Source of the DNA: Sporosarcina ureilytica
Lineage (GTDB): Bacteria; Bacillota; Bacilli; Bacillales_A; Planococcaceae
Assembly: GCF_001753205.1 (NCBI RefSeq)
Contig: NZ_CP017560.1
Location: 1,550,001 to 1,614,000, forward strand
Length of the DNA stretch: 64,000 nt
Reading direction: 5' to 3'
The translations under genes were made by a program, and so were the position numbers. Of the stretch, positions 1 to 64,000 are shown one piece after another. The notes below the pieces were generated by a model that searched no databases, had not been told where the DNA came from, and saw nothing but the letters and a program-made list of their open reading frames with translations. Positions within the stretch are counted from its first letter, which is position 1. Each line of letters opens with the position of its first letter.

Positions 1-956
1 ATACTGTAATCATTAAACCTTCTGAGAGTGCAGCCGTTGGGTCATTAAGATACGGCGAGTTGCTGTCACAAATTTTACCACCTGGCGTGATCAATGTCAT
101 TTCAGGGTCAGGGAGAGAAATTGGTGATTATTTAGTCGGACATAAAGAAGTAAATAAAGTGAGTTTAACAGGTTCAAAGACAACCGCAGAAATGATCACA
201 AAAGCAACTGCACATATGCCAAAATCATTAATTTTTGAACTAGGAGGAAAATCTCCAAACATTGTTTTTGAGGATGCTAATCTCGATCAAGCAGTTCAAG
301 GAGTAATCGGCGGAATTTACACGCGTAATGCGGGTCAAATATGTGTTGCCGGTTCAAGAGTGCTTATTCAACGTTCTATTTATGATGAAGTAATTGCGCG
401 TGTTAAACAATTTATGACGGATAAAGAATTCGTGAAATTTGGTGACACATTAAATACAAGTACGACAATGGGACCGATTGCGAATTCGGCACAGTATGAG
501 CGTGTTTGTTCTTATATTGACGATGCCACAAAAGATGGCGGTGAAATTGTATTTGGGGGCAGATATGGCGGTGAGACGCTGTTGCCGAATGAAGCGAAAT
601 ATGCGAACGGTTACTGGGTAGAACCAACATTAGTTAAGGTAGAAAATAATGAACACAAACTTTGCCGTGAAGAAATTTTTGGTCCAGTAGCTGTCGCAAT
701 TCCGTTTGATACTGAAGAAGAAGCCATTCAAATTGCCAATGATACAAACTTCGGTCTTGCTGCAGGAGTTTGGACGCGGGATGTGGGAAAAGCTCATCGC
801 TTAATAGATAAATTGCAAGCCGGGAATGTATGGGTTAATACGTACGGAATGGTAGGTGTCGACTTGCCATTTGGCGGTGTGAAAGAAAGTGGATACGGAA
901 CGGACTCGATTCTAGAATACACTTATGAAAAAGCTTGTGTCATTAATATAAGTTAA
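1..956 (+). CDS. NAD(P)-dependent aldehyde dehydrogenase, 3' part
   Basis: Aldehyde dehydrogenase family protein that oxidises an aldehyde to its acid with NAD(P)+. The reading frame is already open at base 3, so the true start lies before the window; about 318 codons remain of the usual 480-500. The general base Glu lies in the ELGGKSP motif (codon at 237-239) and the catalytic Cys in NAGQICVAGSR (codon at 342-344). The C-terminal NTYG, PFGG and KESGYG motifs of the oligomerisation region are present, so the end is complete. The substrate cannot be told from this part. A hairpin with a T-run follows, and the next gene encodes an MFS transporter with its own ribosome binding site. Confidence 0.93.
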   Translation, partial: TVIIKPSESAAVGSLRYGELLSQILPPGVINVISGSGREIGDYLVGHKEVNKVSLTGSKTTAEMITKATAHMPKSLIFELGGKSPNIVFEDANLDQAVQGVIGGIYTRNAGQICVAGSRVLIQRSIYDEVIARVKQFMTDKEFVKFGDTLNTSTTMGPIANSAQYERVCSYIDDATKDGGEIVFGGRYGGETLLPNEAKYANGYWVEPTLVKVENNEHKLCREEIFGPVAVAIPFDTEEEAIQIANDTNFGLAAGVWTRDVGKAHRLIDKLQAGNVWVNTYGMVGVDLPFGGVKESGYGTDSILEYTYEKACVINIS

Positions 957-972
957 AAGTAAAATATATAGT

Positions 973-1058
973 GATCTGTATAAAGGATTGTTGTAAGTGG
1001 TTTCAATTAATTCTGAATGTAAAGTTTACAAGGTCTTTATACAGGTCCTATCTTTTTT
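973..1058 (+). terminator. Probable terminator after the aldehyde dehydrogenase
   Basis: An imperfect inverted repeat pairs 973-985 with 1034-1046 (CTGTATAAAG against CTTTATACAG) across a long loop of about 48 bases, and is followed by seven T at 1052-1058. The long loop makes it less typical than a compact terminator. Confidence 0.5.
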
Positions 1059-1135
1059 TAAAAAAACAACATGATTTGACAGAATAAAACGCCTTTCAAA
1101 TAATAGTTAATTGATCTTAATGAGGAGGACTCTGT

Positions 1136-2587
1136 ATGAATGCATCTATCATTGATGACAAATCGATTAACCGAGGTTTTTATTTTATAAGCTTTGGCGC
1201 GTTTTTTATCATGTTGAGTTTATCGACACATCTACCTGCATATCCGCATATGTTGCAAGAGTTTAATTTGACACCAGGTTATGCAGTGTGGATGCAATTG
1301 GGGTTGGCGGTCGGACTAACTGGTTTTCAACCTTTACTAGGATGGATAGGTGACTCTTATGGATTAAAGTTAGTCCTTATAATTGGCGGAATCTTTATGG
1401 TGATTGGTTCTTTATTAGTTGCATTATCTTTTTCTTTTTGGGTGTTAGTTCTCGGTTTGTTTTTTAAAGGTGTTTCTGGAGCGGCAATTGCTCCATCTGG
1501 AATTGCATACGCTGGAAAGTTTATGGAAGGTGAACGAAGAGGAAAAGCAATCGGTACTTTTATGGCTTTTGTGACGATTGGCGCACTATTTGGTCCAGTT
1601 ATAAGCGGATCGATTGTTGACGGAATTAGTTGGCAGGGGAGCTTTGTGTTTACTGCTATACTTGGCGCTATAGCGATTGCTATATTTAATTTTGTACCGC
1701 GTGCAAAAGTAGATAAGCGTAAAAAGCTAGACATTTTAGGTTTGGTTTTTGTAATTGTATTGTTGTTAGGTTTATTGACAGTCCCAACTTTCATTAATAG
1801 TTTTGGTTTTTCATCGGGTAAATGGATTCCATCACTAGTTGTATTCTTAGTAGCTTTAGTTTTATTAATAGTCGTGGAGAAAAAACAAAAAGAGCCGTTG
1901 CTTGATATTGAATATGTCGCGAATCGCAGCTTTTGGGTCCCTACATCGCTCGTTGTTTTTATATTTTTAGGGTACTCGGGCGTGATGTATTTATTAACAT
2001 TCTTTGTGCAAAACGTCCAAGGAAAACCTGCCACGACAGTTGGTTTGTTACAGATGGCCATTTTTCTTGGAACTTCCATAGCGGCTTTTATTAGCGGGAG
2101 AATACTAAAATACTTTTCTGCGCGAGTCATCATTGGAACAGCTATATTACTATTCTCAACAGGAATCATTATGTTAAGTTTTGTAAATCTTAACACACCA
2201 TTCTCTTATTTATTTGTTGCGATGAGTTTTATAGGTCTAGGAGGAGGCTTTAAGACGCCTGCTATTAAAGGAATAATCGTATCCAAAGCTGCAACGGATC
2301 GTATGAATGTGGTTACATTTACGAATACAGTTATTGAAAATATCGCACAAAGACTAGGTGCTTCTTTTGCGCTAGTTGCATTCGGTATTTTTAGCGCAAA
2401 CGGAAATAACGTGCAAGCGATGGCAAATACATCATGGATTATAATGGGGTTTATCGCTATCTCTTTATTGTTCCTTCCGTTGATACCTCGGTCTATACAC
2501 GGAATTCATGAGAGCGATGAACTACCTGATACAACGATTGAGCCGACTTTATTGAAACAAAAAGAAGTAGGCAAGATGATTGAGTGA
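1136..2587 (+). CDS. MFS transporter, DHA2-like (14 TM)
   Basis: Major facilitator superfamily membrane protein of 483 residues, the length typical of the 14-helix drug:H+ antiporter-2 group. The loop 2-3 motif A reads GWIGDSYGLKLV at residues 69-80, and an antiporter-type motif C glycine/proline pattern lies around residues 140-155 (GALFGPVISG). The start ATG has a GAGGAGG ribosome binding site at proper spacing. It sits alone between a terminator-like structure and a long inverted repeat. Families like this export toxic organic compounds or organic acids; the substrate cannot be read from sequence. The aldehyde dehydrogenase upstream may be functionally linked, but this is only proximity. 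Confidence 0.88.
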   Translation: MNASIIDDKSINRGFYFISFGAFFIMLSLSTHLPAYPHMLQEFNLTPGYAVWMQLGLAVGLTGFQPLLGWIGDSYGLKLVLIIGGIFMVIGSLLVALSFSFWVLVLGLFFKGVSGAAIAPSGIAYAGKFMEGERRGKAIGTFMAFVTIGALFGPVISGSIVDGISWQGSFVFTAILGAIAIAIFNFVPRAKVDKRKKLDILGLVFVIVLLLGLLTVPTFINSFGFSSGKWIPSLVVFLVALVLLIVVEKKQKEPLLDIEYVANRSFWVPTSLVVFIFLGYSGVMYLLTFFVQNVQGKPATTVGLLQMAIFLGTSIAAFISGRILKYFSARVIIGTAILLFSTGIIMLSFVNLNTPFSYLFVAMSFIGLGGGFKTPAIKGIIVSKAATDRMNVVTFTNTVIENIAQRLGASFALVAFGIFSANGNNVQAMANTSWIIMGFIAISLLFLPLIPRSIHGIHESDELPDTTIEPTLLKQKEVGKMIE

Positions 2588-2617
2588 TATGAATAGTAGT
2601 TATTCTTAATGAATAGG

Positions 2618-2660
2618 GGGCTGTCTAGAAAGTCTGTGAAAGCGACTTTCTAGACAGCCC
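2618..2660. repeat. 17-bp perfect inverted repeat
   Basis: The arm at 2618-2634 (starting GGGCTGTCTAGAAAG) is the exact reverse complement of 2644-2660, with a 9-base loop. There is no T-run on either side, so although it lies directly after the MFS gene and may slow transcription, it is not a classical intrinsic terminator. It could be a small dispersed palindromic repeat. Confidence 0.7.
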
Positions 2661-2737
2661 TAGGTGGTTTGCTCCAATTTAAATACGATTAGGTAATATT
2701 AAAAATATATGTTACAATATTCCTAATAGATAGTTAA

Positions 2738-4762
2738 TTGGGGGTAGTGGTTTTGACAGTGTACGGTATCCTTTCAAATGAAAATGATAGAAAAAATAAC
2801 ACTGAAATTTTAGCAAGTAAAATTAATGATTTCCAAATTATTGTACTGTATGATCGTCAACCAAATCATTTCGATTTTAATTATTTAGTAAACTTTCCAT
2901 CTGAAAATTTAAAAAGAAAACTAGAAAGTAACATTATTTTACCTAGCATTAACATTAAATCCGAAACATTTATTGTATGGCAGGAAGCTTACGAAGAGAA
3001 CATAGATTTATTTTATAATCTAAGAATTAATGCTAGAAATGAAATGTTGCGGAGAATAACAGAATTTATGGTAGCTAAATTTTTCAGTACTAATGAAAAT
3101 TACCTCAACCCTCTACTCAAAAATAAACCGACATTAAAATGGGACATGTTAAATAAATTATTTGTTAAATATGAAACTATGTTAAGTAATAACACTCGAT
3201 TAAATGATGAAAAATCTTGGGAAGGATTTAGTGAATGGTTTAAAGATTATTTACTGTATAATGTTATTGATGAAATGATTCAAATGTTTGGATATGAATG
3301 GTTAGCAACAATTGATCGAGAAGAGTTAAATCAGCTGTTTTTTCAAAAAATGAATAAAAACTTTTCCGCTAATAATAGCTTTATGAATGAATTTACAAAT
3401 GTTGTAAATTTATATACAGAAAAATGGATTTCTGAAACGGTAATTATGTCTGAATTAGAGAACAGATCAATAGAACATATAACTAGTATATTGAATGCCA
3501 GTAACCAAATAGGAGAACACCGGCATGTTGAATTGCTTGTGAAAAGTAACAATCTGGTTGTGATGAGCAATGTCGTTTATCAGTTCGTTATCGAAGTGCT
3601 TTCCAATAAGAAGTTTAGACAATGCGAAAATAGTAAATGGCCTAAGGCAACTAGACTTAGTAAAATGTTAAATGGATCCGTGCAGCTAATACCCTATAAG
3701 GGAAATGAGAAAGTGTCTACATTGGTGAATGAAGTTTGGGGACAAGTTGAAAATTTGTCTGAGTTAGACGTAGATGTTTTTGATTCATTATGTCATTTGT
3801 TTTTGGAAAAAACTTCATATGTTAAAGATAGTATAGAAATTCGATTGGATGATTTATTAAACATTCGCGGTTTGAAACCAAAGTTGGGAGGCAATGGAAG
3901 AAGAGGAGGATACGATAAAAGGCAACGAGAACAAGTGTTGAATGCGCTTTCGATTATTCAGAGCCTGTGGATTCATATAGAACATGTTGTTGTCTATGAA
4001 CAAGGAAGACCAATAAAAAAGTCTATTGAAGGTCGTGCATTTCATTTTAAGGATTTAAATGGAAATAAATGCCGATTTAACGAATCAGAAATGCAGAATA
4101 GATTTTTATTAACTATTGGAGAAGTGTTAGAAATCTTTTTAGAAGGTTCGGGAAGACAAGTGAAATTGTTACCGATTCAAGCAATAGAATATAATCCGTA
4201 TCAAAGAAGTTGGGAGAAAAAAATTATTCGTTATTTAAGCTGGCGCTGGAGGACACAAGCACGTAAAGCAAGCTATCTCCAACCACATAAAATAAGTACA
4301 TTATTGGAAAAGTTAGGTGTTCCACTTAAATCGGAGACACCATCACGAATTAGAGATAGATTTGAAAAAGCTCTCGATATATTAGTAGATGATGGTGTAA
4401 TTACTTATTGGCAATACGATAGTTGGGATGAGGACGTCGTGACGAAAAAGGGATGGCTTAGGATTTGGCAAGAAACTACTGTCATTATTGCGCCTCCTGA
4501 CGATATTATCAAACATTATCAGCCGTTAGTCAGAAATAAAGCTGCTAATGACAAAAGGAACTTAACCTCATTATCCGGGAGGGGAGAAGTCAATGCAGAA
4601 ATTGGAAAAGAATTTAAAAAGAAACGTGTAGAATTAGGACTTACACTACAACAAGTATCCCATGAAATAGATATTTCAACCTCTTATTTAAGCAATATTG
4701 AGAGGGGAAGAGCTACACCTTCCTATAATTTATATAATCGAATAAGAGATTGGGTTAATTAA
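2738..4762 (+). CDS. Large unrecognised protein with C-terminal XRE helix-turn-helix
   Basis: A protein of up to 674 residues that I do not recognise. The last ~50 residues (624-674) form a clear XRE/Cro-type helix-turn-helix: KKKRVELGLTLQQVS, then DISTSYLSNIERGRATPS. Residues ~495-590 are rich in Trp and basic residues and look like a winged-helix region (SWRWRTQARKASYLQ, then LDILVDDGVITYWQYD). The N-terminal half is hydrophilic and helical with no signal peptide or TM segment. The frame opens at TTG 2738, but TTG 2753 lies 8 bases after the GGGGG at 2740-2744 and is the better start. Low GC and lone position suggest acquired DNA. It may be a replication-initiator-like or mobile-element regulator; this is a guess from domain order. 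Confidence 0.6.
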   Translation: MGVVVLTVYGILSNENDRKNNTEILASKINDFQIIVLYDRQPNHFDFNYLVNFPSENLKRKLESNIILPSINIKSETFIVWQEAYEENIDLFYNLRINARNEMLRRITEFMVAKFFSTNENYLNPLLKNKPTLKWDMLNKLFVKYETMLSNNTRLNDEKSWEGFSEWFKDYLLYNVIDEMIQMFGYEWLATIDREELNQLFFQKMNKNFSANNSFMNEFTNVVNLYTEKWISETVIMSELENRSIEHITSILNASNQIGEHRHVELLVKSNNLVVMSNVVYQFVIEVLSNKKFRQCENSKWPKATRLSKMLNGSVQLIPYKGNEKVSTLVNEVWGQVENLSELDVDVFDSLCHLFLEKTSYVKDSIEIRLDDLLNIRGLKPKLGGNGRRGGYDKRQREQVLNALSIIQSLWIHIEHVVVYEQGRPIKKSIEGRAFHFKDLNGNKCRFNESEMQNRFLLTIGEVLEIFLEGSGRQVKLLPIQAIEYNPYQRSWEKKIIRYLSWRWRTQARKASYLQPHKISTLLEKLGVPLKSETPSRIRDRFEKALDILVDDGVITYWQYDSWDEDVVTKKGWLRIWQETTVIIAPPDDIIKHYQPLVRNKAANDKRNLTSLSGRGEVNAEIGKEFKKKRVELGLTLQQVSHEIDISTSYLSNIERGRATPSYNLYNRIRDWVN

Positions 4763-5067
4763 AGGGTGTCTACAAACCATACGTAATTTGAAGTCTATAT
4801 AAAATAGCAAGGGATTTGATGACTATGTAGCCACGTATATGACATATATGCTAACGAGTATCAGATCAAGTTACTCCGGATACCTTGTTAGATATAGCTA
4901 ATTCAATAGATTATTGGCTCGAATTGGAAATGTTTTTATTCAACTGAAAACCGATTGCCAGATTCCAACACAATTTCGAATTGTTTCGTAACCTGGAAAG
5001 TGGTCGTTGTTGGTCAAAATGAAGAAGAAAGGCCAACGTATTGCAATCACGTTTGTTTAAATTAACA
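4763..5067 (+). pseudogene. Decayed, rearranged copy of the 37.2-37.8 kb locus
   Basis: This 300-base stretch holds no intact gene. Positions 4841-4996 match, at roughly 80-85 percent by eye, the end of the secreted-protein gene at 37195-37288 and the bases just after it (to 37342), with a small insertion near 4915-4945. At 4997 the match jumps to 37762-37808, inside the start of the SDR gene (AAAGTGGTCGTTGTTGGTC is identical). It is therefore a remnant of a second copy of that gene pair, with about 420 bases deleted between the two matching parts. Confidence 0.7.
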
Positions 5068-5100
5068 TGTTTGTTTAGGGGACAGGCACCTAAACAAACA
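5068..5100. repeat. 12-bp palindrome with GGGGACAGGCACC core
   Basis: Arms 5068-5079 (TGTTTGTTTAGG) and 5089-5100 are exact reverse complements around a 9-base loop. The core GGGGACAGGCACC resembles short extragenic palindromes scattered in Bacillales genomes. A related word, ACAGGCACC, occurs near 31505. No T-run follows. Confidence 0.65.
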
Positions 5101-5238
5101 ATTTTAAAAAGAGTGATCGATTCGCAATGAACTGAACCCCGAATAGTGGACACTTTAAAAAAAGTGACCTATTCGGGGTTTTTTCTGTTTTAAAAACCCG
5201 TTATACTAAAAAAAATACTTAGAACGGGAGATTTTCGA

Positions 5239-5658
5239 ATGAGTAAAATAATTTTCAACGAAATTCAAAGAAAGCAACTAGAATCAAATCCAAATGTCGC
5301 CTCTGTATCAGATCGTGCCATTCAATATAATGCGGAATTTAAAATACGTGCCGTCAAAGAAAATATGAACGGTAAGGGACCGACTCAGATTTTCATGGAG
5401 AATGGATTTAACTTGGATGTGATTGGAGCTAAAAAAGCCCAATCGGCAATAAGTCGTTGGAAAAACACTTATAAAACATTGGGGGAACAAGGTTTTTTAG
5501 AAGAGCGTCGGGGGAAAGGCGGCACAGGTCGCCCTTCCACAAAAGTTATATCATCTGAGAAGAAATTAGAAAAAGCTGAAGCCCGTATAAAGTATTTAGA
5601 AGCTGAATTAGAATTACTAAAAAAGCTAGAGGAACTCGAAAGGCAGGTGAAGAAGTAA
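5239..5658 (+). CDS. IS3-family transposase OrfA
   Basis: Helix-turn-helix subunit (139 residues) that recognises the IS ends. Residues ~28-80 form the DNA-binding part (FKIRAVKENMNGKGPTQIF, then AISRWKNTYKTLGEQGF), followed by a leucine-zipper-like coiled coil at ~108-139 (KKLEKAEARIKYLEAELELLKKLEELE, given here in part by its heptads). Near the end the gene has A-AAA-AAG at 5619-5625 in the phase that pairs zero-frame AAA and AAG codons, the standard site for -1 frameshifting into OrfB. The start ATG follows a GGGAG ribosome binding site. Confidence 0.92.
   Translation: MSKIIFNEIQRKQLESNPNVASVSDRAIQYNAEFKIRAVKENMNGKGPTQIFMENGFNLDVIGAKKAQSAISRWKNTYKTLGEQGFLEERRGKGGTGRPSTKVISSEKKLEKAEARIKYLEAELELLKKLEELERQVKK
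5619..5625 (+). promoter_or_regulatory. Programmed -1 frameshift site of the IS
   Basis: The heptamer AAAAAAG is read as CTA-AAA-AAG in the OrfA frame, which fits the X-XXY-YYZ rule. Slipping back one base here leads directly into the OrfB frame, which is open through this point and across the OrfA stop. The product would be the OrfAB fusion transposase. Confidence 0.8.
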
Positions 5659-5684
5659 TTTTAGCACCCCGCGAAAAATACGCA

Positions 5685-6566
5685 TTGATTAACGAGGTCA
5701 TTCGGAAATATCAACTAAAGAATATGACGCGTTACCTTTGTGCTTTAACATGTGTAAGTAGAAGTGGATACTATGCCTGGCTTCAAAATTCGGAGAAACA
5801 TGCGATTCGTGAAGAGCAAGATTATCAAGATTATTTATTACTAAGATGCATTTATGATGCATTCAAAGGGAAAATTGGGTATCGAGGACTTTACATGGCA
5901 TTGGAAGAACTAGTGGTGACACCGATGAATCACAAAAAGATTCTCCGCTTAATGAGAAAGTATAATTTCTTTGCGAAAGTGCGTCGAGCAAACCCATATA
6001 AATATATTGCGAAAGCAACACAGGCACATCGTACGGTTCCTAACCATTTGAATCGAGCATTCAATCAAGATGAGCCCGGAAAAGTATATTTAACTGATAT
6101 TACTTATTTACAGTACCGTAATGGTCAAACAGCTTATTTATCTTGTATCAAAGATGTAGCAACCAGGGAAATCGTCGCTTATGAACTTTCGACTAGCTTG
6201 AAAATGGGATTGGTTTATCGCACATTAGATAAATTAGAAGAGACATTAGACGGAAATATTCACCCAGAAGCAATGATCCATTCAGATCAAGGTGTCCATT
6301 ATACACATCCAGAGTATCAAGGACGCGTTAAGAAAATAGGCTTACTTCAGTCGATGTCACGTCGAGGAAACTGTTTAGATAACGCACCAATGGAGTCTTT
6401 CTTTGGGCATTTTAAAGATGAAGTAGATTATGAGGAAGCATGTAATTTACGTGAATTAAGGGAAATGATAGACGAATACTTGGAGCATTATAATACGACG
6501 CGCAAACAATGGACGTTAAAAAAGATGACTCCGGCACAATACCGAAGTCACCTAATTGCAGCCTAG
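5685..6566 (+). CDS. IS3-family transposase OrfB (DDE integrase core)
   Basis: Catalytic subunit with an HTH_21-like N-terminus (YLCALTCVSRSGYYAWL) and an rve integrase core. The DDE triad is visible in LTDITYLQY (first Asp), IHSDQGVHY (second Asp) and MESFFGHFKDE (Glu). The TTG at 5685 is only the first start-like codon. The frame is open upstream to the slippery site at 5619-5625, reading EEVILAPREKYA before the listed start, so the real product is most likely the OrfAB fusion made by -1 frameshifting. The C-terminal YNTTRKQWTLKKMTPAQYR segment is typical of the IS150 subgroup. All of the key residues are intact. Confidence 0.92.
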   Translation: MINEVIRKYQLKNMTRYLCALTCVSRSGYYAWLQNSEKHAIREEQDYQDYLLLRCIYDAFKGKIGYRGLYMALEELVVTPMNHKKILRLMRKYNFFAKVRRANPYKYIAKATQAHRTVPNHLNRAFNQDEPGKVYLTDITYLQYRNGQTAYLSCIKDVATREIVAYELSTSLKMGLVYRTLDKLEETLDGNIHPEAMIHSDQGVHYTHPEYQGRVKKIGLLQSMSRRGNCLDNAPMESFFGHFKDEVDYEEACNLRELREMIDEYLEHYNTTRKQWTLKKMTPAQYRSHLIAA

Positions 6567-6641
6567 ACTGTAAAAAGTCCTTTTTATTAAACTGTCCGTA
6601 AATAAGGGTTCAGTTCACAAAGCCATCGATCACTCTTTTAA

Positions 6642-9600
6642 TCATTGCGTTTCTAAACTTTCCATACGCTGTTTCTTCGCCTTTTTAAAATGAAACAACT
6701 CATAGAGGACAGGAATAATGATCAATGTCAACAATGTTGAAACGGACAATCCTCCGATGACTACCACAGCTAAACCTTTTGAGACTAAGCTGCCCATTTC
6801 TTCTTTTCCCATTAACAGTGGAATCATGGCGAAAATCGTTGCCAATGCTGTCATGACGATGGGACGGAGGCGAGTCGCTCCCGCTTCAAGCAATGCTTCT
6901 CGAATCGACATTGTTTTCTCATTTTGTCTAACCCGGTCTAGTAAGACGATCGCGTTCGTTACGACAATGCCGATTAACATTAACGCACCAATCATGGCTC
7001 CGATATCTATAGGCGTCCCGGCAATTAATAATCCGAAAACGGCTCCGATGACTGCCAAAGGGAGTGTGAATAAAATGACTAACGGGGCGCGTAATGTTTT
7101 AAATGTCATTACCATAATTAAGTAGACGAGACCGATTGAGACCGCCATAAGCTGAAACAGCTCTGCGAATTGGTCGGCTTGTGCACTTGCCGCTCCGCCC
7201 ATTTCAATCGTAATCCCTTCTGGCAATGAAAGATCAGCCGTTTTTTGTGTGATTTCATAGGAGATTTTGGATAAATCTTGTGATTCTACATCAATCGTTA
7301 CGCGTACATATTCTTTTCCATCTTTCCGTAATACACTCGTCGGCTTATTCGCTTTATCGATTTTCGCAATGGAGGAAAGGGGAACGAGTTGTTCGTTTAC
7401 GATGACTTGAATTTCTTTTAGTTCATGATCTGTCGTTGGGTGCATGGAACTGTCTAAATAGACCATTGTATTTTGGTCTTCCAGCTTAATCATTCCGAGT
7501 GGGATCGGATTTAACAACAACTGCACTTGTCTTGCGACTTCCTCTGCATTTGCCAACTTATGATCAATGATGATGTCGTAGACAGTTTTGACGTCACTTT
7601 GATTGCTCGACACCTTTTCAACGCCATGGATTCCTTCTATTTCATCCATGACCTGATTTGCTGCTGTTCCTAATTGGGACGCATCATTTCCTACGATATC
7701 GAGTGAAATGGTCGAACCGCCTGAAGGCATCATTGAAACGAAGGAGACTTCCATTTCGGCTTTAGGATAGAGCTTTTTTAGCTGATCAATTTCCCCGATT
7801 AATTTTTCCGTACTTGCACCGCTTTTCATCACAACATGGAAACGTCCCGAATTCTGTGCGTTCACTTCACTAAATTCGGCATCTTCTGGGTTTGATCCGA
7901 GGAAGAGTATGACTTCTTCTACGTCAGATTGCTTCATGAAAAATGTTTCTAATTGCAAAACCTCTTCTTTGACTGTCGTAAATGGTACTTCATCTGGATA
8001 CGAGATGGATAGAACGACGTCTTGATCGGTCGCATCTTCGGTCCCTTTTGGCATTGCAAAATATAAGCCAATTGAGCCAATAAAAATGAGGATTGACGTT
8101 ACAAGTGGCACCCATTTATGACGTAGACACCAATCCAAAATTCGGATATATTGCCTTGGTGTTTTATATGCAGGCAATTTTCCTTTTTGTAGTAGGCCTG
8201 TGCTCATTAACGGTACGACAATTAAAGCAACGAGTAAGGATGATAAAAGCGCATACGTAATCGTTAAGGCGAACGGCAATAAAAGATCTTGCATCGATTT
8301 TACAAGCCCCATTGGTAAAAAAACGGCGACGGTCGTTAACGTGGAAGATGTAATGGCAGACGCCACTTCTTTTGTCGCTTCAACAATGACTGGTTTTGAA
8401 AAATCTCTACTTTGCGCTTTCCGGAAAATGTTTTCAATGACCACAATACTATCATCGACTAATCGTCCGACTGCGACCGCGACTGCACCGATTGTTAAAA
8501 TGTTTAACGTAATGTCTGACAGCCACAGGAATAATAATGTCAACCCGAGTGATAATGGGATACTAATAACAGTAATGGCTGTCATGCGGATATGGCGCAA
8601 GAAGACAAATATGATAATTGTCGCGAACAATGCACCGAGCAGAACAGCTTGCATCATGCTGTCAACAGAGTTGACGATAAAATCTGAAAATGAAATCAGC
8701 ATGGATGCTTCAATAGCTGACTTGTGATCCACATTCACTTGCTCGATTGCGTTCTCTACTTTTTTACCGATTGCGACCGCATTGGCATTCGGTTCTTTAT
8801 AAAGCACCAAGGCAATAGCCTCTTTACCATTCACACGTGTGAAAAATGTGGAACTGGAATCTGCAACGTCAATCGTCGAAATTTCTTTTAATGAAATGCC
8901 TGGTACAATTTCTAATGCTTCCAATGCGGCAATCCCGTCAATTTGGCCGACAACTTTAATATTCGTTGTTTTATCATCAATCGTTTCTTCCCCGACCGAT
9001 ACAGCCAGATTTTTCCCATGAAGGATGCCCATGAGCGCTTGGAGTGGAATTTGATGCTTTGCCAGCTTTTCTTGATCCACCGTCACGTTCACTTGCGTTT
9101 GTTGACTGCCGTAGACGGAAACATTCGAAACGCCAGAAATTCCTTGGAACTTCGGAATGACTTCATTGTCAACTTTCTCCATGGCATTCGAGTCGATGCC
9201 ACCTGGAAAAGATAGTCCGATTTGCCACAATGGAATCATATCGATATTTAATTGTGAAACGATTGGCTTCGAATAGCCTTCTGGTAAATGAATGCTGTTG
9301 ACTGCTTCCTGCACTTGTGTCTTTGCTTCTTTCATATCAATCGATGCATCCAGCAAAATATCTACAGACGTGAAGCCATCTGCAGCAGTGGAAAACACAT
9401 CTTTTTTCCCTTTCACAGAACCGATTGCTTTTTCTATTGGCTTTGTCACTTGCTCAGCCATCGTTTCCGCATCGGTATCTTGCCCAATCACGATGACCGT
9501 CACCATCGGATTATCCGCAGGCGGTAAAAACTCCTTAGGTACTGTGAAATAACTGACAATCCCCAGCACTAGCGACAAAACAACCATCAAAATCACAGCA

Positions 9601-9653
9601 GCTTTATTCTTAAATGCCCAATTTGTAAATCGTATCAAAGCCCCACATCCCAT
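6642..9653 (-). CDS. RND-family efflux transporter (SwrC/AcrB-like)
   Basis: Twelve-helix resistance-nodulation-division pump of about 1,000 residues, similar in layout to Bacillus SwrC (YerP). The first TM helix starts near residue 18 (AAVILMVVLSLVLGI), a large extracytoplasmic loop follows, and TM helices 2-6 lie near residues 330-480. These include TM4 with the proton-relay acids (GAVAVAVGRLVDDSIVVIENI). A second loop and TM helices 8-12 follow (GIVVTNAIVLLDRVRQNE). The first ATG gives MGCGALIRFTNW; a TTG five codons later (9638) gives the more usual family start LIRFTNW, so the exact start is uncertain. It stands alone; its terminator is disrupted by the IS downstream. Gram-positive members export lipopeptides or drugs without an outer-membrane channel. 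Confidence 0.93.
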   Translation of the reverse strand: MGCGALIRFTNWAFKNKAAVILMVVLSLVLGIVSYFTVPKEFLPPADNPMVTVIVIGQDTDAETMAEQVTKPIEKAIGSVKGKKDVFSTAADGFTSVDILLDASIDMKEAKTQVQEAVNSIHLPEGYSKPIVSQLNIDMIPLWQIGLSFPGGIDSNAMEKVDNEVIPKFQGISGVSNVSVYGSQQTQVNVTVDQEKLAKHQIPLQALMGILHGKNLAVSVGEETIDDKTTNIKVVGQIDGIAALEALEIVPGISLKEISTIDVADSSSTFFTRVNGKEAIALVLYKEPNANAVAIGKKVENAIEQVNVDHKSAIEASMLISFSDFIVNSVDSMMQAVLLGALFATIIIFVFLRHIRMTAITVISIPLSLGLTLLFLWLSDITLNILTIGAVAVAVGRLVDDSIVVIENIFRKAQSRDFSKPVIVEATKEVASAITSSTLTTVAVFLPMGLVKSMQDLLLPFALTITYALLSSLLVALIVVPLMSTGLLQKGKLPAYKTPRQYIRILDWCLRHKWVPLVTSILIFIGSIGLYFAMPKGTEDATDQDVVLSISYPDEVPFTTVKEEVLQLETFFMKQSDVEEVILFLGSNPEDAEFSEVNAQNSGRFHVVMKSGASTEKLIGEIDQLKKLYPKAEMEVSFVSMMPSGGSTISLDIVGNDASQLGTAANQVMDEIEGIHGVEKVSSNQSDVKTVYDIIIDHKLANAEEVARQVQLLLNPIPLGMIKLEDQNTMVYLDSSMHPTTDHELKEIQVIVNEQLVPLSSIAKIDKANKPTSVLRKDGKEYVRVTIDVESQDLSKISYEITQKTADLSLPEGITIEMGGAASAQADQFAELFQLMAVSIGLVYLIMVMTFKTLRAPLVILFTLPLAVIGAVFGLLIAGTPIDIGAMIGALMLIGIVVTNAIVLLDRVRQNEKTMSIREALLEAGATRLRPIVMTALATIFAMIPLLMGKEEMGSLVSKGLAVVVIGGLSVSTLLTLIIIPVLYELFHFKKAKKQRMESLETQ

Positions 9654-10050
9654 TCCCTAGAATTGGTTAACCTTCCACATTAATCTTATTGCAATAAGGA
9701 GGCAGTTATAACAGGCTAAGGAATGAATTTTGGATTGGACTTAGGTCGTAATGACGAGTACCCGTGCCGAATCTTTATCAAAGAGGATTCAGTTACAATA
9801 GTATTTTCAAGTAAATTTATAGATGAAAACTATAAGTTTATTAATAATAAGTATTTGAAAGTTTGTAAATATTCAAATAGAATAATCATATGGAGGGTGG
9901 GGAACTCAAGAGTTATATTTAATTTCAGACACTGAAAAATAAAAGGCTTTTGAAAGCGCTTTAAACGAGTGGTTAGTGGAGATATGAAGCTGTTTTAAAT
10001 CATGTGATTTTTGACTTACAAAAAATTTGAAAGAACGAGGGGGAAAAACT
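9654..10050. other. Intergenic region before the TRAP operon
   Basis: About 400 bases between the divergent RND and TRAP genes. It holds an orphan AAGGAGG at 9697-9703 with no start codon at proper spacing, and an open frame of 70 codons at 9723-9935 whose only Shine-Dalgarno-like AAGGA touches the ATG and whose sequence I do not recognise. Near the end lies a cre-like site. Promoters for both flanking genes should be here, but none is clear enough to place. Confidence 0.5.
9951..9964 (+). promoter_or_regulatory. cre-like site (CcpA) upstream of TRAP genes
   Basis: TGAAAGCGCTTTAA matches the CcpA consensus TGWNANCGNTNWCA at all fixed positions but one (A instead of C near the end). It lies about 90 bases before the TRAP binding-protein start. 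It suggests carbon catabolite control of the uptake system. One mismatch makes it less certain than the site at 24249. Confidence 0.45.
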
Positions 10051-11088
10051 ATGAATAAAACGTTAAGCAGATTAGGAGTTTTAGGATTGTTTTTACTGTT
10101 GATTTTAGCGGCATGTAGTGACGGTGCTAGTGATAGTTCGAGTAAAGGGGATAGTGGTAAAAGTAGCTCAAATGATGAAGTGTATACAATCACTATTTCA
10201 AACTCAGTTGAGGAAGATACACCGTTACACAAAGGATTAATCAGGTTTAAAGAAGTAGCTGAAGAAAAGTCAGATGGCAGATTACAAGTAGAAGTTTTTT
10301 CAAATGCTGAATTATATGCTTCTGAGAGAGAAGCAATTGAAGCGGTTCAAGCAGGAAATATTCAAGCTGCGAGCCCAGCGACAGCACCTTTATCTAACTT
10401 TGTAGAAGAGTTTCAGGCACTAGACTTTATGTTTGTGTTTAAAGATATTGATGATGCGAACGCTACATTAGATGGTGAATTAGGAGATATTCTTAAAGAA
10501 AAGTTGGAAGAGGTCCAGTTAAAAGGAATCGGTTGGGGTAGTGCGGGATTGACGCAAATTACGAATAACTCCAGACCACTTGAAACAATTGAGGATTTTG
10601 AAGGTTTAAAACTTAGAACAATGGAAAACAACATTCATTTAGATAGTTTAAAAGAGTTTGGTGCAAACCCACAGCCGTATGCATTCGGTGAATTATACTC
10701 TGCTCTACAGCAAAATATCTTTGATGGAATGCAGACAACGGCACAGTTGATTCAAAGCTCTAAAGTGTATGAAGTTCAGAAGTATATCTCAATTATTGAT
10801 AATTCATTTACTGCAGAAGCGCTAATTATGAATAAAGCTTTCTATGATTCTTTACCAGAAGATTTACAAAAAGTTGTAGATGAGGCTGGAGAAGAATTTA
10901 CAACGTATGAAAGAGAAATTTCCAAAGAATACGATGAAGAAGCTATTAAGTTTTTAACAGAAGAACTAGAGGCAAATATTGTGTCTGAAGAAGTAAGAGA
11001 AGAGATGGGCAAAAGATTACAGCCTATTATGGACAAGTATGAAGAGCAACTAGGTTCTGAATTAATGGATTTAGTTAGAAATCAGTAA
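10051..11088 (+). CDS. TRAP transporter solute-binding lipoprotein (DctP family)
   Basis: Extracytoplasmic binding protein of a tripartite ATP-independent periplasmic transporter. The ATG at 10051 follows GAGGGGG and gives 345 residues with a lipoprotein signal peptide: MNKTLSRLG, a Leu-rich core, then LAAC with the lipidated Cys at residue 22, followed by a Ser/Gly-rich linker. The mature domain shows the DctP pattern: EREAIEAVQAGNIQ, the LRTMEN segment with the carboxylate-binding Arg, and YSALQQNIFDGMQ. TRAP-P proteins bind organic acids through that Arg. Its place before histidine-pathway genes suggests an imidazole acid, 2-oxo acid or 2-hydroxy acid as ligand (inference). A strong hairpin separates it from the membrane genes. 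Confidence 0.92.
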   Translation: MNKTLSRLGVLGLFLLLILAACSDGASDSSSKGDSGKSSSNDEVYTITISNSVEEDTPLHKGLIRFKEVAEEKSDGRLQVEVFSNAELYASEREAIEAVQAGNIQAASPATAPLSNFVEEFQALDFMFVFKDIDDANATLDGELGDILKEKLEEVQLKGIGWGSAGLTQITNNSRPLETIEDFEGLKLRTMENNIHLDSLKEFGANPQPYAFGELYSALQQNIFDGMQTTAQLIQSSKVYEVQKYISIIDNSFTAEALIMNKAFYDSLPEDLQKVVDEAGEEFTTYEREISKEYDEEAIKFLTEELEANIVSEEVREEMGKRLQPIMDKYEEQLGSELMDLVRNQ

Positions 11089-11111
11089 TAAATAAAAAAA
11101 GGTAACAAAGT

Positions 11112-11151
11112 ATTTCCCGATTGTTATTTTCATAAATAACAATCGGGAAAT
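11112..11151 (+). terminator. Intra-operon hairpin between TRAP P and Q genes
   Basis: An 18-bp perfect stem (11112-11129 against 11134-11151; arm begins ATTTCCCGATTG) with a 4-base loop. Only a weak T-rich tail follows. It lies between the binding-protein gene and the membrane-subunit genes, where partial termination or 3'-end protection would give more binding protein than permease. Confidence 0.75.
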
Positions 11152-11304
11152 TATTTAAACGGACTGTGCGAAAATTTAGTGAAACTAATAAATGGCATTA
11201 TTTATTTGAAATGTACACCAGAAAACACTCTACAATTAGGACAGAATAATTACGCTCGTCAGAAGAAAGTAACGACTAAAGTGACGAAGTGGAGGATGTA
11301 TGCG

Positions 11305-11805
11305 GTGAAATTTTTAAATCTATTAAGAAAGATTGAAGAGATATTATTAGCGAGTACCATGATTATTATTCTTCTTTTAATTTTTAGTCAGGCATTATTT
11401 CGTTATTTCTTCGGAAGCGGACTCATTTGGGGAGAAGAGTTGGCAAGATATATTCATGTTGCACAAATTTGGCTTGGTGGAAGTTTAGCGATCAAAAAAG
11501 GTGGTCATATTCGCGTAACCTTTTTTAGAGATTTATTTAATACGCAAGGAAGAAAGTTTATTGATTTAATCGCAACCCTTTTATTTTTTACCTTTATGGT
11601 ATTTATTGCTGTAAAAGGTACGGAATTTATTCTGCATTTAATCGGAACAGGGCAAAAGGCACCGTCAATGGGTATTTTAATGGCTATTCCTTATACGGTC
11701 GTTCCACTTGGTGGTTTACTGATGGCGATTCGTCTGGTTCAGCAATTTAGAATGATATGGAAAGGTAAGTTACTAGATGCAGGGATAGAAGGTGTAGATA
11801 AATGA
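11305..11805 (+). CDS. TRAP transporter small membrane subunit (DctQ family)
   Basis: Four-helix subunit of the TRAP permease. The frame is open from 11179, but the start is best at GTG 11305, nine bases after GGAGG (11291-11295); this gives 166 residues, the usual DctQ size. The ATG at 11296 touches the ribosome binding site. TM1 follows at once (EILLASTMIIILLLIFSQ), then the DctQ landmark GLIWGEELARYIHVAQIWLGG and the GGHIRV motif. Its last codons overlap the DctM start (ATGA), indicating coupled translation. Confidence 0.9.
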   Translation: MKFLNLLRKIEEILLASTMIIILLLIFSQALFRYFFGSGLIWGEELARYIHVAQIWLGGSLAIKKGGHIRVTFFRDLFNTQGRKFIDLIATLLFFTFMVFIAVKGTEFILHLIGTGQKAPSMGILMAIPYTVVPLGGLLMAIRLVQQFRMIWKGKLLDAGIEGVDK

Positions 11806-13085
11806 CAATTGCAGTGTTGTTCATAAGTTTCTTTGCACTCATGTTAATTGGCGTTCCGATTGCGGTCTCTTTAGGGGCATCTACATTATTTACGATGGTA
11901 TTTGCAACTAATCTTCCATTAGGCTCTATTATTACACAGGCGTTTACTTCACTGGATTCATTTTCTCTCTTGGCGATTCCGCTATTTATTTTAGCAGGGG
12001 TTTTAATGAGTCTTGGTGGGGTTTCAAAGCGATTATTACATTTAGCTGATGTGTTGGTAGGTTACTTAGTTGGAGGTTTGGCGCATGGAACGATTCTAGC
12101 TAGTATGTTTTTTGCGGCTATTTCAGGTTCCGGACCCGCAACGGTTGCGGCCATTGGATCGTTCATGATTCCAGCAATGGCAAATAAAGGGTATGATAAA
12201 GGTTTTGCGGCTGCTGTTACAGCAACGGCTGGATCTATCGGTGTTATTATCCCGCCAAGTATTCCTTTTATCATGTTTGGAATCGTTGGTGGCGTATCGA
12301 TTGGCGGACTCTTTTTAGCAGGGATCATTCCAGGTATCTTGGTTGGAGCTGTATTAATGATTGTCTCCTATGGCATTGCAAAAAAGCGAGATTTCCCGAC
12401 AGAAGGAAAATTTCCAACTTTTATGGAAGTGGTAAAAGCATTTAACTATGCGAAATTTGCATTGTTGATTCCTGTCATTATTCTTGGTGGAATATATAGT
12501 GGGTTCTTTTCCCCTACTGAATCCGCTGCAGTAGCATGTATTTATGCGCTTATCATTGGTGTTTTTGTTTATAAAGAAATGAATTTAAGTAAAATTTATG
12601 ATGCATTTTTAGAGGCTACACTCATCACGATTCCAGTGAATATTATTATTAGTTTTTCGATTTCCTTTGCCTATTTACTTAGTATTGAACGAATTCCAAG
12701 AACGATTGCCGAGTTCATTACAGGCATATCTGAAAATATGATCATTACGATGCTCATTATTAGTGCTTTCTTATTTGTAGTTGGAATGTTTATCGATACA
12801 ATTTCTGCGGTGGTCATATTGACACCTATTTTACTGCCTGTTGCAACTGCTGTTGGTATGGAACCAATTCATTTCGGTGTCATTATGATTTGTAACTTGG
12901 CGATTGGATATGTTACTCCGCCACTTGGGGTAAATCTGTTTGTTGCTTCGCATATTAGTAAAGTGTCAATTGAACGGATAAGCCGCGCATTAGTTCCATT
13001 TATTATCGCAATGGTTGTTGTCGTGATTATACTTATTTTAATTCCGCAGTTGTCTCTGTTTATACCTAATATTGCTCTAAATTGA
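11802..13085 (+). CDS. TRAP transporter large membrane subunit (DctM family)
   Basis: Ion-coupled permease subunit of 427 residues with about 12 TM helices. The N-terminus shows the DctM pattern of a hydrophobic helix, GVPIAVSLGAS, then a segment LLAIPLFILAGVLMSLGGVS. SGSGPATVAAIGSFMIPAM and GVIIPPSIPFIMFGIVG are the conserved discontinuous-helix motifs, repeated in the second half as FVVGMFIDTISAVVILTPILLP and NLAIGYVTPPLGVNLFVAS. The start overlaps the DctQ stop by four bases. With the genes upstream it forms a complete TRAP system for Na+- or H+-driven uptake of an organic acid. Confidence 0.94.
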   Translation: MTIAVLFISFFALMLIGVPIAVSLGASTLFTMVFATNLPLGSIITQAFTSLDSFSLLAIPLFILAGVLMSLGGVSKRLLHLADVLVGYLVGGLAHGTILASMFFAAISGSGPATVAAIGSFMIPAMANKGYDKGFAAAVTATAGSIGVIIPPSIPFIMFGIVGGVSIGGLFLAGIIPGILVGAVLMIVSYGIAKKRDFPTEGKFPTFMEVVKAFNYAKFALLIPVIILGGIYSGFFSPTESAAVACIYALIIGVFVYKEMNLSKIYDAFLEATLITIPVNIIISFSISFAYLLSIERIPRTIAEFITGISENMIITMLIISAFLFVVGMFIDTISAVVILTPILLPVATAVGMEPIHFGVIMICNLAIGYVTPPLGVNLFVASHISKVSIERISRALVPFIIAMVVVVIILILIPQLSLFIPNIALN

Positions 13086-13148
13086 ATGAATAGCATGTCA
13101 ATCCTATAAGAATGCAAATAAAACACGATAGAAGGGAGCAGTCATTAA

Positions 13149-14249
13149 ATGAGATGGAGAAAATATGTCAAACAAATCGCTCCATATGTACCAGGCAAGT
13201 CAATTGAAGCAGTGAAGAAAGAATTCAATCTAGATGCGGTACTGCGACTTGCCTCTAATGAAAACCCACTCGGCCCATCATCAAAAGCAGTCGACGCCAT
13301 GCAGCAGGCAATGGCGGAATCGCATTTATATCCAGACCCTACGGCGGCTGAATTGAGAGAAAAGCTAGCAACGATTTATGGGGTTCTTCCAGAACAGATT
13401 ATTACTGGAAATGGTGCAGATAATGTTATTTCATTTGTAATTAGTGCGTTTGTAAATGAAGGAGATGAAGTGCTTTATTGTACGCCAACATTCCCAGCCT
13501 ATCGCTCTACAACGCTTTTAATGGGGGGGAAACCTGTTGAAGTACCTTTAACAAAGGAATTGACCTTTGATCTTGATAGCTTAAAAGAAAATATTACAGA
13601 TAAGACAAAACTTATTTTTATTTGTAATCCAAACAATCCAACAGGTACGATTGTTGAATCAAATGCATTGGAACAATTTATTGCCAGTGTTCCTGAACAT
13701 GTCACTGTCATTCTGGATGAGGCGTATATCGAATATGTTCGTAAAGAAAATTATTTAACTGGCATTGATTTTTTCAAGAAGGGCTATCCAGTGATTACGA
13801 TTAGAACATTTTCAAAGTTTTATAGCTTGGCAGGTCTCCGAGTTGGTTATGCAGTTGCATCAGAGGAAATGTTAGCGCCTATGTTACGTCTTCGAGAACC
13901 GTTTGCAGTGAATCGACCAGCGATTGCTGCGGCTGTTGCAACATTGGATGATACGGAATTTACTGAAGATCATTTTGAAATGAATGAAGCGGAAAAACTA
14001 GCCTTATCTGAAAAGATGGAGGAGCTCGGCTTTACCGTCTATCCGTCATCAACGAATTTCTTATTCATCCATATTAAAAGTGACGCACAAGAGTTATTTA
14101 ATGCGTTGTTGAAAAAGGGGATTATTATTCGACCATGTACCGGTTGGGGATATGATGAATATGTCCGAATTTCAATAGGTACGAAAGAACAAAATGAATT
14201 GTTACTGTCCACATTGAAACAATTAGAATCAGTTAAAACTGTTAGATAA
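13149..14249 (+). CDS. HisC-like PLP aminotransferase
   Basis: Fold-type I aminotransferase of 366 residues, close to histidinol-phosphate aminotransferase (HisC/Cobc group). Landmarks are SNENPLGPS at the N-terminus, the glycine-rich TGNGADNVI, NPNNPTGT, DEAYIEY, and the PLP lysine K223 in RTFSKFYSLAGLRVGYA. The C-terminal RISIGTKEQN holds the substrate carboxylate Arg. A HisC for biosynthesis would be expected among his or aro genes. Here it follows a TRAP system, 64 bases after dctM, and precedes a 2-hydroxyacid dehydrogenase and hut genes. I therefore infer a catabolic role, moving the amino group between histidine and imidazolepyruvate or handling another aromatic amino acid. Confidence 0.88.
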   Translation: MRWRKYVKQIAPYVPGKSIEAVKKEFNLDAVLRLASNENPLGPSSKAVDAMQQAMAESHLYPDPTAAELREKLATIYGVLPEQIITGNGADNVISFVISAFVNEGDEVLYCTPTFPAYRSTTLLMGGKPVEVPLTKELTFDLDSLKENITDKTKLIFICNPNNPTGTIVESNALEQFIASVPEHVTVILDEAYIEYVRKENYLTGIDFFKKGYPVITIRTFSKFYSLAGLRVGYAVASEEMLAPMLRLREPFAVNRPAIAAAVATLDDTEFTEDHFEMNEAEKLALSEKMEELGFTVYPSSTNFLFIHIKSDAQELFNALLKKGIIIRPCTGWGYDEYVRISIGTKEQNELLLSTLKQLESVKTVR

Positions 14250-14273
14250 CGTTAATGGGAGGAATGATTTTTC

Positions 14274-15254
14274 ATGGGAAAGAAAAGGGTTTGGATTTTG
14301 GATGATGAGTGGTTTACACATGAATTGGAAAAAGAAATATATACAGAGCATGATATTGAGTTTAAAGTGACAAGAAGTGAATCTTTTAAAAACGACTTTG
14401 AATCATTCGGAAAAGATGCGGACGGAATTGTTGCACAAGTTGGATTTAATTTTGGTGCAGCATACATCTCCCGATTAACAAAATGCAAAATTATCGCCTC
14501 TTCCGGTGTTGGATTTAACCATATTGATTTAAATGCATCCGCGCAAAAAGGGATTTATGTAACGAATATGGCAGATTACTGTATTGGCGAAGTATCAGAT
14601 CATACAATTGCCTTAGCGTTAATTGTTTCTCGTAGACTTCGTGCTTATAATGAACAAGTGAAAAATGGGCAGTGGGATCCGTTAGATACATTACCAATTC
14701 ATCGTCTACAAGGCAGAACAGTAGGACTTTTAGGGTTTGGTCGGATTGCTAAAGAAGTAGCGAAAAAGTTTAAAGTATTTGGTGTGAATGTGATCGCTCA
14801 TGATAAATATGTTCCAGAAGAAGTGTTTACAAAACTCGGGGTCGAATCTGTCACATTGGAAGAATTGCTAGAGAGGTCAAATATTTTAAGTTTACATGTG
14901 CCATTAACGAAAGAAACAGAAGGACTTATTAATTATGAGCGCCTAAAGCAATTACAAAAAGGCTCAATCATCATTAACACGTGCCGAGGCGCAATAATAA
15001 ATGAGGATGATTTAACTCTTGTCATTAAAGAAGGACATATTGCCGGAGCGGGACTGGATGTTTTAGTAGAGGAACCGCCAAATAAGGATTTGGAGCTACT
15101 TCATTTAGATGAAGTGTATGTAACACCACATTCATCTTATGTATCAATTGAATCGGAATATGAACTCCGCTCACGGACAGCTTTAAATGTGATTCGTGCA
15201 ATGGACGGGGAGGTTCCGGAGTTTGTGCAAAATGATGTAAAAGTAAAGGTGTAA
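14274..15254 (+). CDS. D-2-hydroxyacid dehydrogenase
   Basis: NAD-dependent 2-hydroxyacid dehydrogenase (326 residues) that interconverts a 2-oxo acid and its D-2-hydroxy acid. The Rossmann motif reads GLLGFGRIA. The catalytic trio is Arg in INTCRGAIIN, Glu in GLDVLVEEPP, and His in VTPHSSYV. It starts 25 bases after the aminotransferase with a GGGAGG site, so the two are one operon. Together they could turn imidazolelactate into imidazolepyruvate and then histidine, or the reverse. The substrate is inferred from context only; D-lactate-like or phenyllactate-like substrates are also possible. A strong bidirectional terminator follows. Confidence 0.9.
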   Translation: MGKKRVWILDDEWFTHELEKEIYTEHDIEFKVTRSESFKNDFESFGKDADGIVAQVGFNFGAAYISRLTKCKIIASSGVGFNHIDLNASAQKGIYVTNMADYCIGEVSDHTIALALIVSRRLRAYNEQVKNGQWDPLDTLPIHRLQGRTVGLLGFGRIAKEVAKKFKVFGVNVIAHDKYVPEEVFTKLGVESVTLEELLERSNILSLHVPLTKETEGLINYERLKQLQKGSIIINTCRGAIINEDDLTLVIKEGHIAGAGLDVLVEEPPNKDLELLHLDEVYVTPHSSYVSIESEYELRSRTALNVIRAMDGEVPEFVQNDVKVKV

Positions 15255-15269
15255 CAATTTAGTTGCCAT

Positions 15270-15311
15270 AAAAAATGAACTCTTAACATGTAAAATAAGA
15301 GTTCATTTTTT
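15270..15311. terminator. Bidirectional terminator
   Basis: A 16-bp perfect stem (15270-15285 against 15296-15311), A-rich on one side and T-rich on the other, lies between the convergent dehydrogenase and LysR genes and overlaps the LysR stop codon. It suits both directions. Confidence 0.85.
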
Positions 15312-16193
15312 AGTTTTAAAATACGCTTTCGTTCTCGTAATAAATTCTTCCACAACGGGAGGTAAATAACGATTTTTCATATATGCAAGATAAACTGTTC
15401 TTGCTAAGTTACTGTCAGCAATTGTTTTAATTGTCAGTGATGCATGATTGGAAGCAGTAATATAATTTTCTGGAACAATTGTGATACCGAGGCCTTCCTC
15501 AACTAGTGAAAAGGCGGTTTCAAATCGTTCAAATTCAAAGTGAATATTGGGACTAATTCCTGCGTTTCGAAATGCACTTACGATATCTTGACGGGTTTGA
15601 AACCCTTCTTTACCAATAATGAACTTTTCATGCATTAAATCATTCAGTGTGATGTTTTGTTTGTTTTGCAAGGAATGTTCTTTGGGAAACACAGCAACCA
15701 AGTTCTCTTTGTAAATTGGTATCGTAACGATTTCTTTATTGTCGAAATATTGATTAGTAATCGCGAGATGCATTTTATAGTTTTTTAGCGCTAACTCGAC
15801 CTGTTTTAGTCCAAGCACTTCAACTAGTTGAATATGGATATCCGGATTTGATTTGATATAAGATGAGATGACTTTCGGTAACCATGATTTTACAGATTCG
15901 ATTAAGCCAATTTGCAATTCTAGAGGACCGAGATTTTTTAGACGGGACATTTCTTCTCTTACATGTGTAAATTGATTCAGTAAATTTTTAGCTTCTTTAT
16001 ATAAAATTTCGCCCTCTTTGGTTAAAGAGATTTTTCGTGTAGTTCTTTCAATTAAAGTAAGGCCCATGCTTTCTTCTAATTTTTTTATAGCCGAACTTAA
16101 TGATGGTTGGGAAATGTGTAGTTCTTTTGAAGCTTTTGTAAAAGATCCTTTATCAATGAGTGCGGTAAAATAGAGTAACTGTCTTTCATCCAT
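15303..16193 (-). CDS. LysR-family transcriptional regulator
   Basis: LysR-type regulator of 296 residues. The N-terminal winged helix-turn-helix spans about residues 1-60 (YFTALIDKGSFTKASKELH, then SQPSLSSAIKKLEE), followed by the linker helix and a periplasmic-binding-like effector domain from ~90 to the end. It is transcribed away from the RidA gene and the hut genes, sharing a ~210-base intergenic region. LysR proteins normally control the divergent neighbour and respond to a pathway metabolite, so an imidazole acid or urocanate is a likely effector (inference). Confidence 0.93.
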   Translation of the reverse strand: MDERQLLYFTALIDKGSFTKASKELHISQPSLSSAIKKLEESMGLTLIERTTRKISLTKEGEILYKEAKNLLNQFTHVREEMSRLKNLGPLELQIGLIESVKSWLPKVISSYIKSNPDIHIQLVEVLGLKQVELALKNYKMHLAITNQYFDNKEIVTIPIYKENLVAVFPKEHSLQNKQNITLNDLMHEKFIIGKEGFQTRQDIVSAFRNAGISPNIHFEFERFETAFSLVEEGLGITIVPENYITASNHASLTIKTIADSNLARTVYLAYMKNRYLPPVVEEFITRTKAYFKTKK

Positions 16194-16327
16194 ATGGAAT
16201 CACCAACCTTAACTATTAATAAGTTTAGTTAAATAAATAACATTAGAAGTTTGCTTTATTAAGTTGCACGGAAAGTCTTGTAACATTTTTTATGAAATCT
16301 ATATAGGCGTATTTTGTTTATTATAGC

Positions 16328-16368
16328 ATAGGTTGTTAAAAAATAAGCTTTATATAGTTGTAACCTAT
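16328..16368. promoter_or_regulatory. Inverted repeat in the LysR/RidA divergent region
   Basis: ATAGGTT at 16328-16334 is mirrored by AACCTAT at 16362-16368, with AT-rich DNA between. It lies about 35 bases before the RidA start and 135 bases from the LysR start. Such inverted repeats are typical of LysR-type binding sites, but no footprint-like consensus can be claimed. Confidence 0.35.
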
Positions 16369-16403
16369 AGGTAATTAATATTTAATTTTGGAGGTTCAGT
16401 GAA

Positions 16404-16862
16404 ATGAGTATATACAAAAGATTACGTGAATTAGAGATTGTTTTACCAACACCCCCTAAACCGGCTGGTCTTTATGTCCCTTGCCGTTTAATGGGGAACG
16501 TACTATATACTTCCGGACAAGATTGCAGAATTGACGGGAAATTGGCTTATGAAGGAAAGTTGGGGAGAGATTTAACCGTTGAACAGGGTTATGATGCCGC
16601 AAGACTGACGATGCTCAATTGTTTGGCAGTGATTGAACAGGAAATCGGTGATTTAAATAGGATTAAACAGATTATCAAATTGTTAAGTTTTGTAAATTCA
16701 ACAGATAGTTTCATAGCGCAACCTTCTGTTATAAATGGGGCCTCCCAAGTTTTGATAGATGTTTTTGGGGAAGCAGGTAAACATGCCCGTACAGCTTTAT
16801 CGGCTAATTCATTACCATTCAATATACCGTTAGAAATTGAAATGATTGTTGAGATAAAATGA
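16404..16862 (+). CDS. RidA/YjgF-family protein
   Basis: Small trimeric RidA-fold protein of 152 residues, of the longer sub-group found near catabolic genes. It starts with KRLRELEIVLPTPPKPAGLYVPCRLMGNVLYTSGQ and has GKLGRDLTVEQGYDAARLTMLNCLAVI in the middle and ANSLPFNIPLEIEMIVEI at the end (each seen in part). The catalytic Arg of true imine deaminases, which lies in a C-terminal R-x-x-V-x-V-x-x-L-P pattern, is at best shifted here (HARTALSANSLP). RidA proteins hydrolyse reactive enamines and imines made by PLP enzymes. Its place between an aminotransferase operon and hut genes suggests clearing an imine from imidazole metabolism; the exact reaction is unknown. Confidence 0.82.
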   Translation: MSIYKRLRELEIVLPTPPKPAGLYVPCRLMGNVLYTSGQDCRIDGKLAYEGKLGRDLTVEQGYDAARLTMLNCLAVIEQEIGDLNRIKQIIKLLSFVNSTDSFIAQPSVINGASQVLIDVFGEAGKHARTALSANSLPFNIPLEIEMIVEIK

Positions 16863-16990
16863 CGAATTCTGTGAGAGTTATTAATTATCTATTGACTGAA
16901 ACTATACATATATAGAAAATTCGTATTTGTGTAAATAAATATGATGGAATACAATAGAGTTGATGATACTGTCAGCAGGGGTGAATTTTT

Positions 16991-17953
16991 ATGTATTATA
17001 ATTGGACAGGACGAGTTGATAAAAATGGAAAAGGTAAGCGCATTCATCAAATCGTTCGAAATATAGATATAAATGAATTAAAGAGAAAAGAACAACGAAC
17101 TATTAGTTTTGTTGGTTTTGAATGTGATGAAGGTGTTAAAAGAAACCAAGGTAGATTAGGTGCTTCTAAGGCACCAAATGAAATTCGGAAACTACTTGCA
17201 AGCATTCCTTATCACAACGAAAATAAAAGTCTTATAGATGTAGGTAATGTACGTTGCATTAACAATGATTTGGAAGAAGCACAAGCACAATTAGGACATC
17301 ATGTAGCCAAATTATTGGAAAATAACTACACGCCAATTATTTTAGGTGGGGGTCATGAAACATTTTATGGTCATTACTTAGGGGCAAGAAAGGCACTAGG
17401 TAAAGATAAGAAAATCGGCATGATAAATTTAGATGCACATTTTGACTTACGACTGGATGAGCAGTCATCATCTGGAACGATGTTTCGTCAAATTTTGGAA
17501 GATGATGAAAAAGCGGAATATTTATGCATCGGAATACAGGAATTAGGGAATACAGAACAACTGTTTTTAACGGCAGATGAATTAAATGTACAATATATAT
17601 TGGAACAGGATATTCAGCCGCTTGAAAATACTTTTGCTAAAATAAGTGAATTCTCACAAGAACAAGATTATATTATTTATACGATTTGTACAGATGTAAT
17701 CAATCAAGCGTATGCCCCGGGTGTAAGTGCTCCGGCTCCATTTGGAATTGAGCCGCAACTTGTAAGAGCGATTACAAAACATATTGTACAGCAAAATAAT
17801 TTTTTAAGTATGGATATTTCTGAAGTTAATCCTACGCTCGATATAGCAGATAAAACGAGTAGACTCATTAGTTATGTGATTGGAGAAACTTTAACACATT
17901 TAAATGAAAAAGAAAAAACCTTTTATGATATAGGAGTGGAGAACACGGTATGA
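16991..17953 (+). CDS. hutG: Formimidoylglutamase
   Basis: Ureohydrolase-family enzyme (320 residues) that splits N-formimino-L-glutamate into glutamate and formamide, the last step of the Hut pathway. Metal-binding motifs are visible as [10 protein letters not shown] (H122), NLDAHFDLR (D148, H150, D152), and a later segment [12 protein letters not shown] in place of the usual S-x-D-x-D-x-x-D-P. In that last motif only the central Asp of the expected acids is kept. The GVSAPAPFG segment is typical of HutG. The gene leads the hutG-hutH-hutI run, overlapping the first possible hutH start. Assignment is supported by both sequence and neighbours. Confidence 0.9.
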
Positions 17954-18012
17954 TTCAGCTTGGTGTGAAAGCAAACTCACTTGCAGAACCGATTAGAAAT
18001 GGGGGGGAAGAT

Positions 18013-19503
18013 ATGATCGAACTTACTGGGGATACGCTAACGATAAACCAATTAAAAGAAATATTATATGGAAATCAGAGAGTAAAAGTATCCGAAGAGA
18101 GCATGGAAAAAGTAAAGGCAAGTAGGGCGGCAGTAGATAAAATAGTAAAGAGTGCAGAAACGGTTTACGGAATTAACACGGGGTTTGGACAATTTAGTGA
18201 TGTTAAAATTGAGGAAGAAAATGTTGCAGACCTACAATTGAATTTAATACGTTCCCATGCTTGCGGTGTAGGTGAACCCTTTCCCCGTATTGTTTCGAAG
18301 GCGATGATGGTTTTACGCTTAAATGCTATTGTGAAAGGTTATTCAGGAGTCCGTATTGAAGTAGTCGAGTTATTGAAACAACTTATTAATTGTAATGTTA
18401 TTCCTGTTATTCCACAGCAAGGATCATTAGGGGCTTCAGGGGATTTAGCGCCACTTGCACATTTAGCGCTAGTGTTAATCGGGGAAGGGCAAGTTTTTAC
18501 AGAATCCGGTGAAGTTACTGATTCGTTAGAAGTATTGCAAAAACATAATCTACAACCGATTACACTACAAGCTAAAGAGGGATTAGCACTTATCAATGGT
18601 ACCCAGTCAATGACGGCAATGGGAGTTGTCAACTATATTGCATCTGAACAACTGGCCTTAGACAGTGAATGGATTAGTGCAATGACAATTGAATCACTAG
18701 AAGGGATTACTGACGCATTTTTACCAGAAACTCATGAAGTTCGTGGATATCCACAACAGACAGCAGTTGCTAAAAGGATGCTTAATTGGTTAGAGGGCAG
18801 TAATTTAACAACACGTCAAGGGGAGAAACGAGTACAAGATGCGTATTCGTTAAGGTGTATCCCTCAAGTACATGGGGCAACTTGGCAAGTATTGGATTAC
18901 GTGAAAGAAAAATTAGAAATTGAAATAAATGCTGCGACAGATAACCCGCTTATTTTTGATAATGGCAATACGGTAATATCTGGCGGTAATTTTCATGGAC
19001 AACCCATTGCATTTGCGATGGACTTTTTAAAAATAGGTGTCGCGGAGCTTGCGAATATTTCAGAGCGACGGACTGAAAGACTCGTAAATTCGCAGCTTAA
19101 TGAGGGTTTACCAGCATTTTTAAGTCCAGAGCCAGGTCTACAATCAGGTGCAATGATTATGCAATATGTTGCGGCTTCATTAGTATCTGAAAATAAAACG
19201 TTGGCCCATCCAGCAAGTGTCGATTCTATCCCATCATCTGCAAATCAAGAGGACCATGTTAGTATGGGGACGATCGGGTCAAGGCATGCAGCTGATATTA
19301 TCAAAAATAGTCAGAGAGTTTTAGCTATTGAGGCTATTTGTGCGATGCAAGCACTTGAATATAGAGGCGTGGAAAAAGCGGCCGAAAAAACTAGGGAAAA
19401 ATGGAAGACGATAAATCATATCGTTCCAAGCATTACAGAAGATCGAGCTTTCCATAAAGATATTGAAAACTTATACAATTATTTAAAAGAGATTAAGATT
19501 TAA
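18013..19503 (+). CDS. hutH: Histidine ammonia-lyase
   Basis: Converts L-histidine to trans-urocanate and ammonia, the first Hut step. The MIO cofactor triad Ala-Ser-Gly is at residues 141-143 in [17 protein letters not shown], and the catalytic Tyr at 52 in [24 protein letters not shown] and the C-terminal [12 protein letters not shown] are all present. The frame is open from an ATG at 17950 that overlaps the hutG stop, but ATG 18013 directly follows a GGGGGGGA ribosome binding site and gives 496 residues, in line with the usual ~500-510. Part of a hutGHI run. Confidence 0.95.
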
Positions 19504-19524
19504 CTATTTCAAGGAGGAATGAAC

Positions 19525-20817
19525 ATGTCAAATGTATTATATATAAAAAATGCATCAGAACTTATTACAGTTAGGGGGCATTCTGAGAAACCAGCTAAAA
19601 AAACAGCGATGAGTGAAATTGGAATTATTGAAAACGGTTGTGTCTTGTCGAAAGACGGTAAAATTGTAGCAGTTGGAACAGATGAAGAAATTCGTAACGA
19701 GCATCAGGACCTAGTAAATCTAGCAGAGGTAATCGATGCAACGGGTAAAGTTGTGACGCCTGGACTTGTAGATCCTCATACACATATCGTTTATGCAGGA
19801 ACGCGTGAAAATGAATACGCAATGCGTTTAGAAGGTAAAACATATATGGAAATCATGAATGCAGGTGGCGGAATTCATGCAACGACACGTGCAACACAAC
19901 AGGCGAGTTTTGATGAACTTTATGAACAATCAAAAGCACGGTTAGATAAAATGTTGCTGGGTGGAATTACTACGATTGAAGCAAAAAGCGGTTACGGTCT
20001 AACACTGGAAGATGAATTAAAACAGTTAGAAGTTGCTAAGAAATTAAATGAAGATCATCAAATCGATTTGATCTCAACATTTATGGGTGCACATGCAGTC
20101 CCGTTGGAGTATAAAGATAATCCGGAAGCATTTATTGATATCGTTATTAACGAGATGTTACCGGTAGTTGCGGAAAAAAACCTAGCTGTATTTAATGATG
20201 TGTTTTGCGAAAGAGGTGTATTTACGCCAGAACAGTCAAAACGAATTTTAGAAGCTGGTAAGAAATACGGCTTAAAGCCAAAGATCCATGCTGATGAAAT
20301 TGAATCATACAGCGGAGCAGAAATGGCAGCAGAAGTTAAGGCTGTTTCAGCAGAGCATTTATTAAGAGCTTCTGATGAAGGGATTAAAGCAATGGCGGAA
20401 AATGACGTGATTGGCGTATTACTGCCAGGAACAGCTTTCTTCTTAATGGCTGATTATGCGGAAGCTCGTAAAATGATTGACGCAGGAATGGCGATCGCTC
20501 TATCTACTGATGCGAATCCAGGGTCCTCTCCAACCCTTTCATTACAGTTTATTATGAACTTAGGTTGTTTAGAAATGGGAATGACACCGGAAGAGGTCAT
20601 TACAGCAACAACAATTAACGCAGCCCATGCAATTGATGCGGCAGATCGTATCGGAAGTATCGAGGTTGGTAAAGATGCGGATTTCACATTGTTTGATGTT
20701 AAAAACCATTTAATGCTTTCGTATCAATATGGCATGAATCATACACATACGGTTGTTAAAAAAGGAAACGTAGTTGTATCGGATGGACATATCATAAAGT
20801 CAGCGGCTGTTTACTAA
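19525..20817 (+). CDS. hutI: Imidazolonepropionase
   Basis: Metal-dependent amidohydrolase (430 residues) that opens 4-imidazolone-5-propionate to N-formimino-L-glutamate. The metal-binding HxH is H85-T-H87 in PGLVDPHTHIVYAGTRENEY, and further motifs are GAHAVP, KIHADE, and STDANPGSSPT with the catalytic Asp. The ATG at 19525 lies seven bases after AAGGAGG (19511-19517); the in-frame ATG at 19519 is too close. It follows hutH by about 20 bases and is followed by a 130-base gap with no clear terminator before the first urocanase gene. Confidence 0.95.
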   Translation: MSNVLYIKNASELITVRGHSEKPAKKTAMSEIGIIENGCVLSKDGKIVAVGTDEEIRNEHQDLVNLAEVIDATGKVVTPGLVDPHTHIVYAGTRENEYAMRLEGKTYMEIMNAGGGIHATTRATQQASFDELYEQSKARLDKMLLGGITTIEAKSGYGLTLEDELKQLEVAKKLNEDHQIDLISTFMGAHAVPLEYKDNPEAFIDIVINEMLPVVAEKNLAVFNDVFCERGVFTPEQSKRILEAGKKYGLKPKIHADEIESYSGAEMAAEVKAVSAEHLLRASDEGIKAMAENDVIGVLLPGTAFFLMADYAEARKMIDAGMAIALSTDANPGSSPTLSLQFIMNLGCLEMGMTPEEVITATTINAAHAIDAADRIGSIEVGKDADFTLFDVKNHLMLSYQYGMNHTHTVVKKGNVVVSDGHIIKSAAVY

Positions 20818-20950
20818 GAATCGCCTCTAACTTTCTGAACACAAAAAGCGTTTTCATTTGTGATGACACTTCCTATGTACGTTATAGTTTCAAAGACTTA
20901 GTAAGCTTCACAAGCAGTTAGATGAAAGTTTTAGGCGAAGGAGTTTTAGT

Positions 20951-22591
20951 ATGTCAAATGTGTTAATTTCACCAACAGGGCCGGAAATTAGCTGTCAGAA
21001 TTGGGAAATAGAAGGATTATTACGGCTTTTTCTTAATAGTATAGATCCTCGTGTCGCGGAAAGTAGTAAAGATTTAATTGTTTACGGCGGCCGGGGAAAA
21101 GCTGCGCGAAATTACGAAGCGGTGCAGGCAATCATTGATGAGTTGCAAAATCTAGCCACGGATGAAACTTTACTAATCCAGTCTGGGAAGCCGGTTGGGA
21201 AATTTAAAACATACGAAAGTTCGCCGAGAATTGTGAATGCTTCATCTGTCCTTGTACCACATTGGTCGACAGATAACTATTTCAGTGAATTAATTGATAA
21301 AGGATTAATGATGTATGGTCAATCTACGGCGGCTTCTTGGGCATATATAGGCGTTCAAGGCGTTTTGCAAGGAACGTTTGAGACGATGGGTGAAATTGCC
21401 AGGAAGCATTTCAATCATACATTACAAGGGAAAATCGTATTAACTTCAGGGTTAGGCGGCATGAGTGCTGCCCAACCCTTATCTGTTACGATGCATGGTG
21501 GCGTTTGTATTGTTGTTGAAATTTCGGAAGAGAAAATCGATCAGCGGTTAAAAAATAATTATTGCGATATTAAAGTGAATACGCTTGAAGAGGCTATTGT
21601 ATTAGCGAAAGAAGCAGCAAATGCCAAAAAGCCGTTAGCAATTGCCTTAATTGGAAACGTCTCTGAAGTATATAGAGAAGCGCTTAAAGCGAATTTTATT
21701 CCAGATATTGTAACAGACCAGACTTCCGCTCATGATTTACACATGGGATATATTCCTAATGGTTTGTCATTGGTGCAAGCGGAGACGTTACGTAAGAAAA
21801 ATACAGCCCATTATTATGAACTCATTAAAGAATCACTAATTTTGCATGTAGAAGCAATGGTCAATTTTAAGGAACGCGGTGCAATCGTATTTGAATATGG
21901 AAATAATTTAAGAAACCAAGCGTATCAGGCTGGTTATGAGCAAGCGTTTCAATTACCTGGTTTTGCTAGTGACTATTTACGGCCATTATATTGTGAAGGT
22001 AGGGGGCCGTGTCGTTGGATTGCATTATCAGGAAACCCGGAAGATATTTATAAAATTGATGAAATTGTTTTGGAAACTTTTAACCATGATAAACGTGTTG
22101 CTAGATGGATTCAATTTGTTCAAGAAAAAATATTTTTTAATGGATTACCCGCTAGAACTTGTTGGTTAGATTATGAAGAGCGAGAGCAAATCGGTGCTTT
22201 GATTAATGAAATGGTGAAATCCGGAGAACTTTCTGCGCCAATTGCTATAACAAGAGATCATTCTGAAGGAAGTACAATGGCAGCCCCGTTCAGGGAAACT
22301 GAAAATATGCTTGATGGTAGTGATGTTGTTGCAGATTGGCCGATTTTAAATGCGATGTTAAATGCAAGCGCCGGAGCATCGATGGTCAGTATCCAAAATG
22401 GTGGGGGAGTCGGGATTGGTAACTCAGTACATTCTGGGATGACCGTCATTGCTGATGGAAGTGATGAAGCATCAGAACGACTAAGAAAGATATTAGTGGT
22501 TGACCCGGGAATGAGTATTATTCGACATGCTGATGCGGGGTATGAACAGGCGAAAAAGGCCTTAGATAAAATAAAACTAGGTAAGAGGTGA
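20951..22591 (+). CDS. Divergent urocanase-family hydratase (HutU paralogue 1)
   Basis: Urocanate hydratase family, 546 residues, full length. Like the second copy it keeps the NAD-binding glycines (GLGGMSAAQPL) and the Cys of the active-site region (C404 in GLPARTCWL), plus the NNLR and DHSEG-type segments. It differs at positions almost fixed in urocanases: the ICWLGYGER motif is [27 protein letters not shown] is TRDHSEGSTMAAPFRETE, and [13 protein letters not shown] becomes SIQNGGGVGIGNS with Gln482-Asn483 in place of His-His. It may act on a modified urocanate, such as a thio- or methyl-urocanate, or be losing function. The reading frame is intact and the ribosome binding site good, which argues for selection. 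Confidence 0.85.
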   Translation: MSNVLISPTGPEISCQNWEIEGLLRLFLNSIDPRVAESSKDLIVYGGRGKAARNYEAVQAIIDELQNLATDETLLIQSGKPVGKFKTYESSPRIVNASSVLVPHWSTDNYFSELIDKGLMMYGQSTAASWAYIGVQGVLQGTFETMGEIARKHFNHTLQGKIVLTSGLGGMSAAQPLSVTMHGGVCIVVEISEEKIDQRLKNNYCDIKVNTLEEAIVLAKEAANAKKPLAIALIGNVSEVYREALKANFIPDIVTDQTSAHDLHMGYIPNGLSLVQAETLRKKNTAHYYELIKESLILHVEAMVNFKERGAIVFEYGNNLRNQAYQAGYEQAFQLPGFASDYLRPLYCEGRGPCRWIALSGNPEDIYKIDEIVLETFNHDKRVARWIQFVQEKIFFNGLPARTCWLDYEEREQIGALINEMVKSGELSAPIAITRDHSEGSTMAAPFRETENMLDGSDVVADWPILNAMLNASAGASMVSIQNGGGVGIGNSVHSGMTVIADGSDEASERLRKILVVDPGMSIIRHADAGYEQAKKALDKIKLGKR

Positions 22592-22597
22592 GACACC

Positions 22598-24178
22598 ATG
22601 ATTTCATTAGGAATTTACAATCACCGAATCCTTTATGATGAACTGTCAGATTACGAAAATTTTCAAATTGAGATTCTTGAGACACTTACTGATGTAATGG
22701 ACTTCTCAAAATACGACTTGGTCATTCTGAATATTTCCGATATCAAAGAGGAACAGTATTCTTACTTCCTGAACCAATTAAAACAGCTAGATATGTCAAA
22801 AGTTATCTTTATAAACAAAGCCTTTTCTATAGAACAAGTGAAAAAGTTAATGTTTTTAGGAGCGTACGATTGTCTTACACTCCCTGTACATATCCCTGAT
22901 TTACTGAGAATCCTGACAGATGCCTTTGCAGACATAAAAAGAGCAAAACGCAGAAGGCAGAAAAAAGAAACATATAAAATTAATTCAATTAGAGCAAGTT
23001 TAGCCTATGATCTTTTACATGGAAATATAAAAAATGCGAAAGAAATATGGGAACGCAGCCAGTTGGCAAATCTATCACTGATCCCAAATACTGTTCTATT
23101 ATTACGAATTGACCACTTTACCAAATTAGTGGAGAACAAAGGGGAACTATGGAAAAAATCATTACGAGAAGAAGTGCTTCATGCGATGCAAGGTTGTGAG
23201 CTGAACTATGAATCATTAACAGTTCTCGTGAATCAACAGAAATTTGCCATACTATTATCTTTACCAGTCCAATTAGAGGAAAAGAAGTATAAGCAGCTTG
23301 CAATTGAATATGCAGAAAAAATCCGTACACAAATTAATAATGAAACAGACTACACGGTTACAATTGGAATTGGAAATTATTACGAAGATGCACGTAACCT
23401 TCATCTTTCTTATCAAGAAAGTGAACAAGCGCAAAGCCATCGACTATTTCAAGAAGAAAACGCTATCATCCATAAAGAAGAGCTGGATTATTTCGATACG
23501 CCAAAATATCACGAATACAAAATTCAAATTCAAGAAATGACTAATAAATTTCTACTTGGCGATATTACCGCTGTACATACAATTTGGGAAGAAATTTATC
23601 AATCTGTCGCTACCAAACGTAATTTTCAGCCTGAAGACTTTCGTCTGCAAGTGTTAGATTTATTATTCTCACTGACAAAAACAGCAATCCAAAATGGTGC
23701 AAATCCAAAACAGATGATGCCATTACAAATAAAACATGCCAAAGAACTTCATGACATCGAATCAATAGCCGAGATTGATGCGTGGATGACAGATATTATT
23801 AATGAGTATATCCACTATGTGAATGAAGGTCATAATGAAGAAGTGCTGAAATCTGTACAACAAGGATTGCAATTTATTGAAGATTATTTTCATGAAGATA
23901 TCGGCCTGGATTTGATTGCTGATAAGGTCGATTTAAGTCCAAATTATTTGAGTGCGATCTTTAAGCAAACGACAGGAACTTCGTTTATTGAGTATTTAAC
24001 AAACTTAAGGGTGGAAAAAGCAAAAGAGAAACTACAAGATTTAAATTTGGCTGTCTCTGAAATTGCTGAATCAGTTGGATACAGCTCTTCCCAGTATTTT
24101 AGTAGAGTTTTTAAGAGAAATACCGGGATGACACCAAGTGCCTACCGAAATAGTATCTTAACTACTAGTAAAATATAA
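22598..24178 (+). CDS. AraC-family regulator with degenerate receiver domain
   Basis: YesN-like regulator of 526 residues. The N-terminus (~1-115) has a receiver-like fold pattern, but the phosphorylation site reads YDLVILNIS with Asn45 where Asp is expected, and the acidic pair near residue 8 is missing (LGIYNHR). A long middle domain follows, and the last ~100 residues are a double AraC helix-turn-helix (IGLDLIADKVDLSPNYLSAIFK, IAESVGYSSSQYFSRVFKRNTGMTPS, each seen in part). It starts seven bases after the paralogue-1 urocanase gene. No histidine kinase is nearby, so it probably senses a ligand or partner without phosphorylation and controls the hut genes. Confidence 0.88.
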   Translation: MISLGIYNHRILYDELSDYENFQIEILETLTDVMDFSKYDLVILNISDIKEEQYSYFLNQLKQLDMSKVIFINKAFSIEQVKKLMFLGAYDCLTLPVHIPDLLRILTDAFADIKRAKRRRQKKETYKINSIRASLAYDLLHGNIKNAKEIWERSQLANLSLIPNTVLLLRIDHFTKLVENKGELWKKSLREEVLHAMQGCELNYESLTVLVNQQKFAILLSLPVQLEEKKYKQLAIEYAEKIRTQINNETDYTVTIGIGNYYEDARNLHLSYQESEQAQSHRLFQEENAIIHKEELDYFDTPKYHEYKIQIQEMTNKFLLGDITAVHTIWEEIYQSVATKRNFQPEDFRLQVLDLLFSLTKTAIQNGANPKQMMPLQIKHAKELHDIESIAEIDAWMTDIINEYIHYVNEGHNEEVLKSVQQGLQFIEDYFHEDIGLDLIADKVDLSPNYLSAIFKQTTGTSFIEYLTNLRVEKAKEKLQDLNLAVSEIAESVGYSSSQYFSRVFKRNTGMTPSAYRNSILTTSKI

Positions 24179-24248
24179 GGGGTATTTTTAACAGTGATAC
24201 TTGTCTACTAATCTATGAACTGAAATAGAAGGGGAATAGTCTATTGTA

Positions 24249-24262
24249 TGTAAGCGTTAACA
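24249..24262 (+). promoter_or_regulatory. Perfect cre site (CcpA operator)
   Basis: TGTAAGCGTTAACA matches the CcpA consensus TGWNANCGNTNWCA at every fixed position. It lies directly before the ribosome binding site of the YjiH-type gene, where bound CcpA would block transcription. Catabolite repression of hut genes through cre is known in Bacillus, which fits. Confidence 0.75.
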
Positions 24263-24278
24263 TAAGGGGGAAACGGTG

Positions 24279-25613
24279 ATGAAAGCTGAAAATATTACAG
24301 AAACAACGATGGCACATAGTTATATAAAATTTTCAAATATATTTAAATTAGTTTTTTATAGTGCTGTTGGCGCTTTTATGTTTTTTATTCCGATAACAAT
24401 CGACGGTAAATCGTCTATCATGCTCGATCATATCGTAACATTTTTACGAGGTGGAATACCTCCGTTTGTCATACATTTCTACATTGCAATTATTTTAGTT
24501 GTGGGAGCAACTTACCCATTTGTTACTCGGACTTGGAACAAAACGATCACATCTACGATTATGTCTTTCCTAAAAGTTGTTGGACTGATACTTGGACTCA
24601 TGCTTATTTTAGGTGTAGGTCCAGCCTGGATGTTTCAAGAAGATATGGGTCCGTTTATACTGAATGCTTTAGTTACTCCTGTTAGTATACTCGTTCCTGT
24701 AGGCGCTCTTTTTTTAGCCTTACTTGTCGGGTATGGATTACTCGAATTTATCGGAATATTAATGCAACCGGTCATGCGCCCGATTTTCAGAACACCTGGA
24801 AGGTCAGCAATCGATGCGGTCGCCTCGTTTGTCGGAAGTTATTCGATTGGTCTTTTGGTTACGAACCGTATTTATAATGAGGGGAAATATACGAAAAGAG
24901 AAGCGATAATTGTTGCGACTGGATTTTCAACTGTATCGGCGACGTTTATGGTTGTCATTGCGAACACGCTTGATATCATGTCGATTTGGAACTTTTATTT
25001 CTGGACATCTTTAGTCATCACATTTACGGTGACGGCTATTACAACCCGTTTATGGCCAATCAGTAGTACACCGGATACGTATGTTAATGGAGAAGGAGAT
25101 CCGGAATTAGTCATCGAAAAGGATCGTTTAAAAACAGCGTGGAATGAAGCACTTAAAGTCGCGGATGATAGTGAACCATTATACCGCTATATTCTTGTCA
25201 GTTTAAAAGAAGGTATTCAAATGGTCATGAGTATTTTGCCGACAATTCTTTCGGTAGGTCTTCTTGGCTTAGTATTGGCAACCTATACGCCGATCTTTGA
25301 TTTATTAGGCTATATTTTCTATCCGATTACGTACCTATTAAAAATACCCGAGCCTTTACTAGTCGCTAAAGCAAGTGCGATTTCCATTACAGAAATCTTC
25401 TTGCCATCTTTATTAGTTGTCGGAGCTCCGTTAATGACGAAATATATTGTAGCTGTCTTATCTGTATCGTCAATTTTATTTTTCTCAGCTTCCATTCCAA
25501 GTATGTTGGCGACAGATATACCTTTCAGTGTACCGAAATTAGTCGTTATTTGGTTTATAAGAGTTGTTTTAACATTGATGATTACTACTCCAGTTGCGTA
25601 CCTTTTCTTATAG
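24279..25613 (+). CDS. YjiH-family membrane protein (nucleoside-recognition/Gate domains)
   Basis: Integral membrane protein of 444 residues with about 10-11 TM helices and Gate-type segments (GRSAIDAVASFVGSYSIGLLVTNR and FLPSLLVVGAPLMTKYIVAVLSVSSILF, in part). The ATG at 24279 lies eight bases after AAGGGGG; a GTG at 24276 is closer. YjiH proteins have no settled function, but the Gate domain occurs in nucleoside transporters. Flanked by urocanase, CoA-transferase and acyl-CoA dehydrogenase genes and lying under a cre site, it is a good candidate for import of histidine, urocanate or a related imidazole acid (inference). Confidence 0.82.
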   Translation: MKAENITETTMAHSYIKFSNIFKLVFYSAVGAFMFFIPITIDGKSSIMLDHIVTFLRGGIPPFVIHFYIAIILVVGATYPFVTRTWNKTITSTIMSFLKVVGLILGLMLILGVGPAWMFQEDMGPFILNALVTPVSILVPVGALFLALLVGYGLLEFIGILMQPVMRPIFRTPGRSAIDAVASFVGSYSIGLLVTNRIYNEGKYTKREAIIVATGFSTVSATFMVVIANTLDIMSIWNFYFWTSLVITFTVTAITTRLWPISSTPDTYVNGEGDPELVIEKDRLKTAWNEALKVADDSEPLYRYILVSLKEGIQMVMSILPTILSVGLLGLVLATYTPIFDLLGYIFYPITYLLKIPEPLLVAKASAISITEIFLPSLLVVGAPLMTKYIVAVLSVSSILFFSASIPSMLATDIPFSVPKLVVIWFIRVVLTLMITTPVAYLFL

Positions 25614-25750
25614 TGCACAATGTTACAGTGGAAAAGTACACTTTATCGTATAATTTTCAACTATCAAAAAATACACTTTCTGATAAAGTATTAAGTAAGG
25701 GTACGAAAGTTCTGTGATATTAGAATCTTCGGGCAAGGGGAGGGGTTACA

Positions 25751-26896
25751 ATGAAGCAACCTTTAGAAGGAATAAAAGTTTTGGACTTTTCAAGAGTTTT
25801 AGCTGGTCCCTACTGTACGATGTTGTTAGCAGATATGGGAGCAGAAGTTATTAAAATTGAAAGGCCGGAAACAGGAGATGATACTCGACATTTTGGTCCG
25901 TTCCAAAATGGTGAAAGCGGTTATTTCATGTTTTTGAACCGCGGTAAAAAAAGTGTTGAGTTGAACTTGAAAGAAGCTTCCGATCGTGAAAGTTTAATGG
26001 CGTTAATTAAAGAAGCAGATGTTATTGTAGAAAATTTCCGCCCTGGTGTTATGAAAGGGTTAGGATTAGATTATGAAACTTTGAAAGAAGTTAATGAAGG
26101 TTTAGTCTATTGTTCGATTTCAGGTTTTGGTCAGTATGGACCTTATAGTAAGCGACCTGCCTATGATATCGTTGCACAAGCTATGGGGGGAATTGCTAGT
26201 ATCACTGGCTATCCAGACAATCCGCCTACTAGATCTGGTGCATCACTTGGAGATATGAGTGCAGCGCTTTATGCAGCATATGGCGTGATGGTTGCTCTTT
26301 TCCATAGGGAACGAACAGGCATTGGTCAAGAAATCGATGTTGCGATGGTCGACTCAATTTTCGCATTGCTTGAACATAATGTCATGCGTTACACATCAGA
26401 AGGCGTTACTCCTGAGCGAGTTGGAAATCGCCATCCGATTAGTGCGCCGTTTGATGTATATGAAAGTAAAGAGGGACATGTAGTCATAGCAACGGCGAAC
26501 GAGTCTTTATTCGCTAGACTTTGTAAGGTGATGGATAAAGAAGAGTTGTTAGAGGACGCACGTTTTGTGACAGATATTGAGCGTGGGAAAAATGAAAGCG
26601 AATTAAAAGTAATTATTGAAGAGTGGCTGTCACAATATACTGCTGAAGAAGCAGTAAATCTTATTAATGAGGCTGGAGTACCTAGCTCAACAATTTTAAA
26701 TATTGCTGAAATCAGTGAAAGTGATCATGTAAAAGAAAGAGAAATGTTGCTTGAGATTGAGCATCCAATTGCAGGTAAGACACGTATTCCAGGTAACCCT
26801 GTTAAATTATCAAAAACACCTATACAAGTTAAGTCACCAAGCCCAGCTTTAGGTGAACATAACGACATGATTAAACAGAAATTTAAAGCAAAGTGA
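25751..26896 (+). CDS. CaiB/BaiF-family (class III) CoA-transferase
   Basis: Moves CoA from an acyl-CoA to a free carboxylic acid. The 381-residue protein starts with the typical PLEGIKVLDFSRVLAGPY and has VENFRPGVMKGLGLDY, SISGFGQYGPY, and the catalytic Asp168 in SLGDMSAALYAAYG. The ribosome binding site is GGGGAGGGG. Eleven bases separate it from the acyl-CoA dehydrogenase gene, so the two form an operon. CaiB with CaiA in carnitine metabolism, and FldA with AcdA in phenylpropionate formation, show the same pairing. In this hut context the natural acid pair would be imidazolepropionate and urocanate (inference). Confidence 0.9.
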   Translation: MKQPLEGIKVLDFSRVLAGPYCTMLLADMGAEVIKIERPETGDDTRHFGPFQNGESGYFMFLNRGKKSVELNLKEASDRESLMALIKEADVIVENFRPGVMKGLGLDYETLKEVNEGLVYCSISGFGQYGPYSKRPAYDIVAQAMGGIASITGYPDNPPTRSGASLGDMSAALYAAYGVMVALFHRERTGIGQEIDVAMVDSIFALLEHNVMRYTSEGVTPERVGNRHPISAPFDVYESKEGHVVIATANESLFARLCKVMDKEELLEDARFVTDIERGKNESELKVIIEEWLSQYTAEEAVNLINEAGVPSSTILNIAEISESDHVKEREMLLEIEHPIAGKTRIPGNPVKLSKTPIQVKSPSPALGEHNDMIKQKFKAK

Positions 26897-26906
26897 GTGA
26901 TCAACT

Positions 26907-28046
26907 ATGAATTTTGATTTTACAGAGGAACAAAAAAGTATTCGAGATATGGTCAGAAATTTCACAAGAGATGTCATTGCTCCTAAAGCAGAAGAAATTG
27001 ACCGTGACAATCGTTTTCCTAAAGAACATATTTCAAAGATGGGGGAACTTGGTCTGTTAGGAATTGCGTATCCAGAGGAAGACGGTGGCGTTGGCGCTGA
27101 TGCTATTTCTGAGGCAATTGCTGTTGAAGAAATTACATATGGCTGTGCTGCAACGGGTTCAATCTTGACTGCCCATTATTTAGGGATAGATGGACTTTAT
27201 CTTGCGTCAAATAAAGAACAGCGAGAAAAGTATTTAGTTCCAGGTTGCCAAGGTGAAAAGTTATTTGCCTTTTGTTTGACAGAACCGATTGGAGGCACGG
27301 ACGTTTCTTCCATGAAAACAACTGCAAAACGTGATGGAGATACATATGTGCTGAATGGTTCGAAAATCTTTATCACAAATGGTTCTTATGCAGATACACT
27401 AGTTGTTTATGCAAAAACAGATACAGCAAAAGGCAGTAAAGGAATCAGTGCATTCATCGTTGAAAAAGATACGCCTGGTTTATCATTTGGAGCTGGCGAT
27501 GACAAAATGGGAATTCGCGGTGCAACAACAGACGAAGTCATTTTTGAAAACTGTGTCATTCCGGCAGAAAACCTTGTTGGAGAAGAAGGAGAAGGCTTCA
27601 AAATTGCGATGCAAGTAGTTGACCGCGGAAGAATCGGAATTGCTGCAATGGCCATTGGTTTATCCCAAGCTGCAATCGATGAAGCGGTAAACTATTCGAA
27701 GGAACGAGAAGCATTCGGTCAGACAATTAACAAGTTCCAAGGACTTCAATGGATGATGGCAGAGATGGAGACGGATCTTGCTGTCGGCCGATTGTACACA
27801 TATTTTACAGCTAGTTTAAAAGATAAAGAAGGATATAGATTGTCAAAAGAAGCATCAATTGCAAAATTATTTACCTCTGAAGCATCTAATAGAATTGTAA
27901 ATAAAGCCGTTCAAATCCATGGCGGTTATGGCTATATGAAAGAGTATACAGTTGAAAGACTGTACAGAGATCAGCGAATTCTAGAAATCTTTGAAGGAAC
28001 ATCACAAGTGCAGAAAATGGTTATTGCTCATCATTTATTGAAATAA
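26907..28046 (+). CDS. Acyl-CoA dehydrogenase
   Basis: FAD-dependent acyl-CoA dehydrogenase of 379 residues. FAD- and substrate-binding motifs are LTEPIGGTDVSSMKTTA, KIFITNG, and QIHGGYGY. The catalytic Glu is E363 in IFEGTSQVQ, the position used by short- and medium-chain members. It follows the CoA-transferase gene by eleven bases with a weak ribosome binding site, so translation may be coupled. It would place a 2,3-double bond in an acyl-CoA. If the substrate is imidazolepropionyl-CoA the product is urocanyl-CoA, which the neighbouring CoA-transferase could release as urocanate. A general fatty or branched acyl-CoA substrate is the alternative. Confidence 0.92.
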   Translation: MNFDFTEEQKSIRDMVRNFTRDVIAPKAEEIDRDNRFPKEHISKMGELGLLGIAYPEEDGGVGADAISEAIAVEEITYGCAATGSILTAHYLGIDGLYLASNKEQREKYLVPGCQGEKLFAFCLTEPIGGTDVSSMKTTAKRDGDTYVLNGSKIFITNGSYADTLVVYAKTDTAKGSKGISAFIVEKDTPGLSFGAGDDKMGIRGATTDEVIFENCVIPAENLVGEEGEGFKIAMQVVDRGRIGIAAMAIGLSQAAIDEAVNYSKEREAFGQTINKFQGLQWMMAEMETDLAVGRLYTYFTASLKDKEGYRLSKEASIAKLFTSEASNRIVNKAVQIHGGYGYMKEYTVERLYRDQRILEIFEGTSQVQKMVIAHHLLK

Positions 28047-28152
28047 AGCTTGTGAAATTTCTTCATAATTCAAAAAAACTGCGGCGTTCATAGTCACTAT
28101 GTCGCTATCTAAAGTAGTTTAATAATAGTCAATTAAAAAGGAGAGTTATGAA

Positions 28153-29814
28153 ATGAGTCTAAAAGTTCAAGAAATCCGTGCCCCTCGTGGGAATAAGTTA
28201 AATTGTAAAGGTTGGGTCCAGGAAGCCGCATTGCGTATGCTTATGAATAACCTCGATCCAGAAGTAGCTGAAAATCCAGATGATCTTGTTGTATACGGTG
28301 GAATCGGTAAAGCAGCTAGAGACTGGGAAAGTTACCATAAAATCATTGAAGAATTAAAAGAATTAGAGAATGATGAAACATTATTAATCCAATCAGGTAA
28401 GCCTGTTGGGAAATTCAGAACACATGAGAACTCACCACGTGTATTAATCGCTAACTCGAATTTAGTTCCTGCATATGCGAACTGGGAGCATTTTAATGAG
28501 TTAGATAAAGAAGGACTCATGATGTATGGACAAATGACAGCAGGAAGCTGGATTTACATCGGAGCACAAGGAATTCTCCAAGGTACTTACTTAAGTTTTG
28601 TTGAAGCAGGAAAGAAACTTTACGGAACACCTGACTTAACAGGTAAATTTATTTTAACTGGTGGTATGGGTGGAATGAGTGGAGCTCAGCCACTAGCAGG
28701 TAAAATGGCAAAAGCAGTTATTTTAGTGGTTGAAGTTGATCGTAAGAGAATCGAAAGAAAAATCAAAGAAAAATACTGTGACTATATTTTTGAAGATCTT
28801 GACGAAGCATTAGATAAAGTCAAAGAATTGACTGCAAAAGGCGAGCCAGCTTCAATCGGTTTAGTTGGAAACTGTGCAGATGTTTTCCAAGAAATTCATG
28901 ACCGGGGTATTGTACCAGATATCGTTACAGACCAAACGAGTGCACATGACCCAAGAAACGGTTATGTTCCAAGCGGCATGACGTATGAAGAAGCTCTAAA
29001 ACTAAGAGAAGAAGATCCAGATAAATATGAGGAACTTTCACTTGAAACAATTGCGAATCATGTAAGAGCAATGTTAGCTCTACAAGAAGCTGGATCAGAA
29101 ACGTTTGACTATGGAAATAACATTAGACATTATGCAAAAGTACAAGGTGTAGAAAATGCGTTTGACTTCCCAGGATTCGTTCCGGCATATCTACGTCCAC
29201 TGTTCTGTGAAGGAAACGGTCCTTTCCGTTGGGCTGCATTATCAGGAGAGCCTGAAGATATTTATAAAACAGACCAATTAGCAAAAGAAATGTTTGCTGA
29301 TAATGAAGCGTTAGTAAACTGGATTGACATGGCTCAGAAAATGGTTGCATGGCAAGGTTTACCAGCAAGAATTTGTTGGTTAGGTTACGGTGAGCGTCAT
29401 AAGTTTGCCCTAAAAGTAAATGAAATGGTTGCAAGTGGTGAACTAAGTGCACCTATTGTATTCGGACGTGATCATTTGGACAGTGGCTCAGTTGCTTCAC
29501 CAAACCGTGAGACGGAATCAATGAAAGATGGCAGTGATGCAGTAGCAGACTGGCCGATCTTAAATGCACTAGTAAACACTGCTGGTGGAGCGAGTTGGGT
29601 AAGTTTACACCACGGTGGTGGGGTTGGAATGGGATATTCAATTCATGCTGGTCAAGTATTAGTTGCTGATGGAACGGAAGAAGCAGCTGAAAAGATCAAA
29701 CGTGTCCTTGTGTCTGACCCGGGAATGGGCGTTATTAGACACGCCGATGCAGGCTATCAGAGAGCGATGGATGTTGCTGAAGAGCGCGGCGTTCATATTC
29801 CAATGAAGAAGTAA
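28153..29814 (+). CDS. hutU: Urocanate hydratase (canonical)
   Basis: NAD-dependent enzyme that turns urocanate into imidazolonepropionate. The 553-residue protein keeps the whole family signature: [17 protein letters not shown], the active-site Cys408 in [32 protein letters not shown], and the His486-His487 pair in [17 protein letters not shown]. The start ATG 28153 follows AAAGGAGA; an overlapping two-codon ATG-AAA-TGA precedes it. It ends the island with a strong terminator. It is the gene that should supply the main urocanase activity, in contrast to the divergent copy at 20951-22591. Confidence 0.96.
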
Positions 29815-29825
29815 TTAATTTAATA

Positions 29826-29868
29826 AGAGAACTGTTCACTAAGTTTATGTGAGCAGTTCTCTTTTTTT
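29826..29868 (+). terminator. Rho-independent terminator after hutU
   Basis: A stem of 14 bp pairs 29826-29839 (AGAGAACTGTTCAC) with 29849-29862, with one G-T pair, followed by seven T. It closes the imidazole island. A near-identical stem sequence without the T-run recurs at 31533-31569. Confidence 0.88.
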
Positions 29869-30274
29869 ACAAAAAGTGAAGGAGGATTACCCTCCGGATA
29901 TTTGTGTTTTATTACATAGAACATCATTTTGATACAGAAGATAAAATCGTAAATTGTAATATTAAATGCAAAACTTCATGTGAAACCACTGTATAAGGTT
30001 TTCCAAAAGTTTGTTGCTTTTAAGAAAGTACGGATTACTCGTGTGCCAAACTTTTATGACATATGAATAGACATGAATGTTGAATTTGGTCATGATGTTT
30101 TGTACACATATACTTTCAAAAACATTTGCTTGCTATTTCATTAGCGACCTGTTATTCTTGTAAAGAGTTATTTTTGTTCTTTCTCAGATTGAGAAGAGTA
30201 TTTGTTTTTCGTCTAAGGTATTTGAGCAGAGATAGTAACACATTGTGCGATATTCGCACTAGGAGGCAACAATT
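29869..30274 (+). other. Intergenic region and long leader of the cold-shock gene
   Basis: About 400 bases without a convincing gene. The last 150 bases before the cold-shock start have the AT-rich, hairpin-bearing look of the long 5' leader usual for csp mRNAs, including the small palindrome TTCTCAGATTGAGAA near 30181. Promoter boxes cannot be placed with confidence. Confidence 0.4.
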
Positions 30275-30475
30275 ATGGAACAAGGTACAGTTAAGTGGTT
30301 TAATGCAGAAAAAGGTTTTGGATTCATCGAGCGTGAAGCAGGAGAAGACGTATTCGTTCATTTCTCAGCAATTCAAAGCGATGGTTTCAAATCTTTAGAC
30401 GAAGGTCAAAGCGTAACGTTTGAAATTGAAGAAGGACAACGCGGCCTACAAGCTGCAAATGTTCAAAAAGCTTAA
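30275..30475 (+). CDS. csp: Cold-shock protein (CspA family)
   Basis: Single-stranded nucleic-acid-binding OB-fold protein of 66 residues. RNP1 is KGFGFIE at ~13-19 and RNP2 is VFVHFSA at ~26-32, both with the key aromatics. The opening [17 protein letters not shown] is the standard Bacillus Csp start. An AGGAGG ribosome binding site precedes the ATG and a compact terminator follows, so it is monocistronic. It would act as an RNA chaperone in the cytoplasm. Confidence 0.97.
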
Positions 30476-30486
30476 TCATAGATAGT

Positions 30487-30521
30487 AAAAGACCTTGCAT
30501 GTATATGTGGGGTCTTTTTTT
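30487..30521 (+). terminator. Terminator after the cold-shock gene
   Basis: AAAAGACC at 30487-30494 pairs with GGTCTTTT at 30511-30518 around a 16-base loop, and the T-run reaches 30521. Confidence 0.8.
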
Positions 30522-30710
30522 GAGTTGCCAAGCATAGGGGTGCAAGTCCAGAACTGTGAGGGTGGCATTGAAATATTATACTAGAACGCTTCGTAAAAAG
30601 ATTCATGAATTTTATTGACTGATTACTTCTCTAATACTGAGGATACTTATATACAAATCATAAAAACCTCCAAATGGGTTTTAAGTAAACATGAATTATT
30701 ATCGCAATCA

Positions 30711-30831
30711 AAAAGGAGGACATACATATGAAGCAGCACATATCGCTTGCGGATAAAACTCTCTAGCCGGATGATTGCCAAATTTTTTAGGTTGGCTTCA
30801 TTCGGCGAGGGAGAATCCCTATGCGAAGGAG
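30711..30831 (+). promoter_or_regulatory. Mini-ORF leader with hairpin upstream of a HicB-like gene
   Basis: AAAAGGAGGA at 30711-30720 is a near-ideal ribosome binding site. It is followed by ATG 30728 and a 12-codon open frame (MKQHISLADKTL) ending at TAG 30764-30766. An imperfect ~15-bp hairpin begins at the stop codon (30766-30780 against 30791-30805) with a T-rich loop. A second ribosome binding site, GAAGGAG at 30825-30831, serves the next gene. The layout resembles a translated leader that controls a downstream gene; a truncated gene is the other reading. Confidence 0.5.
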
Positions 30832-30841
30832 TTTTTTATCC

Positions 30842-31147
30842 ATGAAGAAAGAAATTAAGTATGCGGCAGTTTTTTATTATGAAATGGATTCGATGAACGA
30901 GGGGAAGGGCCGAGTATATATACGCTATCCTGATCTTGAGAGAGCGGGTATCCCTGCAGTGGCGGTATCTGATTCACGGGAACGAGAAAGCGTGGCGAGA
31001 GACTTACTGCAATCAGCGATAGAATTTGCGATAGTTATCGATAAAGAATTACCCAATCCATCTCCAATCGAGAGCATAAATATAAAACGAGATATTGATG
31101 CGGTCGCACAGCCCTTTAAGATTGAAATCGTAAATATATTGCTGTAA
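30842..31147 (+). CDS. HicB-like antitoxin-family protein (orphan)
   Basis: Protein of 101 residues with the HicB-type partial RNase-H fold pattern: a beta-rich start (IKYAAVFYYEM), then GRVYIRYPDLERAG, then VARDLLQSAIEFAI and a Pro-Ser pair (LPNPSPIE) as in HicB. There is no C-terminal DNA-binding extension and no HicA-type toxin gene beside it. The ATG at 30842 follows GAAGGAG; the in-frame ATG at 30821 lies before that site and is not used. HicB proteins block the HicA mRNA interferase; an orphan may be a remnant, or act with a distant partner. Family assignment is from pattern only. Confidence 0.65.
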   Translation: MKKEIKYAAVFYYEMDSMNEGKGRVYIRYPDLERAGIPAVAVSDSRERESVARDLLQSAIEFAIVIDKELPNPSPIESINIKRDIDAVAQPFKIEIVNILL

Positions 31148-31154
31148 TTAAGAA

Positions 31155-31182
31155 AGTCGGGGAATAGTCCTCGGCTTTTTTT
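31155..31182 (+). terminator. Terminator after the HicB-like gene
   Basis: AGTCGGGGA pairs with TCCTCGGCT through G-T pairs around a 4-base loop, followed by seven T ending at 31182. Confidence 0.7.
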
Positions 31183-31195
31183 GCCTACGAAAGAT

Positions 31196-31326
31196 ATCGA
31201 ACTGGACAAAATGCAATTTAGGAGCCATGATGCTTCATCTGCCAGTACGCTGATGCGGAATACTAGAGTAGTGTGCGGTTTTATCAACTTAGCTTCCAAG
31301 GGTATGAGTCTAGGATAGTTAAATAG
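31196..31326 (+). pseudogene. Possible tail of a GNAT-type acetyltransferase gene
   Basis: In one frame the DNA reads ADAEY, a stop, then SSVRFYQLSFQGYESRIVK and a stop at 31324-31326. That pattern is close to the end of many GNAT proteins (SVRFYEKLGF followed by GYESR). The part before it shows stops and frame breaks. It is a weak but plausible gene remnant. Confidence 0.3.
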
Positions 31327-31645
31327 CCCGTTTACTCAGTGAGAAATTTCAGTTTTGAAAGTCGTGTACCGATGCAAGAAACTATTCGAACAATACCAAT
31401 ACACTACAATTGCATAAGTCTAAAAAAATTCTGCAATTACCGGTGATTTATTTGATGTCATTTGAATTTCCATTCGTAATATTGAATTTTCGAAATTCAA
31501 CCTTGCACAGGCACCCGACACTAATTTTAAAAGAGAACTGTTCACTAAGTTTATGTGAGTAGGTTCTCTGAAATCAATTCACATTTCTACTTGTCGTTTT
31601 TAACTAACGGTAAGAAGAAACCTAATTCAAAATGCTACTGTTATT
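31327..31645. other. Intergenic region with a copy of the hutU terminator stem
   Basis: No gene is visible. At 31533-31560 the sequence AGAGAACTGTTCACTAAG and the bases after it repeat 29826-29853 almost exactly, but the second arm is altered and there is no T-run. An ACAGGCACCCGACAC word lies near 31505. Confidence 0.5.
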
Positions 31646-32554
31646 CTATTTAATTAAGGTTTCTTCAAATGAATTCGTAACATTTATGGCGCAAAATGTT
31701 TTGTTTTTTGTATAGTCAAGCGCACCTGTTCCCCCTAGATAAAAATCAATTTGCGGATGTTCAACGGCAAATTGATCTAGGCTTTTTAACAAGTTTGGAT
31801 CCGTGTCAAATGGAATTGTTGTTGTTGCGGATAATACGACTTTTTCTGGTTTTAATTTTTTTATAAGGGATTCAATTGAACCTGGTGCTGGAGAAGCGCC
31901 GATGAGAATAGTTTTCCAGCCTTTCATCATAAATTGCAATAAGAGGATATGTAAAGGGATTTCATGTTGCTCATAAGGAAGGCAGGCGCCTACAATTAAA
32001 GGAGCATCCTCTTTGTATCTGAAATTACGCCGAATTTGTACTAAAAAATCTCGTACGACAAGGCTAGAGACGGATTCTTGATACGCATCCCATTCATGTT
32101 TACTCCATTTACTTCCTACTTTGTTCAAAAAAGGAATAACAACGGATGTCAAAAAGTCGGATAGACCGAAAGCATGATAAGCGTCTTGCAATATCAAATG
32201 TAACTCTAACTCATTACAATGCGTTCCCTTTTCTAAAAGTTGAAAAACATAGTCGTTTAGAACTGGCGGTTCCTGAATAGATTGTGTAGAAGCTGGAACT
32301 GTATCGAACAGAGCAGCCCTTTCTTTCGTAAGTTGGACAGCACGACTAATGGAATGTCCTTGTTCGGATAGACTTTTGACACTTAGCAATGTGTTAATAT
32401 CTGCATCTCTATATATACGATAGCCGTTATCTAAACGTTTAGGTTGTACAACATGATAACGTTCTTCCCATTTGCGAATGACTTGTTTCGACAATCCTGT
32501 CATGTCTGAAACTTGTTGAATAAAATAGGTTCCATTTAGATTTGGCGAAGTCAT
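31646..32554 (-). CDS. MerR-family regulator with B12-binding-like C-terminal domain
   Basis: CarH/LitR-like layout in 302 residues: a MerR winged helix at ~10-75 (VSDMTGLSKQVIRKWEERY, then NGYRIYRDADI), a four-helix module, and a Rossmann-like cobalamin-binding domain to the end. In light-sensing CarH the helix bundle carries W-x9-E-H. Here Trp150 and Glu160 are kept but the His is Ser161. The E-x-H of the Rossmann part (E195-Q-H197) is present. Adenosylcobalamin binding is thus doubtful, as in B12-independent relatives. It lies just after the EAL gene on the same strand, with its own upstream AT-rich region holding GTTATACAA repeats. Confidence 0.88.
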   Translation of the reverse strand: MTSPNLNGTYFIQQVSDMTGLSKQVIRKWEERYHVVQPKRLDNGYRIYRDADINTLLSVKSLSEQGHSISRAVQLTKERAALFDTVPASTQSIQEPPVLNDYVFQLLEKGTHCNELELHLILQDAYHAFGLSDFLTSVVIPFLNKVGSKWSKHEWDAYQESVSSLVVRDFLVQIRRNFRYKEDAPLIVGACLPYEQHEIPLHILLLQFMMKGWKTILIGASPAPGSIESLIKKLKPEKVVLSATTTIPFDTDPNLLKSLDQFAVEHPQIDFYLGGTGALDYTKNKTFCAINVTNSFEETLIK

Positions 32555-32616
32555 ATTGTTTTTTTACATCCTTTCTACAAATTATGCATGTAGTTATTAG
32601 TATAAGGATTATAAGC

Positions 32617-32658
32617 ATGTTATACAATGTATAGCGTTGGGTATTTAATGTTATACAA
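32617..32658. promoter_or_regulatory. Direct repeats ATGTTATACAA, probable MerR operators
   Basis: Two exact copies of ATGTTATACAA lie at 32617-32627 and 32648-32658, just upstream of the MerR-type gene. A third copy of the core GTTATACAA lies at 33779-33787 upstream of the EAL gene, next to a TTGTACAATG word at 33756-33765. The shared motif before both genes suggests that the MerR-type protein controls both. Confidence 0.5.
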
Positions 32659-33667
32659 GCTTGTTATTCTTTTCTAAAGTAATATCCGTTGCTATTGGAC
32701 CCGGCTTTCCGAATAAATAACCTTGGAATAGTTCATAGCCGATTTCTTTCAACCAGTAAAAGTCTTCATTTCGTTCAATGCCTTCAGCAAGAGGAATTGC
32801 GCCTACTTGTAACGCTGCCGTTAAAAACTTTTTGGCTGCTGTTTGTTTACATAAATCATCGGAGACTCCTTGTACAAACTTCATATCTAGCTTCATATAA
32901 TTCGGTTTTAATTGTTCAAGCATTTCAATTGTGCTAAATCCTTCTCCAACATCATCCAACGCATAGTGCAAACCTCTCTTTCGGTAATAATCAAGTATTT
33001 TTTTCAAATGTTCTATATCAGTCACATTTTCAGTTTCAACGACTTCAAAGAATAATTGAGAAAAAGGTATTTTCAACTGATTGGCAAGTTGAATGGTCGT
33101 TTTCAAACAATGTTCAGGGGAGTAAATAGAAGTCGGTATAAAATTGATAAATACTTTCTTTTGAATAGCAACAGCATGTCTAACGGCAGTCATTCTACAC
33201 ACTCGATCTAATGCATAAGTACGATTTCGTTTTTTAGCTGCTGTAAATACTACATTAGGAGGAACAGAATTCCCATCCTCATCTTGGAAGCGAGCTAACA
33301 TTTCATAAGCAAACACTTCTTTGTTGCGATCAACAATAGACTGGATATGGAAAGTAACACTATTGTCGAGAATGACTTTGTCAATCCATTTTACCTCTAA
33401 CCATTCAAACACTTCATGAATGGGTGTCCATTCGCTCGTCCCTACTTTAAACTCAATCGATTTTAATTCCATAAAATCACTGAAATAATCATATAGACCT
33501 GCAACTGCAGTTTCTTTTACAACGATGATATTTTTTCTTGTATTAACCAATAACTCATTACTTGTAAGATAAGCGATAAGTTGGGGAAGGTGAGATGTAT
33601 TGTAATCACCAGAAATACGTATTTTGTACAATAGTTCAGTTGGGTTACAAGCATTACAATCATGCAT
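32651..33667 (-). CDS. EAL-domain c-di-GMP phosphodiesterase
   Basis: 338-residue cytoplasmic protein with a ~100-residue N-terminal part starting MHDCNACNP (a Cys-x2-Cys pair), then an EAL domain from ~105. The signature reads E122-M-L124 rather than EAL, which still keeps the metal-binding Glu. Other catalytic positions are present: Asn in FINFIP, Glu in FFEVVETE, the Asp pair in ALDDVGEGFS, Lys in MKLD, and Glu in AEGIE. It should therefore hydrolyse c-di-GMP. The ribosome binding site is GAGGAGG. It precedes the MerR-type regulator on the same strand; the two may link a light, redox or metabolite signal to c-di-GMP. Confidence 0.9.
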   Translation of the reverse strand: MHDCNACNPTELLYKIRISGDYNTSHLPQLIAYLTSNELLVNTRKNIIVVKETAVAGLYDYFSDFMELKSIEFKVGTSEWTPIHEVFEWLEVKWIDKVILDNSVTFHIQSIVDRNKEVFAYEMLARFQDEDGNSVPPNVVFTAAKKRNRTYALDRVCRMTAVRHAVAIQKKVFINFIPTSIYSPEHCLKTTIQLANQLKIPFSQLFFEVVETENVTDIEHLKKILDYYRKRGLHYALDDVGEGFSTIEMLEQLKPNYMKLDMKFVQGVSDDLCKQTAAKKFLTAALQVGAIPLAEGIERNEDFYWLKEIGYELFQGYLFGKPGPIATDITLEKNNKLV

Positions 33668-33981
33668 AAGATTTCCTCCTCGTATCTGAAGTTTAATTTT
33701 CTAAATCTAGTCTATAAAAACATGAATCAATTTTATGGTATAACAGTCTGTTGCGTTGTACAATGTTTTTATATCTAAGTTATACAAAGGTTTGACGTGG
33801 AGTGGTAACTCTGTTATTAATAGAATTACATATTCAGATGTTAATATAAAACGCGTAGAATCTGATGTTACTGAACTTACTAAGATCATCCAGGCCATCG
33901 GAAATGATACGAAGCAAGTGTCAACTACAGCAGAAAGTCTTCATCAAACAGCTCTACAATTATGAGGAAGGAAGTGGAAAG
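33668..33981. other. Divergent region between EAL and ABC genes
   Basis: It holds the third GTTATACAA motif (33779-33787) and TTGTACAATG near 33756. An open frame at 33756-33965 ends TELTKIIQAIGNDTKQVST, then ESLHQTALQL; this resembles the signalling part of a chemotaxis receptor and may be a short remnant. It has no clear ribosome binding site. Confidence 0.4.
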
Positions 33982-35049
33982 ATGTTTTTAGCTTGGAATG
34001 AAATTTTGAAAAATAAACTGCGCTTTACGTTAATCGTTGGTGTATTAATGCTCGTTTCTTATTTAGTATTCTTTCTATCAGGACTTGCAACTGGCTTGCA
34101 AAATTTGAACCGGGAATCGGTTGATAAATGGCAAGCCGATGCAATTATTTTAACCGAGGAATCTGATAAGAGCCTGTACCAATCATCGTTAACGATTGAA
34201 GATGCAAATGATCTTGATGCTAAAGAATTGGCAGTCATCGGACAATTAAACGCCGTGGCTGGAAATGGGAAGTTCAAAACGAATGTATCACTCTTTGGTA
34301 TTAAACCAGATGAGTTTATCATGCCAGAGGTGACGGAAGGGAAAGTGTTCGAAAAGGAAAATGAGGTAATCGCGAGTGATGTGTTACAAGATGAAGGGTT
34401 TAAGATTGGTGATGAATTGAAGCTCTCTTCATCAGAACAAACGCTAAAGATTGTTGGTTTTACAGATCATGCCAGGTTCAACGCATCGCCAGTTTTATAC
34501 GGAGATTTGTCTACTTTCCACAGAGTGAAATTTGGGGAAATGGCTGAAACATATGCAGATAGTATTAACGCAATCGTTGTGCGTGACGATAATTTAACAA
34601 AGATCATGCCAAGTGATTCATTAGAATTAATGGAAGTGGAGACGTTTATCCAGAATTTACCGGGATACACCGAACAAAGCTTAACATTAAATTTTATGAT
34701 TTACTTCTTGTTTGCGATTTCCGCAGTCATTGTAGCGATTTTCTTGTATGTATTGACCGTGCAAAAAATTAGTATGTTCGGTGTGATGAAAGCGCAAGGG
34801 ATATCAAGTGGTTACTTGTCACGCTCGGTCATTGCGCAAACGTTTCTCTTAGCGGCGGTAGGTGTACTTGTCGGTTTTGTTTTAACGTTAATTACGGGTG
34901 CATTTTTACCTAGTGCAGTTCCTGTAGCGTTTGACATTGTCACAATGTGTATTTACGGATTGGTTTTGATTGTCGTGGCAATCATGGGAGCCGTGTTCTC
35001 CGTTCTTACAATTGTACGTATTGATCCATTGAAAGCGATAGGAGGATAA
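33982..35049 (+). CDS. ABC exporter permease (FtsX/MacB type, HrtB/DevC-like)
   Basis: Permease of 355 residues with the FtsX pattern: one N-terminal TM helix (~15-35), a large extracytoplasmic domain, then three TM helices near 230-350. The segment FLYVLTVQKISMFGVMKAQG, and the C-terminal IDPLKAIGG, resemble HrtB-type haem-efflux permeases. The ATG at 33982 follows GGAAGGAAGTGG; the frame extends upstream but without a good start. The ATPase gene follows after four bases. Such pairs expel toxic haem, peptides or lipids; haem is a guess from similarity. Confidence 0.87.
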   Translation: MFLAWNEILKNKLRFTLIVGVLMLVSYLVFFLSGLATGLQNLNRESVDKWQADAIILTEESDKSLYQSSLTIEDANDLDAKELAVIGQLNAVAGNGKFKTNVSLFGIKPDEFIMPEVTEGKVFEKENEVIASDVLQDEGFKIGDELKLSSSEQTLKIVGFTDHARFNASPVLYGDLSTFHRVKFGEMAETYADSINAIVVRDDNLTKIMPSDSLELMEVETFIQNLPGYTEQSLTLNFMIYFLFAISAVIVAIFLYVLTVQKISMFGVMKAQGISSGYLSRSVIAQTFLLAAVGVLVGFVLTLITGAFLPSAVPVAFDIVTMCIYGLVLIVVAIMGAVFSVLTIVRIDPLKAIGG

Positions 35050-35052
35050 AAG

Positions 35053-35721
35053 ATGGCAGTATTAGAACTAAAACAAGTGAAAAAAACATTCGGCAGTGGC
35101 CATAAACAAGTAGAAGCCTTGAAGGAAACGAATTTTTCAGCAGATAAGGGAGAGCTTATTGCAATTATCGGTCCATCTGGTTCTGGAAAGAGTACGTTTT
35201 TAACGATTGTTGGTGGGCTTCTTACACCTACTTCGGGTACTGTCATCATTAATAATAAAAATTTAACAGATATGAATGAGAAACAGCGTTCAAAGATACG
35301 GCTAAAAGAAATTGGATTTGTATTACAAGCTTCAAATCTCGTGCCATTTTTAACGGTAGCTAATCAGTTGAAACTTTTGGATCAAGTCAAAAGAGGGAAT
35401 ATGACGAAATCTCAACTGGAAGAACTGTATGAAGACTTGGGCATTGGCGATTTACGAACGAAATATCCCGCTGATTTATCTGGCGGTGAACGTCAACGTG
35501 TGGCAATCGCCAAAGCATTATATAGCAACCCGTCCATCATTTTAGCGGATGAACCCACAGCTTCTCTCGACTCAGATCGCGCCTATGAGGTAATGGAATT
35601 ATTGAAAAGTGAAACGAAGAACAAAAATACGACGACGATTGTTGTTACGCATGATACACGTCTAGTAGGCTACTGTGACAAGGTTTTCAATATGACGGAT
35701 GGCGTGCTTAAGCAAGTATAA
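35053..35721 (+). CDS. ABC transporter ATP-binding protein
   Basis: Cytoplasmic ATPase of 222 residues, the size of HrtA/LolD-type partners of FtsX permeases. Walker A is GPSGSGKST (~38-46), the Q-loop is LQASN, the signature is LSGGERQRVAIAKAL, Walker B is IILADEPTASLDSD, and the switch His is in VVTHDTR. It lies four bases after the permease gene with an AGGAGG site, so they are one operon. A hairpin follows. Confidence 0.95.
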   Translation: MAVLELKQVKKTFGSGHKQVEALKETNFSADKGELIAIIGPSGSGKSTFLTIVGGLLTPTSGTVIINNKNLTDMNEKQRSKIRLKEIGFVLQASNLVPFLTVANQLKLLDQVKRGNMTKSQLEELYEDLGIGDLRTKYPADLSGGERQRVAIAKALYSNPSIILADEPTASLDSDRAYEVMELLKSETKNKNTTTIVVTHDTRLVGYCDKVFNMTDGVLKQV

Positions 35722-35741
35722 GCGTTCTTTATCGAATCTGA

Positions 35742-35776
35742 CAATAGGGTTCACTATAGACCCCTATTGCCTTTTC
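35742..35776 (+). terminator. Terminator after the ABC exporter operon
   Basis: CAATAGGG at 35742-35749 pairs with CCCTATTG at 35762-35769, followed by CCTTTTCT. Confidence 0.6.
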
Positions 35777-35879
35777 TATTCATTAAGCGTATATAGAAAA
35801 GTTCTTCCAGGGAGCAAATTTAGAGTATTTCACATAGAACTAAAGGAATTAGGTAATACTCTGGAAAAATAGGAAAGGA

Positions 35880-36392
35880 ATGAAGCTGTTAATGGTCCAT
35901 AATAACAAATGGAAATTGGTAACATCCATTGCAATACCACTTATTGGCGGTACGATTGCCGGTACTTTGGCAACAAAGTCTGCAAAAGCTAAGTATCAAA
36001 ATTTACAGACACCAAGTTTTGCCCCACCTAGTTGGGTGTTTCCCGTGGCATGGACGAGTCTGTATACTTTAATGGGCGTAGCAAAACATCAATTCGATAA
36101 ACAGCCAAAAACAAGTAATCTACAGACTGGTGGCAATGCAACTTATACAACACAACTTGGCTTAAACTTTCTTTGGTCCTTTCTATTTTTCCGGTGGAAT
36201 TTAAGAGGAACTGCACTTGTGGATGCATCGCTGCTATGGACGGCGGTAACATTGAATACGTATTATTTCTACCGTGGAAGCAAGCTTGCAGGCTCCTTAA
36301 TGATTCCATACACTGGATGGACAACCTATGCAGTTGCACTAAACTATGCTACTTGGAAAATGAATCGTGGAAGACATACAGGACATTCTTGA
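35880..36392 (+). CDS. TspO/MBR-family membrane protein
   Basis: Five-helix tryptophan-rich sensory protein. The family landmark is PSFAPPSWVFPVAWTSLYTLMG near residues 44-65 (seen in part), followed by NFLWSFLFFRWNLRG and NTYYFYRGSKLAGSLMIPY, matching helices 3-5. Known members bind porphyrins, and some degrade them. The HrtAB-like exporter upstream would fit a haem or porphyrin theme, though the two are separated by a terminator. The start is uncertain: ATG 35880 touches AGGAAAGGA, while ATG 35892 is 12 bases after it. The second choice removes only four residues. Confidence 0.87.
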   Translation: MKLLMVHNNKWKLVTSIAIPLIGGTIAGTLATKSAKAKYQNLQTPSFAPPSWVFPVAWTSLYTLMGVAKHQFDKQPKTSNLQTGGNATYTTQLGLNFLWSFLFFRWNLRGTALVDASLLWTAVTLNTYYFYRGSKLAGSLMIPYTGWTTYAVALNYATWKMNRGRHTGHS

Positions 36393-36506
36393 AAATAGAA
36401 GCTTAATTAAGTGATCAAGGGAAGGCATGCAGGATTTTCCTCTAATCTAGTAAAACAAATCCTCAATCCACTGAAGAACTGTTAGCGCAAAATAAGAAAT
36501 AAAAAG

Positions 36507-36552
36507 ATAACCGTAAACGTTGCTGTAATGGCGGCGTTTATGGTTATTTTTT
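36507..36552 (+). terminator. Terminator in the TspO/secreted-protein gap
   Basis: ATAACCGTAAACG at 36507-36519 pairs with CGTTTATGGTTAT at 36535-36547 (one mismatch), followed by a T-run. The rest of the 36393-36754 gap shows no gene. Confidence 0.75.
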
Positions 36553-36754
36553 GTACGATTTGAAAGGCCAAGACTTCAAAAATTGCGGATAGTTGAAGTG
36601 GTGAAAGTTAACATAACAAAAAAACTAATTGTAGGAATGTATGGTCTATCGAGTGTAACAAAAGAAAAAATAAATTGGAGACGGTAGAAGTGTTAATTTG
36701 ATAATTTTAAAGAAGCTGGGAAAACTAGAGTAAAAACCATTGGGGTGTTAGAAA

Positions 36755-37288
36755 ATGACCAGAACTATTTCACTTTTATTGATTCCATTTGGTTTGTTAT
36801 TTTTCTTGACCATTTATGCAACTGCGAATGAGAAGCCCAGACCTTATGAAGAACTATATCCTGAAATTGGTTACAAAACTGTGGAAGAGGCATTGGAAGA
36901 TTTTGAACAACATTTCAAACAAAGACCTAAACTTCCGCTTAGAGTACCACCGATAAGCTTTACGCACCATTTTGGTAGGTTTAATGATTTGGATGGCGAC
37001 ATGAATGATTCATTCGAAGTGACGTTTATAAATGATCAAATCTCTAAAAATCATTATACAATTGATATTCGACCAATAAAGAACAAGATCCCTATCAGAG
37101 AGAAATACGTGATAAAAACCTTTGATTTAAAAAATGGAATTGCAGCCACCTATATAACGACTTCAGGATTTTATGTGCTTGTTTTCGAGCAAGACGATTG
37201 GCAATACATGCTGAGTATCGATAAACGAGTATCAGATCAAGTTACTCCTGAAACCTTGTTAGAGATAGCAAATTCAATTGATTCTTGA
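36755..37288 (+). CDS. Secreted protein of unknown function
   Basis: 177 residues. The N-terminus is a signal peptide or membrane anchor (RTISLLLIPFGLLFFLTIYATA) with a possible cut after ATA-N. The mature part is soluble, with an acidic helix (YKTVEEALEDFEQHF) and a beta-rich second half ending DWQYMLSIDKRVSD. The pattern recalls DUF4367-type domains of Bacillus anti-sigma-like lipoproteins, but there is no lipobox. Its 3' end is the source, or sister, of the decayed copy at 4841-4996. I cannot name a function. Confidence 0.7.
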   Translation: MTRTISLLLIPFGLLFFLTIYATANEKPRPYEELYPEIGYKTVEEALEDFEQHFKQRPKLPLRVPPISFTHHFGRFNDLDGDMNDSFEVTFINDQISKNHYTIDIRPIKNKIPIREKYVIKTFDLKNGIAATYITTSGFYVLVFEQDDWQYMLSIDKRVSDQVTPETLLEIANSIDS

Positions 37289-37374
37289 TACTGAAAACCG
37301 AATGCAAGATTCTAACATAATTTCGAAATGTTATGTAACCTGGTACCTTTTTCTGAACTCTTGCCGTCTCATTG

Positions 37375-37416
37375 AACGTCATAAACCTTGCAACAACAGG
37401 TTTTATGGCGTTTTTT
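37375..37416 (+). terminator. Terminator after the secreted-protein gene
   Basis: AACGTCATAAACCT at 37375-37388 pairs with AGGTTTTATGGCGTT at 37398-37412 with one bulge and a G-T pair, running into six T. The remainder of the 37289-37668 gap holds no gene that I can see. Confidence 0.75.
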
Positions 37417-37668
37417 GATTGTCTCCGATTTCATTAGATTTCAACGAAACATAATCAGTGGTCTACTATAGTTTGATTGAGTTTTCCTGTGGAAGAAGAA
37501 CAATGTCTGAATCAAATTGGTAATCTTGAATTAATCTAAGTGTGTTAAAACCATGCATCGCAAGATTTAGCTACCAGCTTTTTTCCCACCCATCAAGCAA
37601 TAAAGTTTATCTTTTTTTGATGGAGCTCTACAATAAACAATATCGAAATAATAAAGGAGCATATTAGC

Positions 37669-38409
37669 ATGGGAAAATTAGATAATAAAGTTGCATTGAT
37701 TGTTGGTGGTACATCAGGTCTTGGAGAAGCGACAGCTAAAATGTTTTCAACAGAAGGCGCTAAAGTGGTCGTTGTTGGTCAAAATGAAGAAAAAGGTCAA
37801 CGAATTGTTAGTGAGATTAAACAAAATAATGGTGAAGCAATGTTTGTAGCAATGGACATAGCAAATTCCGCATCAGTCGAAAAAGGTGTGAATCAAGCGA
37901 TAGAAGAATACGGCACAATCGATGTTTTGTATAACGGCGCTGGTATTCATGATGCCTATAGAAACGTCCTTGAAACGGACGAGGAAGAATTTGATAAATT
38001 AATGGCTATCAATGTTAAAGGTCCATACCTTACAACGAAAGCCGTTATGCCTATCTTTTTAGAGAAAGGTAAAGGATGTATTATTAACATCGGATCCCAA
38101 TCCACATTTGTTGCTGGTGCAGGTGGTAATACATATGTAACGAGCAAACATGCAATAAGTGGATTTACGAAACAATTGGCTTATGATTTCGGTAGTAAAG
38201 GAGTTAAAGCTAATTTAATCGCACCAGGGTTTATTGAGACGCCTATGACTGAAGGGATTCAAGATGAGAGACTGAACGATATTCCAGCCGGTCGAGCAGG
38301 TAAACCAGAGGAGATTGCAGCAGTAGCCGTTTTCTTAGCTTCGGATGAATCGGATTATATGCAGGGCGCAGAAATTAAGGTTGACGGTGGTTGGACTGTC
38401 GGGCGTTAA
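37669..38409 (+). CDS. Short-chain dehydrogenase/reductase
   Basis: Classical SDR of 246 residues. The cofactor motif is GGTSGLGEA (residues ~13-21), NGAG replaces the usual NNAG, and the catalytic Ser-Tyr-Lys is in GSQSTF and YVTSK. The C-terminal DGGWTVGR is typical of FabG-like enzymes. AAAGGAG precedes the ATG. It is monocistronic with a terminator after it. Its first ~45 codons are partly repeated in the remnant at 4997-5043. The substrate is unknown. Confidence 0.9.
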   Translation: MGKLDNKVALIVGGTSGLGEATAKMFSTEGAKVVVVGQNEEKGQRIVSEIKQNNGEAMFVAMDIANSASVEKGVNQAIEEYGTIDVLYNGAGIHDAYRNVLETDEEEFDKLMAINVKGPYLTTKAVMPIFLEKGKGCIINIGSQSTFVAGAGGNTYVTSKHAISGFTKQLAYDFGSKGVKANLIAPGFIETPMTEGIQDERLNDIPAGRAGKPEEIAAVAVFLASDESDYMQGAEIKVDGGWTVGR

Positions 38410-38490
38410 GAATTATTACGAAAAATTCACATAAAGCGCTGTGTATTAATGTTTTTAGAGAGTAAAGTTTAATTGTATATACAGAACGGG

Positions 38491-38529
38491 TAGGCCAATC
38501 AAATTTATCTTTGATTGGTCTATTTATTC
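38491..38529 (+). terminator. Terminator after the SDR gene
   Basis: TAGGCCAATCAAA at 38491-38503 pairs with TTTGATTGGTCTA at 38510-38522 through one G-T pair, with a short loop and a T-rich tail. Confidence 0.75.
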
Positions 38530-38554
38530 ATGAGACTTATGTAAAACTATATTC

Positions 38555-38614
38555 CAACTTCATTCATAGGTGTATGAAATTATAGTGTGTTGTCTGAATA
38601 GTTTTTCGCACAGG
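38555..38614 (+). repeat. Partial MITE copy (right half)
   Basis: About 60 bases nearly identical to the right half of the element at 39438-39573, ending in CGCACAGG. The left half is missing. It abuts directly the direct repeat that starts at 38615. Confidence 0.75.
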
Positions 38615-38763
38615 TCCTTTCACTACTATTCAATCAAATAAGCCCCCCTCGAACTTTCGGTGAAAAAGTTCGAGGGGGGATATTTGCATTTGCAATTAAA
38701 AGTATCTAATTCGTAATGCAGAATTGAAAGAGTACACATTGAATTCTTTGTATATACGTGATG
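38615..38763 (+). repeat. Direct repeat, copy 1 (with palindrome)
   Basis: About 150 bases similar to 40639-40767: both start near CCTTTCACT, hold a hairpin with an AAAAAGTTCGA arm and a C/G run, and end in AGAATTGAAAGA, then TTGAATTCT and GTGAT. In this copy the stem is CCCCCCTCGAACTTT against AAAGTTCGAGGGGGG and could act as a terminator. The two copies flank the HEAT-like and antiporter genes. Confidence 0.7.
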
Positions 38764-38774
38764 AAATAGTTAAA

Positions 38775-39320
38775 CTACTTCCATATATCCATATATTTTT
38801 TCTTGTATTTTTTATCGTCAACCGTTTCAATTAAATCCAGAGCCGTTTGTTTTATAAACTCATCATTGAAGTTGTCATATAAATTTTTCATGTTTTGAAT
38901 GATGTCATTACGTATTAAAGTGAAATTCTTTTCATCTACACATTTTTTAAAGCGTTCAACCATAGCCTCCATAACCATTTCTCTTTGGGCTGTACCTGCA
39001 ATTCCGACTTTCCATATAGATTGGAGACTATGTCTAGCCGTAACAAACTTTTCATCTTTTGTTACCTCCCACAATTTAGGGAAATCTTTCATCATTCTCA
39101 TCTCTGGGTCGCTTTTAGCTAGATTGGCTAAATATTGTGCTGCACGAGAGCGTTGATGGTTATCTTTATGAGTTAAGTCTTCTATTAGTTGATCCCATAC
39201 CTCATAAGCCCAATCAACTTGTTTATCAGTTGCATTTAAAATGCTTAGATAGGCTTCATAACGCTCCTCTTTATCGCCCGATTTTGATTTTTCAAATGCC
39301 AATTTTATTTGATTCTCCAT
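38775..39320 (-). CDS. HEAT-repeat-like protein
   Basis: 181-residue, all-helical hydrophilic protein. Paired helices such as DWAYEVWDQLIEDLTHKDNHQR, then SRAAQYLANLAKSDPE and RHSLQSIWKVG, look like HEAT or armadillo repeats (about three to four units). There is no signal peptide or TM segment, so it is cytoplasmic. The ribosome binding site GGTGGAG precedes the ATG. Related proteins annotate as HEAT-repeat or phage-associated scaffold proteins; the partner is unknown. It stands alone between repeat copies. Confidence 0.7.
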   Translation of the reverse strand: MENQIKLAFEKSKSGDKEERYEAYLSILNATDKQVDWAYEVWDQLIEDLTHKDNHQRSRAAQYLANLAKSDPEMRMMKDFPKLWEVTKDEKFVTARHSLQSIWKVGIAGTAQREMVMEAMVERFKKCVDEKNFTLIRNDIIQNMKNLYDNFNDEFIKQTALDLIETVDDKKYKKKYMDIWK

Positions 39321-39437
39321 TTTTTCTCCACCTTATTCCATGTTATAACGCTGAAAAGTAGTCATTTGATTATTTTTATCTCAATAACATATCTTAATTT
39401 TAACATTAATTCACATTCAATACACACCAATAAGGTA

Positions 39438-39573
39438 CCTGTGCGCGGTAATTATGACAATTCAATGTTTTGTATAAGTATTAGAGAGGAATGTCTATAA
39501 ACGTTGTTGCAATCAACTTCATTCATAGGTGTATGCAATTGTAGTGTGTTGTCTGAATAGTTTTTCGCACAGG
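39438..39573 (+). mobile_element. MITE with TA target duplication
   Basis: A 136-bp non-coding element with terminal inverted repeats CCTGTGCG and CGCACAGG, flanked on both sides by TA (39436-39437 and 39574-39575). A diverged copy lies at 47250-47383 with the same TA flanks, and a partial one at 38555-38614. TA duplication and this structure suggest mobilisation by a Tc1/mariner-type (IS630-family) transposase, which is not in this window. Confidence 0.75.
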
Positions 39574-39664
39574 TAACTTTCACTCATAAAAACAGGGTAT
39601 GTATTTATGGTAAATAGAAACAATAATAGGAAACATGTGAATGGGATAGAAGGAGAACAAACGA

Positions 39665-40618
39665 ATGGCATATATTTTATTAATTCTAGGGTTTGCATTG
39701 TTAATCAAAGGCGCTGACTTTTTTGTTGACGGTTCTTCCAATATCGCGAGACTCCTCCAAGTCCCGCCGATTTTAATTGGTTTAACAATTGTAGCTTTCG
39801 GAACGAGTGCTCCGGAAGCGACTGTCAGTATTATTGCGGCATTGGAAGGCAATGCAGATGTTGCAGTGGGAAACGTAGTGGGTAGTAATATTTTCAATAT
39901 CACTCTTGTTATAGGAGTGGCAGCTTTTCTATATCCGTTGAAGGTTGAAAGTGAGACGATCAGAAAAGAAATCCCATTTACCTTACTTGCCAGTGTGGCA
40001 TTGCTTATTCTTATGAGTGACATTGCATTGCAGGGATTCAATAGCAACATGATTACACGCAGTGATGGATTCATCTTCCTGTTGTTCCTTTCAATTTTTA
40101 TGTATTACGTTATTGAAATCGGCCTAAAAAGTCGAAAGAATGCAGCGAGCGAACCAACACCTAAGAATATCAGTTGGGGTAAAAACCTATTCATTACCGT
40201 ATTAGGTCTGGCAGCAATTATATTTGGAGGGGATTTGGTAGTCAATAATGGTACAGAAATTGCCTACTCCCTTGGCATGAGTGAAACATTGGTGGGACTC
40301 ACGATCATTGCAATCGGAACGTCTCTTCCTGAGCTTGTCACGTCTATTTCAGCGGCATTGAAAAAAGAAAGTGAAATTGCGCTAGGGAATATTGTAGGGA
40401 GTAATATTTTTAACATTTTATTTGTCCTAGGCGCCTCGGCTGCAATTTCTCCATTACCAGTGAACGATAAAGTATTTACTGATGTCGTGTTTATGATTGT
40501 ATTGATTGTCGTATTATTGATGTTCTCAAGGACCAACTTCAAAGTTGGAAAGCGTGAAGGATTGGTACTTGCCGCTGCTTACGTTATTTACTTAGTCTAT
40601 ATTATAGTACGGAATTAA
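39665..40618 (+). CDS. Na+/Ca2+ (CaCA family) antiporter
   Basis: Membrane exchanger of 317 residues with about ten TM helices in two inverted halves. The two alpha-repeat ion-binding motifs are GTSAPEATVSIIAAL with NVVGSNIFNI in the first half, and GTSLPELVTSISAAL with NIVGSNIFNI in the second. Each carries the Glu and Asn/Ser residues that bind the cation, as in YrbG and the archaeal NCX. It exchanges Ca2+ for Na+ or H+ across the membrane. GAAGGAG precedes the ATG, and it is monocistronic. Confidence 0.94.
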   Translation: MAYILLILGFALLIKGADFFVDGSSNIARLLQVPPILIGLTIVAFGTSAPEATVSIIAALEGNADVAVGNVVGSNIFNITLVIGVAAFLYPLKVESETIRKEIPFTLLASVALLILMSDIALQGFNSNMITRSDGFIFLLFLSIFMYYVIEIGLKSRKNAASEPTPKNISWGKNLFITVLGLAAIIFGGDLVVNNGTEIAYSLGMSETLVGLTIIAIGTSLPELVTSISAALKKESEIALGNIVGSNIFNILFVLGASAAISPLPVNDKVFTDVVFMIVLIVVLLMFSRTNFKVGKREGLVLAAAYVIYLVYIIVRN

Positions 40619-40638
40619 CTTAATCACGATATAGTGAT

Positions 40639-40767
40639 AGGTACCTTTCACTAAAATATAAACCTCCTACAAACTTTTACAGAAAAAGTTCGAAGGGGGT
40701 TTATTTGTACTTAATTCGCAATATAGAATTGAAAGAATATATGTTGAATTCTATCAAAATATGTGAT
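40639..40767 (+). repeat. Direct repeat, copy 2
   Basis: Diverged copy of 38615-38763. It begins in a near-perfect palindrome, AGTGATAGGTACCTTTCACT (40633-40652), and carries AAACCTCCTACAAACTTT and AAAGTTCGAAGGGGGTTT as hairpin arms followed by a T-rich tail. It may end antiporter transcription. Confidence 0.65.
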
Positions 40768-40850
40768 AAATTAGGTAACATTACATAATGAAGTATAAAC
40801 TTCATTGTTAGTGAAAGTAGATGTTAAGACTTCATTGGGAGCGAAAGCGA

Positions 40851-41705
40851 TTGAAATTTAAAGAATTAATTCATGAACATTACAACCAACTGTCGGTTAG
40901 TCAGAAAAAAGTTGCGTTATATGTCATTGATCATCCAAAAATTGTTGCAATGTCCTCGGCCCAAGTGGTTGGGGAGGCAATTGGTGTTAGTGAAACGACG
41001 GTGATCCGCTTTTGCCATAGCTTGGGATTTTCAGGATATGCCCAATTGCAAAAGGCAATTCGAGAACAATTACTATTTCATGAAAGCAGCTTAATAACTT
41101 ATCAGCAAGACAAGATTGAACTCGAACAGGAACCCCATTTTTTTGAGCAAGTGATGGCGCAAGATGTAGAAAAAATTACGGAGACGATGAAACAAATTAA
41201 TGAAACTGATTATGAAGCGGCGATTCGACAACTATCCAAAGCGGAAACAATTTATGTGCTCGGCCTTCGTTCGTCGCATATCGCGGCTAATTGGCTTTCC
41301 TATGCGATTGGATTAGTCAGGGATGACGTCCAATTAATAAGACCTGAAACGGAAGATGTCATTCAAACGCTTCGTCAAATGAATCGTCATTCCGTTGTCA
41401 TCGTAATTTCATTTCACCGTTATTTAAAGCAAACCATACAAATTACACAATTGGCTCATGAACAAGGGGCTTTTATTATTGGCATAACTGATTCTAAGCT
41501 GGCGCCAATCGGAAAAACTAGTGATTTGTTATTTCCAATTTATTCGCCAAATAAATCAACTTTGGATGCGACGGCTTCATTATTTTCATTTATGAATGCG
41601 ATTGTTGCTGGATTGTCGGTGCATGACAAGGATCGTTTTGAAGAAAGACAGCATCAGTATCGAACGATTGCAAGTGATTTTTTATTTGTGGAGGGGGCAG
41701 ATTAA
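40851..41705 (+). CDS. RpiR/MurR-family regulator (HTH + SIS)
   Basis: Regulator of about 284 residues. HTH_6 DNA-binding domain at ~1-75 (LSVSQKKVALYVIDHP, then SETTVIRFCHSLGFSGYAQLQ), followed by a SIS ligand domain at ~120-270. The frame opens at ATG 40821, but TTG 40851 gives the family-typical start LKFKELIHEHYNQLS and lies about 10 bases after GGGAG. RpiR regulators sense phosphosugars or related metabolites. It comes three bases before the M20 gene and so should control the racemase cluster. The ligand is unknown. Confidence 0.9.
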   Translation: MKFKELIHEHYNQLSVSQKKVALYVIDHPKIVAMSSAQVVGEAIGVSETTVIRFCHSLGFSGYAQLQKAIREQLLFHESSLITYQQDKIELEQEPHFFEQVMAQDVEKITETMKQINETDYEAAIRQLSKAETIYVLGLRSSHIAANWLSYAIGLVRDDVQLIRPETEDVIQTLRQMNRHSVVIVISFHRYLKQTIQITQLAHEQGAFIIGITDSKLAPIGKTSDLLFPIYSPNKSTLDATASLFSFMNAIVAGLSVHDKDRFEERQHQYRTIASDFLFVEGAD

Positions 41706-41707
41706 TC

Positions 41708-42838
41708 ATGGAAGCAGTAATTAAGGAGATAAAGCCGATTGTGGATGAAGTATTTCGCCATTTGCATACGCATCCAGAAATTAGTTGGCAAGAGGTAGAG
41801 ACGACTAAATACATACAACAATTACTAGAAAATGAAGGGTTTCAAGTGTCAACATTTGAAGATTCAACTGGGCTCGTTGTGACGATGGGAACGGGTGATG
41901 CTTGCGTCGGGATACGTACAGATATTGATGCGTTGTGGCAAGAAGTGAATGGCGTTTATCAAGCGAATCATTCATGTGGACACGATGCGCATATGTCCAT
42001 GGTCATTGGGGCGTTACTCGTTTTGAAGAAGCTTGGCATTCCTAAAACGGGACGTGTAAAAGCTATTTTTCAACCAGCTGAGGAAAAAGGAACGGGCGCA
42101 TTGGCATTCGTGGATAAGGGAATTGTTGATGATGTTGATTTCTTGTATGGTGTACATCTTCGCCCGATTCAAGAAATCGGTCATGGGTACTCAGCACCTG
42201 CGATTTTACACGGTTCTGCAAAGATGCTAGCGGGTTCAATCATTGGAACAGATACACATGGCGCGCGGCCGCATCTTGGACAGAATGCGATAGAAGTCAT
42301 GGCCCAACTCGTCCAAGCCATTCAATCGATCCATGTCGATCCGATGGTACCGCACTCTGCAAAAATGACTATGTTCAAAGCGGGTGGGGAGTCTGCGAAT
42401 ATTATTCCTGGAAATGCCGTTTTCAGTTTAGATATTCGAGCCCAAACAAATCAGGTCATGGATAAATTAATGAGCCAAGTGGACAAAGCCATTTCGTCCG
42501 TTGCAAATTTATGCGATGTCAAAATAACCTATGAAATAAGTGCTGAAATTGCGGCTGCTGAAGTGGATGAAACTGCTGTCGAAATCATGTCGCAAGCCAT
42601 AACAGACACGGTGGGCGAACAATTTTTAGTCCCGCCAATCGTTACACCCGGCGGAGAGGATTTTCATTTTTACACATTGAAAAGACCAACTGTTAAGGCA
42701 ACAATGCTCGGCTTAGGTTGTGATTTATCTCCGGGACTTCATCATCCGAAAATGACATTCAATCACGAAAGTATACACACTGGAATCGAAATACTCGCTC
42801 GAACAGTCAGCCAGACATTTGAACAATTAGAGGAGTGA
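41708..42838 (+). CDS. M20-family amidohydrolase, probable N-succinyl-amino-acid desuccinylase
   Basis: Zinc hydrolase of 376 residues (M20D: aminoacylase/IAA hydrolase group). Metal and catalytic motifs are HPEISWQE, SCGHDAHMS, QPAEEKGTGA, GVHLRP and TPGGEDFHFY. It would remove an N-acyl group from an amino acid. Followed by a GNAT gene and an N-acylamino-acid racemase gene, it fits the known three-enzyme route that turns D-amino acids into L-amino acids through N-succinyl intermediates, where it would release the L-amino acid. This role is inferred from the neighbourhood. Confidence 0.88.
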   Translation: MEAVIKEIKPIVDEVFRHLHTHPEISWQEVETTKYIQQLLENEGFQVSTFEDSTGLVVTMGTGDACVGIRTDIDALWQEVNGVYQANHSCGHDAHMSMVIGALLVLKKLGIPKTGRVKAIFQPAEEKGTGALAFVDKGIVDDVDFLYGVHLRPIQEIGHGYSAPAILHGSAKMLAGSIIGTDTHGARPHLGQNAIEVMAQLVQAIQSIHVDPMVPHSAKMTMFKAGGESANIIPGNAVFSLDIRAQTNQVMDKLMSQVDKAISSVANLCDVKITYEISAEIAAAEVDETAVEIMSQAITDTVGEQFLVPPIVTPGGEDFHFYTLKRPTVKATMLGLGCDLSPGLHHPKMTFNHESIHTGIEILARTVSQTFEQLEE

Positions 42839-42839
42839 C

Positions 42840-43676
42840 ATGATGACGAAGAATTTAACGATACGCAAATTAGAAACGATTGAAGATATCCGACTTATCC
42901 AATCCATGGAGGAGGAGGTTTGGGGATCGCCCGCAATCCCAATCCATCAAACGTATACAGCTTCGAAAAATGGCGGGTTAGTGTTAGGGGCCTTTATCAA
43001 TGATGAAATTATTGGGTTTTCCTATAGCTTCCCAGGGTTTGCCGATGGAAAGACTTATTTATGTTCGCATATGCTGGGCATTCACCCAAATTATCAAGTA
43101 AAGGGAATTGGTAAGCTGCTGAAGGATGAACAACGTAAACTTGCAAAAGAAATGGGATATGACCTGATTACGTGGACATTCGATCCATTGGAAAGTCGTA
43201 ATGCTTATTTAAATTTGCAAAAACTATCTGGCATTAGTCAAACCTATCTGGAAAATTGGTATGGGGAAATGACAGATGGGCTAAACAAGGGACTGCCTTC
43301 GGATCGGCTTAAAGTCGAGTGGTGGATCTCGAGTGAACGAGTTCAGGAGAACTGGATACCCGACAATATTGCGTATGCTAGGCCAGTGACAATAGGCCAG
43401 TCAGCACAAGGAAATCCAGTGATTGAAGGTAACCTCGAGGAAATTCATGCAGAAGGCAACGGTATTGAAATTCCGGTACCGGCGCATATTCAATCAATCA
43501 AAACGAATGAGCCCGAACTAGCCCTCGATTGGCGATTGAAAATTAGAGCTGCGTTTCAAACGTTATTTAGTGCTGGCTATGCAGTCGTTGGATTGAAAAA
43601 GTCAGACGATGGCGTCCATTATTACCAATTTGTTAAAAGAAATACAATTCCACTAACTATTAACTATATAGGTTGA
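42840..43676 (+). CDS. GNAT acetyltransferase-family protein, probable amino-acid N-succinyltransferase
   Basis: 278-residue protein with a GNAT domain in the first ~150 residues (MLGIHPNYQVKGIGKLLKDEQRK is the acyl-CoA pyrophosphate loop, seen in part) and an unassigned C-terminal half, as in COG3375 proteins. It starts one base after the M20 stop, with GAGGAG upstream; ATG 42843 has the better spacing. In the enolase-superfamily racemase clusters of Geobacillus a GNAT of this kind succinylates D-amino acids, and I infer the same here. Confidence 0.83.
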   Translation: MMTKNLTIRKLETIEDIRLIQSMEEEVWGSPAIPIHQTYTASKNGGLVLGAFINDEIIGFSYSFPGFADGKTYLCSHMLGIHPNYQVKGIGKLLKDEQRKLAKEMGYDLITWTFDPLESRNAYLNLQKLSGISQTYLENWYGEMTDGLNKGLPSDRLKVEWWISSERVQENWIPDNIAYARPVTIGQSAQGNPVIEGNLEEIHAEGNGIEIPVPAHIQSIKTNEPELALDWRLKIRAAFQTLFSAGYAVVGLKKSDDGVHYYQFVKRNTIPLTINYIG

Positions 43677-43702
43677 ATTTATTGTTTTACATACTCTCTT
43701 AG

Positions 43703-43834
43703 TTGATTGGAGTGGAGAGCGGCGACTCCTACGGGAACAGCGCGAGCTGAAGACCCCACAGGAGCGCGGTTTTTGCGACGAGGAGGCTGAAGCCGTGCCC
43801 GTGGAAAGCGTCCGCTCGGAACGGAAATCAATTG
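43703..43834. repeat. Bacillales interspersed intergenic repeat
   Basis: A GC-rich block in AT-rich DNA, starting TTGATTGGAGTGGAGAGC and ending CGGAACGGAAATCAATTG. Inner words such as CGACTCCTACGGGAACAGCG, GAGCTGAAGACCCC and GAGGAGGCTGAAGCC are those of a dispersed repeat I know from many Bacillus and Planococcaceae genomes. It can fold on itself, with ends that are inverted repeats. It lies within the racemase cluster and its function is unknown. Confidence 0.8.
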
Positions 43835-43880
43835 TTAGAAGTATTTATTTTATTCAACTTAGTATAAAAGGAGAATTTGA

Positions 43881-44993
43881 ATGATTATTAAAGAAGTTAC
43901 AATGCGCAAAATGAAGATGTCTTTGAAAGATCCATTTACAACAAGCTTTGGTACGTTCCAGGATAAAGATTTTTTATTACTCGAAGCAAAGGATGAGCTT
44001 GGCAATACCGGGTGGGGGGAGTCGGTCGCATTTCATTCGCCGTGGTATAGCGAAGAAACGCTTGAAACAAATTTACATATGATCAAAGATTTTTTACTTC
44101 CATTAGTACTCGGGAAAGAAATCGGACATCCCGATGAAGTCAATGAGCTATTTTCTGCAATCCGTAGAAATAATATGGCGAAGTCAACGATTGAAGGGGC
44201 GATTTGGGACCTTTACGCAAAGCGAAACAAATTGACGTTAGCCGAAGCATTGGGTGGAAAACAAGAGAAAATTGAAGTAGGCATTAGTATCGGGATTGAT
44301 GAAGATATGGATCGTTTAGTCGAAACGGTTCGCGGTTTTATTGAAGAAGGCTATAAACGGATCAAGGTGAAAATTAAGCCTGGCTTTGATGTTGAAGTGA
44401 TGCGCGAGCTTCGAAGGAATTTCCCGGACGTTCCAATGATGGCGGACGCAAATTCAGCCTATACACTAGAAGATGTCGACCTGCTGAAGCAGCTGGATGA
44501 ATTTAATTTAACAATGATTGAACAGCCGCTTGCTTCCGATGATATTATTGACCACGCGACGTTGCAAAAACAATTGGAGACACCAATCTGTTTAGATGAA
44601 AGTATTCATTCATTAGAGGATACGCGAAAAGCAGTCGAACTTGGTAGTACTAAAATCATTAATATTAAAATCGGGCGTGTCGGTGGCTTGACGGAATCGA
44701 AAAAAATTCATGATTACTGCATGGAACACGGAATTCCGGTTTGGTGTGGGGGGATGCTTGAATCGGGGATTGGACGCGCGCATAACGTAGCACTGACAAC
44801 ACTTCCGAATTTCATATTACCGGGTGACACAGCTGGTTCGTCGCGTTACTGGGAACAAGATATCATTTCTCCGGAAGTTATCGTAGAAGACGGCTATATC
44901 ACGGTACCGACTGGATACGGCATTGGATACGAGCCAGATCTAGAAGCAATTGATCAATTTACAGTAGAGACAATGCATTTTAAAGCAGAATAA
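43881..44993 (+). CDS. N-acylamino-acid racemase / o-succinylbenzoate synthase family
   Basis: Enolase-superfamily enzyme of 370 residues. The catalytic Lys pair lies in K162-V-K-I-K166 and at K263 (NIKIGRVGG), and the Mg2+ ligands in [13 protein letters not shown] and CLDESI. The family includes MenC and promiscuous N-succinylamino-acid racemases. No menaquinone genes are near, whereas a GNAT and an M20 hydrolase directly precede it, so racemisation of N-succinyl amino acids is the likelier job. AAAAGGAG precedes the ATG. A weak hairpin follows at 44997-45023. Confidence 0.9.
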
Positions 44994-45076
44994 GTGTAAG
45001 GGGTGAAAATTTCACCTCTTTACACCTATAATATTCAGAAAAAATAATCAACTCGATGTTGTGAAGGGGAAATAGT

Positions 45077-45316
45077 ATGAAGAGAAGTTTTCAAATTGGT
45101 GGGGCATTTATTGGCGTTATCGTTGGTGCCGGCTTTGCATCTGGCCAAGAAATTTTACAGTTTTTCAGTAGTTTTGGGTTAATTGGCATTGCAGGAGCGC
45201 TCGTTGCGACTGGATTATTTGCATTTATCGGGATGAACTTGACACAGCTTGGAAGTCGCCTGCAGACGAATTCCCACCAAAGTGTGATCTACCATTTCAC
45301 TTGCTGTGCGATTTGA
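45077..45316 (+). pseudogene. Truncated YkvI-family transporter gene
   Basis: Reads as the first ~73 residues of a YkvI-type membrane transporter: GGAFIGVIVGAGFASGQEILQFF, the second helix, then LGSRLQTNSHQSVIYH. At about 45295 the homology stops and the frame runs for six foreign codons into DNA of the oppositely oriented yitT remnant. The normal protein is about 340 residues. The ribosome binding site and start are intact, so a short, useless peptide may still be made. Confidence 0.82.
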
Positions 45317-45925
45317 TCTGGATTTTTGGAAATAATTGTAACAGCTTTTTTCATACTAAAACCTTCGATAATGAATTCCATCACTTTTGTGCCGATGTAA
45401 AGCATCATAATCGTCAGCATCACTCTTTCAGCGCCGATAATAAAATGGGAAGATAAAACGACGATAAATCGAAAAATAACAAGCCATAGCTGATACTCCA
45501 ACCAAAGAATTTGTTCGTCATACTAGCAAGTATTGTTGTCCCGGCTGTCGTCCCTCCAACGCGAATAATGAGCCCAATGCCAACGCCTGCAAAAACACCA
45601 CCAAAAATTGTGTTTACAATGATTTCATTCGATGTAATGCGCCAGTCTGATGTGATATGTAAAAAGAGTGAGTTGAATAAAACAGCGATAATAGTGTAAA
45701 TCGTTGTGTTCCTACTTAAATATTTATACCCAACAATAAGTAGTACGCCGTTAAGCACTAAGTTTACTAGTCCGGGCGACCATCCATAAAGATAATAAGC
45801 AATAATCGTCAGTCCAGTTACGCCACCTTCTCCAAGGTCATTCGGAATACAAAAAGATTCACAGCTAACGCAAAAATAAAAGACCCTGCAATAAAAAAGA
45901 GAAAGTCGACAATTCTTTTTTTCAT
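45292..45925 (-). pseudogene. Frameshifted and truncated YitT-family membrane protein gene
   Basis: Reads from an ATG at 45925 as MKKRIVDFLFFIAGSFIFALAVN, then needs a frame change near 45845 to continue as NDLGEGGVTGLTIIAYYLYGW. A second frame change near 45480 leads from FFGWSISYG into VVLSSHFIIGAERVMLTIMMLYIG. It ends at KNPDQIAQQV, where a deletion joins it to the truncated ykvI, so most of the C-terminal DUF2179 domain is gone. At least two frameshifts and one truncation make it non-functional. Confidence 0.87.
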
Positions 45926-46225
45926 ATACTTACCGCCTATCTGTCAAAATCAGAGTTGATAAATCTTTCTAAACTGTACCATATTTCTTAGAATATTACC
46001 TTGAAATTAAAGTTTAGACAAACAACTACAATTCCATAGGTCAGCTTTTAAGGTCATTCGTAATGAGGTTTGTATAACTTTGTTATGATTTTATATTATT
46101 CGTAAGTCGAATTTCCATAATTGTTCGAGCCGCAAATGCAAAGTGTCAAAGTGCGTTTACCTGAATACTATAATAAAACGGGGGAGTATGAAGCAAACGG
46201 CGACGAAAATGAGGATGGAAAGATT
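45926..46225. other. Intergenic region with a short open frame
   Basis: The only coding-like part is an open stretch from about 46117 (FEPQMQSVKVRLPEYYNKTGEYE, in part) that runs in frame into the start of the lipoprotein gene. It may be the tail of another lost gene. Nothing else is recognised. Confidence 0.35.
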
Positions 46226-46891
46226 TTGAATAAAATATATTTAGCAGGTTAAACGTTAATTTGGGGGATGGATTTGTTTGGTTGTGATATGACAAATGAA
46301 AATCCAGAAGATACCAATGAAGGTGTTAATATAGATAAAGAAGAAGGGGGAATTTCTGGGAATAAAGAACAATCGAATCCAAATGATAATGAATCCATTA
46401 TGGCTCTTAATACGGGTTCTACCGAAACAGTCATTAATAAAGTTGAAGGTATGGACGTAGAAGTTAAAGTTATTAATTATGTAATACAACCTTATGACAT
46501 TTCTTATCAATTAAATGAGACATTCGATAATCCCGAAGTGAAGCAAAACCAAGTTATTTATTCAACTCAAAATGATGAGTATAACATCACATTAGAAATT
46601 CACACCAATCTTGAAAATGCTATATCGAACTTACAAGAAAGTTTTATAGCGGAAGCGTATGAAGAAAAAGGGGAATTGGAAAGCACACCGATAGAAGAAA
46701 ATGATTTGAAGGGGGAAATGCAGTTTTTTGCTTATAAGATTGATGAACATGTACTGGTGATTACTTACCAATATCCAGTTGAGGCAGGAGATGGCATGTA
46801 TCCACTTTTAGAAGCCTTACGAAATTCGATTCATGTACAAAAATTTTTTGTGATATATGTATTTGGAAATTTAAAATTCCGCTGGATGTAA
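46226..46891 (+). pseudogene. Lipoprotein gene with a stop codon in the signal peptide
   Basis: From TTG 46226 the frame reads LNKIYLAG, TAA (46250-46252), then TLIWGMDLFGC and a long acidic, Asn-rich linker (DMTNENPEDTNEG). Without the stop it is a normal lipoprotein: signal core, then a lipobox-like LFGC. The mature part (about 190 residues) is soluble and unrecognised. An ATG at 46268 could restart translation, but it would lack most of the signal peptide and the product could not be exported. A single base change would restore the gene, so sequencing error must be excluded. The last ~20 residues may also be shifted. Confidence 0.65.
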
Positions 46892-46894
46892 AAA

Positions 46895-46945
46895 AGCCAA
46901 AATACGCAGGTTGTGTATAAATACTTGCGTATTTTGGCTCTTTCA
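46895..46945 (+). terminator. Terminator after the broken lipoprotein gene
   Basis: AGCCAAAATACGCA, near 46895, pairs with TGCGTATTTTGGCT, near 46926-46939, extended by one further G-T-containing pair set, followed by CTTTCATTTT. Confidence 0.75.
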
Positions 46946-47103
46946 TTTTGTTTCTTGAATCTGTAAGGTGTTTGGCAAAAATGCTCACCAAAAGGTACTT
47001 GTTTCAATTGATCTACTCATGCTTGTTCTTTTTCTAAAGCAACACATCATCCCTGTTCAAATTTACGACTGCGTTCAAATTTTGCATAGATATCCAAAAC
47101 GAT

Positions 47104-47247
47104 TTAATTCATACCTTCCGATCTAAACAATTGGTCAGCAATGTTCGCGCCAATGAAGACGGAAGGAGCCGTGGTAATCCCGTCCGAGACAAAAGGTGCA
47201 ATAGAATTATCTACAACACTGAAATCTTTTGCACCATTATAATATAG
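47104..47247 (-). pseudogene. C-terminal remnant of a GMC-type oxidoreductase gene
   Basis: On the minus strand the frame reads FSVVDNSIAPFVSDGITTAP, then SVFIGANIADQLFRSEGMN and a stop. This is the end pattern of glucose-methanol-choline oxidoreductases (VVDAS, N-x-P-T-x-x-x-A, ADxI). Its upstream part is cut off where the MITE begins at 47250, and nothing of the FAD domain remains. Confidence 0.6.
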
Positions 47248-47249
47248 TA

Positions 47250-47383
47250 CCCGTACGCGGTTCAATTATGACGAATATTCTGTATAAGTATTAAAGAGAA
47301 ACACTTATAAACGTTGGTTTAAATATTTTTTATTCATCATGATATGCAATTGCGGTGTATTGTCTGAATTGTTTTTTGTACAG
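47250..47383 (+). mobile_element. Diverged MITE copy with TA flanks
   Basis: A 134-bp relative of 39438-39573, sharing TGTATAAGTATTA, CTTATAAACGTT, ATGCAATTG and GTGTATTGTCTGAATTGTTTT-like words. The ends CCCGTACG and TTGTACAG are diverged, but TA still flanks both sides (47248-47249, 47384-47385). It lies between a GMC remnant and an IS3 remnant. Confidence 0.65.
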
Positions 47384-47464
47384 TAGTCGATCCCCTTAAA
47401 ACAGATGAAATAGGGTATAGGTTATACAAAGACTCTATCATTCTGGCTAAAAGGAGAGACTAGT

Positions 47465-48234
47465 ATGTATATCCGGAAAAAGTTACAGAAGCGTCGTTCC
47501 CCATTTGAAACAAAAATGTATGCAGTTAAACAAGTGATAGAATTCCACCGGAGCAAAAGAGTGGTCGCGGAAGAAATCGGCATCAGTGTAAGTTTAGTAA
47601 TTAATTGGGTCAAGACTTTTGAGCAGCATGGTGAAGCTGGTCTTCAATCGAAAAAGTCACACTCGCTTTCAGATGGCGGGGGCGAATTAGAGCGCCTGCG
47701 TTGCATTGAAAAGAAATATTATCAACAACTTGAGAAGATTGAGATTCCAAAGAAGTTCCAGACCATTCTCAGGGAGAACAAAAACAAAAATCATATGATG
47801 CCATAATTTCCCTAAGAAAGGACTACCCAGTTGAAAGACTTTGTCGGGCACTTGGTGTCTCTAAAAGTGGGTATTACGTTTACCTTAAGCGTCGCCAACG
47901 AGAGCCTTCAGAACGTGACTTACGAGATATTGAGGCAATAAAACGAACGTATTATAAGAGTAAAAGAACTTATGGATGTAGACATATTGCAGGAGAACTT
48001 AAAGAAGGACGACATATTATCAACCATAAGCGCGTGTCCAACCTAATGCATTTAATTTAAAGTCTAAGATTAGAAAAGCAAGAATCACTAGGGGAAACAA
48101 GAACAATCCTTAGTGGCTGTGTTTATCCAAATCTATTAAACAGAGATTTCAATGTAGTTTCTCCTAATCTAAAATGTGCCATGGATTTTTCCGAAATCAA
48201 AGCAGAAGGTGCCTATGTTGAAATGTTTATTTAG
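47465..48234 (+). pseudogene. Decayed IS3-family transposase genes (orfA + orfB)
   Basis: An orfA of 113 residues is still open (47465-47806; KMYAVKQVIEFHRSKRVVAEEIGISVSLVINWVKTFE, in part). The orfB frame overlaps its end and reads SYDAIISLRKDYPVERLCRALGVSKSGYYVYL and RTYGCRHIAGELKEG, then stops at about 48060. Later pieces appear in shifted frames (NLLNRDFNVVSPNLK, MDFSEIKAEGAYVEM), and only the first Asp of the DDE core remains. It is a different element from the intact IS at 5128-6617. Confidence 0.85.
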
Positions 48235-48335
48235 TTGCGGCACCATTGCTTGCTGTCTTAATTCTATTTTAGAAAATGCGCAAAACTATCACTATTTCTT
48301 ACGAATTGCTGTTTGGTTATTTATTAGATTTTATA

Positions 48336-49223
48336 TTAAATTTCCTTCTTAAAATCTTGAAAATAGCGATGACAATGTTTTACAAAAGCCTTTGAGATTT
48401 TTGTTGGGTATGAATACCGATGGCGTAATAAACCAATCGTTCGGGTAAACTTTCCGTCAATAATTTTTAAGTGCTTTATTTTATTTGCAGAGGGAAGAAC
48501 AGCTGTTTCAGGTGTGAATGCCGCTCCACGTCCATTTTTGACAAGTTGCATAACCATTGTTGCTTCCTCTACTTCTATTTGGTAATCAGGTGAATATCCT
48601 ATTGATTTACAATATTGATCTATCATTTGTCGAAAGCTGTATTGATTTGTTAAACCAACAAGTGGTAGGTTATCTAATTCCTTTAAGCGAATTGTACCTT
48701 TTTTTTCTTCTTTGTACGATTCGGGAACGCTTAAAAAAATTTCTTCTTCAAATAATGGCAACCATTCAATATTCGGATGTTCTATTTTCTTCGTGGTAAT
48801 ACATAAATCATATTTTCCATTTTCAATAAATTGTTTTAAGTTTTCTTTTGATAGCGAAACTTGTTGATATTTCACATGTGGGTATTCATTAAAAAATAAA
48901 TCTATAATTTTTGTAAATATATATGGAAGCGTCGTAACGATTGATAGTTTTCCATTTTCATTTCCCCTTATTTCATCTAATCCACGCTCTAAATCACGTA
49001 TTGCTGAAAATATATGCTCTGCACGTTTAAACAAAAACTTGCCATTTTCATTTAATGTAATGCGCCTGCCATTTCGGAAAAACAGATCCATTTCTAGTTC
49101 TGCCTCTAAATTTTTAATCGCCTTGCTTAATGCTGGTTGTGAGATTAAAAGTTCTTTAGCGGCCAATGACATATTCTCAAATTTTGCTGTGGTATAAAAA
49201 TATTCTAATTTAATTAAGTCCAT
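48336..49223 (-). CDS. LysR-family transcriptional regulator
   Basis: 295-residue regulator. Winged helix-turn-helix at ~1-60 (LEYFYTTAKFENMSLAAKELL, then SQPALSKAIKNLEAELEM, seen in part), followed by an effector-binding domain. GAGGTG precedes the ATG. It is divergent from the SDR gene across 150 bases and so is the likely switch of the second catabolic island (48.3-64 kb). The effector should be a pathway intermediate, unknown here. Confidence 0.94.
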   Translation of the reverse strand: MDLIKLEYFYTTAKFENMSLAAKELLISQPALSKAIKNLEAELEMDLFFRNGRRITLNENGKFLFKRAEHIFSAIRDLERGLDEIRGNENGKLSIVTTLPYIFTKIIDLFFNEYPHVKYQQVSLSKENLKQFIENGKYDLCITTKKIEHPNIEWLPLFEEEIFLSVPESYKEEKKGTIRLKELDNLPLVGLTNQYSFRQMIDQYCKSIGYSPDYQIEVEEATMVMQLVKNGRGAAFTPETAVLPSANKIKHLKIIDGKFTRTIGLLRHRYSYPTKISKAFVKHCHRYFQDFKKEI

Positions 49224-49374
49224 AATTCACCTCATACTATATAACTTGTAGTTATAAATGAATAACTTATTAGTATTTTTAATTATACCAAATAGAGTGT
49301 AAGATGTGAATTATCTGTAATATCAAAACATTTAGGGGAGTCTTTAAAAATATAAATAATAGTAGAGACCGAAA

Positions 49375-50106
49375 ATGAGATTAAACAATAAAGTAGCAAT
49401 CATTACAGGTGCGGCATCAGGTATGGGGATAGGGGAAGCGATTCGCTTTGCAGAGGAAGGCGCAAAAGTAGTCATCGCCGAATTAGAAGGTACGCAAGCT
49501 ATTGCCGAAAAAATTAAAGGGTTTGGCGGAGAAGCGATTGCTGTATCTGTAAACGTAATGAAAACTGAAGATATTAAAAACTGCGTAGAATTAACTGATG
49601 AGATATTTGGTCCAGTTGATGTGCTAATAAATAATGCAGGTGTATTTGATCAATATGCTAAATCATTAGATACAGCAATAGACCAATGGAATTTCTTCTT
49701 ATATATTAATCTAACAAGTATATTTGAATTTTCAAATGCTGTATTACCAGGCATGATTGAACGCGGCACAGGTTCAATCGTAAATATTGCTTCTATCGCA
49801 GGGCTGGTTGCAGGTAAAGGAGGCGCTGCTTATACAACTTCTAAACATGGAGTAATTGGATATACAAAGCACCTGACTTCTGAATATGCACGCTATGGCA
49901 TTAAAATTAACGCAATTTGTCCTGGTACAATCGAAACGCCTCTCGTTAAAGACTTTTTATCGAATATTCCTAAAGTTTTAGTGCCAACGCATACTTTCGG
50001 GACAACAGAACAAGTATCCGTTTTGGCTTTGAATTTAGCATCAGATGAAGCACATTTTATGAGTGGGGCAATTGTACCGATTGAAGATGGCTTTACAGTT
50101 CAATAA
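49375..50106 (+). CDS. Short-chain dehydrogenase/reductase
   Basis: SDR of 243 residues. The cofactor loop reads TGAASGMGIGEA, one residue longer than the usual TGxxxGxG spacing, and NNAG and the catalytic YTTSK are intact. The C-terminus ends EDGFTVQ rather than the usual DGG. First gene of the second island, with a weak ribosome binding site. It should oxidise an alcohol or reduce a ketone on the island's substrate; the substrate is unknown. Confidence 0.9.
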   Translation: MRLNNKVAIITGAASGMGIGEAIRFAEEGAKVVIAELEGTQAIAEKIKGFGGEAIAVSVNVMKTEDIKNCVELTDEIFGPVDVLINNAGVFDQYAKSLDTAIDQWNFFLYINLTSIFEFSNAVLPGMIERGTGSIVNIASIAGLVAGKGGAAYTTSKHGVIGYTKHLTSEYARYGIKINAICPGTIETPLVKDFLSNIPKVLVPTHTFGTTEQVSVLALNLASDEAHFMSGAIVPIEDGFTVQ

Positions 50107-50151
50107 TTTGGAATAGTTGATATGAGAATTAAAGAATAGGAGTGTTTCTAG

Positions 50152-51057
50152 ATGAAGTTAATCACTTATCTTAGGGGAAATCAAAGCCGTGTTGGTGTAA
50201 TTCAAGGAGAAATGATAGTGGATGTTGGGGACTATTATCCGGATATTTTATCAATCATAAAGGCTGGTGATCATGGGCTCAAGAAACTCAATGAAATCTT
50301 AAAGTCTAATCCAGTACAAAGACCATTAAAACGTGAGTCTCTGTTGTCACCAATCCCAAACTTGGGGCGAAATATCTTCTGTGTTGGATGGAACTATTTG
50401 GAACACTTTAATGAACGTACACGAAAAGATATCGATTTACCGGCTAGTCCTACGATTTTTACAAAAGCGACAGGAACTGTAGCCGGACCTTATGAGGAGG
50501 TTCCTTTGGCGGAAAGTTTTACACAAATGTTTGACTACGAGGCAGAACTTGCCGTTGTTATCGGTCGTGAAGGAAAACGTATTTCTGAAGAAGAAGCACC
50601 TGATTATGTTTTTGGATATATGTCTGCTAATGACCTATCTGCAAGGGATGTGCAACAGCAGCATGGTGGTCAGTGGTTTATGGGGAAAAGCATGGACAAG
50701 TCATGTCCGATGGGACCTTGGCTTGTCACAAAAGATGAAATAGAGGATGTCCAAAACTTGGATATTTATTGTAAGGTCAATGGAGAAATCGTTCAATCCA
50801 GCAATACAAGTCTTATGATTTTTTCAATCAATAAAATCATTGCGGAAATTTCAAAAGCGATGACGATAAAACCTGGGGATATTATTTTAACTGGAACACC
50901 GTCAGGTATCGGTTCGAAACGTAATCCGCCTATTTTATTAAAGGCAGGAGATGAAGTGGAAGTTTATATTAGTGAAATTGGCGGAATAAAAAACAAGATT
51001 ATTGAGGAAACAGTTAAAGATGAGTTGAATAATAATTTTTATACTCAAAAGATTTAG
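50152..51057 (+). CDS. Fumarylacetoacetate hydrolase (FAH)-family enzyme
   Basis: 301 residues with the FAH fold. VGWNYLEHFNE is the catalytic His region, and DYEAELAVVIGREG and NDLSARDVQQ hold metal-binding acids. LTGTPSGIG is the C-terminal signature. The first ~70 residues form the usual N-terminal domain. FAH enzymes split a C-C bond in 1,3-diketo acids or decarboxylate oxo-diacids. It lies 45 bases after the SDR gene with AGGAG, within the island operon. The reaction is likely ring-fragment cleavage or decarboxylation (inference). Confidence 0.92.
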   Translation: MKLITYLRGNQSRVGVIQGEMIVDVGDYYPDILSIIKAGDHGLKKLNEILKSNPVQRPLKRESLLSPIPNLGRNIFCVGWNYLEHFNERTRKDIDLPASPTIFTKATGTVAGPYEEVPLAESFTQMFDYEAELAVVIGREGKRISEEEAPDYVFGYMSANDLSARDVQQQHGGQWFMGKSMDKSCPMGPWLVTKDEIEDVQNLDIYCKVNGEIVQSSNTSLMIFSINKIIAEISKAMTIKPGDIILTGTPSGIGSKRNPPILLKAGDEVEVYISEIGGIKNKIIEETVKDELNNNFYTQKI

Positions 51058-51093
51058 GTGGCGGCTTATTAAAATCTAGTATGGGGTGAAAAT

Positions 51094-51876
51094 ATGTCTA
51101 TTGAAAAAATGACGCATGCGCGCATCGATCTAACAAAAGGAAATGAATTAATAATTAAAGAAATGCAAAGTTCGGGCATTACGTGGAAAACAGGAATTGA
51201 TGGAGAAGAGATATGGATGGGGCGTATTGAAGTAGATGCCAATACTAAATCAAAGGCGCTACATCATAAAGAATCTGAAACTGTACATTATTTATTACGG
51301 GGAAAAGTTAAAGTTCATTATGGAGAAAATTATGCTAGTACTGTCGAACTTGGGGAGGGAGATTTCATTTATATTCCTCCCTATCTTGCTTATACATTTG
51401 AGAATCCAATTGAAACGGAAAAGCTTGATTTAGTTACTTTTATGGCTTCGACCCACCAAATTGTATATCTAGAAAGAGATGAACATGTTCAGGTGCCGGC
51501 AGAATTCAATAAAGAAGAAGTTTTAGTTGTAAGAGCATCTGAATTAGATGGTTCAACTGACCAAACAAAAAACATGCCACGAAAAACCGGCATTCAATCA
51601 ACTAAAATTTGGATAGGGCGCGTGACTGGTGAACCTGCCAGCGATTCAGGGGCACATCATCATGGTGAAGCTGAAACAGGTGGATTTATTATTAGCGGAA
51701 CAACACGAATTTTATATGGCCAGAATTATCAAGAGTATGCGGAATTTGTGTCAGGTGATTTTGTGCATGTACCCCCATTTGTACCGCATATTGAACGGAA
51801 TCTGAACGACACTGAAGCAGTGGAATTTTTAACAGCTCGCAATCCTAGAAATATAGTTGTTAATTTAGAAGATTAA
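51094..51876 (+). CDS. Double-cupin protein
   Basis: 260 residues with two cupin domains. The N-terminal one is around residues 45-115 (HHKESETVHYLLRGK, then GEGDFIYIPPYLAYTF), and the C-terminal one around 180-250 (HHHGEAETGGFIISG, then SGDFVHVPPFVPHIERN). Both keep a His cluster, Glu and a later His or Tyr for metal binding; the second is more complete. Such bicupins are dioxygenases, isomerases or decarboxylases. It is too short for a typical gentisate dioxygenase (~340 residues). It sits between FAH and HMG-CoA-lyase-like genes, suggesting a step on an oxidised ring or chain product. Confidence 0.82.
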   Translation: MSIEKMTHARIDLTKGNELIIKEMQSSGITWKTGIDGEEIWMGRIEVDANTKSKALHHKESETVHYLLRGKVKVHYGENYASTVELGEGDFIYIPPYLAYTFENPIETEKLDLVTFMASTHQIVYLERDEHVQVPAEFNKEEVLVVRASELDGSTDQTKNMPRKTGIQSTKIWIGRVTGEPASDSGAHHHGEAETGGFIISGTTRILYGQNYQEYAEFVSGDFVHVPPFVPHIERNLNDTEAVEFLTARNPRNIVVNLED

Positions 51877-51950
51877 TATTTAAACCGTTTATTTAATAGT
51901 TATAAATGCAGTAACCTTGTTGATAATTATTTTGAAACGGAGGGATAAAA

Positions 51951-52907
51951 TTGGCATTTCCCAATAAAGTAATAATTCGTGAGGTTGGACCTCGTGAAGG
52001 CATGCAAGTTGAAAAGACACATGTAGCTACTGTGGATAAAATAAAATTAGTTGATATGCTTTCGGAGTGCAATTTGCCTGTAATCGAGGTTACTTCATTT
52101 GTAAGTCCTAAATGGGTGCCGCAAATGGCAGACGCTGAGTTAATTGCAGAAGGATTCAAAAGAAAACCAGGGATAGAATATCAGTGCGTTTATTTGAATT
52201 CGAAAGGAATAGAAAGAGCACAAGCGACAGGAAAGTTTGATTTGGAAGGCGTTATTAGTGTAATTGCAAGTGAAACATTTTCTATAAAGAACACGAATCG
52301 GACGATTGATGAAACATTCGCTGAAATGCATAATCGGATTGCTGTTCTGCAAAAATACAATATTCCAATTATCACAGCACCTGTAATGGCTGCCTTTGGT
52401 TGTAACTACGAGGGGAATATCGATCCACAACATGCATTAAGCTTGATTGCTAGAACATTAGAAATTGCAGAATCTTATGATATCAATTTGGAGCGTATCC
52501 TTCTTGGGGATACGATGGGATGGGCAAATCCAGTTACAATCGAATACCTCGTAGGTCGGGTGCAAGATAAATGGCCAGATAAGGATATTATTCTACATTT
52601 ACATGATACACGGGGGATGGGATTAGCTAATGCTTATGCAGGGTTGAAGATGGGCGTCACCCATTTTGATGCTTCGGTAGGCGGATTGGGAGGTTGTCCA
52701 TTTGGTGGTTTCAAAGGAGCGGCTGGAAACATCGCCACAGAAGACTTGGTTCATATGTGTCACGAACTTGGAATCGAAACTGGTGTTGATCTTAAGAAGT
52801 TAATGGATGTAACCCTGGAGGCGGAACGAATTCTCGGCCGCACTCTCCCTGGAAAGTTGGCACATGGAGGAAGTTTAGACACATACAGAAAGACTCCGCA
52901 AGTGTAA
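51951..52907 (+). CDS. Hydroxymethylglutaryl-CoA lyase-like enzyme
   Basis: DRE-TIM metallolyase of 318 residues. IIREVGPREGMQ holds the metal-binding and substrate Arg, HLHDTRGMG the metal-binding His pair, and SVGGLGGCPF the catalytic Cys of HMG-CoA lyases. The loop after the Cys (GGFKGAAGN) differs from the PYAPGASGN type seen in leucine-pathway enzymes such as YngG, so a relative of HMG-CoA may be the substrate. It starts at TTG 51951 after CGGAGGGA. The reaction would release acetyl-CoA or a similar piece. Confidence 0.88.
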   Translation: MAFPNKVIIREVGPREGMQVEKTHVATVDKIKLVDMLSECNLPVIEVTSFVSPKWVPQMADAELIAEGFKRKPGIEYQCVYLNSKGIERAQATGKFDLEGVISVIASETFSIKNTNRTIDETFAEMHNRIAVLQKYNIPIITAPVMAAFGCNYEGNIDPQHALSLIARTLEIAESYDINLERILLGDTMGWANPVTIEYLVGRVQDKWPDKDIILHLHDTRGMGLANAYAGLKMGVTHFDASVGGLGGCPFGGFKGAAGNIATEDLVHMCHELGIETGVDLKKLMDVTLEAERILGRTLPGKLAHGGSLDTYRKTPQV

Positions 52908-53038
52908 AAAACGTAACAGAGAAAATGTAAGCCCTTACTTAGATAAATAATGGATAAACATTATTGACAATTATATATATTGCAATATTGAATGACCATG
53001 CATTGAAAAAAACGAATGATTACAAATGGGAGGCATGA

Positions 53039-54601
53039 ATGTTTATGGTAGTTGTAAATGGATTGGATAGTAGAGTAAATGAAAAGTTGGAAGAAATAAA
53101 AACATCGTCGAATAGACCATATTATGAGAAATTAAAAGCACAGGGCAAAATGTTTGTTCGTGATAAAATTAAATTCTTAGTGGACGAAGACAGTATTGAA
53201 ATTGAAGACGGGGTTTTTGCACGTACTAAAGATGAACAATTTTTGCCTGGCGATGCTGTAGTCACACTTATTGCTAAAGTGAATGGCCGGTCGGTTGCGA
53301 TTATTGCAAACGATATGACAGTTAAAGCTGGTACTTGGGGAGTAAAAACGATAGAAAAAATAATGCGTATGCAGGAACTTGCGGAAAAAAGAAAAATCCC
53401 TTTAATATATATGATTGATTCTGCCGGTGCCAGATTGAATGAACAGTTCGATACTTTTATTGATCGTCGTCATGCGGGAAAAATTTTTTATAATACAGCA
53501 CGAATATCAGGCGTAGTTCCACAAATTGCACTTGTATTTGGTGCTTCACCGGCAGGAAGCGCATACCTCCCGGCGTTATGCGATTTTGTTGTCATGGTCG
53601 ATAAAAATGCAAGTGTTTATCTTGGTTCGCCTCGGATGGCAGAAATGGCAACAGGAGAAAAAGTAACAATGGAGGAAATGGGCGGAGCAAAAATGCACAA
53701 CCAGATAAGCGGACTGGGCGATATGCTTGTGCAGAATGAGGAAGAGGCCTTGAATGCTGCCAAACATTTCTTGGATTATATGCCGCAAAATTGGAAGGAG
53801 AAGGTGTCTTTAAAAGAATCCGTTGAACCATTGCCAGGAAAAAGAATTGAAGAACTTGTGCCGGCAAATCAACGTGTACCTATGGATATGTATGCGGTAA
53901 TAGACCGAATTATAGATGCCGACTCTTTTTTCGAATTCAAAAAACTTTATGCTCAAGAGCTCATTACGGGATTTTCTCGGATTGGGGGAAGAGCCGTTGG
54001 AATTGTAGCGAATCAGGCAAAAACAAAAGGTGGCGTTCTTTTCCCTGAATCAGCAGAAAAGGCTGCGCACTTTATTTCCTTATGTGATGCTTACAACATT
54101 CCATTGCTCTTTTTGGTAGATTTACCTGGCTTTATGGTTGGCAGCAAGGTAGAAAAACAAGCAATTATTAGAAGGGGTGCAAGAATGTTATCCACAGTAG
54201 CCAATGCCACTGTCCCTCGAATTTCGGTAATTGTTAGAAAAGCGTATGGTGCTGGATATGTGGTTATGTCTGGTGCATCAATGCAACCGGACGCTTGTAT
54301 TGCGCTTCCGCAAGCACAACCCGCGGTAATGGGTCCCGAAGCAGCCGTCAATGCGATGTATTTCAATAAAATCCAATCCATTGAAGATCCTGCTGAACGT
54401 CAAAAATTCATCGTAGAACAGCGTGAAAAATATGACGAAGATATTAATGTATGGAGTTCCGCATCGCAACTTTATATAGATGATGTTGTACCAGGTGACC
54501 GATTGCGACAAGATCTTATACAGAGATTTGACCTTTATTCGCAAAATAGAGATGTTTTGGAAGACATTGCAGAAAAGAAAACAGTCGTTAGAAGGGGATA
54601 G
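53039..54601 (+). CDS. Acyl-CoA carboxylase carboxyltransferase subunit
   Basis: 520-residue biotin-dependent carboxyltransferase (propionyl-, methylcrotonyl- or geranyl-CoA type), with both crotonase-like halves in one chain. The oxyanion-hole segments are FGASPAGSAYLPAL in the N-half, and RKAYGAGYVVMSGASMQPD in the C-half. It resembles YngE of the Bacillus leucine-degradation operon. GGGAGG lies five bases before ATG 53039. It would need the BCCP at 56378 and a biotin carboxylase; the one encoded nearby is broken. Confidence 0.92.
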   Translation: MFMVVVNGLDSRVNEKLEEIKTSSNRPYYEKLKAQGKMFVRDKIKFLVDEDSIEIEDGVFARTKDEQFLPGDAVVTLIAKVNGRSVAIIANDMTVKAGTWGVKTIEKIMRMQELAEKRKIPLIYMIDSAGARLNEQFDTFIDRRHAGKIFYNTARISGVVPQIALVFGASPAGSAYLPALCDFVVMVDKNASVYLGSPRMAEMATGEKVTMEEMGGAKMHNQISGLGDMLVQNEEEALNAAKHFLDYMPQNWKEKVSLKESVEPLPGKRIEELVPANQRVPMDMYAVIDRIIDADSFFEFKKLYAQELITGFSRIGGRAVGIVANQAKTKGGVLFPESAEKAAHFISLCDAYNIPLLFLVDLPGFMVGSKVEKQAIIRRGARMLSTVANATVPRISVIVRKAYGAGYVVMSGASMQPDACIALPQAQPAVMGPEAAVNAMYFNKIQSIEDPAERQKFIVEQREKYDEDINVWSSASQLYIDDVVPGDRLRQDLIQRFDLYSQNRDVLEDIAEKKTVVRRG

Positions 54602-54638
54602 GATTTAATAAAAAGTCATGATAAAGGGGGTTAAGTTA

Positions 54639-56360
54639 ATGACAAGTTCTCTTGAAAATAGAAGAAATATATTTGAGGAAAAAAGCAAAGAATGGACACC
54701 GAAACCCGTACATGAATTTTTCTTTCGGATGGCTGAACAATATAAAGATAATGATTATATAATTGGTCTGCAAAAAACGTGGACATATGCAGATATAAGC
54801 GACAAAAGTAAACAATTTGCCGCAGGGTTAATCAAACTGGAATTAAAACGTAATGAACATGTTGCATTAATTCTCCCGAATCATCCAGAATTTGTCGTTT
54901 CGAAATATGGAGTATCGGCAGCAGGAGGTATTGCAGTTCCACTAAATTACCGTTTGAAAAAAGAGGAACTAAACTACTTAATAAGCCAATCCGATTCTTC
55001 TTATATTATTACGCTAGATGTGTGGAATAATATAAATTTTGTCTCAATATTGAAGGAATTGTGTCCGGAAGTATTTGAGGGGAAAAGTTCAAAGGCGTTT
55101 CCGAATTTAAAAGAAATCATTGTTTTTTCGCCGGAAGGGAAAAAATACCCGGGTACGACAGCTTTTTATGATTTATTATTTTCGACAGAAATAAGCCAAG
55201 CAGAAGAAACGCTAAGTTATCTGAAGAAGCCCAAAGTAAGCGATGTGACCGATATTATGTATACATCTGGAACCACCTCTTTACCAAAAGGCGTCCTCGT
55301 AACACATGATATGGTATGGCGCAGTGCACTAGGCAGTTGTATTAATCGGGGTTATCAAGAAGGAAGAAAAATCTTTGTTCCCATTCCATTATATCATTGC
55401 TTTGCTTACATTGAGGGCATTATTGCCGCAAGTATGGTTGGTGGAGCAATCATTCTTCAAGTTGATTTTAATGAATCGCAATCATTGGAGTTAATGGAAG
55501 TCCATGAGGCGAGTGATATTCTCTGTGTACCAACAATCGGCTTAAGACTACTCGAAGAACAGCGTAAAAATCCGCGTGATCTGTCTAGTTTGCAAGCGAT
55601 GTATTGTGCTGGTTCGGAAGTGTCCCAAAAGATATGGCATGACCTAAAGACAGAATTAGGCTTGAAAGAACTAATTACTGGTTATGGCATGACAGAGTGC
55701 GCAGCTGGAATTTTACAAACCGATCCAAACGATGAAATTTCACGTGTCGCGAAGTATGTAGGGCGCATTATTCCAGGCGGTCATATCGGATTAGATGAGT
55801 TGGATGGAAAAAATATACAGTTCAAAGTAAGGAATATAGATACAGGTCAGGATGAAGTTCACGGAACAGAAGGCGAATTGGTTTGCAGAGGTCCATTGGT
55901 CACTAGAGGGTATTATAAAAAGCCCGAAGAAACAGCAAACTCAATAGATAGTAACGGGTGGTTAAAAACAGGGGACCTTGCCATAATCGATGAAAATGGC
56001 TATATCTCCTTAACAGGCAGAATTAAAGAAATTTATCGAATTGGCGCGGAGAATGTAGCGCCTAAAGAAATTGAAGATGTGTTAACTAGTCACAATAAAA
56101 TTAATCAAGCTTACGTTATTGGTGTGCCTGACACAATAATGGGTGAAGTAGGAATGGCCTGGATTGTACTTGAGCCAGGAGAGTCATTGGATGAACAGGA
56201 AATCTTTGAATACGCTTCAAATTATTTAGCTAGATTCAAAGTTCCAAAGTATTTTAAATTTATTCAACATGATGAACTCCCATTGACGGCTACTGGGAAG
56301 TTACAAAAGTTTAAGTTGAAAGAATTATATATGAATGAAGAAGAAAAGGTTCAATCGTAA
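54639..56360 (+). CDS. Acyl-CoA synthetase (AMP-forming)
   Basis: ANL-family ligase of 573 residues that activates a carboxylic acid to its CoA thioester with ATP. Core motifs are MYTSGTTSLPKG (P-loop), YGMTECAAG, the Asp in GWLKTGDLAII, the hinge region GRIKEIYRIGAENVAPKEIE, and the catalytic Lys in TATGKLQKFKL. ATG 54639 follows AAAGGGGG; the in-frame ATG at 54618 lies before that site. Fits as the entry enzyme of the island, taking the acid imported by the TRAP system (inference). Confidence 0.93.
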   Translation: MTSSLENRRNIFEEKSKEWTPKPVHEFFFRMAEQYKDNDYIIGLQKTWTYADISDKSKQFAAGLIKLELKRNEHVALILPNHPEFVVSKYGVSAAGGIAVPLNYRLKKEELNYLISQSDSSYIITLDVWNNINFVSILKELCPEVFEGKSSKAFPNLKEIIVFSPEGKKYPGTTAFYDLLFSTEISQAEETLSYLKKPKVSDVTDIMYTSGTTSLPKGVLVTHDMVWRSALGSCINRGYQEGRKIFVPIPLYHCFAYIEGIIAASMVGGAIILQVDFNESQSLELMEVHEASDILCVPTIGLRLLEEQRKNPRDLSSLQAMYCAGSEVSQKIWHDLKTELGLKELITGYGMTECAAGILQTDPNDEISRVAKYVGRIIPGGHIGLDELDGKNIQFKVRNIDTGQDEVHGTEGELVCRGPLVTRGYYKKPEETANSIDSNGWLKTGDLAIIDENGYISLTGRIKEIYRIGAENVAPKEIEDVLTSHNKINQAYVIGVPDTIMGEVGMAWIVLEPGESLDEQEIFEYASNYLARFKVPKYFKFIQHDELPLTATGKLQKFKLKELYMNEEEKVQS

Positions 56361-56377
56361 TTTACTAGCTTAATGAG

Positions 56378-56596
56378 GTGATTATAATAGACGTGTTAAC
56401 AAATATGGCGGGAAATGTATGGAAAATTGTTGTAAACAAGGGGGATAAAGTTAGTTCTGGACAAGAGGTTATTATTTTGGAATCAATGAAAATGGAAATA
56501 CCCATTACAGCTAAAAACGACGGAGAAGTTGCAGAGGTTATCGTAAATGAGGGGGATTTTGTAAATGATGGGGATGTCCTTTTGAAACTGGAATAA
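56378..56596 (+). CDS. Biotin carboxyl carrier protein
   Basis: 72-residue biotinyl domain. The biotin-accepting Lys is K38 in ILESMKMEIP, flanked by the usual beta-hammerhead (GNVWKIVVNKGDKVSSGQE, then NEGDFVNDGDVLLKLE). Same size as YngHB/BiotL proteins. GTG 56378 is the only clear frame start but overlaps the GAGGTG ribosome binding site, so initiation may be at a later GTG (56393) or a rare codon. It carries CO2 from a biotin carboxylase to the carboxyltransferase. Confidence 0.9.
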   Translation: MIIIDVLTNMAGNVWKIVVNKGDKVSSGQEVIILESMKMEIPITAKNDGEVAEVIVNEGDFVNDGDVLLKLE

Positions 56597-56626
56597 TACT
56601 CTATTCAAAATTTTGAAGTAGAAATG

Positions 56627-57434
56627 ATGAGGTTTTTGTTTAATAAAATCCTAATTGCTAACCGTGGTGAGATTGCATCTAGAATTATTTGAACTTGTCA
56701 ATCTATGGGGATAAAAACTGTTGCAATTTACTCAGATGCTGATACAGCGGCTTAATATGTCAAAATGGCTGATGAAAACTATTGGTTGGTGGCCCGCGTG
56801 TAAATGAAAGCTACTTGAATGTCGATAAAATAATTGAAATAGCAAAAGAAGCGGAAGCTGAAGAAATTCATCCAGGATACGGATTACTATCCGAAAACCC
56901 CGGTTTTCCGAAACGTGTATAAGTAATGGAATCTTTTTTATAGGACCATCCACGGATGTGATTACAAAAATGGGAGGAAAAATAGGGGCGAGAAGGGCAA
57001 TGGAGGCCGCAGGAGTTCCAATTGTTCCGGGGGATGGCACGCATTTATTAAATTTAGAGCAGGCTGAAGCGACCGCGAATAAATTGGCTATCCAATTATG
57101 TTAAAAGCATCCGCTTGTACCCATATACTTTTATCCCTCTCCAGGGACTATCACAAAGTTAGCAATCCCATCTGATGAAAATATTCGTCATGAATTGGTA
57201 GAAGAAGGATCAGAAGTAACCCTTTTTTATGATCCTATGATTGGAAAATTAATTGAAAAAGGAAAAAGTCGTGATAAAGTAATTGAGAATTAATCTCTGC
57301 GCTAGATGATTATGAGATTGAAGGAATAAAATCTAATATTCCTATGTTGAAAAAATATATCTCATCCAGAATTTAAAAATGGAAATACGACAACAAATTT
57401 TATTCAAGATAACTTGATCCATGTAAAACAGTGA
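56627..57434 (+). pseudogene. Broken biotin carboxylase gene (accC/yngHA-like)
   Basis: It starts like a normal biotin carboxylase (KILIANRGEIASRII), then meets a stop at 56690-56692. Recognisable pieces follow in changing frames: [50 protein letters not shown], and GYPIMLKASA near 57095. The match then jumps to the C-terminal end (SPGTITKLAIPSDENIRHE, DPMIGKLI, NTTTNFI). The ATP-grasp centre, about 220 codons, is missing. The 0.8-kb remnant compares with the usual 1.35 kb. It cannot make an active enzyme. Confidence 0.92.
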
Positions 57435-57532
57435 CGTAGAGCATGTTGGGATGTATGTAAGTTTGGGGGCCAAAGTGTTTCCAACGTTATTGATATATAC
57501 GTATCAAAAGTATTAAACAAAGGAGTGTTCTT

Positions 57533-58324
57533 ATGGCTGAAAATAACATGATTGTTCTGGAAAAACATAATGGAGTAGCAACCTTAAGATTAAATCGGCC
57601 CAAGGTTCATAATGCACTTTCGGGAGAAATGATGCACGAGTTCGTACAAGTTTGTGATGAGTTATCGAAAGATTCAGAAGTGAGGGTTATTATATTAACA
57701 GGAGCAGGTGAAAAGTCTTTTTGTTCTGGTGCGGATCTTGGAGGCATGGATGATAATAGTAGTGATAGTGTAGTCGAATTTAAAAGACATGTTACTAAAT
57801 ATAGAGATTGCTTACTAGCTTTACGAAGATTAAAAAAACCTGTTATTGCTGCGGTTAATGGTTATGCTTTAGCAGGAGGATTGGGTTTGGCTGTTTCATG
57901 CGATCTAGTCTATGCTAAAGAATCCGCTCAATTTGGAGTGCCAGAAATAAACGTAGGTTTATGGGGAATGATGATTAGCGCTCCCTTGGCGAATACCATC
58001 GGTTACCAAAAAACTTTTGAGTTAATGTATACCGGTGATCGTATAAAAGCGGAAAAAGCTAAAGAGATAGGCTTGGTTAACGATGTCTTTTCAGCTGAAA
58101 ACTTTGAAGAAGAAATCAATAATATAGCTGAGAAATTGGCAACAAAAAATCCTATAGCTCTTAATCATGGAAGAGAAGCAATGTATATGATTCAAGCTAT
58201 GGAATATGAAAGTTCATTAAGCTATTTGCGAGATCAAGTAGTCTTACTAAGCAGAACTGAAGACTACAGCGAAGGCATGAACGCATATAAGGGAAAAAGG
58301 GATCCGGTTTGGTCAGGACGTTAA
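57533..58324 (+). CDS. Enoyl-CoA hydratase/isomerase family protein
   Basis: Crotonase-fold enzyme of 263 residues. Oxyanion-hole segments are CSGADLGGM and AVNGYALAGGLGLAVSCDLVYA, and the catalytic Glu position lies in FGVPEINVGLW. AAGGAG precedes the ATG. It is placed as YngF is in leucine degradation (methylglutaconyl-CoA hydratase), but the partner enzymes differ, so the substrate is uncertain. It hydrates or isomerises an enoyl-CoA in the cytoplasm. Confidence 0.92.
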   Translation: MAENNMIVLEKHNGVATLRLNRPKVHNALSGEMMHEFVQVCDELSKDSEVRVIILTGAGEKSFCSGADLGGMDDNSSDSVVEFKRHVTKYRDCLLALRRLKKPVIAAVNGYALAGGLGLAVSCDLVYAKESAQFGVPEINVGLWGMMISAPLANTIGYQKTFELMYTGDRIKAEKAKEIGLVNDVFSAENFEEEINNIAEKLATKNPIALNHGREAMYMIQAMEYESSLSYLRDQVVLLSRTEDYSEGMNAYKGKRDPVWSGR

Positions 58325-58525
58325 ACTAAACAACCTATGGTGAGTATACCTAAATATTTATATAGAAATAAGTAGAGATCGTAAATTTCGATATATTTCA
58401 CGGGAATGGCGTGATTCCCGACTAATGCGAATTGGGGGGGACAGACGAAATTCAAAAAGAAATAATTGGAACTTTAACCGAATAATACTTATAAAAACTA
58501 CGGAAGTATATAAGGGAGAGAGGGC

Positions 58526-59296
58526 ATGGGGAAACTTGAAGGAAAAGTGGCAATCATTACGGGCGCTGCAGGTAGTATAGGAAGAAAAGTGGCAGAAGTT
58601 TTTTTGAATGAAGGAGCAAAGGTGTCACTAGTCGATATAGATGGCTCTACGTTAGAAGAAGTAAAAATGAAATTGGAATATGAAAATGTTCTCGTTGTAG
58701 AAGCAAATGTATCTGACGAAGAAGACGTTGAAAATTATGTTAATCAAACGTTAGAAAAATTTGGATCAGTTGATATTTTATTTAATAATGCAGGAATCAT
58801 TGGTGAAATGGGACCTATTCATCAACAGTCATTAGAGAATTTTAATAAAGTGCTTTCGGTCAATACTACAGCGGTCTTTCTAGGCATGAAATATGTTATT
58901 CCAGTAATGAAAAAACAAAAACGTGGAAGTATTATTAATACATCTTCAGTTGATGGATTGAGAGGCAGTCCTAATATGGCACCATATTCGGCTTCAAAGC
59001 ATGGAGTTGTTGGGTTAACTAAAACAGCCTCTTTAGAGGTGGCAGAAAATAATATAAGGGTTAACTCGATACACCCGGCCCCGGTTTATGGAAATATGAT
59101 GAAAACTGTGCATCAAAGCATTAATAAAGAATATGAGAGTCAAGTAGAAAAGAAAATTTCAAGGAAAATACCTCTTGGGTACTATGCAAATTCAAAAAAC
59201 ATTGCAGACTTGGTATTGTTTTTAGCTTCAGATGACAGTGAATATATTACAGGATCATCATACCGGGTGGATGGTGGAATGGGTGCTACGAGTTAG
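58526..59296 (+). CDS. Short-chain dehydrogenase/reductase
   Basis: Classical SDR of 256 residues with TGAAGSIGRK (cofactor loop), NNAG, SSVDG (catalytic Ser), YSASK (catalytic Tyr and Lys) and C-terminal VDGGMGATS. GGGAGAGAGG precedes the ATG, 200 bases after the enoyl-CoA hydratase gene. It most probably acts as a 3-hydroxyacyl-CoA or alcohol dehydrogenase after the hydratase step (inference). Confidence 0.92.
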   Translation: MGKLEGKVAIITGAAGSIGRKVAEVFLNEGAKVSLVDIDGSTLEEVKMKLEYENVLVVEANVSDEEDVENYVNQTLEKFGSVDILFNNAGIIGEMGPIHQQSLENFNKVLSVNTTAVFLGMKYVIPVMKKQKRGSIINTSSVDGLRGSPNMAPYSASKHGVVGLTKTASLEVAENNIRVNSIHPAPVYGNMMKTVHQSINKEYESQVEKKISRKIPLGYYANSKNIADLVLFLASDDSEYITGSSYRVDGGMGATS

Positions 59297-59642
59297 GAAT
59301 TATGAAGTTCATAGTTCTTGTTCTTGAATGAGGTCATATCCAAAAATATTAAGTAGATTATTAAGACGAAAAATAAGGCAGGGCACTTACCTAATAGTAG
59401 ATAAAATAAGCTCTACCCTTTTCTAAAAGGTTGTTTTAAGTGGTATTCATACAATTGGTAAAATTAAATTTAAATAGTCATTGACAAAATGTTTTGAATT
59501 GACTAACGTTACGTATAATACTCCATATATCCTACTTTTATATGGTGAAAACATTATCTTGTAGAATTAGTTTAATTACTCTCCTTTAAATAAAATCTTT
59601 GAGAAGTGATTTTGCTAAAGCAGGAAGGAGGTGCTATTAATC
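59297..59642 (+). other. Intergenic region before the MaoC-TRAP genes
   Basis: AT-rich, no gene seen. A TTGACA at 59483-59488 and TATAAT near 59515 occur, but at a spacing too long for one sigma-A promoter; TTGACT nearer to TATAAT is too close. A promoter is likely but cannot be fixed. Confidence 0.35.
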
Positions 59643-60080
59643 GTGTTGTTCTTTGATGATTTTGAAATTGGCGATGAAATTTTTACACCTAGAAGAACTA
59701 TTACTGAAACTGATATTGTACAGTTCGCAGGTTTGTCAGGGGACTTTAATCCATTGCACATTGATGAAGTGTTTGCAAGTAAGACACCATATAAAACAAG
59801 AGTGGCGCATGGATTATTATCTGTATCTGTAATAACAGGTTTACAATCCATGATGGGGAATGTAAACGGTTCTACGTTAGGTTTACTAGAGATTAATTGG
59901 AAGTTTCAAAGAGGAGTTATTGCAGGGGATACTATTTTCGGTAAGTTCGTTGTACACGAAAAAAAAGATACTTCTAAACCAGATAGGGGCGTACTGACTA
60001 GAAAAATTTATGTATATAATCAAAAAGAAGAGGTAGTTTCAGAGGGGGTTATTGTACTTCTTATGCTAAGACGTACATAA
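59643..60080 (+). CDS. MaoC-like (R)-specific dehydratase
   Basis: Hot-dog-fold hydratase of 145 residues. The hydratase-2 motif is visible in FAGLSGDFNPLHIDEVFA, with catalytic Asp and His, followed by RVAHGLLSVSVITGL. The frame opens at GTG 59631, but GTG 59643 lies ~10 bases after GGAGG and gives the family start VLFFDDFEIGDE. It would add or remove water on an enoyl-CoA with R stereochemistry, beside the S-type hydratase at 57533. It precedes the TRAP genes. Confidence 0.9.
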   Translation: MLFFDDFEIGDEIFTPRRTITETDIVQFAGLSGDFNPLHIDEVFASKTPYKTRVAHGLLSVSVITGLQSMMGNVNGSTLGLLEINWKFQRGVIAGDTIFGKFVVHEKKDTSKPDRGVLTRKIYVYNQKEEVVSEGVIVLLMLRRT

Positions 60081-60154
60081 CTAATGGAGACAAAAATTGT
60101 GTGAGAAGTCTGTCATGATTAATGCATTAATCAAAAGTGAGGAGCTGGGAATTG

Positions 60155-61282
60155 ATGAATAAAAGGTTGATTACTTTACTGAGTTCGGCATTAATAGTTT
60201 TGTTAACTCTAACTGCTTGTTTGGAAAAGGAAGCGGAAACCCAAAGTGCGAGTTCCGAAGGTAGTGCCTCAGAAACCTCTAATAAAAAGTTTACATGGAA
60301 GTACTCTACTATTTATGCTGAGGGTTCAATCCAATATGAGAGAGATAAAAGATTCAAAGAGTTGGTTGAAGCGTTATCAAATGGTCAGATGGAATTGGAA
60401 CTTCATCCTGTAGGTGTATTATCTGATGCTGGACAACTTCTTGATACAGTGAGTGAAGGAACGATTGAAATAGGTGGAGATTGGCCGGGGACTTGGTCAG
60501 GAAGGAACACTGCATTTAGTTTGTTAGGAACTCAAACGGGATTAACAGCTTTCGATTATATTATGTGGATAGAGCAAGGCGGCGGTCGTGATGTATACAA
60601 CGAGATATATGGGCAATATAATCTAGTTTATTTCCCATATAATGCCCCTTCAAATGAATCTGGAATTCGTACAAATGAACCAATCAGAAGCTTGGAAGAT
60701 TTAAAAGGTAAAAATATTCGTTTTGTTGGTACAGTACAAGAAAGAGTTTTACAAAAATTAGGCGGAAATCCTATGAATGTGCCAGCACACGAGTTATATG
60801 AAGCGGTACAAAGAGGAGTAATCGATGGATTGGAATTCGCAGGACCTGCTGGGGATAGAGCGATGAATTTCCACGAAGTAACTGACTATGTAGCAGCGCC
60901 TGGTTGGCATCAAACTGCATCTGTAACAGGAGTTATGATTAACAAAGATGCATGGGAGACATTACCTGACCATTTAAAAAACGTTATTGAGGTAGCTTCA
61001 AAAACAACAATGTTTGAAACAACGTTTAAGGAATTATATATGGATGCAGAAGCATCTGCAGAGATGGCTAAAGCAGGGATTGAAGTTAATTTTTATCCAG
61101 AGGAAGATCTAGAAAAAGTACAGGGCATAATTGGAGATGTGTTGGATGAACTTGCTGTAGAAAATAAAGATTTTGCTAAAGTATTAGATAGTCAAAGTGA
61201 GTTTATGAGTGATTATGCAGAATACCGTGAAATGCAAAAACCCTGGGGCTTTGGTGTGAATTCAGACCTGTTTAAAAGGTGA
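60155..61282 (+). CDS. TRAP transporter solute-binding lipoprotein (DctP family)
   Basis: 375-residue extracytoplasmic binding protein. ATG 60155 follows GAGGAGC and gives a lipoprotein signal with LTAC and Cys22, then a Ser/Glu-rich linker. DctP landmarks are LKGKNIRFVGTVQ (the carboxylate-binding Arg) and HELYEAVQRGVIDGLEF. It is only distantly like the binding protein at 10051 and should take a different acid. A 17-bp hairpin separates it from the membrane genes. It likely imports the substrate of the second island. Confidence 0.92.
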   Translation: MNKRLITLLSSALIVLLTLTACLEKEAETQSASSEGSASETSNKKFTWKYSTIYAEGSIQYERDKRFKELVEALSNGQMELELHPVGVLSDAGQLLDTVSEGTIEIGGDWPGTWSGRNTAFSLLGTQTGLTAFDYIMWIEQGGGRDVYNEIYGQYNLVYFPYNAPSNESGIRTNEPIRSLEDLKGKNIRFVGTVQERVLQKLGGNPMNVPAHELYEAVQRGVIDGLEFAGPAGDRAMNFHEVTDYVAAPGWHQTASVTGVMINKDAWETLPDHLKNVIEVASKTTMFETTFKELYMDAEASAEMAKAGIEVNFYPEEDLEKVQGIIGDVLDELAVENKDFAKVLDSQSEFMSDYAEYREMQKPWGFGVNSDLFKR

Positions 61283-61288
61283 TAGGAA

Positions 61289-61335
61289 AAAAAGTTAGAC
61301 TAGATTAAAGAACCTTTTATCTAGTCTAACTTTTT
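61289..61335 (+). terminator. Intra-operon hairpin between TRAP P and Q genes
   Basis: A 17-bp perfect stem (61289-61305 against 61319-61335; arm AAAAAGTTAGACTAGAT) ending in five T. Same position as the hairpin at 11112-11151 of the other TRAP operon, though the sequence is unrelated. It probably lowers expression of the membrane subunits relative to the binding protein. Confidence 0.82.
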
Positions 61336-61360
61336 ACAAAGAGAAGGGAAGGTGAAGGCT

Positions 61361-61867
61361 ATGAAAAAGATTACGAATGGCATTGATGCAATCAACTTAT
61401 GGGTAGGGCGCATTGGTGCGTGGTCCGTCCTTGCACTAACACTCGTTATTGTATTTGAAGTGGTTAGTCGAAGATTACTTAATTCACCAACAATTTGGGG
61501 ATACGAAGTAATTACTATGATTTATGGGTTCCACTTTATGATTGTTGCTGGTTATGCACTCCTCCATAAAAGTTTAGTTTCGGTTGATATATTATATGAG
61601 CGTTTCTCACCTAAAATGAAAGCTATATTAGACATAGCGACTTATCTAATGTTATTTTTTCCATTCGTGATTACTGTACTTTTTGTCAGTTATGATCAAG
61701 CAATATTTTCGTGGTCCATTCAAGAGAAATCTTCAACATTATTCGGGGCTCCTTTGTATTTGACGAAAACTGTTATACCAATAGCATTTTTATTACTTGC
61801 TTTACAAGGGGGGTCGGAAGTACTGAAACGAATAATGATCTTGATGAAAGAAGGTGAAAATACTTAA
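61361..61867 (+). CDS. TRAP transporter small membrane subunit (DctQ family)
   Basis: Four-TM subunit of 168 residues. DctQ landmarks are VVSRRLLNSPTIWGYEVITM, YGFHFMIVAGYALLHKSLVSVDI. ATG 61361 has GAAGGGAAGG upstream; a GTG at 61352 is too close to it. The last base overlaps the next start. It associates with the DctM-type protein in the membrane. Confidence 0.9.
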   Translation: MKKITNGIDAINLWVGRIGAWSVLALTLVIVFEVVSRRLLNSPTIWGYEVITMIYGFHFMIVAGYALLHKSLVSVDILYERFSPKMKAILDIATYLMLFFPFVITVLFVSYDQAIFSWSIQEKSSTLFGAPLYLTKTVIPIAFLLLALQGGSEVLKRIMILMKEGENT

Positions 61868-63180
61868 TGGAAGAGATAATGGTTGTAATGTTATTTATTA
61901 GTTTAGTTATAGGTCTAGCTACAGGACATCCAATAGCCTTTGTATTGGGGGGATTAGCAACTATTTTTGGTTTATTAGGCTGGGGTCCTCAAGCAATTAA
62001 AATTTTTACTAACAATATTAACTCAGTTATGGGTAACTTCACGTTAGTTGCCATTGCAATGTTCACTTTGATGGCAAACTTATTAGCCTCTTCCAGAATC
62101 GCCGAAGGATTATTCGAGTCTTTGCGTTATTTATTAGGGAGGTTACAAGGAGGTTTAGCATTTGCCGTCATTGTAGTTTCGACAATTTTAGCGGCTACCA
62201 CAGGTGTCGTTGGTGCATCAATAGTAACGATGGGGGTATTGGGACTTCCTGTCTTGTTGAAGTATGGATATGATGAAAGGTTATCAACCGGAGTTATTGC
62301 GGCAGGAGGAACTTTAGGTATATTAATTCCCCCAAGTATTATGTTAGTTGTAATGGGAGCCCAAGCACAAGTTTCTGTTGGAGACTTATTCAAGGCAGCC
62401 TTGGTGCCAGGATTGATATTAGCCTTCAGTTATTGTGTGTATGTGCTTGTTCTTTGTTGGAAGAATCCCGAAATGGGACCGGCTATGACAGAAGAAGAAT
62501 TAGCCGCTATGCCATTGAAAAAAAGAATTACTGGTAGTTTGGTAAACCTTATTCCTCCATTAATATTAATCGTTGCCGTACTCGGAACGATTTATACAGG
62601 GGTAGCGACTCCAACTGAAGCAGCTGGAGTCGGGGCATTCGTAGCTTTACTGATGACAATTGCGTATCGGAAGTTCAGTTTTAAAATGTTAAGTGACTCT
62701 GTTTATGAAACTGCTAAAACGACTGCAATGGTTTTAATAATAATGGTAGGAGCAACTGCATTTGCTTCCATTTTCATGGCATTAAACGGAGATAAGTTAT
62801 TTCAAAATATCGTAAACTCCTTTGGTTTTGGAAAATGGGGTGTTTACATTGTCATGATGATTTTTATTTTCGTATTAGGAATGTTTTTGGATTGGGTAGC
62901 CATTGTGATGATTACTTTCCCAATCTTTCTACCATTATTAGAAAGCTATGACTTCAATATGGTTTGGATTGTAATAGTAATATCAGTGATGCTACAATCT
63001 TCTTTTTTAACACCACCTTTTGGTCATGCATTGTTTTATATTAAAGGAGTGGTAGGAGATTCAATTTCATTAGGTGTAATATACCGAGGAATTGTACCTT
63101 TTGTAGCTATTATTTTATTAGTCTTGGTTATAATAACGGTTTTCCCAGGTCTAGTATTGTGGTTCCCAAGTGTTTTTTAA
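61867..63180 (+). CDS. TRAP transporter large membrane subunit (DctM family)
   Basis: Permease of 437 residues with about 12 TM helices. The DctM motifs GHPIAFVLGG, TGVVGASIVTMGVLGLPVLL, GTLGILIPPSIMLVVMG, GMFLDWVAIVMITFPIFLPLL and SSFLTPPFGHALFYIKG are all in order. Start overlaps the DctQ stop (TAATG). Completes the second TRAP system. Confidence 0.95.
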   Translation: MEEIMVVMLFISLVIGLATGHPIAFVLGGLATIFGLLGWGPQAIKIFTNNINSVMGNFTLVAIAMFTLMANLLASSRIAEGLFESLRYLLGRLQGGLAFAVIVVSTILAATTGVVGASIVTMGVLGLPVLLKYGYDERLSTGVIAAGGTLGILIPPSIMLVVMGAQAQVSVGDLFKAALVPGLILAFSYCVYVLVLCWKNPEMGPAMTEEELAAMPLKKRITGSLVNLIPPLILIVAVLGTIYTGVATPTEAAGVGAFVALLMTIAYRKFSFKMLSDSVYETAKTTAMVLIIMVGATAFASIFMALNGDKLFQNIVNSFGFGKWGVYIVMMIFIFVLGMFLDWVAIVMITFPIFLPLLESYDFNMVWIVIVISVMLQSSFLTPPFGHALFYIKGVVGDSISLGVIYRGIVPFVAIILLVLVIITVFPGLVLWFPSVF

Positions 63181-63223
63181 GTAGCAAAAATACCGTACAA
63201 TCATTGGAAAGGGGATTATTACA

Positions 63224-64000
63224 TTGAGTTTATTGTTTACACCATATGAAATACGGGGCACTGTACTGAAAAACAGAGTGGTGATGTCGCCAATGTGTAT
63301 GAATGCTAGTTTTGGTGCAGATGGATACACTTCTAATTGGCATCAAGTGCATTATGCGAGTAGAGCGATGGGGGGAGTTGGTTTGGTTATGATCGAGTCA
63401 ACGGCTGTAAACCCGAATGGAAGAATTAAAATGCATGATATAGGTATATGGGATGATAAATTTGTGCCAGGTTTACGGACAATTGTAGATGCCGTGCATG
63501 ATAGTGATTCTAAAATTGCGGTTCAACTTGCACATGCAGGAAGAAAAGCTCTTGTTGATGGAAGTATCATTGGTCCCTCACCACTTCCGTTTCAAGATGA
63601 TATGAAAATGCCAATTGAAATGACAGTAGAGATGATAAAAGATACGATTGAGGAATTTAAGCAAGCTACCATTAGGTCAAAGGAAGCGGGGTTTGATGTA
63701 ATAGAACTACATGGTGCGCATGGATATTTAATTAATCAATTTTTATCGCCTTTGTCTAACAAGAGAACAGATGAATACGGGGGAAGTCGAGAAAATCGAT
63801 TCCGGTTTTTAAAGGAAATTATTAAAGAAGTACGTTCCGTTTGGGATCAAGGGCTATTCGTTCGAATCTCTGCAGATGAATACCATCCTGAAGGAAATAC
63901 AATGGATGACTTTGTATATTTCTCAGAACAAATGAAAACGTTGGGTGTAGATTTGATTGATTGTAGCTCAGGAGCAGTAGTTCCAGCAAAAATTGACGTT
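63224..64000 (+). CDS. NADH:flavin oxidoreductase / Old Yellow Enzyme, 5' part
   Basis: The gene runs off the window after 259 codons. It starts at TTG 63224 after AAAGGGG and reads [22 protein letters not shown], with the Cys of YqjM-like OYEs in SPMCMN. It then has QLAHAGRKA, the substrate-binding His in [21 protein letters not shown], and [13 protein letters not shown] (each seen in part). These FMN enzymes reduce activated C=C bonds with NAD(P)H; longer relatives are 2,4-dienoyl-CoA reductases, and the missing end would decide. It follows the TRAP genes by 43 bases and is probably part of the same catabolic operon. Confidence 0.93.

Follow-up and report, generated by a model that had tools for sequence, protein, structure and literature searches.

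A gene island in Sporosarcina ureilytica that may channel several imidazole acids into the Hut pathway

Gene content of the island

The analysed stretch of DNA (hereafter the window; 64,000 nucleotides of S. ureilytica contig NZ_CP017560.1, positions 1,550,001 to 1,614,000) carries an island of 16 genes. All of the genes named in a preliminary description of this DNA were confirmed as open frames, located between positions 10051 and 29814 and matching the expected families in profile searches; the end of the island, earlier placed at 29868, was corrected to 29814, where the final stop codon ends. The genes and two candidate sites are as follows (bit scores are given with the respective cut-offs):

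10051..11088, + strand: DctP, TRAP solute-binding protein (TIGR00787, 228 bits, cut-off 175)
11179..11805, + strand: DctQ, TRAP small permease (weak NCBIfam YiaM match, 31 of 260 bits; located between DctP and DctM)
11802..13085, + strand: DctM, TRAP large permease (TIGR00786, 432 bits, cut-off 268)
13149..14249, + strand: HisC-like aminotransferase, proposed imidazolepyruvate/histidine aminotransferase (TIGR01141, 358 bits, cut-off 277)
14274..15254, + strand: D-2-hydroxyacid dehydrogenase (ddh), PGDH/glyoxylate reductase-like, proposed imidazolelactate dehydrogenase
15303..16193, - strand: LysR-type regulator (family match; divergent from the following operon)
16404..16862, + strand: RidA/YjgF-like protein (PF14588, 106 bits)
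16991..17953, + strand: hutG, formimidoylglutamase (TIGR01227, 285 bits, cut-off 229)
17950..19503, + strand: hutH, histidine ammonia-lyase (TIGR01225, 700 bits, cut-off 539)
19519..20817, + strand: hutI, imidazolonepropionase (TIGR01224, 473 bits, cut-off 298)
20951..22591, + strand: uro2, diverged urocanase paralogue (TIGR01228, 772.6 bits, cut-off 375)
22598..24178, + strand: AraC-family regulator with a GGDEF_2-like middle part (PF12833, PF17853)
24248..24262, + strand: candidate cre-like (catabolite-repression) site upstream of yjiH (0 mismatches to a cre pattern)
24276..25613, + strand: YjiH-like membrane protein, proposed imidazole-acid permease (PF07670 Gate)
25637..25685, + strand: direct repeat, candidate operator upstream of caiB (two 14-base boxes, 35 bases apart)
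25751..26896, + strand: CaiB-type (class III) CoA-transferase, proposed urocanoyl-CoA:imidazolepropionate CoA-transferase (family match, context)
26907..28046, + strand: acyl-CoA dehydrogenase (ACAD), proposed imidazolepropionyl-CoA dehydrogenase (family match, context)
28153..29814, + strand: hutU, urocanate hydratase of an island-specific clade (TIGR01228, 948 bits, cut-off 375)

The presence of the four canonical Hut enzymes was borne out, as HutH, HutU, HutI and HutG each exceed the curated NCBIfam cut-off (TIGR01225, TIGR01228, TIGR01224 and TIGR01227, respectively), and hutH is the sole PF00221 match in the source genome (G000). The best NCBIfam matches of CaiB (CoA:oxalate CoA-transferase, 385 bits, cut-off 522) and ACAD (acryloyl-CoA reductase, 476 bits, cut-off 640) lie below the thresholds for a functional assignment, and ddh scores under every NCBIfam cut-off listed; the substrates proposed for these three proteins are thus taken solely from gene context. 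Among solved structures, ACAD is most similar to 5ol2_C. In the reductive Stickland (Fld) acyl-CoA pathway a 2-hydroxyacyl-CoA dehydratase stands alongside the CoA-transferase; no such subunits were found at the island, whose 16 genes fall in other families and overlap the other frames of at least 90 aa between them.

A search of the window for ETF genes found none, and the HutP of Virgibacillus chiguensis, used as a query, gave no match there either. Scans with Rfam (gathering threshold, positions 9600-30500) and for tRNA genes (6000-34000) gave no matches. The cre pattern was matched with at most one mismatch 55 times in the window versus 38.8 expected (1 of 100 shuffles gave as many), and there is weak evidence that the site upstream of yjiH may act in catabolite repression.

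Conserved linkage of caiB and acad with urocanase genes

Orthologous caiB and acad genes lie side by side, in one run with a urocanase gene, at all 12 such loci found in Bacilli (the core loci), with uro2 in 11 of them, the island hutU in 10 and a varying gene order; at two loci uro2 is the sole urocanase in the examined stretch. Among more distant ACAD loci, used as a control, a urocanase was present in the examined flanks of 1 of 74, 28 of these loci being shorter than 20 kb, which makes the control somewhat lenient. The linkage of caiB-acad with urocanase genes (12/12 vs 1/74) is therefore beyond chance. Three of these 74 control loci do carry a CaiB relative; two of the three have no urocanase. 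An etfB-etfA pair adjoins the core at two of the 12 loci and an Fe-S oxidoreductase at three, which favours the oxidative direction; neither was found in the examined stretches of nine loci.

The canonical hut genes are less regular companions, as hutG, hutH or hutI is present within the examined flanks at 5 of the 12 core loci: all three at the window, Pseudogracilibacillus auburnensis and V. chiguensis loci, hutG and hutI in genome G208, hutI in S. terrae, and none in the examined stretches of the other seven. The latter include the islands of three sister Sporosarcina genomes, where hisC and ddh are in the island and hutH is located elsewhere in the genome. The expectation, taken from the preliminary description, that homologues of the CoA-transferase, dehydrogenase and TRAP genes usually keep company with hut genes held for the most part (caiB/acad beside a urocanase at every core locus, close ddh orthologues always in the island); less in line with it are a more distant ddh in genome G478 (see below) and the scarcity of hutG, hutH and hutI in the examined flanks of the core loci.

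Two genomes bear on the direction of the pathway. G208 (completeness given as 100) carries hutU, hutI, hutG, uro2, caiB, acad and yjiH, and has no PF00221 ammonia-lyase match anywhere in the genome; urocanate would therefore have to arise there other than by histidine deamination. In the V. chiguensis assembly, which lacks uro2, the single urocanase match lies inside a yjiH-caiB-acad-hutU-hutG-hutI-HutP-hutH run. Both cases fit the production of urocanate from imidazolepropionate by ACAD and CaiB.

P. auburnensis carries the entire gene set except RidA, and the island gene set is therefore not unique to the source genome; the earlier statement that no described Bacillales cluster has the full set was wrong as genomics. 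Gene content, conserved linkage and clade structure were observed directly, as were protein identities, which point to horizontal spread of the island as a travelling gene set. Base composition gives no signal of a recent arrival, the G+C content of both island and window being 37.4%, and a search of plasmid records with CaiB gave no match at E 1e-120. The block around the direct repeat upstream of caiB is conserved in five genomes, in three of which the boxes occur with 1-3 mismatches; no such box pair was found at the other seven loci.

Genes of the putative hydroxy-acid branch

The TRAP and ddh genes and the HisC-like paralogue form an accessory part of the island, which accompanies the core at 5 of the 12 loci; an orthologue of DctP is likewise present in five (window counted), and DctQ orthologues share 64-74% identity. 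Close orthologues of ddh (E up to 1e-110) were found in 4 of 261 family genomes, in all four cases inside the island. In G478 a 51%-identical ddh is adjoined by an aminotransferase-like frame and a transporter, with no hut gene within 19 kb. G028 carries a parallel TRAP-DDH-HisC-HutH-HutI-YjiH-urocanase set with 31-58% identity to that of the island, and on another contig a YjiH-like gene also adjoins hutU and hutI; such a diverged accessory copy beside a second HutH/HutI/urocanase set fits conversion of imidazolelactate to histidine. The source genome has a second hisC above the cut-off (C1:2283500), which shares 39% identity with the HisC-like protein of the island and is surrounded by genes resembling aro/tyrA; its presence was counted in favour of the funnel reading set out below.

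The LysR gene occupies the same divergent position in three other Sporosarcina genomes and in P. auburnensis; alignments of the LysR and TRAP upstream regions revealed no clear common operator. RidA, earlier listed as a member of the pathway, is present in the window and is not conserved in related islands: matches in the P. auburnensis stretch are at chance level (E 3.4 or worse) and none was found in the three sister Sporosarcina islands, which rules it out as part of the pathway.

A separate clade of urocanase paralogues

In the phylogenetic tree uro2 forms its own clade (support 100/100), and the island hutU falls in another (7 rows, support 100/100), separate from the remaining HutU rows. 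In the alignment, 41 columns have one letter in 37 or more of the 38 HutU rows and have that letter in no uro2 row; in 25 of these all 11 uro2 rows share one different letter, giving at least 25 clear-cut group-specific differences. Some changes, beside pocket residues, are from large to small (F354C and W478M in 11/11 rows, I131A in 10/11); others go from small to large (e.g. G434T, A390V and Q397Y in 10/11). The urocanase active-site residues Y45, T126, R355, C404, D436 and R448 (P. putida numbering, not mapped from a complex) are kept in 11/11 uro2 rows, which does not imply the same function; that Cys is present in only 35/38 HutU rows. That uro2 hydrates a CoA ester is unlikely, given that it retains the residues for substrate binding. 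A role as one of the two hydratases tied to ergothioneine breakdown was ruled out by NCBIfam scores, uro2 reaching 614.4 bits against the thiourocanate hydratase model (NF058530, cut-off 930) and 619.1 bits against that of S-methyl thiourocanate hydratase (NF058531, cut-off 880). An AraC relative (35-72% identity) adjoins uro2 at all ten other uro2-bearing loci; the AraC-family regulator of the island has no receiver-domain match at E 0.001.

Proposed pathway and alternative readings

The island is probably a catabolic funnel through which several imidazole acids enter the Hut pathway; the substrates, the direction and the parts assigned to transporters and regulators are all inferred. In one branch, the TRAP transporter would import an imidazole 2-hydroxy acid (D-imidazolelactate), which the D-2-hydroxyacid dehydrogenase would oxidise to imidazolepyruvate; transamination by the HisC-like enzyme would yield L-histidine, and HutH would convert this to urocanate. 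In the other, imidazolepropionate would be imported by the YjiH-like protein (in some relatives by an SSS symporter) and receive CoA from urocanoyl-CoA through the CaiB-type transferase; ACAD would then oxidise imidazolepropionyl-CoA to urocanoyl-CoA, with electrons passing via ETF to the quinone pool. Since the transferase step would itself release urocanate, no ATP would be spent. HutU, HutI and HutG would complete the conversion of urocanate to glutamate, and uro2 may hydrate a second urocanate analogue from the same front end. Of the funnel as first described, the core is supported by comparative genomics; RidA is lost from it, and the substrate choice of uro2 is not accounted for by a plain imidazolepropionate pathway.

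In another reading, which we hold to be possible though doubtful, the front end (CaiB, ACAD, uro2 and perhaps TRAP, DDH and HisC) may serve a ring-substituted imidazole acid, for instance an imidazolepropionate or imidazolelactate with an N-methyl group. The dedicated hydratase would then be uro2, and the island HutU would handle accompanying plain urocanate only. The frequency of uro2 at the core loci, twice as the sole urocanase, would agree with this, as would its changed columns (including the large-to-small changes) and the retained Tyr, Thr and Arg presumed to bind the substrate. However, V. chiguensis has caiB-acad with one urocanase and without uro2, the small-to-large changes make pocket size ambiguous, the residue mapping follows P. 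putida numbering and not a complex, and none of the island genes was recognised as coding for an enzyme that removes methyl groups. An unrelated aromatic or branched acid as the substrate of TRAP, HisC-like, dehydrogenase, CaiB and ACAD, with the hut genes no more than neighbours, is unlikely. Apart from HisC and the TRAP parts, these proteins do come from broad families and reach no cut-off that would assign them a function, and the G478 ddh relative has no hut neighbour, but the core linkage persists through varying gene order and is nearly absent among distant ACADs, ddh stays in the island within the family, and G028 has a parallel cluster.

A reversed course, in which CaiB and ACAD would dispose of electrons by reducing urocanate, as the CoA ester, to imidazolepropionate, is very unlikely at this locus. 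It draws on the (below cut-off) similarity of ACAD to acryloyl-CoA reductase and on related yjiH-caiB-acad-etfBA sets in anaerobes, namely Oscillibacter ruminantium (beside a urocanase) and a Lachnospiraceae MAG. Against it, the carriers studied here are Bacilli, the core is adjoined at three loci by an Fe-S oxidoreductase of a type that would hand electrons from ETF on to quinone, and G208 retains hutU, hutI and hutG without the histidine-derived urocanate that reduction would need. In the genus Oscillibacter the cluster was found in 1 of 86 genomes, the query itself (E up to 1e-150), and in the class of the Lachnospiraceae MAG in 2 of 391 sampled genomes, one being the query (E up to 1e-140). 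In 20 kb of the second genome, G1080, nothing matched the hutG, hutH, hutI or urocanases of the window, so for anaerobes this reading amounts to no more than a lead. A broader proposal, for which we see a small but real chance, would make caiB-acad a UrdA-independent CoA route linking imidazolepropionate with urocanate. In aerobic Bacilli this route would run oxidatively, and in the anaerobes with related sets in reverse, there as an unrecognised source of imidazolepropionate; uro2 would represent a new subfamily of urocanases for these acids.

Significance and comparison with known systems

Titles and abstracts retrieved link imidazole propionate, which microbes form from histidine, with insulin resistance, type 2 diabetes and heart failure, and the records found by the literature search named no genes for its oxidation or breakdown. 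Under the funnel reading, the island offers candidate genes for this breakdown, and an enzyme pair oxidising imidazole propionate would provide a sink that can be put to the test, might serve as a biocatalyst or sensor, and would supply a gene marker.

The Hut pathway of Bacillus subtilis is encoded by hutPHUIGM; the island shares HutH, HutU, HutI and HutG with it, and adds the proposed hydroxy-acid and CoA-dependent branches, a second urocanase and regulators of the LysR and AraC types. The same three acids were reportedly treated together, by its title, in a 1973 paper on Pseudomonas testosteroni, a different organism; that title names the L-lactate, whereas the island dehydrogenase is of the D-2-hydroxyacid family. 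In the CaiB/CaiA carnitine system (crotonobetainyl-CoA) a CoA-transferase likewise works with an acyl-CoA dehydrogenase on a free acid with no ATP, but the island proteins score far under its cut-offs (CaiB NF002914, 149.4 of 413 bits; CaiA NF002885, 192.6 of 540 bits), which implies another substrate. Urocanate and imidazolepropionate are also joined by the urocanate reductase UrdA, which is absent from the island genes, acts toward imidazolepropionate and is named for its formation in the retrieved text of PMC13320830. Finally, uro2 resembles the thiourocanate and S-methyl thiourocanate hydratases, of which it is not a member by score, in being a urocanase paralogue with a (here putatively) changed substrate, and its clade, with group-specific changes, would extend the known urocanase specificities.

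Island content and distribution of the core module

The examined window (C1:1550001-1614000 of the 3.44-Mb genome) carries an island that is a real, conserved extension of the Hut pathway:

10051-29814, start of dctP to end of hutU (canonical urocanate hydratase, the island hutU)

All the genes that the preliminary description lists for it proved to be intact frames, and each matches the family expected of it. Curated cut-offs were exceeded by hutG, hutH, hutI and both urocanases, i.e. the island hutU and a second, diverged enzyme (uro2). The dehydrogenase, CaiB-like and acyl-CoA dehydrogenase (ACAD) proteins scored above no functional cut-off, and therefore their substrates are not readable from family models. 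Scans of the island region for tRNAs and Rfam families gave no match. Elsewhere in the window, we noted further catabolic genes, for an RpiR-type regulator, an M20 peptidase and an enolase-superfamily enzyme (40821-44993), a carboxyltransferase and an AMP-binding ligase (53039-56360), and a second TRAP DctM (61867-63180).

Of 261 family genomes, 5 have a close relative of ACAD (E up to 1e-170); for the CoA-transferase CaiB, a sample of 398 genomes of the class yielded 3 with a close relative (E up to 1e-125). An ACAD genome scan yielded, among its best 80 loci, six at 77–91% identity, the next being at 59%; these 80 lack G208, G414 and G500 (74–77%), so the scan was not exhaustive. Merging of the ACAD and CaiB searches gave 12 distinct loci, selected by similarity thresholds with genomic context playing no part: the window, its sister Sporosarcina islands G028, G232 (S. 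aquimarina) and G248, G208, Pseudogracilibacillus auburnensis, Cytobacillus citreus, Bacillus chungangensis, Siminovitchia terrae, Virgibacillus chiguensis, G414 and G500. In all 12, caiB adjoins acad (the core module) and a urocanase gene lies in the same run, with gene order differing among loci. The gene uro2 is present in 11 (the exception is V. chiguensis) and the island hutU in 10 (within the flanks examined, the exceptions are C. citreus and B. chungangensis), while hutG, hutH or hutI occur in the examined flanks of five (window, G208, P. auburnensis, S. terrae and V. chiguensis). The other 74 ACAD loci among the best 80 of the same scan (identity ≤59%; 46 span 20 kb or more and 8 less than 10 kb) served as a control: a urocanase was found in one (Oscillibacter ruminantium), a caiB relative in three, and hutH, hutI or hutG in none.

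The proposed imidazolepropionate branch

A CoA-transferase acting with an acyl-CoA dehydrogenase is an established means of ATP-free desaturation of a free acid (as in the carnitine system), and desaturation of imidazolepropionate yields urocanate. Two genomes bear on this branch. G208 (completeness given as 100) holds hutU, hutI, hutG, uro2, caiB, acad and yjiH (YjiH-like membrane protein) together, and a search of it for the ammonia-lyase family PF00221 gave no match, which argues for a urocanate pathway lacking the histidine entry. Adjoining this cluster (L065) are frames that, judged by eye, resemble AhpF, AhpC and an M20 peptidase. In V. chiguensis, the run yjiH-caiB-acad-hutU-hutG-hutI-HutP-hutH holds the only urocanase match of the assembly (whose completeness is not stated), and therefore any acrylate made by caiB-acad should fit that urocanase. 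A sodium:solute symporter gene precedes caiB-acad in C. citreus, B. chungangensis, G414 and G500, in the last with a transposase-like frame in between. P. auburnensis and S. terrae have etfB-etfA and an Fe-S/CCG oxidoreductase gene beside the core, and G500 has the latter gene without etfB-etfA; neither was found in the stretches examined of the other nine loci, window included. As regards direction, these neighbours suit electron flow to quinone. Taken together, an imidazolepropionate branch of the island is likely.

The proposed imidazolelactate branch

Five of the 12 loci (window, G028, G232, G248 and P. auburnensis) combine the core with linked genes for the TRAP transporter, the HisC-like aminotransferase, the D-2-hydroxyacid dehydrogenase (DDH) and LysR. 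Close DDH relatives occur in 4 of 261 family genomes, always inside the island (E up to 1e-110). Among 398 class genomes, two proteins were found at E up to 1e-85, that of the window and a 51% identical relative in G478, which adjoins an aminotransferase-like frame and a symporter; no hut genes were found there in 19 kb, and this tells against a strict association of ddh with hut. Type V-B CRISPR genes (Pfam: Cas12b/C2c1 of 1147 aa and a Cas4-Cas1 fusion; L219, 1752-7008) lie near this distant relative. Identity between the HisC-like protein and the other HisC above the cut-off in this genome is 39%; the latter sits among genes resembling aroA, tyrA, aroH, aroB and aroC (a frame reading, with no family search).

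The best support for the hydroxy-acid branch comes from a second G028 locus, on a separate contig:

L215 (G028 contig 6), 3278-18079, parallel, diverged cluster

Its order is DctP-DctM-DctQ-DDH-HisC-HutH-transporter-peptidase T-like-HutI-YjiH-urocanase, with identities of 31–46% (DctP-DctM-DctQ), 51% (DDH), 53% (HisC), 54% (HutH), 42% (HutI), 58% (YjiH) and 45% (urocanase). Thus, the TRAP, DDH and HisC set either stayed with histidine-lyase chemistry or joined it twice. The simplest reading of such TRAP-DDH-HisC-HutH sets would be a chain from hydroxy acid to keto acid, amino acid and acrylate, and we regard an imidazolelactate branch of the island as fairly likely.

Diverged urocanases

In a midpoint-rooted tree of 45 urocanases, the 9 rows of uro2 and the 7 rows of the island hutU each formed a clade of their own with support of 100/100; the position of the long branch of G208 uro2 may be wrong. 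After the addition of two further loci (11 uro2 versus 38 HutU rows), 41 columns were found in which at least 37 of the 38 HutU rows agree on a letter absent from all uro2 rows; in 25 of these, one other letter is common to all 11. Every uro2 row retains the counterparts of the Pseudomonas putida active-site residues (Tyr52, Thr133, Arg362, Cys410, Arg454 and the Asp of the RDH motif); among the HutU rows, 35 of 38 have the Cys, which is therefore not an absolute marker. Some neighbours of these residues changed in uro2 from large to small (F354C, W478M, I131A in 10 of 11, M125 to Ala/Ser), others from small to large (G434T, A390V, Q397Y in 10 of 11). On this mapping, made by P. putida numbering, we infer an altered pocket that might accept a bulkier analogue of urocanate. 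Thiourocanate and S-methyl thiourocanate hydratase functions of uro2 were ruled out by NCBIfam models.

Urocanase 3, encoded in L215 of G028, also falls below the thiourocanate cut-offs and has Phe where all HutU and uro2 rows have Arg; its cluster is perhaps for a histidine that carries a modification. S. terrae (L200) has a closely similar urocanase (89%).

Regulation

In each of the five TRAP-bearing islands, lysR and the operon after it are divergently oriented, and a relative of the AraC-type regulator (35–72% identical) lies next to uro2 in the ten other uro2-bearing loci. Upstream of caiB, five genomes share a conserved block, which in the window contains two direct boxes 35 bases apart; the pair carries 1–3 mismatches in three of the five and was not found in the other seven loci. 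At most, the AraC-type regulator may use these boxes as its operator. The N-terminal part of this protein (22598-24178) appears receiver-like by eye, with no Pfam receiver match, and its middle part is GGDEF_2-like; no histidine kinase is encoded among the 16 island genes. Three intergenic gaps contain cre-like sites (at 9950, 20843 and 24248). Across the window there are 55 such sites versus 38.8 expected (1 of 100 shuffles had as many), an excess that is suggestive only.

Probable horizontal spread

In P. auburnensis (Bacillaceae), only RidA is missing from the set, which is followed by etfB-etfA-FeS. The window's versions of 9 of the 11 proteins common to these islands (all but dctP and dctM) resemble those of P. 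auburnensis more closely than those of the window's congeners (Caryophanaceae), e.g. HisC 76% versus 71–72%, DDH 83% versus 76–77% and hutU 94% versus 90–91%, whereas three proteins of the aromatic block are only 43–47% identical between the window genome and P. auburnensis (HisC 47%). This contrast indicates horizontal transfer of the island, which is probably mobile; its base composition gave no transfer signal.

Comparison with known systems

The preliminary description had proposed that both branches form one funnel into the Hut pathway, and the comparisons made here place this at somewhat better than even probability. In the open-licence literature, we found no paper on CoA esters of urocanate or imidazolepropionate and, in the titles and abstract starts listed, none on imidazolepropionate degradation genes, an absence that is weak evidence. 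In the portions available, PMC12934955 and PMC11872695 added nothing on imidazolepropionate breakdown. UrdA is described as the enzyme converting urocanate to imidazolepropionate (PMC13320830), and CoA is mentioned in the accessible part of that paper only in the reference list. Sets of yjiH-caiB-acad-etfB-etfA were noted in anaerobes (L074, 5984-18407; L073, 46-6013; L172, 4815-15542), and in O. ruminantium a 677-aa urocanase directly follows such a set. It is possible that anaerobes with these sets perform UrdA-independent imidazolepropionate chemistry. The title of a 1973 paper treats the same three acids together in Pseudomonas testosteroni and, as far as a title conveys it, the physiology has therefore long been known.

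Follow-up and report, generated by a model that had tools for sequence, protein, structure and literature searches.

HutU2 (20951..22591, plus strand) is encoded in the 64,000-nucleotide window of Sporosarcina ureilytica DNA analyzed here and belongs to a separate, selectively maintained urocanase subfamily whose pocket, as judged from its sequence, has been rebuilt. On balance, we favor HutU2 as an active NAD+-dependent hydratase of a non-standard urocanate that works beside a normal urocanase, HutU1 (28153..29814, plus strand). It is a maintained variant within a known enzyme family and does not amount to a new kind of system.

The HutU2 open reading frame is intact, comprises 546 codons (546 aa), starts with ATG, and is preceded by AAGGAG. 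The protein spans the Urocanase_N, Urocanase, and Urocanase_C Pfam domains over nearly its full length, which places it in the urocanase-fold family, and it scores 773 bits with the TIGR01228 (hutU) profile, whose cut-off is 375. An AlphaFold2 model (pLDDT 85.5) matches solved urocanase structures in Foldseek (TM 0.92-0.95), which confirms the urocanase fold. HutU2 is 51% identical to HutU1, in which a profile match and a residue table reveal fully canonical active-site motifs. The first-pass annotation of this DNA, made from the letters alone, had reported two full-length urocanase genes, with the canonical signatures kept in the one at 28153. Both points hold, and the genome has exactly these two urocanases. 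The motifs that it listed for the divergent gene are also present as described: Y45-G46-G47 (the NAD-site glycines), Cys404, Gln482-Asn483, TCWLDYEER (403-411), and TRDHSEGSTMAAPF (434-447).

The same annotation spoke of an "island". However, GC and GC3 of the HutU2 region equal those of the surrounding genes, so the hut genes here are not compositionally foreign, and they form an ordinary hut cluster with a recurrent accessory module. Upstream of HutU2, on the plus strand, are genes for a RidA/YjgF-family protein (16404..16862), HutG (formimidoylglutamase, 16991..17953), HutH (histidine ammonia-lyase, 17950..19503, the only copy in the genome), and HutI (imidazolonepropionase, 19519..20817). 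Downstream on the same strand are an AraC-type regulator (22598..24178), a YjiH-like "Gate" membrane protein that is a probable transporter and whose homologs recur beside hut genes (24276..25613), and two genes of the accessory module that precede HutU1, encoding a class III (CaiB-type) CoA-transferase (25751..26896) and an acyl-CoA dehydrogenase that keeps the catalytic Glu motif EIFEGT (26907..28046). Farther upstream are plus-strand genes for a DctP-DctQ-DctM TRAP transporter (10027..13085), which recurs beside HutU2 in Sporosarcina and Pseudogracilibacillus, and for a HisC-like aminotransferase (13149..14249) and a D-2-hydroxyacid dehydrogenase (14274..15254) that are recurrent in the module. 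A LysR-type regulator (15303..16193, minus strand) recurs beside the module in near relatives.

Thirteen HutU2 members (61-100% identity) emerged in Bacilli from a scan of 84,980 species genomes, combined with searches among sampled relatives. They come from Sporosarcina, Pseudogracilibacillus, Oceanobacillus, Neobacillus, Shouchella, and three further Bacilli genomes. The subfamily is rare, being present in 5 of 261 genomes of the order, and is about 49-56% identical to canonical urocanases. In the family tree, which had been proposed as a check and included 12 of the members, HutU2 forms one clade (support 100/100) with a long stem. A 98/98 split puts this clade with the canonical enzymes and apart from the thiourocanate-type ones. 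Its attachment point relative to canonical enzymes is unsure (440 of 1,000 bootstraps). A sister group is found in three Clostridia (loci L174, at 8815-10455, L183, and L184). A local duplication of HutU1 as the origin of HutU2 is rather unlikely: the topology test does not strictly reject it (p-AU 0.054), but a one-residue insertion of HutU1 is absent from HutU2.

Frames are intact in all 13 members, and dN/dS among HutU2 genes is 0.02-0.10 for pairs without saturated synonymous change. These values refute decay and, together with the new clade-invariant motifs, rule out a decaying duplicate. We therefore give almost no weight to a nonfunctional HutU2, even though its branches are longer than those of HutU1, which implies faster evolution, and a conserved His and Trp have been lost. 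The argument that an intact frame with a good ribosome binding site speaks against simple decay is thus borne out, and the tree is accompanied by no excess of nonsynonymous change.

HutU1 belongs to a distinct clade of its own (79-94% identity). Of 12 HutU2 genomes checked, 11 also carry a member of this clade, and the two clades branch in the same order. At locus L009, HutU2 is kept and the HutU1 clade is absent. An ordinary hutU is additionally present elsewhere in three Sporosarcina and two other HutU2 genomes, and HutU2 is never the sole urocanase in any genome examined for this (12 from Bacilli and 3 from Clostridia). An obligate HutU2-HutU1 heteromer is disfavored because of L009 and because Clostridia pair the HutU2 sister with a quite different urocanase.

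The differences from canonical urocanases cluster in the active site. Of 280 positions that are invariant in canonical sequences, 19 are fixed to a different residue throughout the 12 HutU2 sequences compared. Fourteen of these 19 fall inside active-site motif windows (around 120-150, 340-359, 428-449, and 474-499, drawn with the motifs in view), where 5.0 are expected by sampling (p about 5e-5). A window-independent test of the spacing of the 19 differences also indicates clustering (p = 0.002). The changed active site first proposed for this gene is thus beyond chance. The canonical, urocanate-specific set M125, G128, I131, F354, V432, G434, D439, W478, and H482 is changed in 13 of 13 HutU2 members. 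The differences from canonical HutU include M125S/A, I131A, F354C, V432A, G434T, L438S, D439E, W478M, and H482Q. The loss of a His-His pair at 482-483, which had been taken as a mark of the gene, stands in part: residue 482 is Gln in every member, whereas residue 483 is Asn in seven, His in five, and Gln in one, so that Asn483 is not clade-wide.

Other positions are conserved. R355, T126, Q124, and R448 are retained in 13 of 13 members, and Cys404 is kept too. At the tested positions of the NAD+ site, which we take to be Y45-G46-G47, Q124, E190, QTSAH (257-261), and Y316 (HAMAP MF_00577), all members keep these residues except for G47S in one. According to their PDB titles, 1w1u ("inactive urocanase") and 8q9u (R450A) carry Arg-to-Ala changes at the R448 position. 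Position 404 is Gly in thiourocanate-type hydratases, and in a HutU1 relative (L173, 10874-12565) Phe replaces the supposed active-site Cys (RIFWLGYGER). Cys at this position is therefore not essential to the family, and its retention in HutU2 says little for or against a changed function.

HutU2 could also be simply an isozyme that acts on trans-urocanate but differs in its kinetics, since it keeps all NAD-site and essential Arg positions, is located in hut operons, and exceeds the hutU equivalog cut-off. However, about 27 near-invariant canonical positions are altered in every HutU2 member, including D439E, W478M, and H482Q, and HutU2 never replaces the canonical urocanase. Its pocket motif is conserved inside the clade, yet unlike the canonical one. 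Such an isozyme is therefore an unlikely explanation.

Four substitutions argue for a changed substrate. A432, Ser or Thr at 434, a residue other than Trp at 478, and T498 are present in 13 of 13 HutU2 members, the one Clostridial sister tested, 2 of 2 thiourocanate hydratases, 1 of 1 S-methylthiourocanate hydratase, and 4 of 4 urocanases of a parallel Sporosarcina operon (the "45%" enzymes), but in 0 of 132 canonical or HutU1 sequences. Because these substitutions are common to every non-canonical-substrate hydratase examined, a non-standard urocanate is favored, which agrees with the earlier suggestion of a modified urocanate. Long FtcD-type urocanases, read by eye, also have Leu478, but they retain Gly434; position 434 is thus the cleanest marker. 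Against our preferred reading, the four residues might, given the unsure placement of the clade, be an ancestral state and not reflect a change of substrate, L478 is not confined to enzymes with altered substrates in view of the FtcD-type urocanases, and catalysis could suffer from D439E, which alters an otherwise invariant Asp. In its favor, HutU2 is kept without HutU1 (L009) and without the CoA module (L007, L011, and Clostridia).

Respecialization in HutU2 operons is, as far as residue conservation indicates, limited to the urocanase step. S. ureilytica HutH and HutI keep 98.5% and 100%, respectively, of canonical near-invariant positions. Across HutU2 operons, the two proteins keep 97-100%, and no column is changed group-wide. 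Pathways that handle chemically altered histidines show changes along their entire length, whereas here the change is confined to the urocanase; most simply, HutU2 would feed the ordinary Hut intermediate. In the proposed mechanism, NAD+ would add to the substrate ring as in urocanase, water would then be added, and imidazolonepropionate or a product acceptable to HutI would be released. Because only the urocanase step is doubled, we infer that this product is 4-imidazolone-5-propionate or another compound that HutI accepts. Our guess is that another form of urocanate, the cis isomer first, is likelier than a permanently ring-modified one, because the latter would require changed downstream enzymes.

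The parallel operon is found in Sporosarcina (L144, L145, L146, and L148). It is histidine-like and encodes the 45%-identical urocanase, a YjiH transporter, a diverged HutI (42%), an M20 peptidase, a Na+/H+ antiporter-family protein, and a diverged HutH (54%), with a sigma-54 regulator nearby. Its HutI keeps 72-74% and its HutH 91-93% of near-invariant positions. In L144, near-identical copies of the urocanase (5965-7686 and 9862-11583) flank the sigma-54 regulator, a recent duplication. The operon is possibly a route for Ntau-methylhistidine degradation, in which the M20 peptidase might cleave a dipeptide to free methylhistidine. Bacterial degradation of Ntau-methylhistidine has been reported (Beliaeva et al. 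2022, ACS Chem Biol, as cited in PMC11432326).

HutU2 might likewise hydrate N-methylurocanate or another ring-substituted urocanate, which HutH would produce from a modified histidine or the cell would take up. This is a sub-case of the non-standard urocanate hydratase, with a different substrate and product. The change of His482 to Gln is common only to HutU2 and the "45%" enzyme, which sits with its own HutH and HutI, as expected of a dedicated modified-histidine pathway. Also, M125S/A, I131A, F354C, L438S, and W478M all shrink side chains clade-wide. However, HutH and HutI of HutU2 operons are fully canonical; neither a diverged ammonia-lyase nor a diverged imidazolonepropionase accompanies HutU2, and genes for demethylation or of the methylformamide type are absent near it. 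HutU2 also keeps R448, Q124, and C404; two of these (R448 and Q124) are missing from the "45%" enzyme, and none is left in the thiourocanate type. We regard N-methylurocanate as the main rival candidate, although a doubtful one.

For the non-standard urocanate hydratase that we prefer, cis-urocanate is our leading guess at the substrate, and somewhat over a third of our confidence in that hydratase rests on it. It would yield the same product, and only its bent side chain would have to be fitted; several bulky residues are replaced by small ones. With cis-urocanate, the product would join the normal Hut pathway, so that only the urocanase step would need to be doubled. More specifically, we tentatively suggest that HutU2 could be a dedicated cis-urocanate enzyme, either a hydratase or an isomerase acting via a reversible NAD adduct, and the first of its kind, although we would not bet on it. 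Metabolism of cis-urocanate has been reported for skin commensals (Patra et al. 2025, as summarized in PMC12287992). However, Clostridia would hardly be expected to consume a UV photoproduct. If cis-urocanate is correct, these bacteria could use an isomer that canonical urocanase handles poorly.

The AraC-type regulator begins 6 bp downstream of HutU2 and has a GGDEF_2-like domain, an AraC helix-turn-helix and, by eye, a degenerate receiver-like N-terminus. Homologs directly follow HutU2, within about 50 bp, in 13 of 13 Bacilli and 3 of 3 Clostridial loci, even where the neighboring true urocanase is of another subfamily. This adjacency raises the idea that HutU2, instead of serving as a pathway enzyme, senses a ligand and acts on the regulator as a "trigger enzyme". 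We consider this quite improbable. A pure sensor role is weakened because locus L062 has no HutU2, yet a homolog of the AraC regulator lies next to its canonical hutU. A regulator occupies the equivalent place in other hut operons as well, and HutU2 keeps all cofactor and essential Arg residues.

Bacilli loci are found in two orders, one with CoA-transferase, acyl-CoA dehydrogenase, HutU1, HutU2, and AraC, and the other with HutU2 and AraC, followed at a distance by CoA-transferase, dehydrogenase, and HutU1. Often they also include TRAP or other transporters, the HisC-like aminotransferase, and the D-2-hydroxyacid dehydrogenase. CoA-transferase and acyl-CoA dehydrogenase genes lie beside urocanases at 25751-28046, in L006 (15115-21466, with EtfAB), and in L142 (5420-15122, with an Fe-S CCG protein). 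The pair may interconvert imidazolepropionate and urocanate through a CoA loop that resembles the CaiA/CaiB or caffeyl-CoA reductase type. The aminotransferase and D-2-hydroxyacid dehydrogenase (13149-15254), beside the TRAP transporter and hut genes, suggest that an imidazole 2-hydroxy acid, for example imidazolelactate, is imported and converted. Degradation of imidazolyl-lactate and imidazolylpropionate has been described (Coote and Hassall 1973, as cited in PMC3953581).

Perhaps HutU2 acts specifically in imidazolepropionate or imidazolelactate use together with these four enzymes, because the CoA-transferase-dehydrogenase pair is beside HutU2 in most Bacilli loci, the HisC-like aminotransferase and D-2-hydroxyacid dehydrogenase occur in seven, and EtfAB adjoins one. 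However, neither the L007 nor the L011 genome contains a close homolog of the CoA pair, and Clostridial operons lack it, yet HutU2 or its sister is kept; an obligate partnership with the module is therefore disfavored. Moreover, dehydrogenation should yield plain urocanate, and HutU1 is enough for that. We judge this role to be rather unlikely.

The Clostridial operon comprises HutH, a transporter, the HutU2-like gene, AraC, a long true urocanase, FtcD, and HutI; HutH was not seen on the L184 stretch. A third urocanase in one such operon (L174, 11756-13399) has an open frame, but its NAD-binding YGG stretch is deleted and its essential Arg is Gly, and it is probably dead. One in-frame stop interrupts the hutH match in each of two HutU2 genomes, L011 (TAG, G456:C15:26934-28433) and L004 (TAA, G457:C2:37051-38526), so these genomes may lack a working histidase. 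In Shouchella (L011, 13275-15871), the genes right after HutU2 and AraC encode an ErtE-like carbamoylase and a deaminase of the TRZ/ATZ family, perhaps as an alternative formimidoylglutamate or hydantoinpropionate branch.

HutU2 thus represents a urocanase subfamily that has so far gone unnoticed. Because HutU2 and its Clostridial sister exceed the hutU cut-off, they are annotated as plain HutU. The change of G434 to Ser or Thr, with V432A, loss of W478, and V498T, provides a sequence test that separates canonical urocanases from altered-urocanate hydratases. The subfamily also points to an assayable question, namely which other urocanate-like compound histidine-degrading bacteria consume. If this compound is cis-urocanate, an immunosuppressive skin photoproduct, its bacterial degradation would gain a defined enzyme.

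Compared with canonical HutU (TIGR01228; PDB 2fkn, 1x87, 1uwk, and 7jfz), HutU2 has the same fold, three Pfam domains, NAD residues, R355, R448, and Cys404, at 49-55% identity, but it differs in the 27 changed near-invariant positions and in always being an additional copy. With thiourocanate hydratase of ergothioneine breakdown (NF058530; PDB 7ned), HutU2 shares A432, Ser/Thr434, Leu/Met478, T498, and the cofactor. However, Q124, G46/G47, Y316, C404, and R448 are altered in 7ned and kept in HutU2, which has none of the thiourocanate signatures G46A/G47A, Q124G, Y316N, C404G, and R448I. S-methylthiourocanate hydratase (NF058531; PDB 8q9v and 8q9u) shares A432, T434, the loss of Trp478, T498, and A128, but it has Gln131 where HutU2 has Ala131. 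Q124G, C404G, and the G46/G47 changes are common to both sulfur-type hydratases, and R448I is characteristic of the thiourocanate type; HutU2 has none of them. HutU2 scores 614 bits with NF058530 (cut-off 930) and 619 bits with NF058531 (cut-off 880). No ergothionase, desulfurase, or Ert gene (ErtD or ErtE) was recognized beside it. As a positive control for that context, Sporosarcina locus L147 (6983-15749) has a complete-looking ergothioneine-use operon with a thiourocanate hydratase above cut-off, a thiohydantoin desulfurase, a BCCT transporter, a lyase, an ErtD-like protein, and ErtE. Profile scores, residues, and gene context therefore rule out the thiourocanate and S-methyl-thiourocanate activities that had been named as possible for HutU2.

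The "45%" urocanase has A432, Ser/Thr434, Leu/Met478, T498, Q482, A128, and F143 in common with HutU2, but it has lost R448 and Q124, has its own diverged HutH and HutI, and is only 42-45% identical. The Clostridial sister is closer (54-56% identity), although it retains G128, F354, and D439 and is found without the CoA-transferase-dehydrogenase module. It scores well above the hutU cut-off and, like HutU2, has S125, A131, A432, T434, Leu/Met478, and T498, the same kind of AraC regulator next to it, and another true urocanase beside it.

Follow-up and report, generated by a model that had tools for sequence, protein, structure and literature searches.

A CoA-transferase and acyl-CoA dehydrogenase pair beside hutU as a candidate link between imidazolepropionate and histidine utilization

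Two urocanase genes of a bacterial histidine utilization (hut) cluster enclose genes for a CoA-transferase and an acyl-CoA dehydrogenase, which raises the question of what CoA chemistry has to do with urocanate. The first-pass annotation had suggested that the pair converts imidazolepropionate to urocanate via CoA thioesters. Imidazolepropionate is a product of gut bacteria linked to type 2 diabetes and cardiovascular disease, and it was called non-metabolizable in a 2025 review (PMC11872695). A paper of 1965 describes it in its title as a nonmetabolizable inducer of the hut enzymes, and the title of a paper of 1973 reports its degradation by Pseudomonas testosteroni. This earlier work on bacterial degradation is physiological and concerns the same two compounds that are proposed here; no genes assigned to it were found. 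No genes for imidazolepropionate degradation are named in the literature found, in which subscription journals and preprints are thinly covered, so that this is weak evidence of novelty.

The gene pair and its proposed reaction

The window, i.e., the whole stretch of 64,000 nucleotides that was analyzed, belongs to a 3.44 Mb genome. Among the named relatives found, Pseudogracilibacillus auburnensis is the closest. The first gene of the pair (25751-26896, +) encodes a CaiB-type class III CoA-transferase of 381 aa, proposed here as an imidazolepropionate CoA-transferase of the hut-linked clade described below. The protein matches PF02515 over its full length with 462.7 bits (gathering score 23.3). 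Its Asp168, located in SGASLGDMSAA, is invariant across 132 aligned homologues, which bears out the earlier assignment of this residue as catalytic. The second gene (26907-28046, +) encodes an acyl-CoA dehydrogenase of the short-chain type with 379 aa, the proposed imidazolepropionyl-CoA dehydrogenase. Its three domains (PF02771, PF02770 and PF00441) all score over the cut-off, and Glu363 is the catalytic glutamate of the EGT motif (EIFEGTS), as had been annotated at first.

Modelled with AlphaFold2 (pLDDT 89), the dehydrogenase has butyryl-CoA and short-chain dehydrogenases as its top solved matches, with TM-scores of 0.96-0.97. At residues 88-95, the protein carries the sequence TAHYLGID. 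The motif [T/G]AHxLxxD was found in 20 of 20 module dehydrogenases and in none of the 38 other dehydrogenases collected, the GAH form being that of Acetobacter. A TAHxLxxD-type motif is also present in five dehydrogenases encoded on alphaproteobacterial plasmids. Aligned by hand, Thr88 falls on the position of Glu99 in medium-chain acyl-CoA dehydrogenase, a residue located at the base of the acyl pocket.

The two genes are separated by 10 bases (11 in the first-pass annotation), and hutU starts 106 bases past the end of the dehydrogenase gene. The tight spacing and the position directly before hutU were thus correctly described apart from that one number. The location between two urocanases, HutU1 (20951-22591, +) and HutU2 (28153-29814, +), also holds, but two further genes share this interval. 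One of them encodes an AraC-type regulator with a GGDEF-like domain (22598-24178, +; PF12833 and PF17853), which lies next to the pair in P. auburnensis (L034) and in three other relatives (L114-L116) as well. The other encodes a Gate-domain (YjiH-like) membrane protein and possible transporter (24276-25613, +; PF07670), which also adjoins the pair in L034 and L117. Further upstream lie hutG for formimidoylglutamase (16991-17953, +; TIGR01227), hutH for histidine ammonia-lyase (17950-19503, +; TIGR01225) and hutI for imidazolonepropionase (19519-20817, +; TIGR01224), each over the cut-off of its model. On the 3' side of HutU2, a terminator-like hairpin (gagaactgttcactaagtttatgtgagcagttctc) is found at 29827-29868, and a near-identical copy occurs about 1.7 kb downstream at 31533-31572. 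A short ORF in this region (30843-31148) resembles, by eye, a solitary HicB-type antitoxin.

In the proposed cycle, the CaiB-type enzyme would load CoA onto imidazolepropionate via an aspartyl intermediate at Asp168. The dehydrogenase (Glu363, FAD) would then take the 2,3-hydrogens from imidazolepropionyl-CoA to give urocanyl-CoA, and the electrons would pass to ETF and on to the quinone pool. Subsequently, another molecule of imidazolepropionate would receive the CoA of urocanyl-CoA through the transferase, which would release urocanate. As CoA would be recycled by the transferase, only catalytic amounts of acyl-CoA would be needed. Urocanase, HutI, and HutG would complete the breakdown of urocanate. 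The substrate, the CoA donor and the direction of the reaction in the window organism are those that we infer.

Linkage to the hut genes and the second urocanase

Loci of CaiB homologues were sampled from named genomes (80 loci), and others were added from relatives. HutU, HutI or HutH neighbours were present in six of the 80 named-genome loci, namely in P. auburnensis (L034), Citrobacter sp. wls619 (L047), three Providencia species (L050, L055, L056) and Acetobacter lovaniensis (L094). In a maximum-likelihood tree, every hut-linked CaiB falls into one clade of 24 rows (SH-aLRT 99), which spans Bacillaceae, Citrobacter, Providencia, Pseudomonas, and Acetobacter. In the Pseudomonas loci, HutC is a further neighbour, joined by hutU in three of them. 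The only other members of the clade are two proteins from Actinomycetota (L045, L053), whose loci gave no match to the hut genes of the window, and two plasmid proteins from Rhizobium/Agrobacterium, whose gene neighbours are an ammonia-lyase homologue and genes of beta-oxidation. Because of the latter neighbours, the CaiB clade is not tied to a single substrate. The lyase homologues on the two plasmids (L123, 10410-11960; L124, 10431-11978) are homologues of aromatic amino acid lyases but lack the Ala-Ser-Gly triad from which the MIO cofactor is formed (GSVGY---LIATSH). They share an operon with the clade CaiB, a hydroxyacyl-CoA dehydrogenase and an enoyl-CoA hydratase.

The module is rare, a close transferase being found in 3 of 198 Enterobacteriaceae genomes, in 6 of 249 from Pseudomonas and in 5 of 151 from the surroundings of the window genome. 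Among 5426 E. coli genomes searched at the DNA level, a fragment of 120 bases of the transferase gene was present in 121 and the pair in none. Several observations count against the proposed module. Some Pseudomonas loci, one from Enterobacteriaceae (L127) and the alphaproteobacterial copies have no local hutU. The dehydrogenases form separate Bacillaceae and proteobacterial clades (support 100 each), and the regulator in the window is of the AraC type and not HutC.

As for the regulation in gammaproteobacteria, HutC recognises TGTA-N2-TACA in Pseudomonas (PMC12977541). Exactly one such motif per 18-21 kb was found in all 11 gammaproteobacterial loci, which represent about three lineages and not 11 independent events; control loci contain 0.21 per 20 kb. 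The predicted HutC site precedes the first gene of the unit, which is caiB itself in L041 and L138. In Pseudomonas, the sequence TGGCCC...TTGCA beside the predicted site resembles a sigma-54 promoter by eye. The predicted operator is absent from the Acetobacter locus L094, from L197-L200 and from the Rhizobium loci. In Gemmobacter (L196), the single match to the motif lies at a Rieske gene and not at the pair.

The two urocanases of the window differ in their relation to the known enzyme. HutU2 is a canonical urocanase with solved-structure relatives and scores 947.8 bits against TIGR01228 (cut-off 375). HutU1 is divergent and scores 772.6 bits against the same model (cut-off 375). Both stay below the thiourocanate hydratase models NF058530 (cut-off 930) and NF058531 (cut-off 880), with 614.4 and 619.1 for HutU1 and 699.8 and 756.4 for HutU2. 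Compared with 15 canonical urocanases, HutU1 has 35 positions that are fixed differently. These include the changes of Asp443 to Glu and of His486 to Gln (HutU2 numbering), and the GRDHLD region is remodelled to TRDHSE. HutU1 strictly accompanies the CaiB-ACAD module of Bacillaceae. Urocanases of at least 62% identity to it occur in exactly the 5 of 151 genomes that have an orthologue of the transferase, genomes that represent two genera only, and all other urocanases found reach at most 55%.

Such strict co-occurrence with the pair, together with the remodelled active-site region, would suit a modified imidazolepropionate (e.g., N-methylated) or another arylpropionate as the substrate, and in Bacillaceae the urocanate so modified would be hydrated by HutU1. 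The Rhizobium members of the CaiB clade, which belong to a different pathway, point the same way. However, the gammaproteobacterial units carry the canonical urocanase only, and the Bacillaceae clusters also retain the canonical HutU2. A modified substrate therefore seems unlikely, and imidazolepropionate itself is preferred.

Direction of the reaction and known enzyme pairs

Evidence on the direction comes from the electron carriers encoded beside the pair. The Citrobacter operon reads HutC-HutD-HutU-CaiB-ACAD-NCS1-EtfB-EtfA-ETF:quinone oxidoreductase. The Providencia operon reads HutU-CaiB-ACAD-NCS1-EtfB-EtfA-ETF-QO and is accompanied by HutC. In both, the last protein has the ubiquinone-binding and 4Fe-4S domains of ETF-QO, and NCS1 is a transporter type. 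The Pseudomonas operon consists of HutC-HutU-CaiB-ACAD-NCS1, with EtfBA in one locus. The gammaproteobacterial pair thus usually comes with its own urocanase and transporter. In P. auburnensis (L034), EtfB-EtfA follow HutU2 and end the cluster. In the window, no ETF gene or remnant was seen by eye after HutU2, where only the terminator-like hairpin, a cold-shock gene and short ORFs are located. A dedicated ETF with an ETF:quinone oxidoreductase suggests that electrons leave the acyl-CoA, and therefore that the saturated acid is oxidised. Since no ETF gene adjoins the pair in the window, the oxidative direction is assigned to it by homology only.

A genome of the same family (G074), with an estimated completeness of 100%, supports this direction. 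A single cluster encodes HutU1, HutU2, HutI and HutG together with both enzymes of the pair, and no PF00221 protein was found in the genome. Hence, it appears to have no histidine ammonia-lyase, which would close the usual enzyme route from histidine to urocanate. Its urocanate would come from imidazolepropionate oxidation or from urocanate uptake.

The enzyme families and their pairing have precedents. Carnitine metabolism by CaiA/CaiB is reductive and anaerobic. It likewise uses a class III CoA-transferase and an acyl-CoA dehydrogenase to cycle CoA between substrate and product. Unlike the window pair, CaiA/CaiB are without a hut link, and the window pair misses their curated cut-offs (L-carnitine CoA-transferase NF002914, 149.4 of 413; crotonobetainyl-CoA NF002885, 192.6 of 540). 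AcdA/FldA of clostridial phenylpropionate formation belong to the same two families and act on a 3-arylpropionate/3-arylacrylate pair. In contrast to the proposed module, this system is reductive, requires the dehydratase FldBC and has phenylpropionate as its end product. An FldBC-type dehydratase was not found in the ORFs that surround the pair in the window.

Operated in reverse, the window pair would reduce urocanate to imidazolepropionate in a CoA-dependent manner and thereby dispose of electrons, as do CaiA/CaiB and AcdA/FldA. Known CoA-transferase/dehydrogenase pairs of such type are often reductive, and the solved structures that come nearest include ETF-linked clostridial enzymes. Nevertheless, the operons hold an ETF:quinone oxidoreductase, the urocanase of the operon would compete for urocanate, and the predicted HutC operator ties expression to catabolism. 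Moreover, G074 is without a histidine ammonia-lyase for making urocanate. This reverse operation is considered improbable.

Succinate-glutarate CoA-transferase with glutaryl-CoA dehydrogenase represents the same two families and also oxidises a free acid. This system differs in its linkage, and the window pair stays under the curated cut-offs (343.4 of 750 for the transferase and 297.7 of 470 for the dehydrogenase). The scores are also below the cut-offs for the oxalate/formyl-CoA transferases (NF008511, 384.8 of 522; TIGR03253, 291.9 of 504.2) and for acryloyl-CoA reductase (NF042972, 475.5 of 640). Both families are common, and the named models that come closest are those for oxalate and succinate-glutarate transferases and for butyryl-type dehydrogenases. 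It is nevertheless very improbable that the genes are an ordinary pair for short-chain or dicarboxylate (glutarate-type) acyl-CoA placed beside hutU by chance, as every such curated cut-off is missed and the hut linkage is conserved across phyla and limited to one clade.

The conversion of imidazolepropionate to urocanate via CoA thioesters, as first annotated, is supported by sequence evidence of several kinds, i.e., the linkage to hut genes and HutC in Bacillota, Gammaproteobacteria, and Alphaproteobacteria, the ETF and ETF-QO genes, the HutC sites, the gene content of G074 and the motif of the dehydrogenase. Most probably, an imidazolepropionate-catabolic module starts with this pair and supplies the ordinary pathway of histidine utilization.

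A possible imidazolelactate branch and the meaning of the module

The upstream region of the window contains further genes that may belong to the same metabolism. A TRAP transporter (dctP, dctQ, and dctM, ORFs named by sequence; 10027-13085, +) is proposed to take up imidazole acids. It is followed by a HisC-like aminotransferase (13149-14249, +), proposed to convert imidazolepyruvate to histidine, and a D-2-hydroxyacid dehydrogenase (14274-15254, +; PF02826 and PF00389), the proposed imidazolelactate dehydrogenase. A LysR regulator and a RidA-like protein are also encoded in this region. The biosynthetic HisC is probably a different protein, because the window genome has a second HisC, 39% identical to the HisC-like one, in a tyrA-aroA cluster.

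The three relatives L114-L116 have the TRAP transporter, the HisC-like protein and the hydroxyacid dehydrogenase together with HutU1, the AraC regulator, CaiB, ACAD, and HutU2. Their clusters are without hutG, hutH, and hutI, and hutH is located on another contig. On alphaproteobacterial plasmids, the pair adjoins a HisC-like aminotransferase and an unrelated, FAD-linked hydroxyacid dehydrogenase, to which Mesorhizobium adds hutC. That hydroxyacid dehydrogenases of two different families accompany the pair points to a common task, which could be the conversion of imidazolelactate via imidazolepyruvate to histidine. Judged by gene content, this suggests that the TRAP transporter, the hydroxyacid dehydrogenase and the HisC-like enzyme form a second branch, salvaging imidazolelactate by this route. 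Two of the alphaproteobacterial plasmids (L196, 2875-7530; L198, 10296-15152) also carry a Rieske (VanA-type) oxygenase/reductase beside the HisC-like aminotransferase, the FAD-linked hydroxyacid dehydrogenase and CaiB-ACAD.

On balance, we lean towards a dedicated, scattered module that would degrade both imidazolepropionate and imidazolelactate, the reduced products of histidine. In this module, CoA-thioester oxidation would be joined to hut, with control by HutC in gammaproteobacteria and an extra urocanase of new specificity in Bacillaceae. Urocanate reductase UrdA belongs to a different family from the CoA-transferase/dehydrogenase pair. It also interconverts urocanate and imidazolepropionate, but in the opposite direction and without CoA (PMC11872695). 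If the proposal is true, bacteria could feed on imidazolepropionate by returning it to urocanate. The pair would then constitute a two-enzyme imidazolepropionate sink that is directly assayable, and the module would serve as a genetic marker of bacteria that degrade imidazolepropionate, Citrobacter and Providencia among them.
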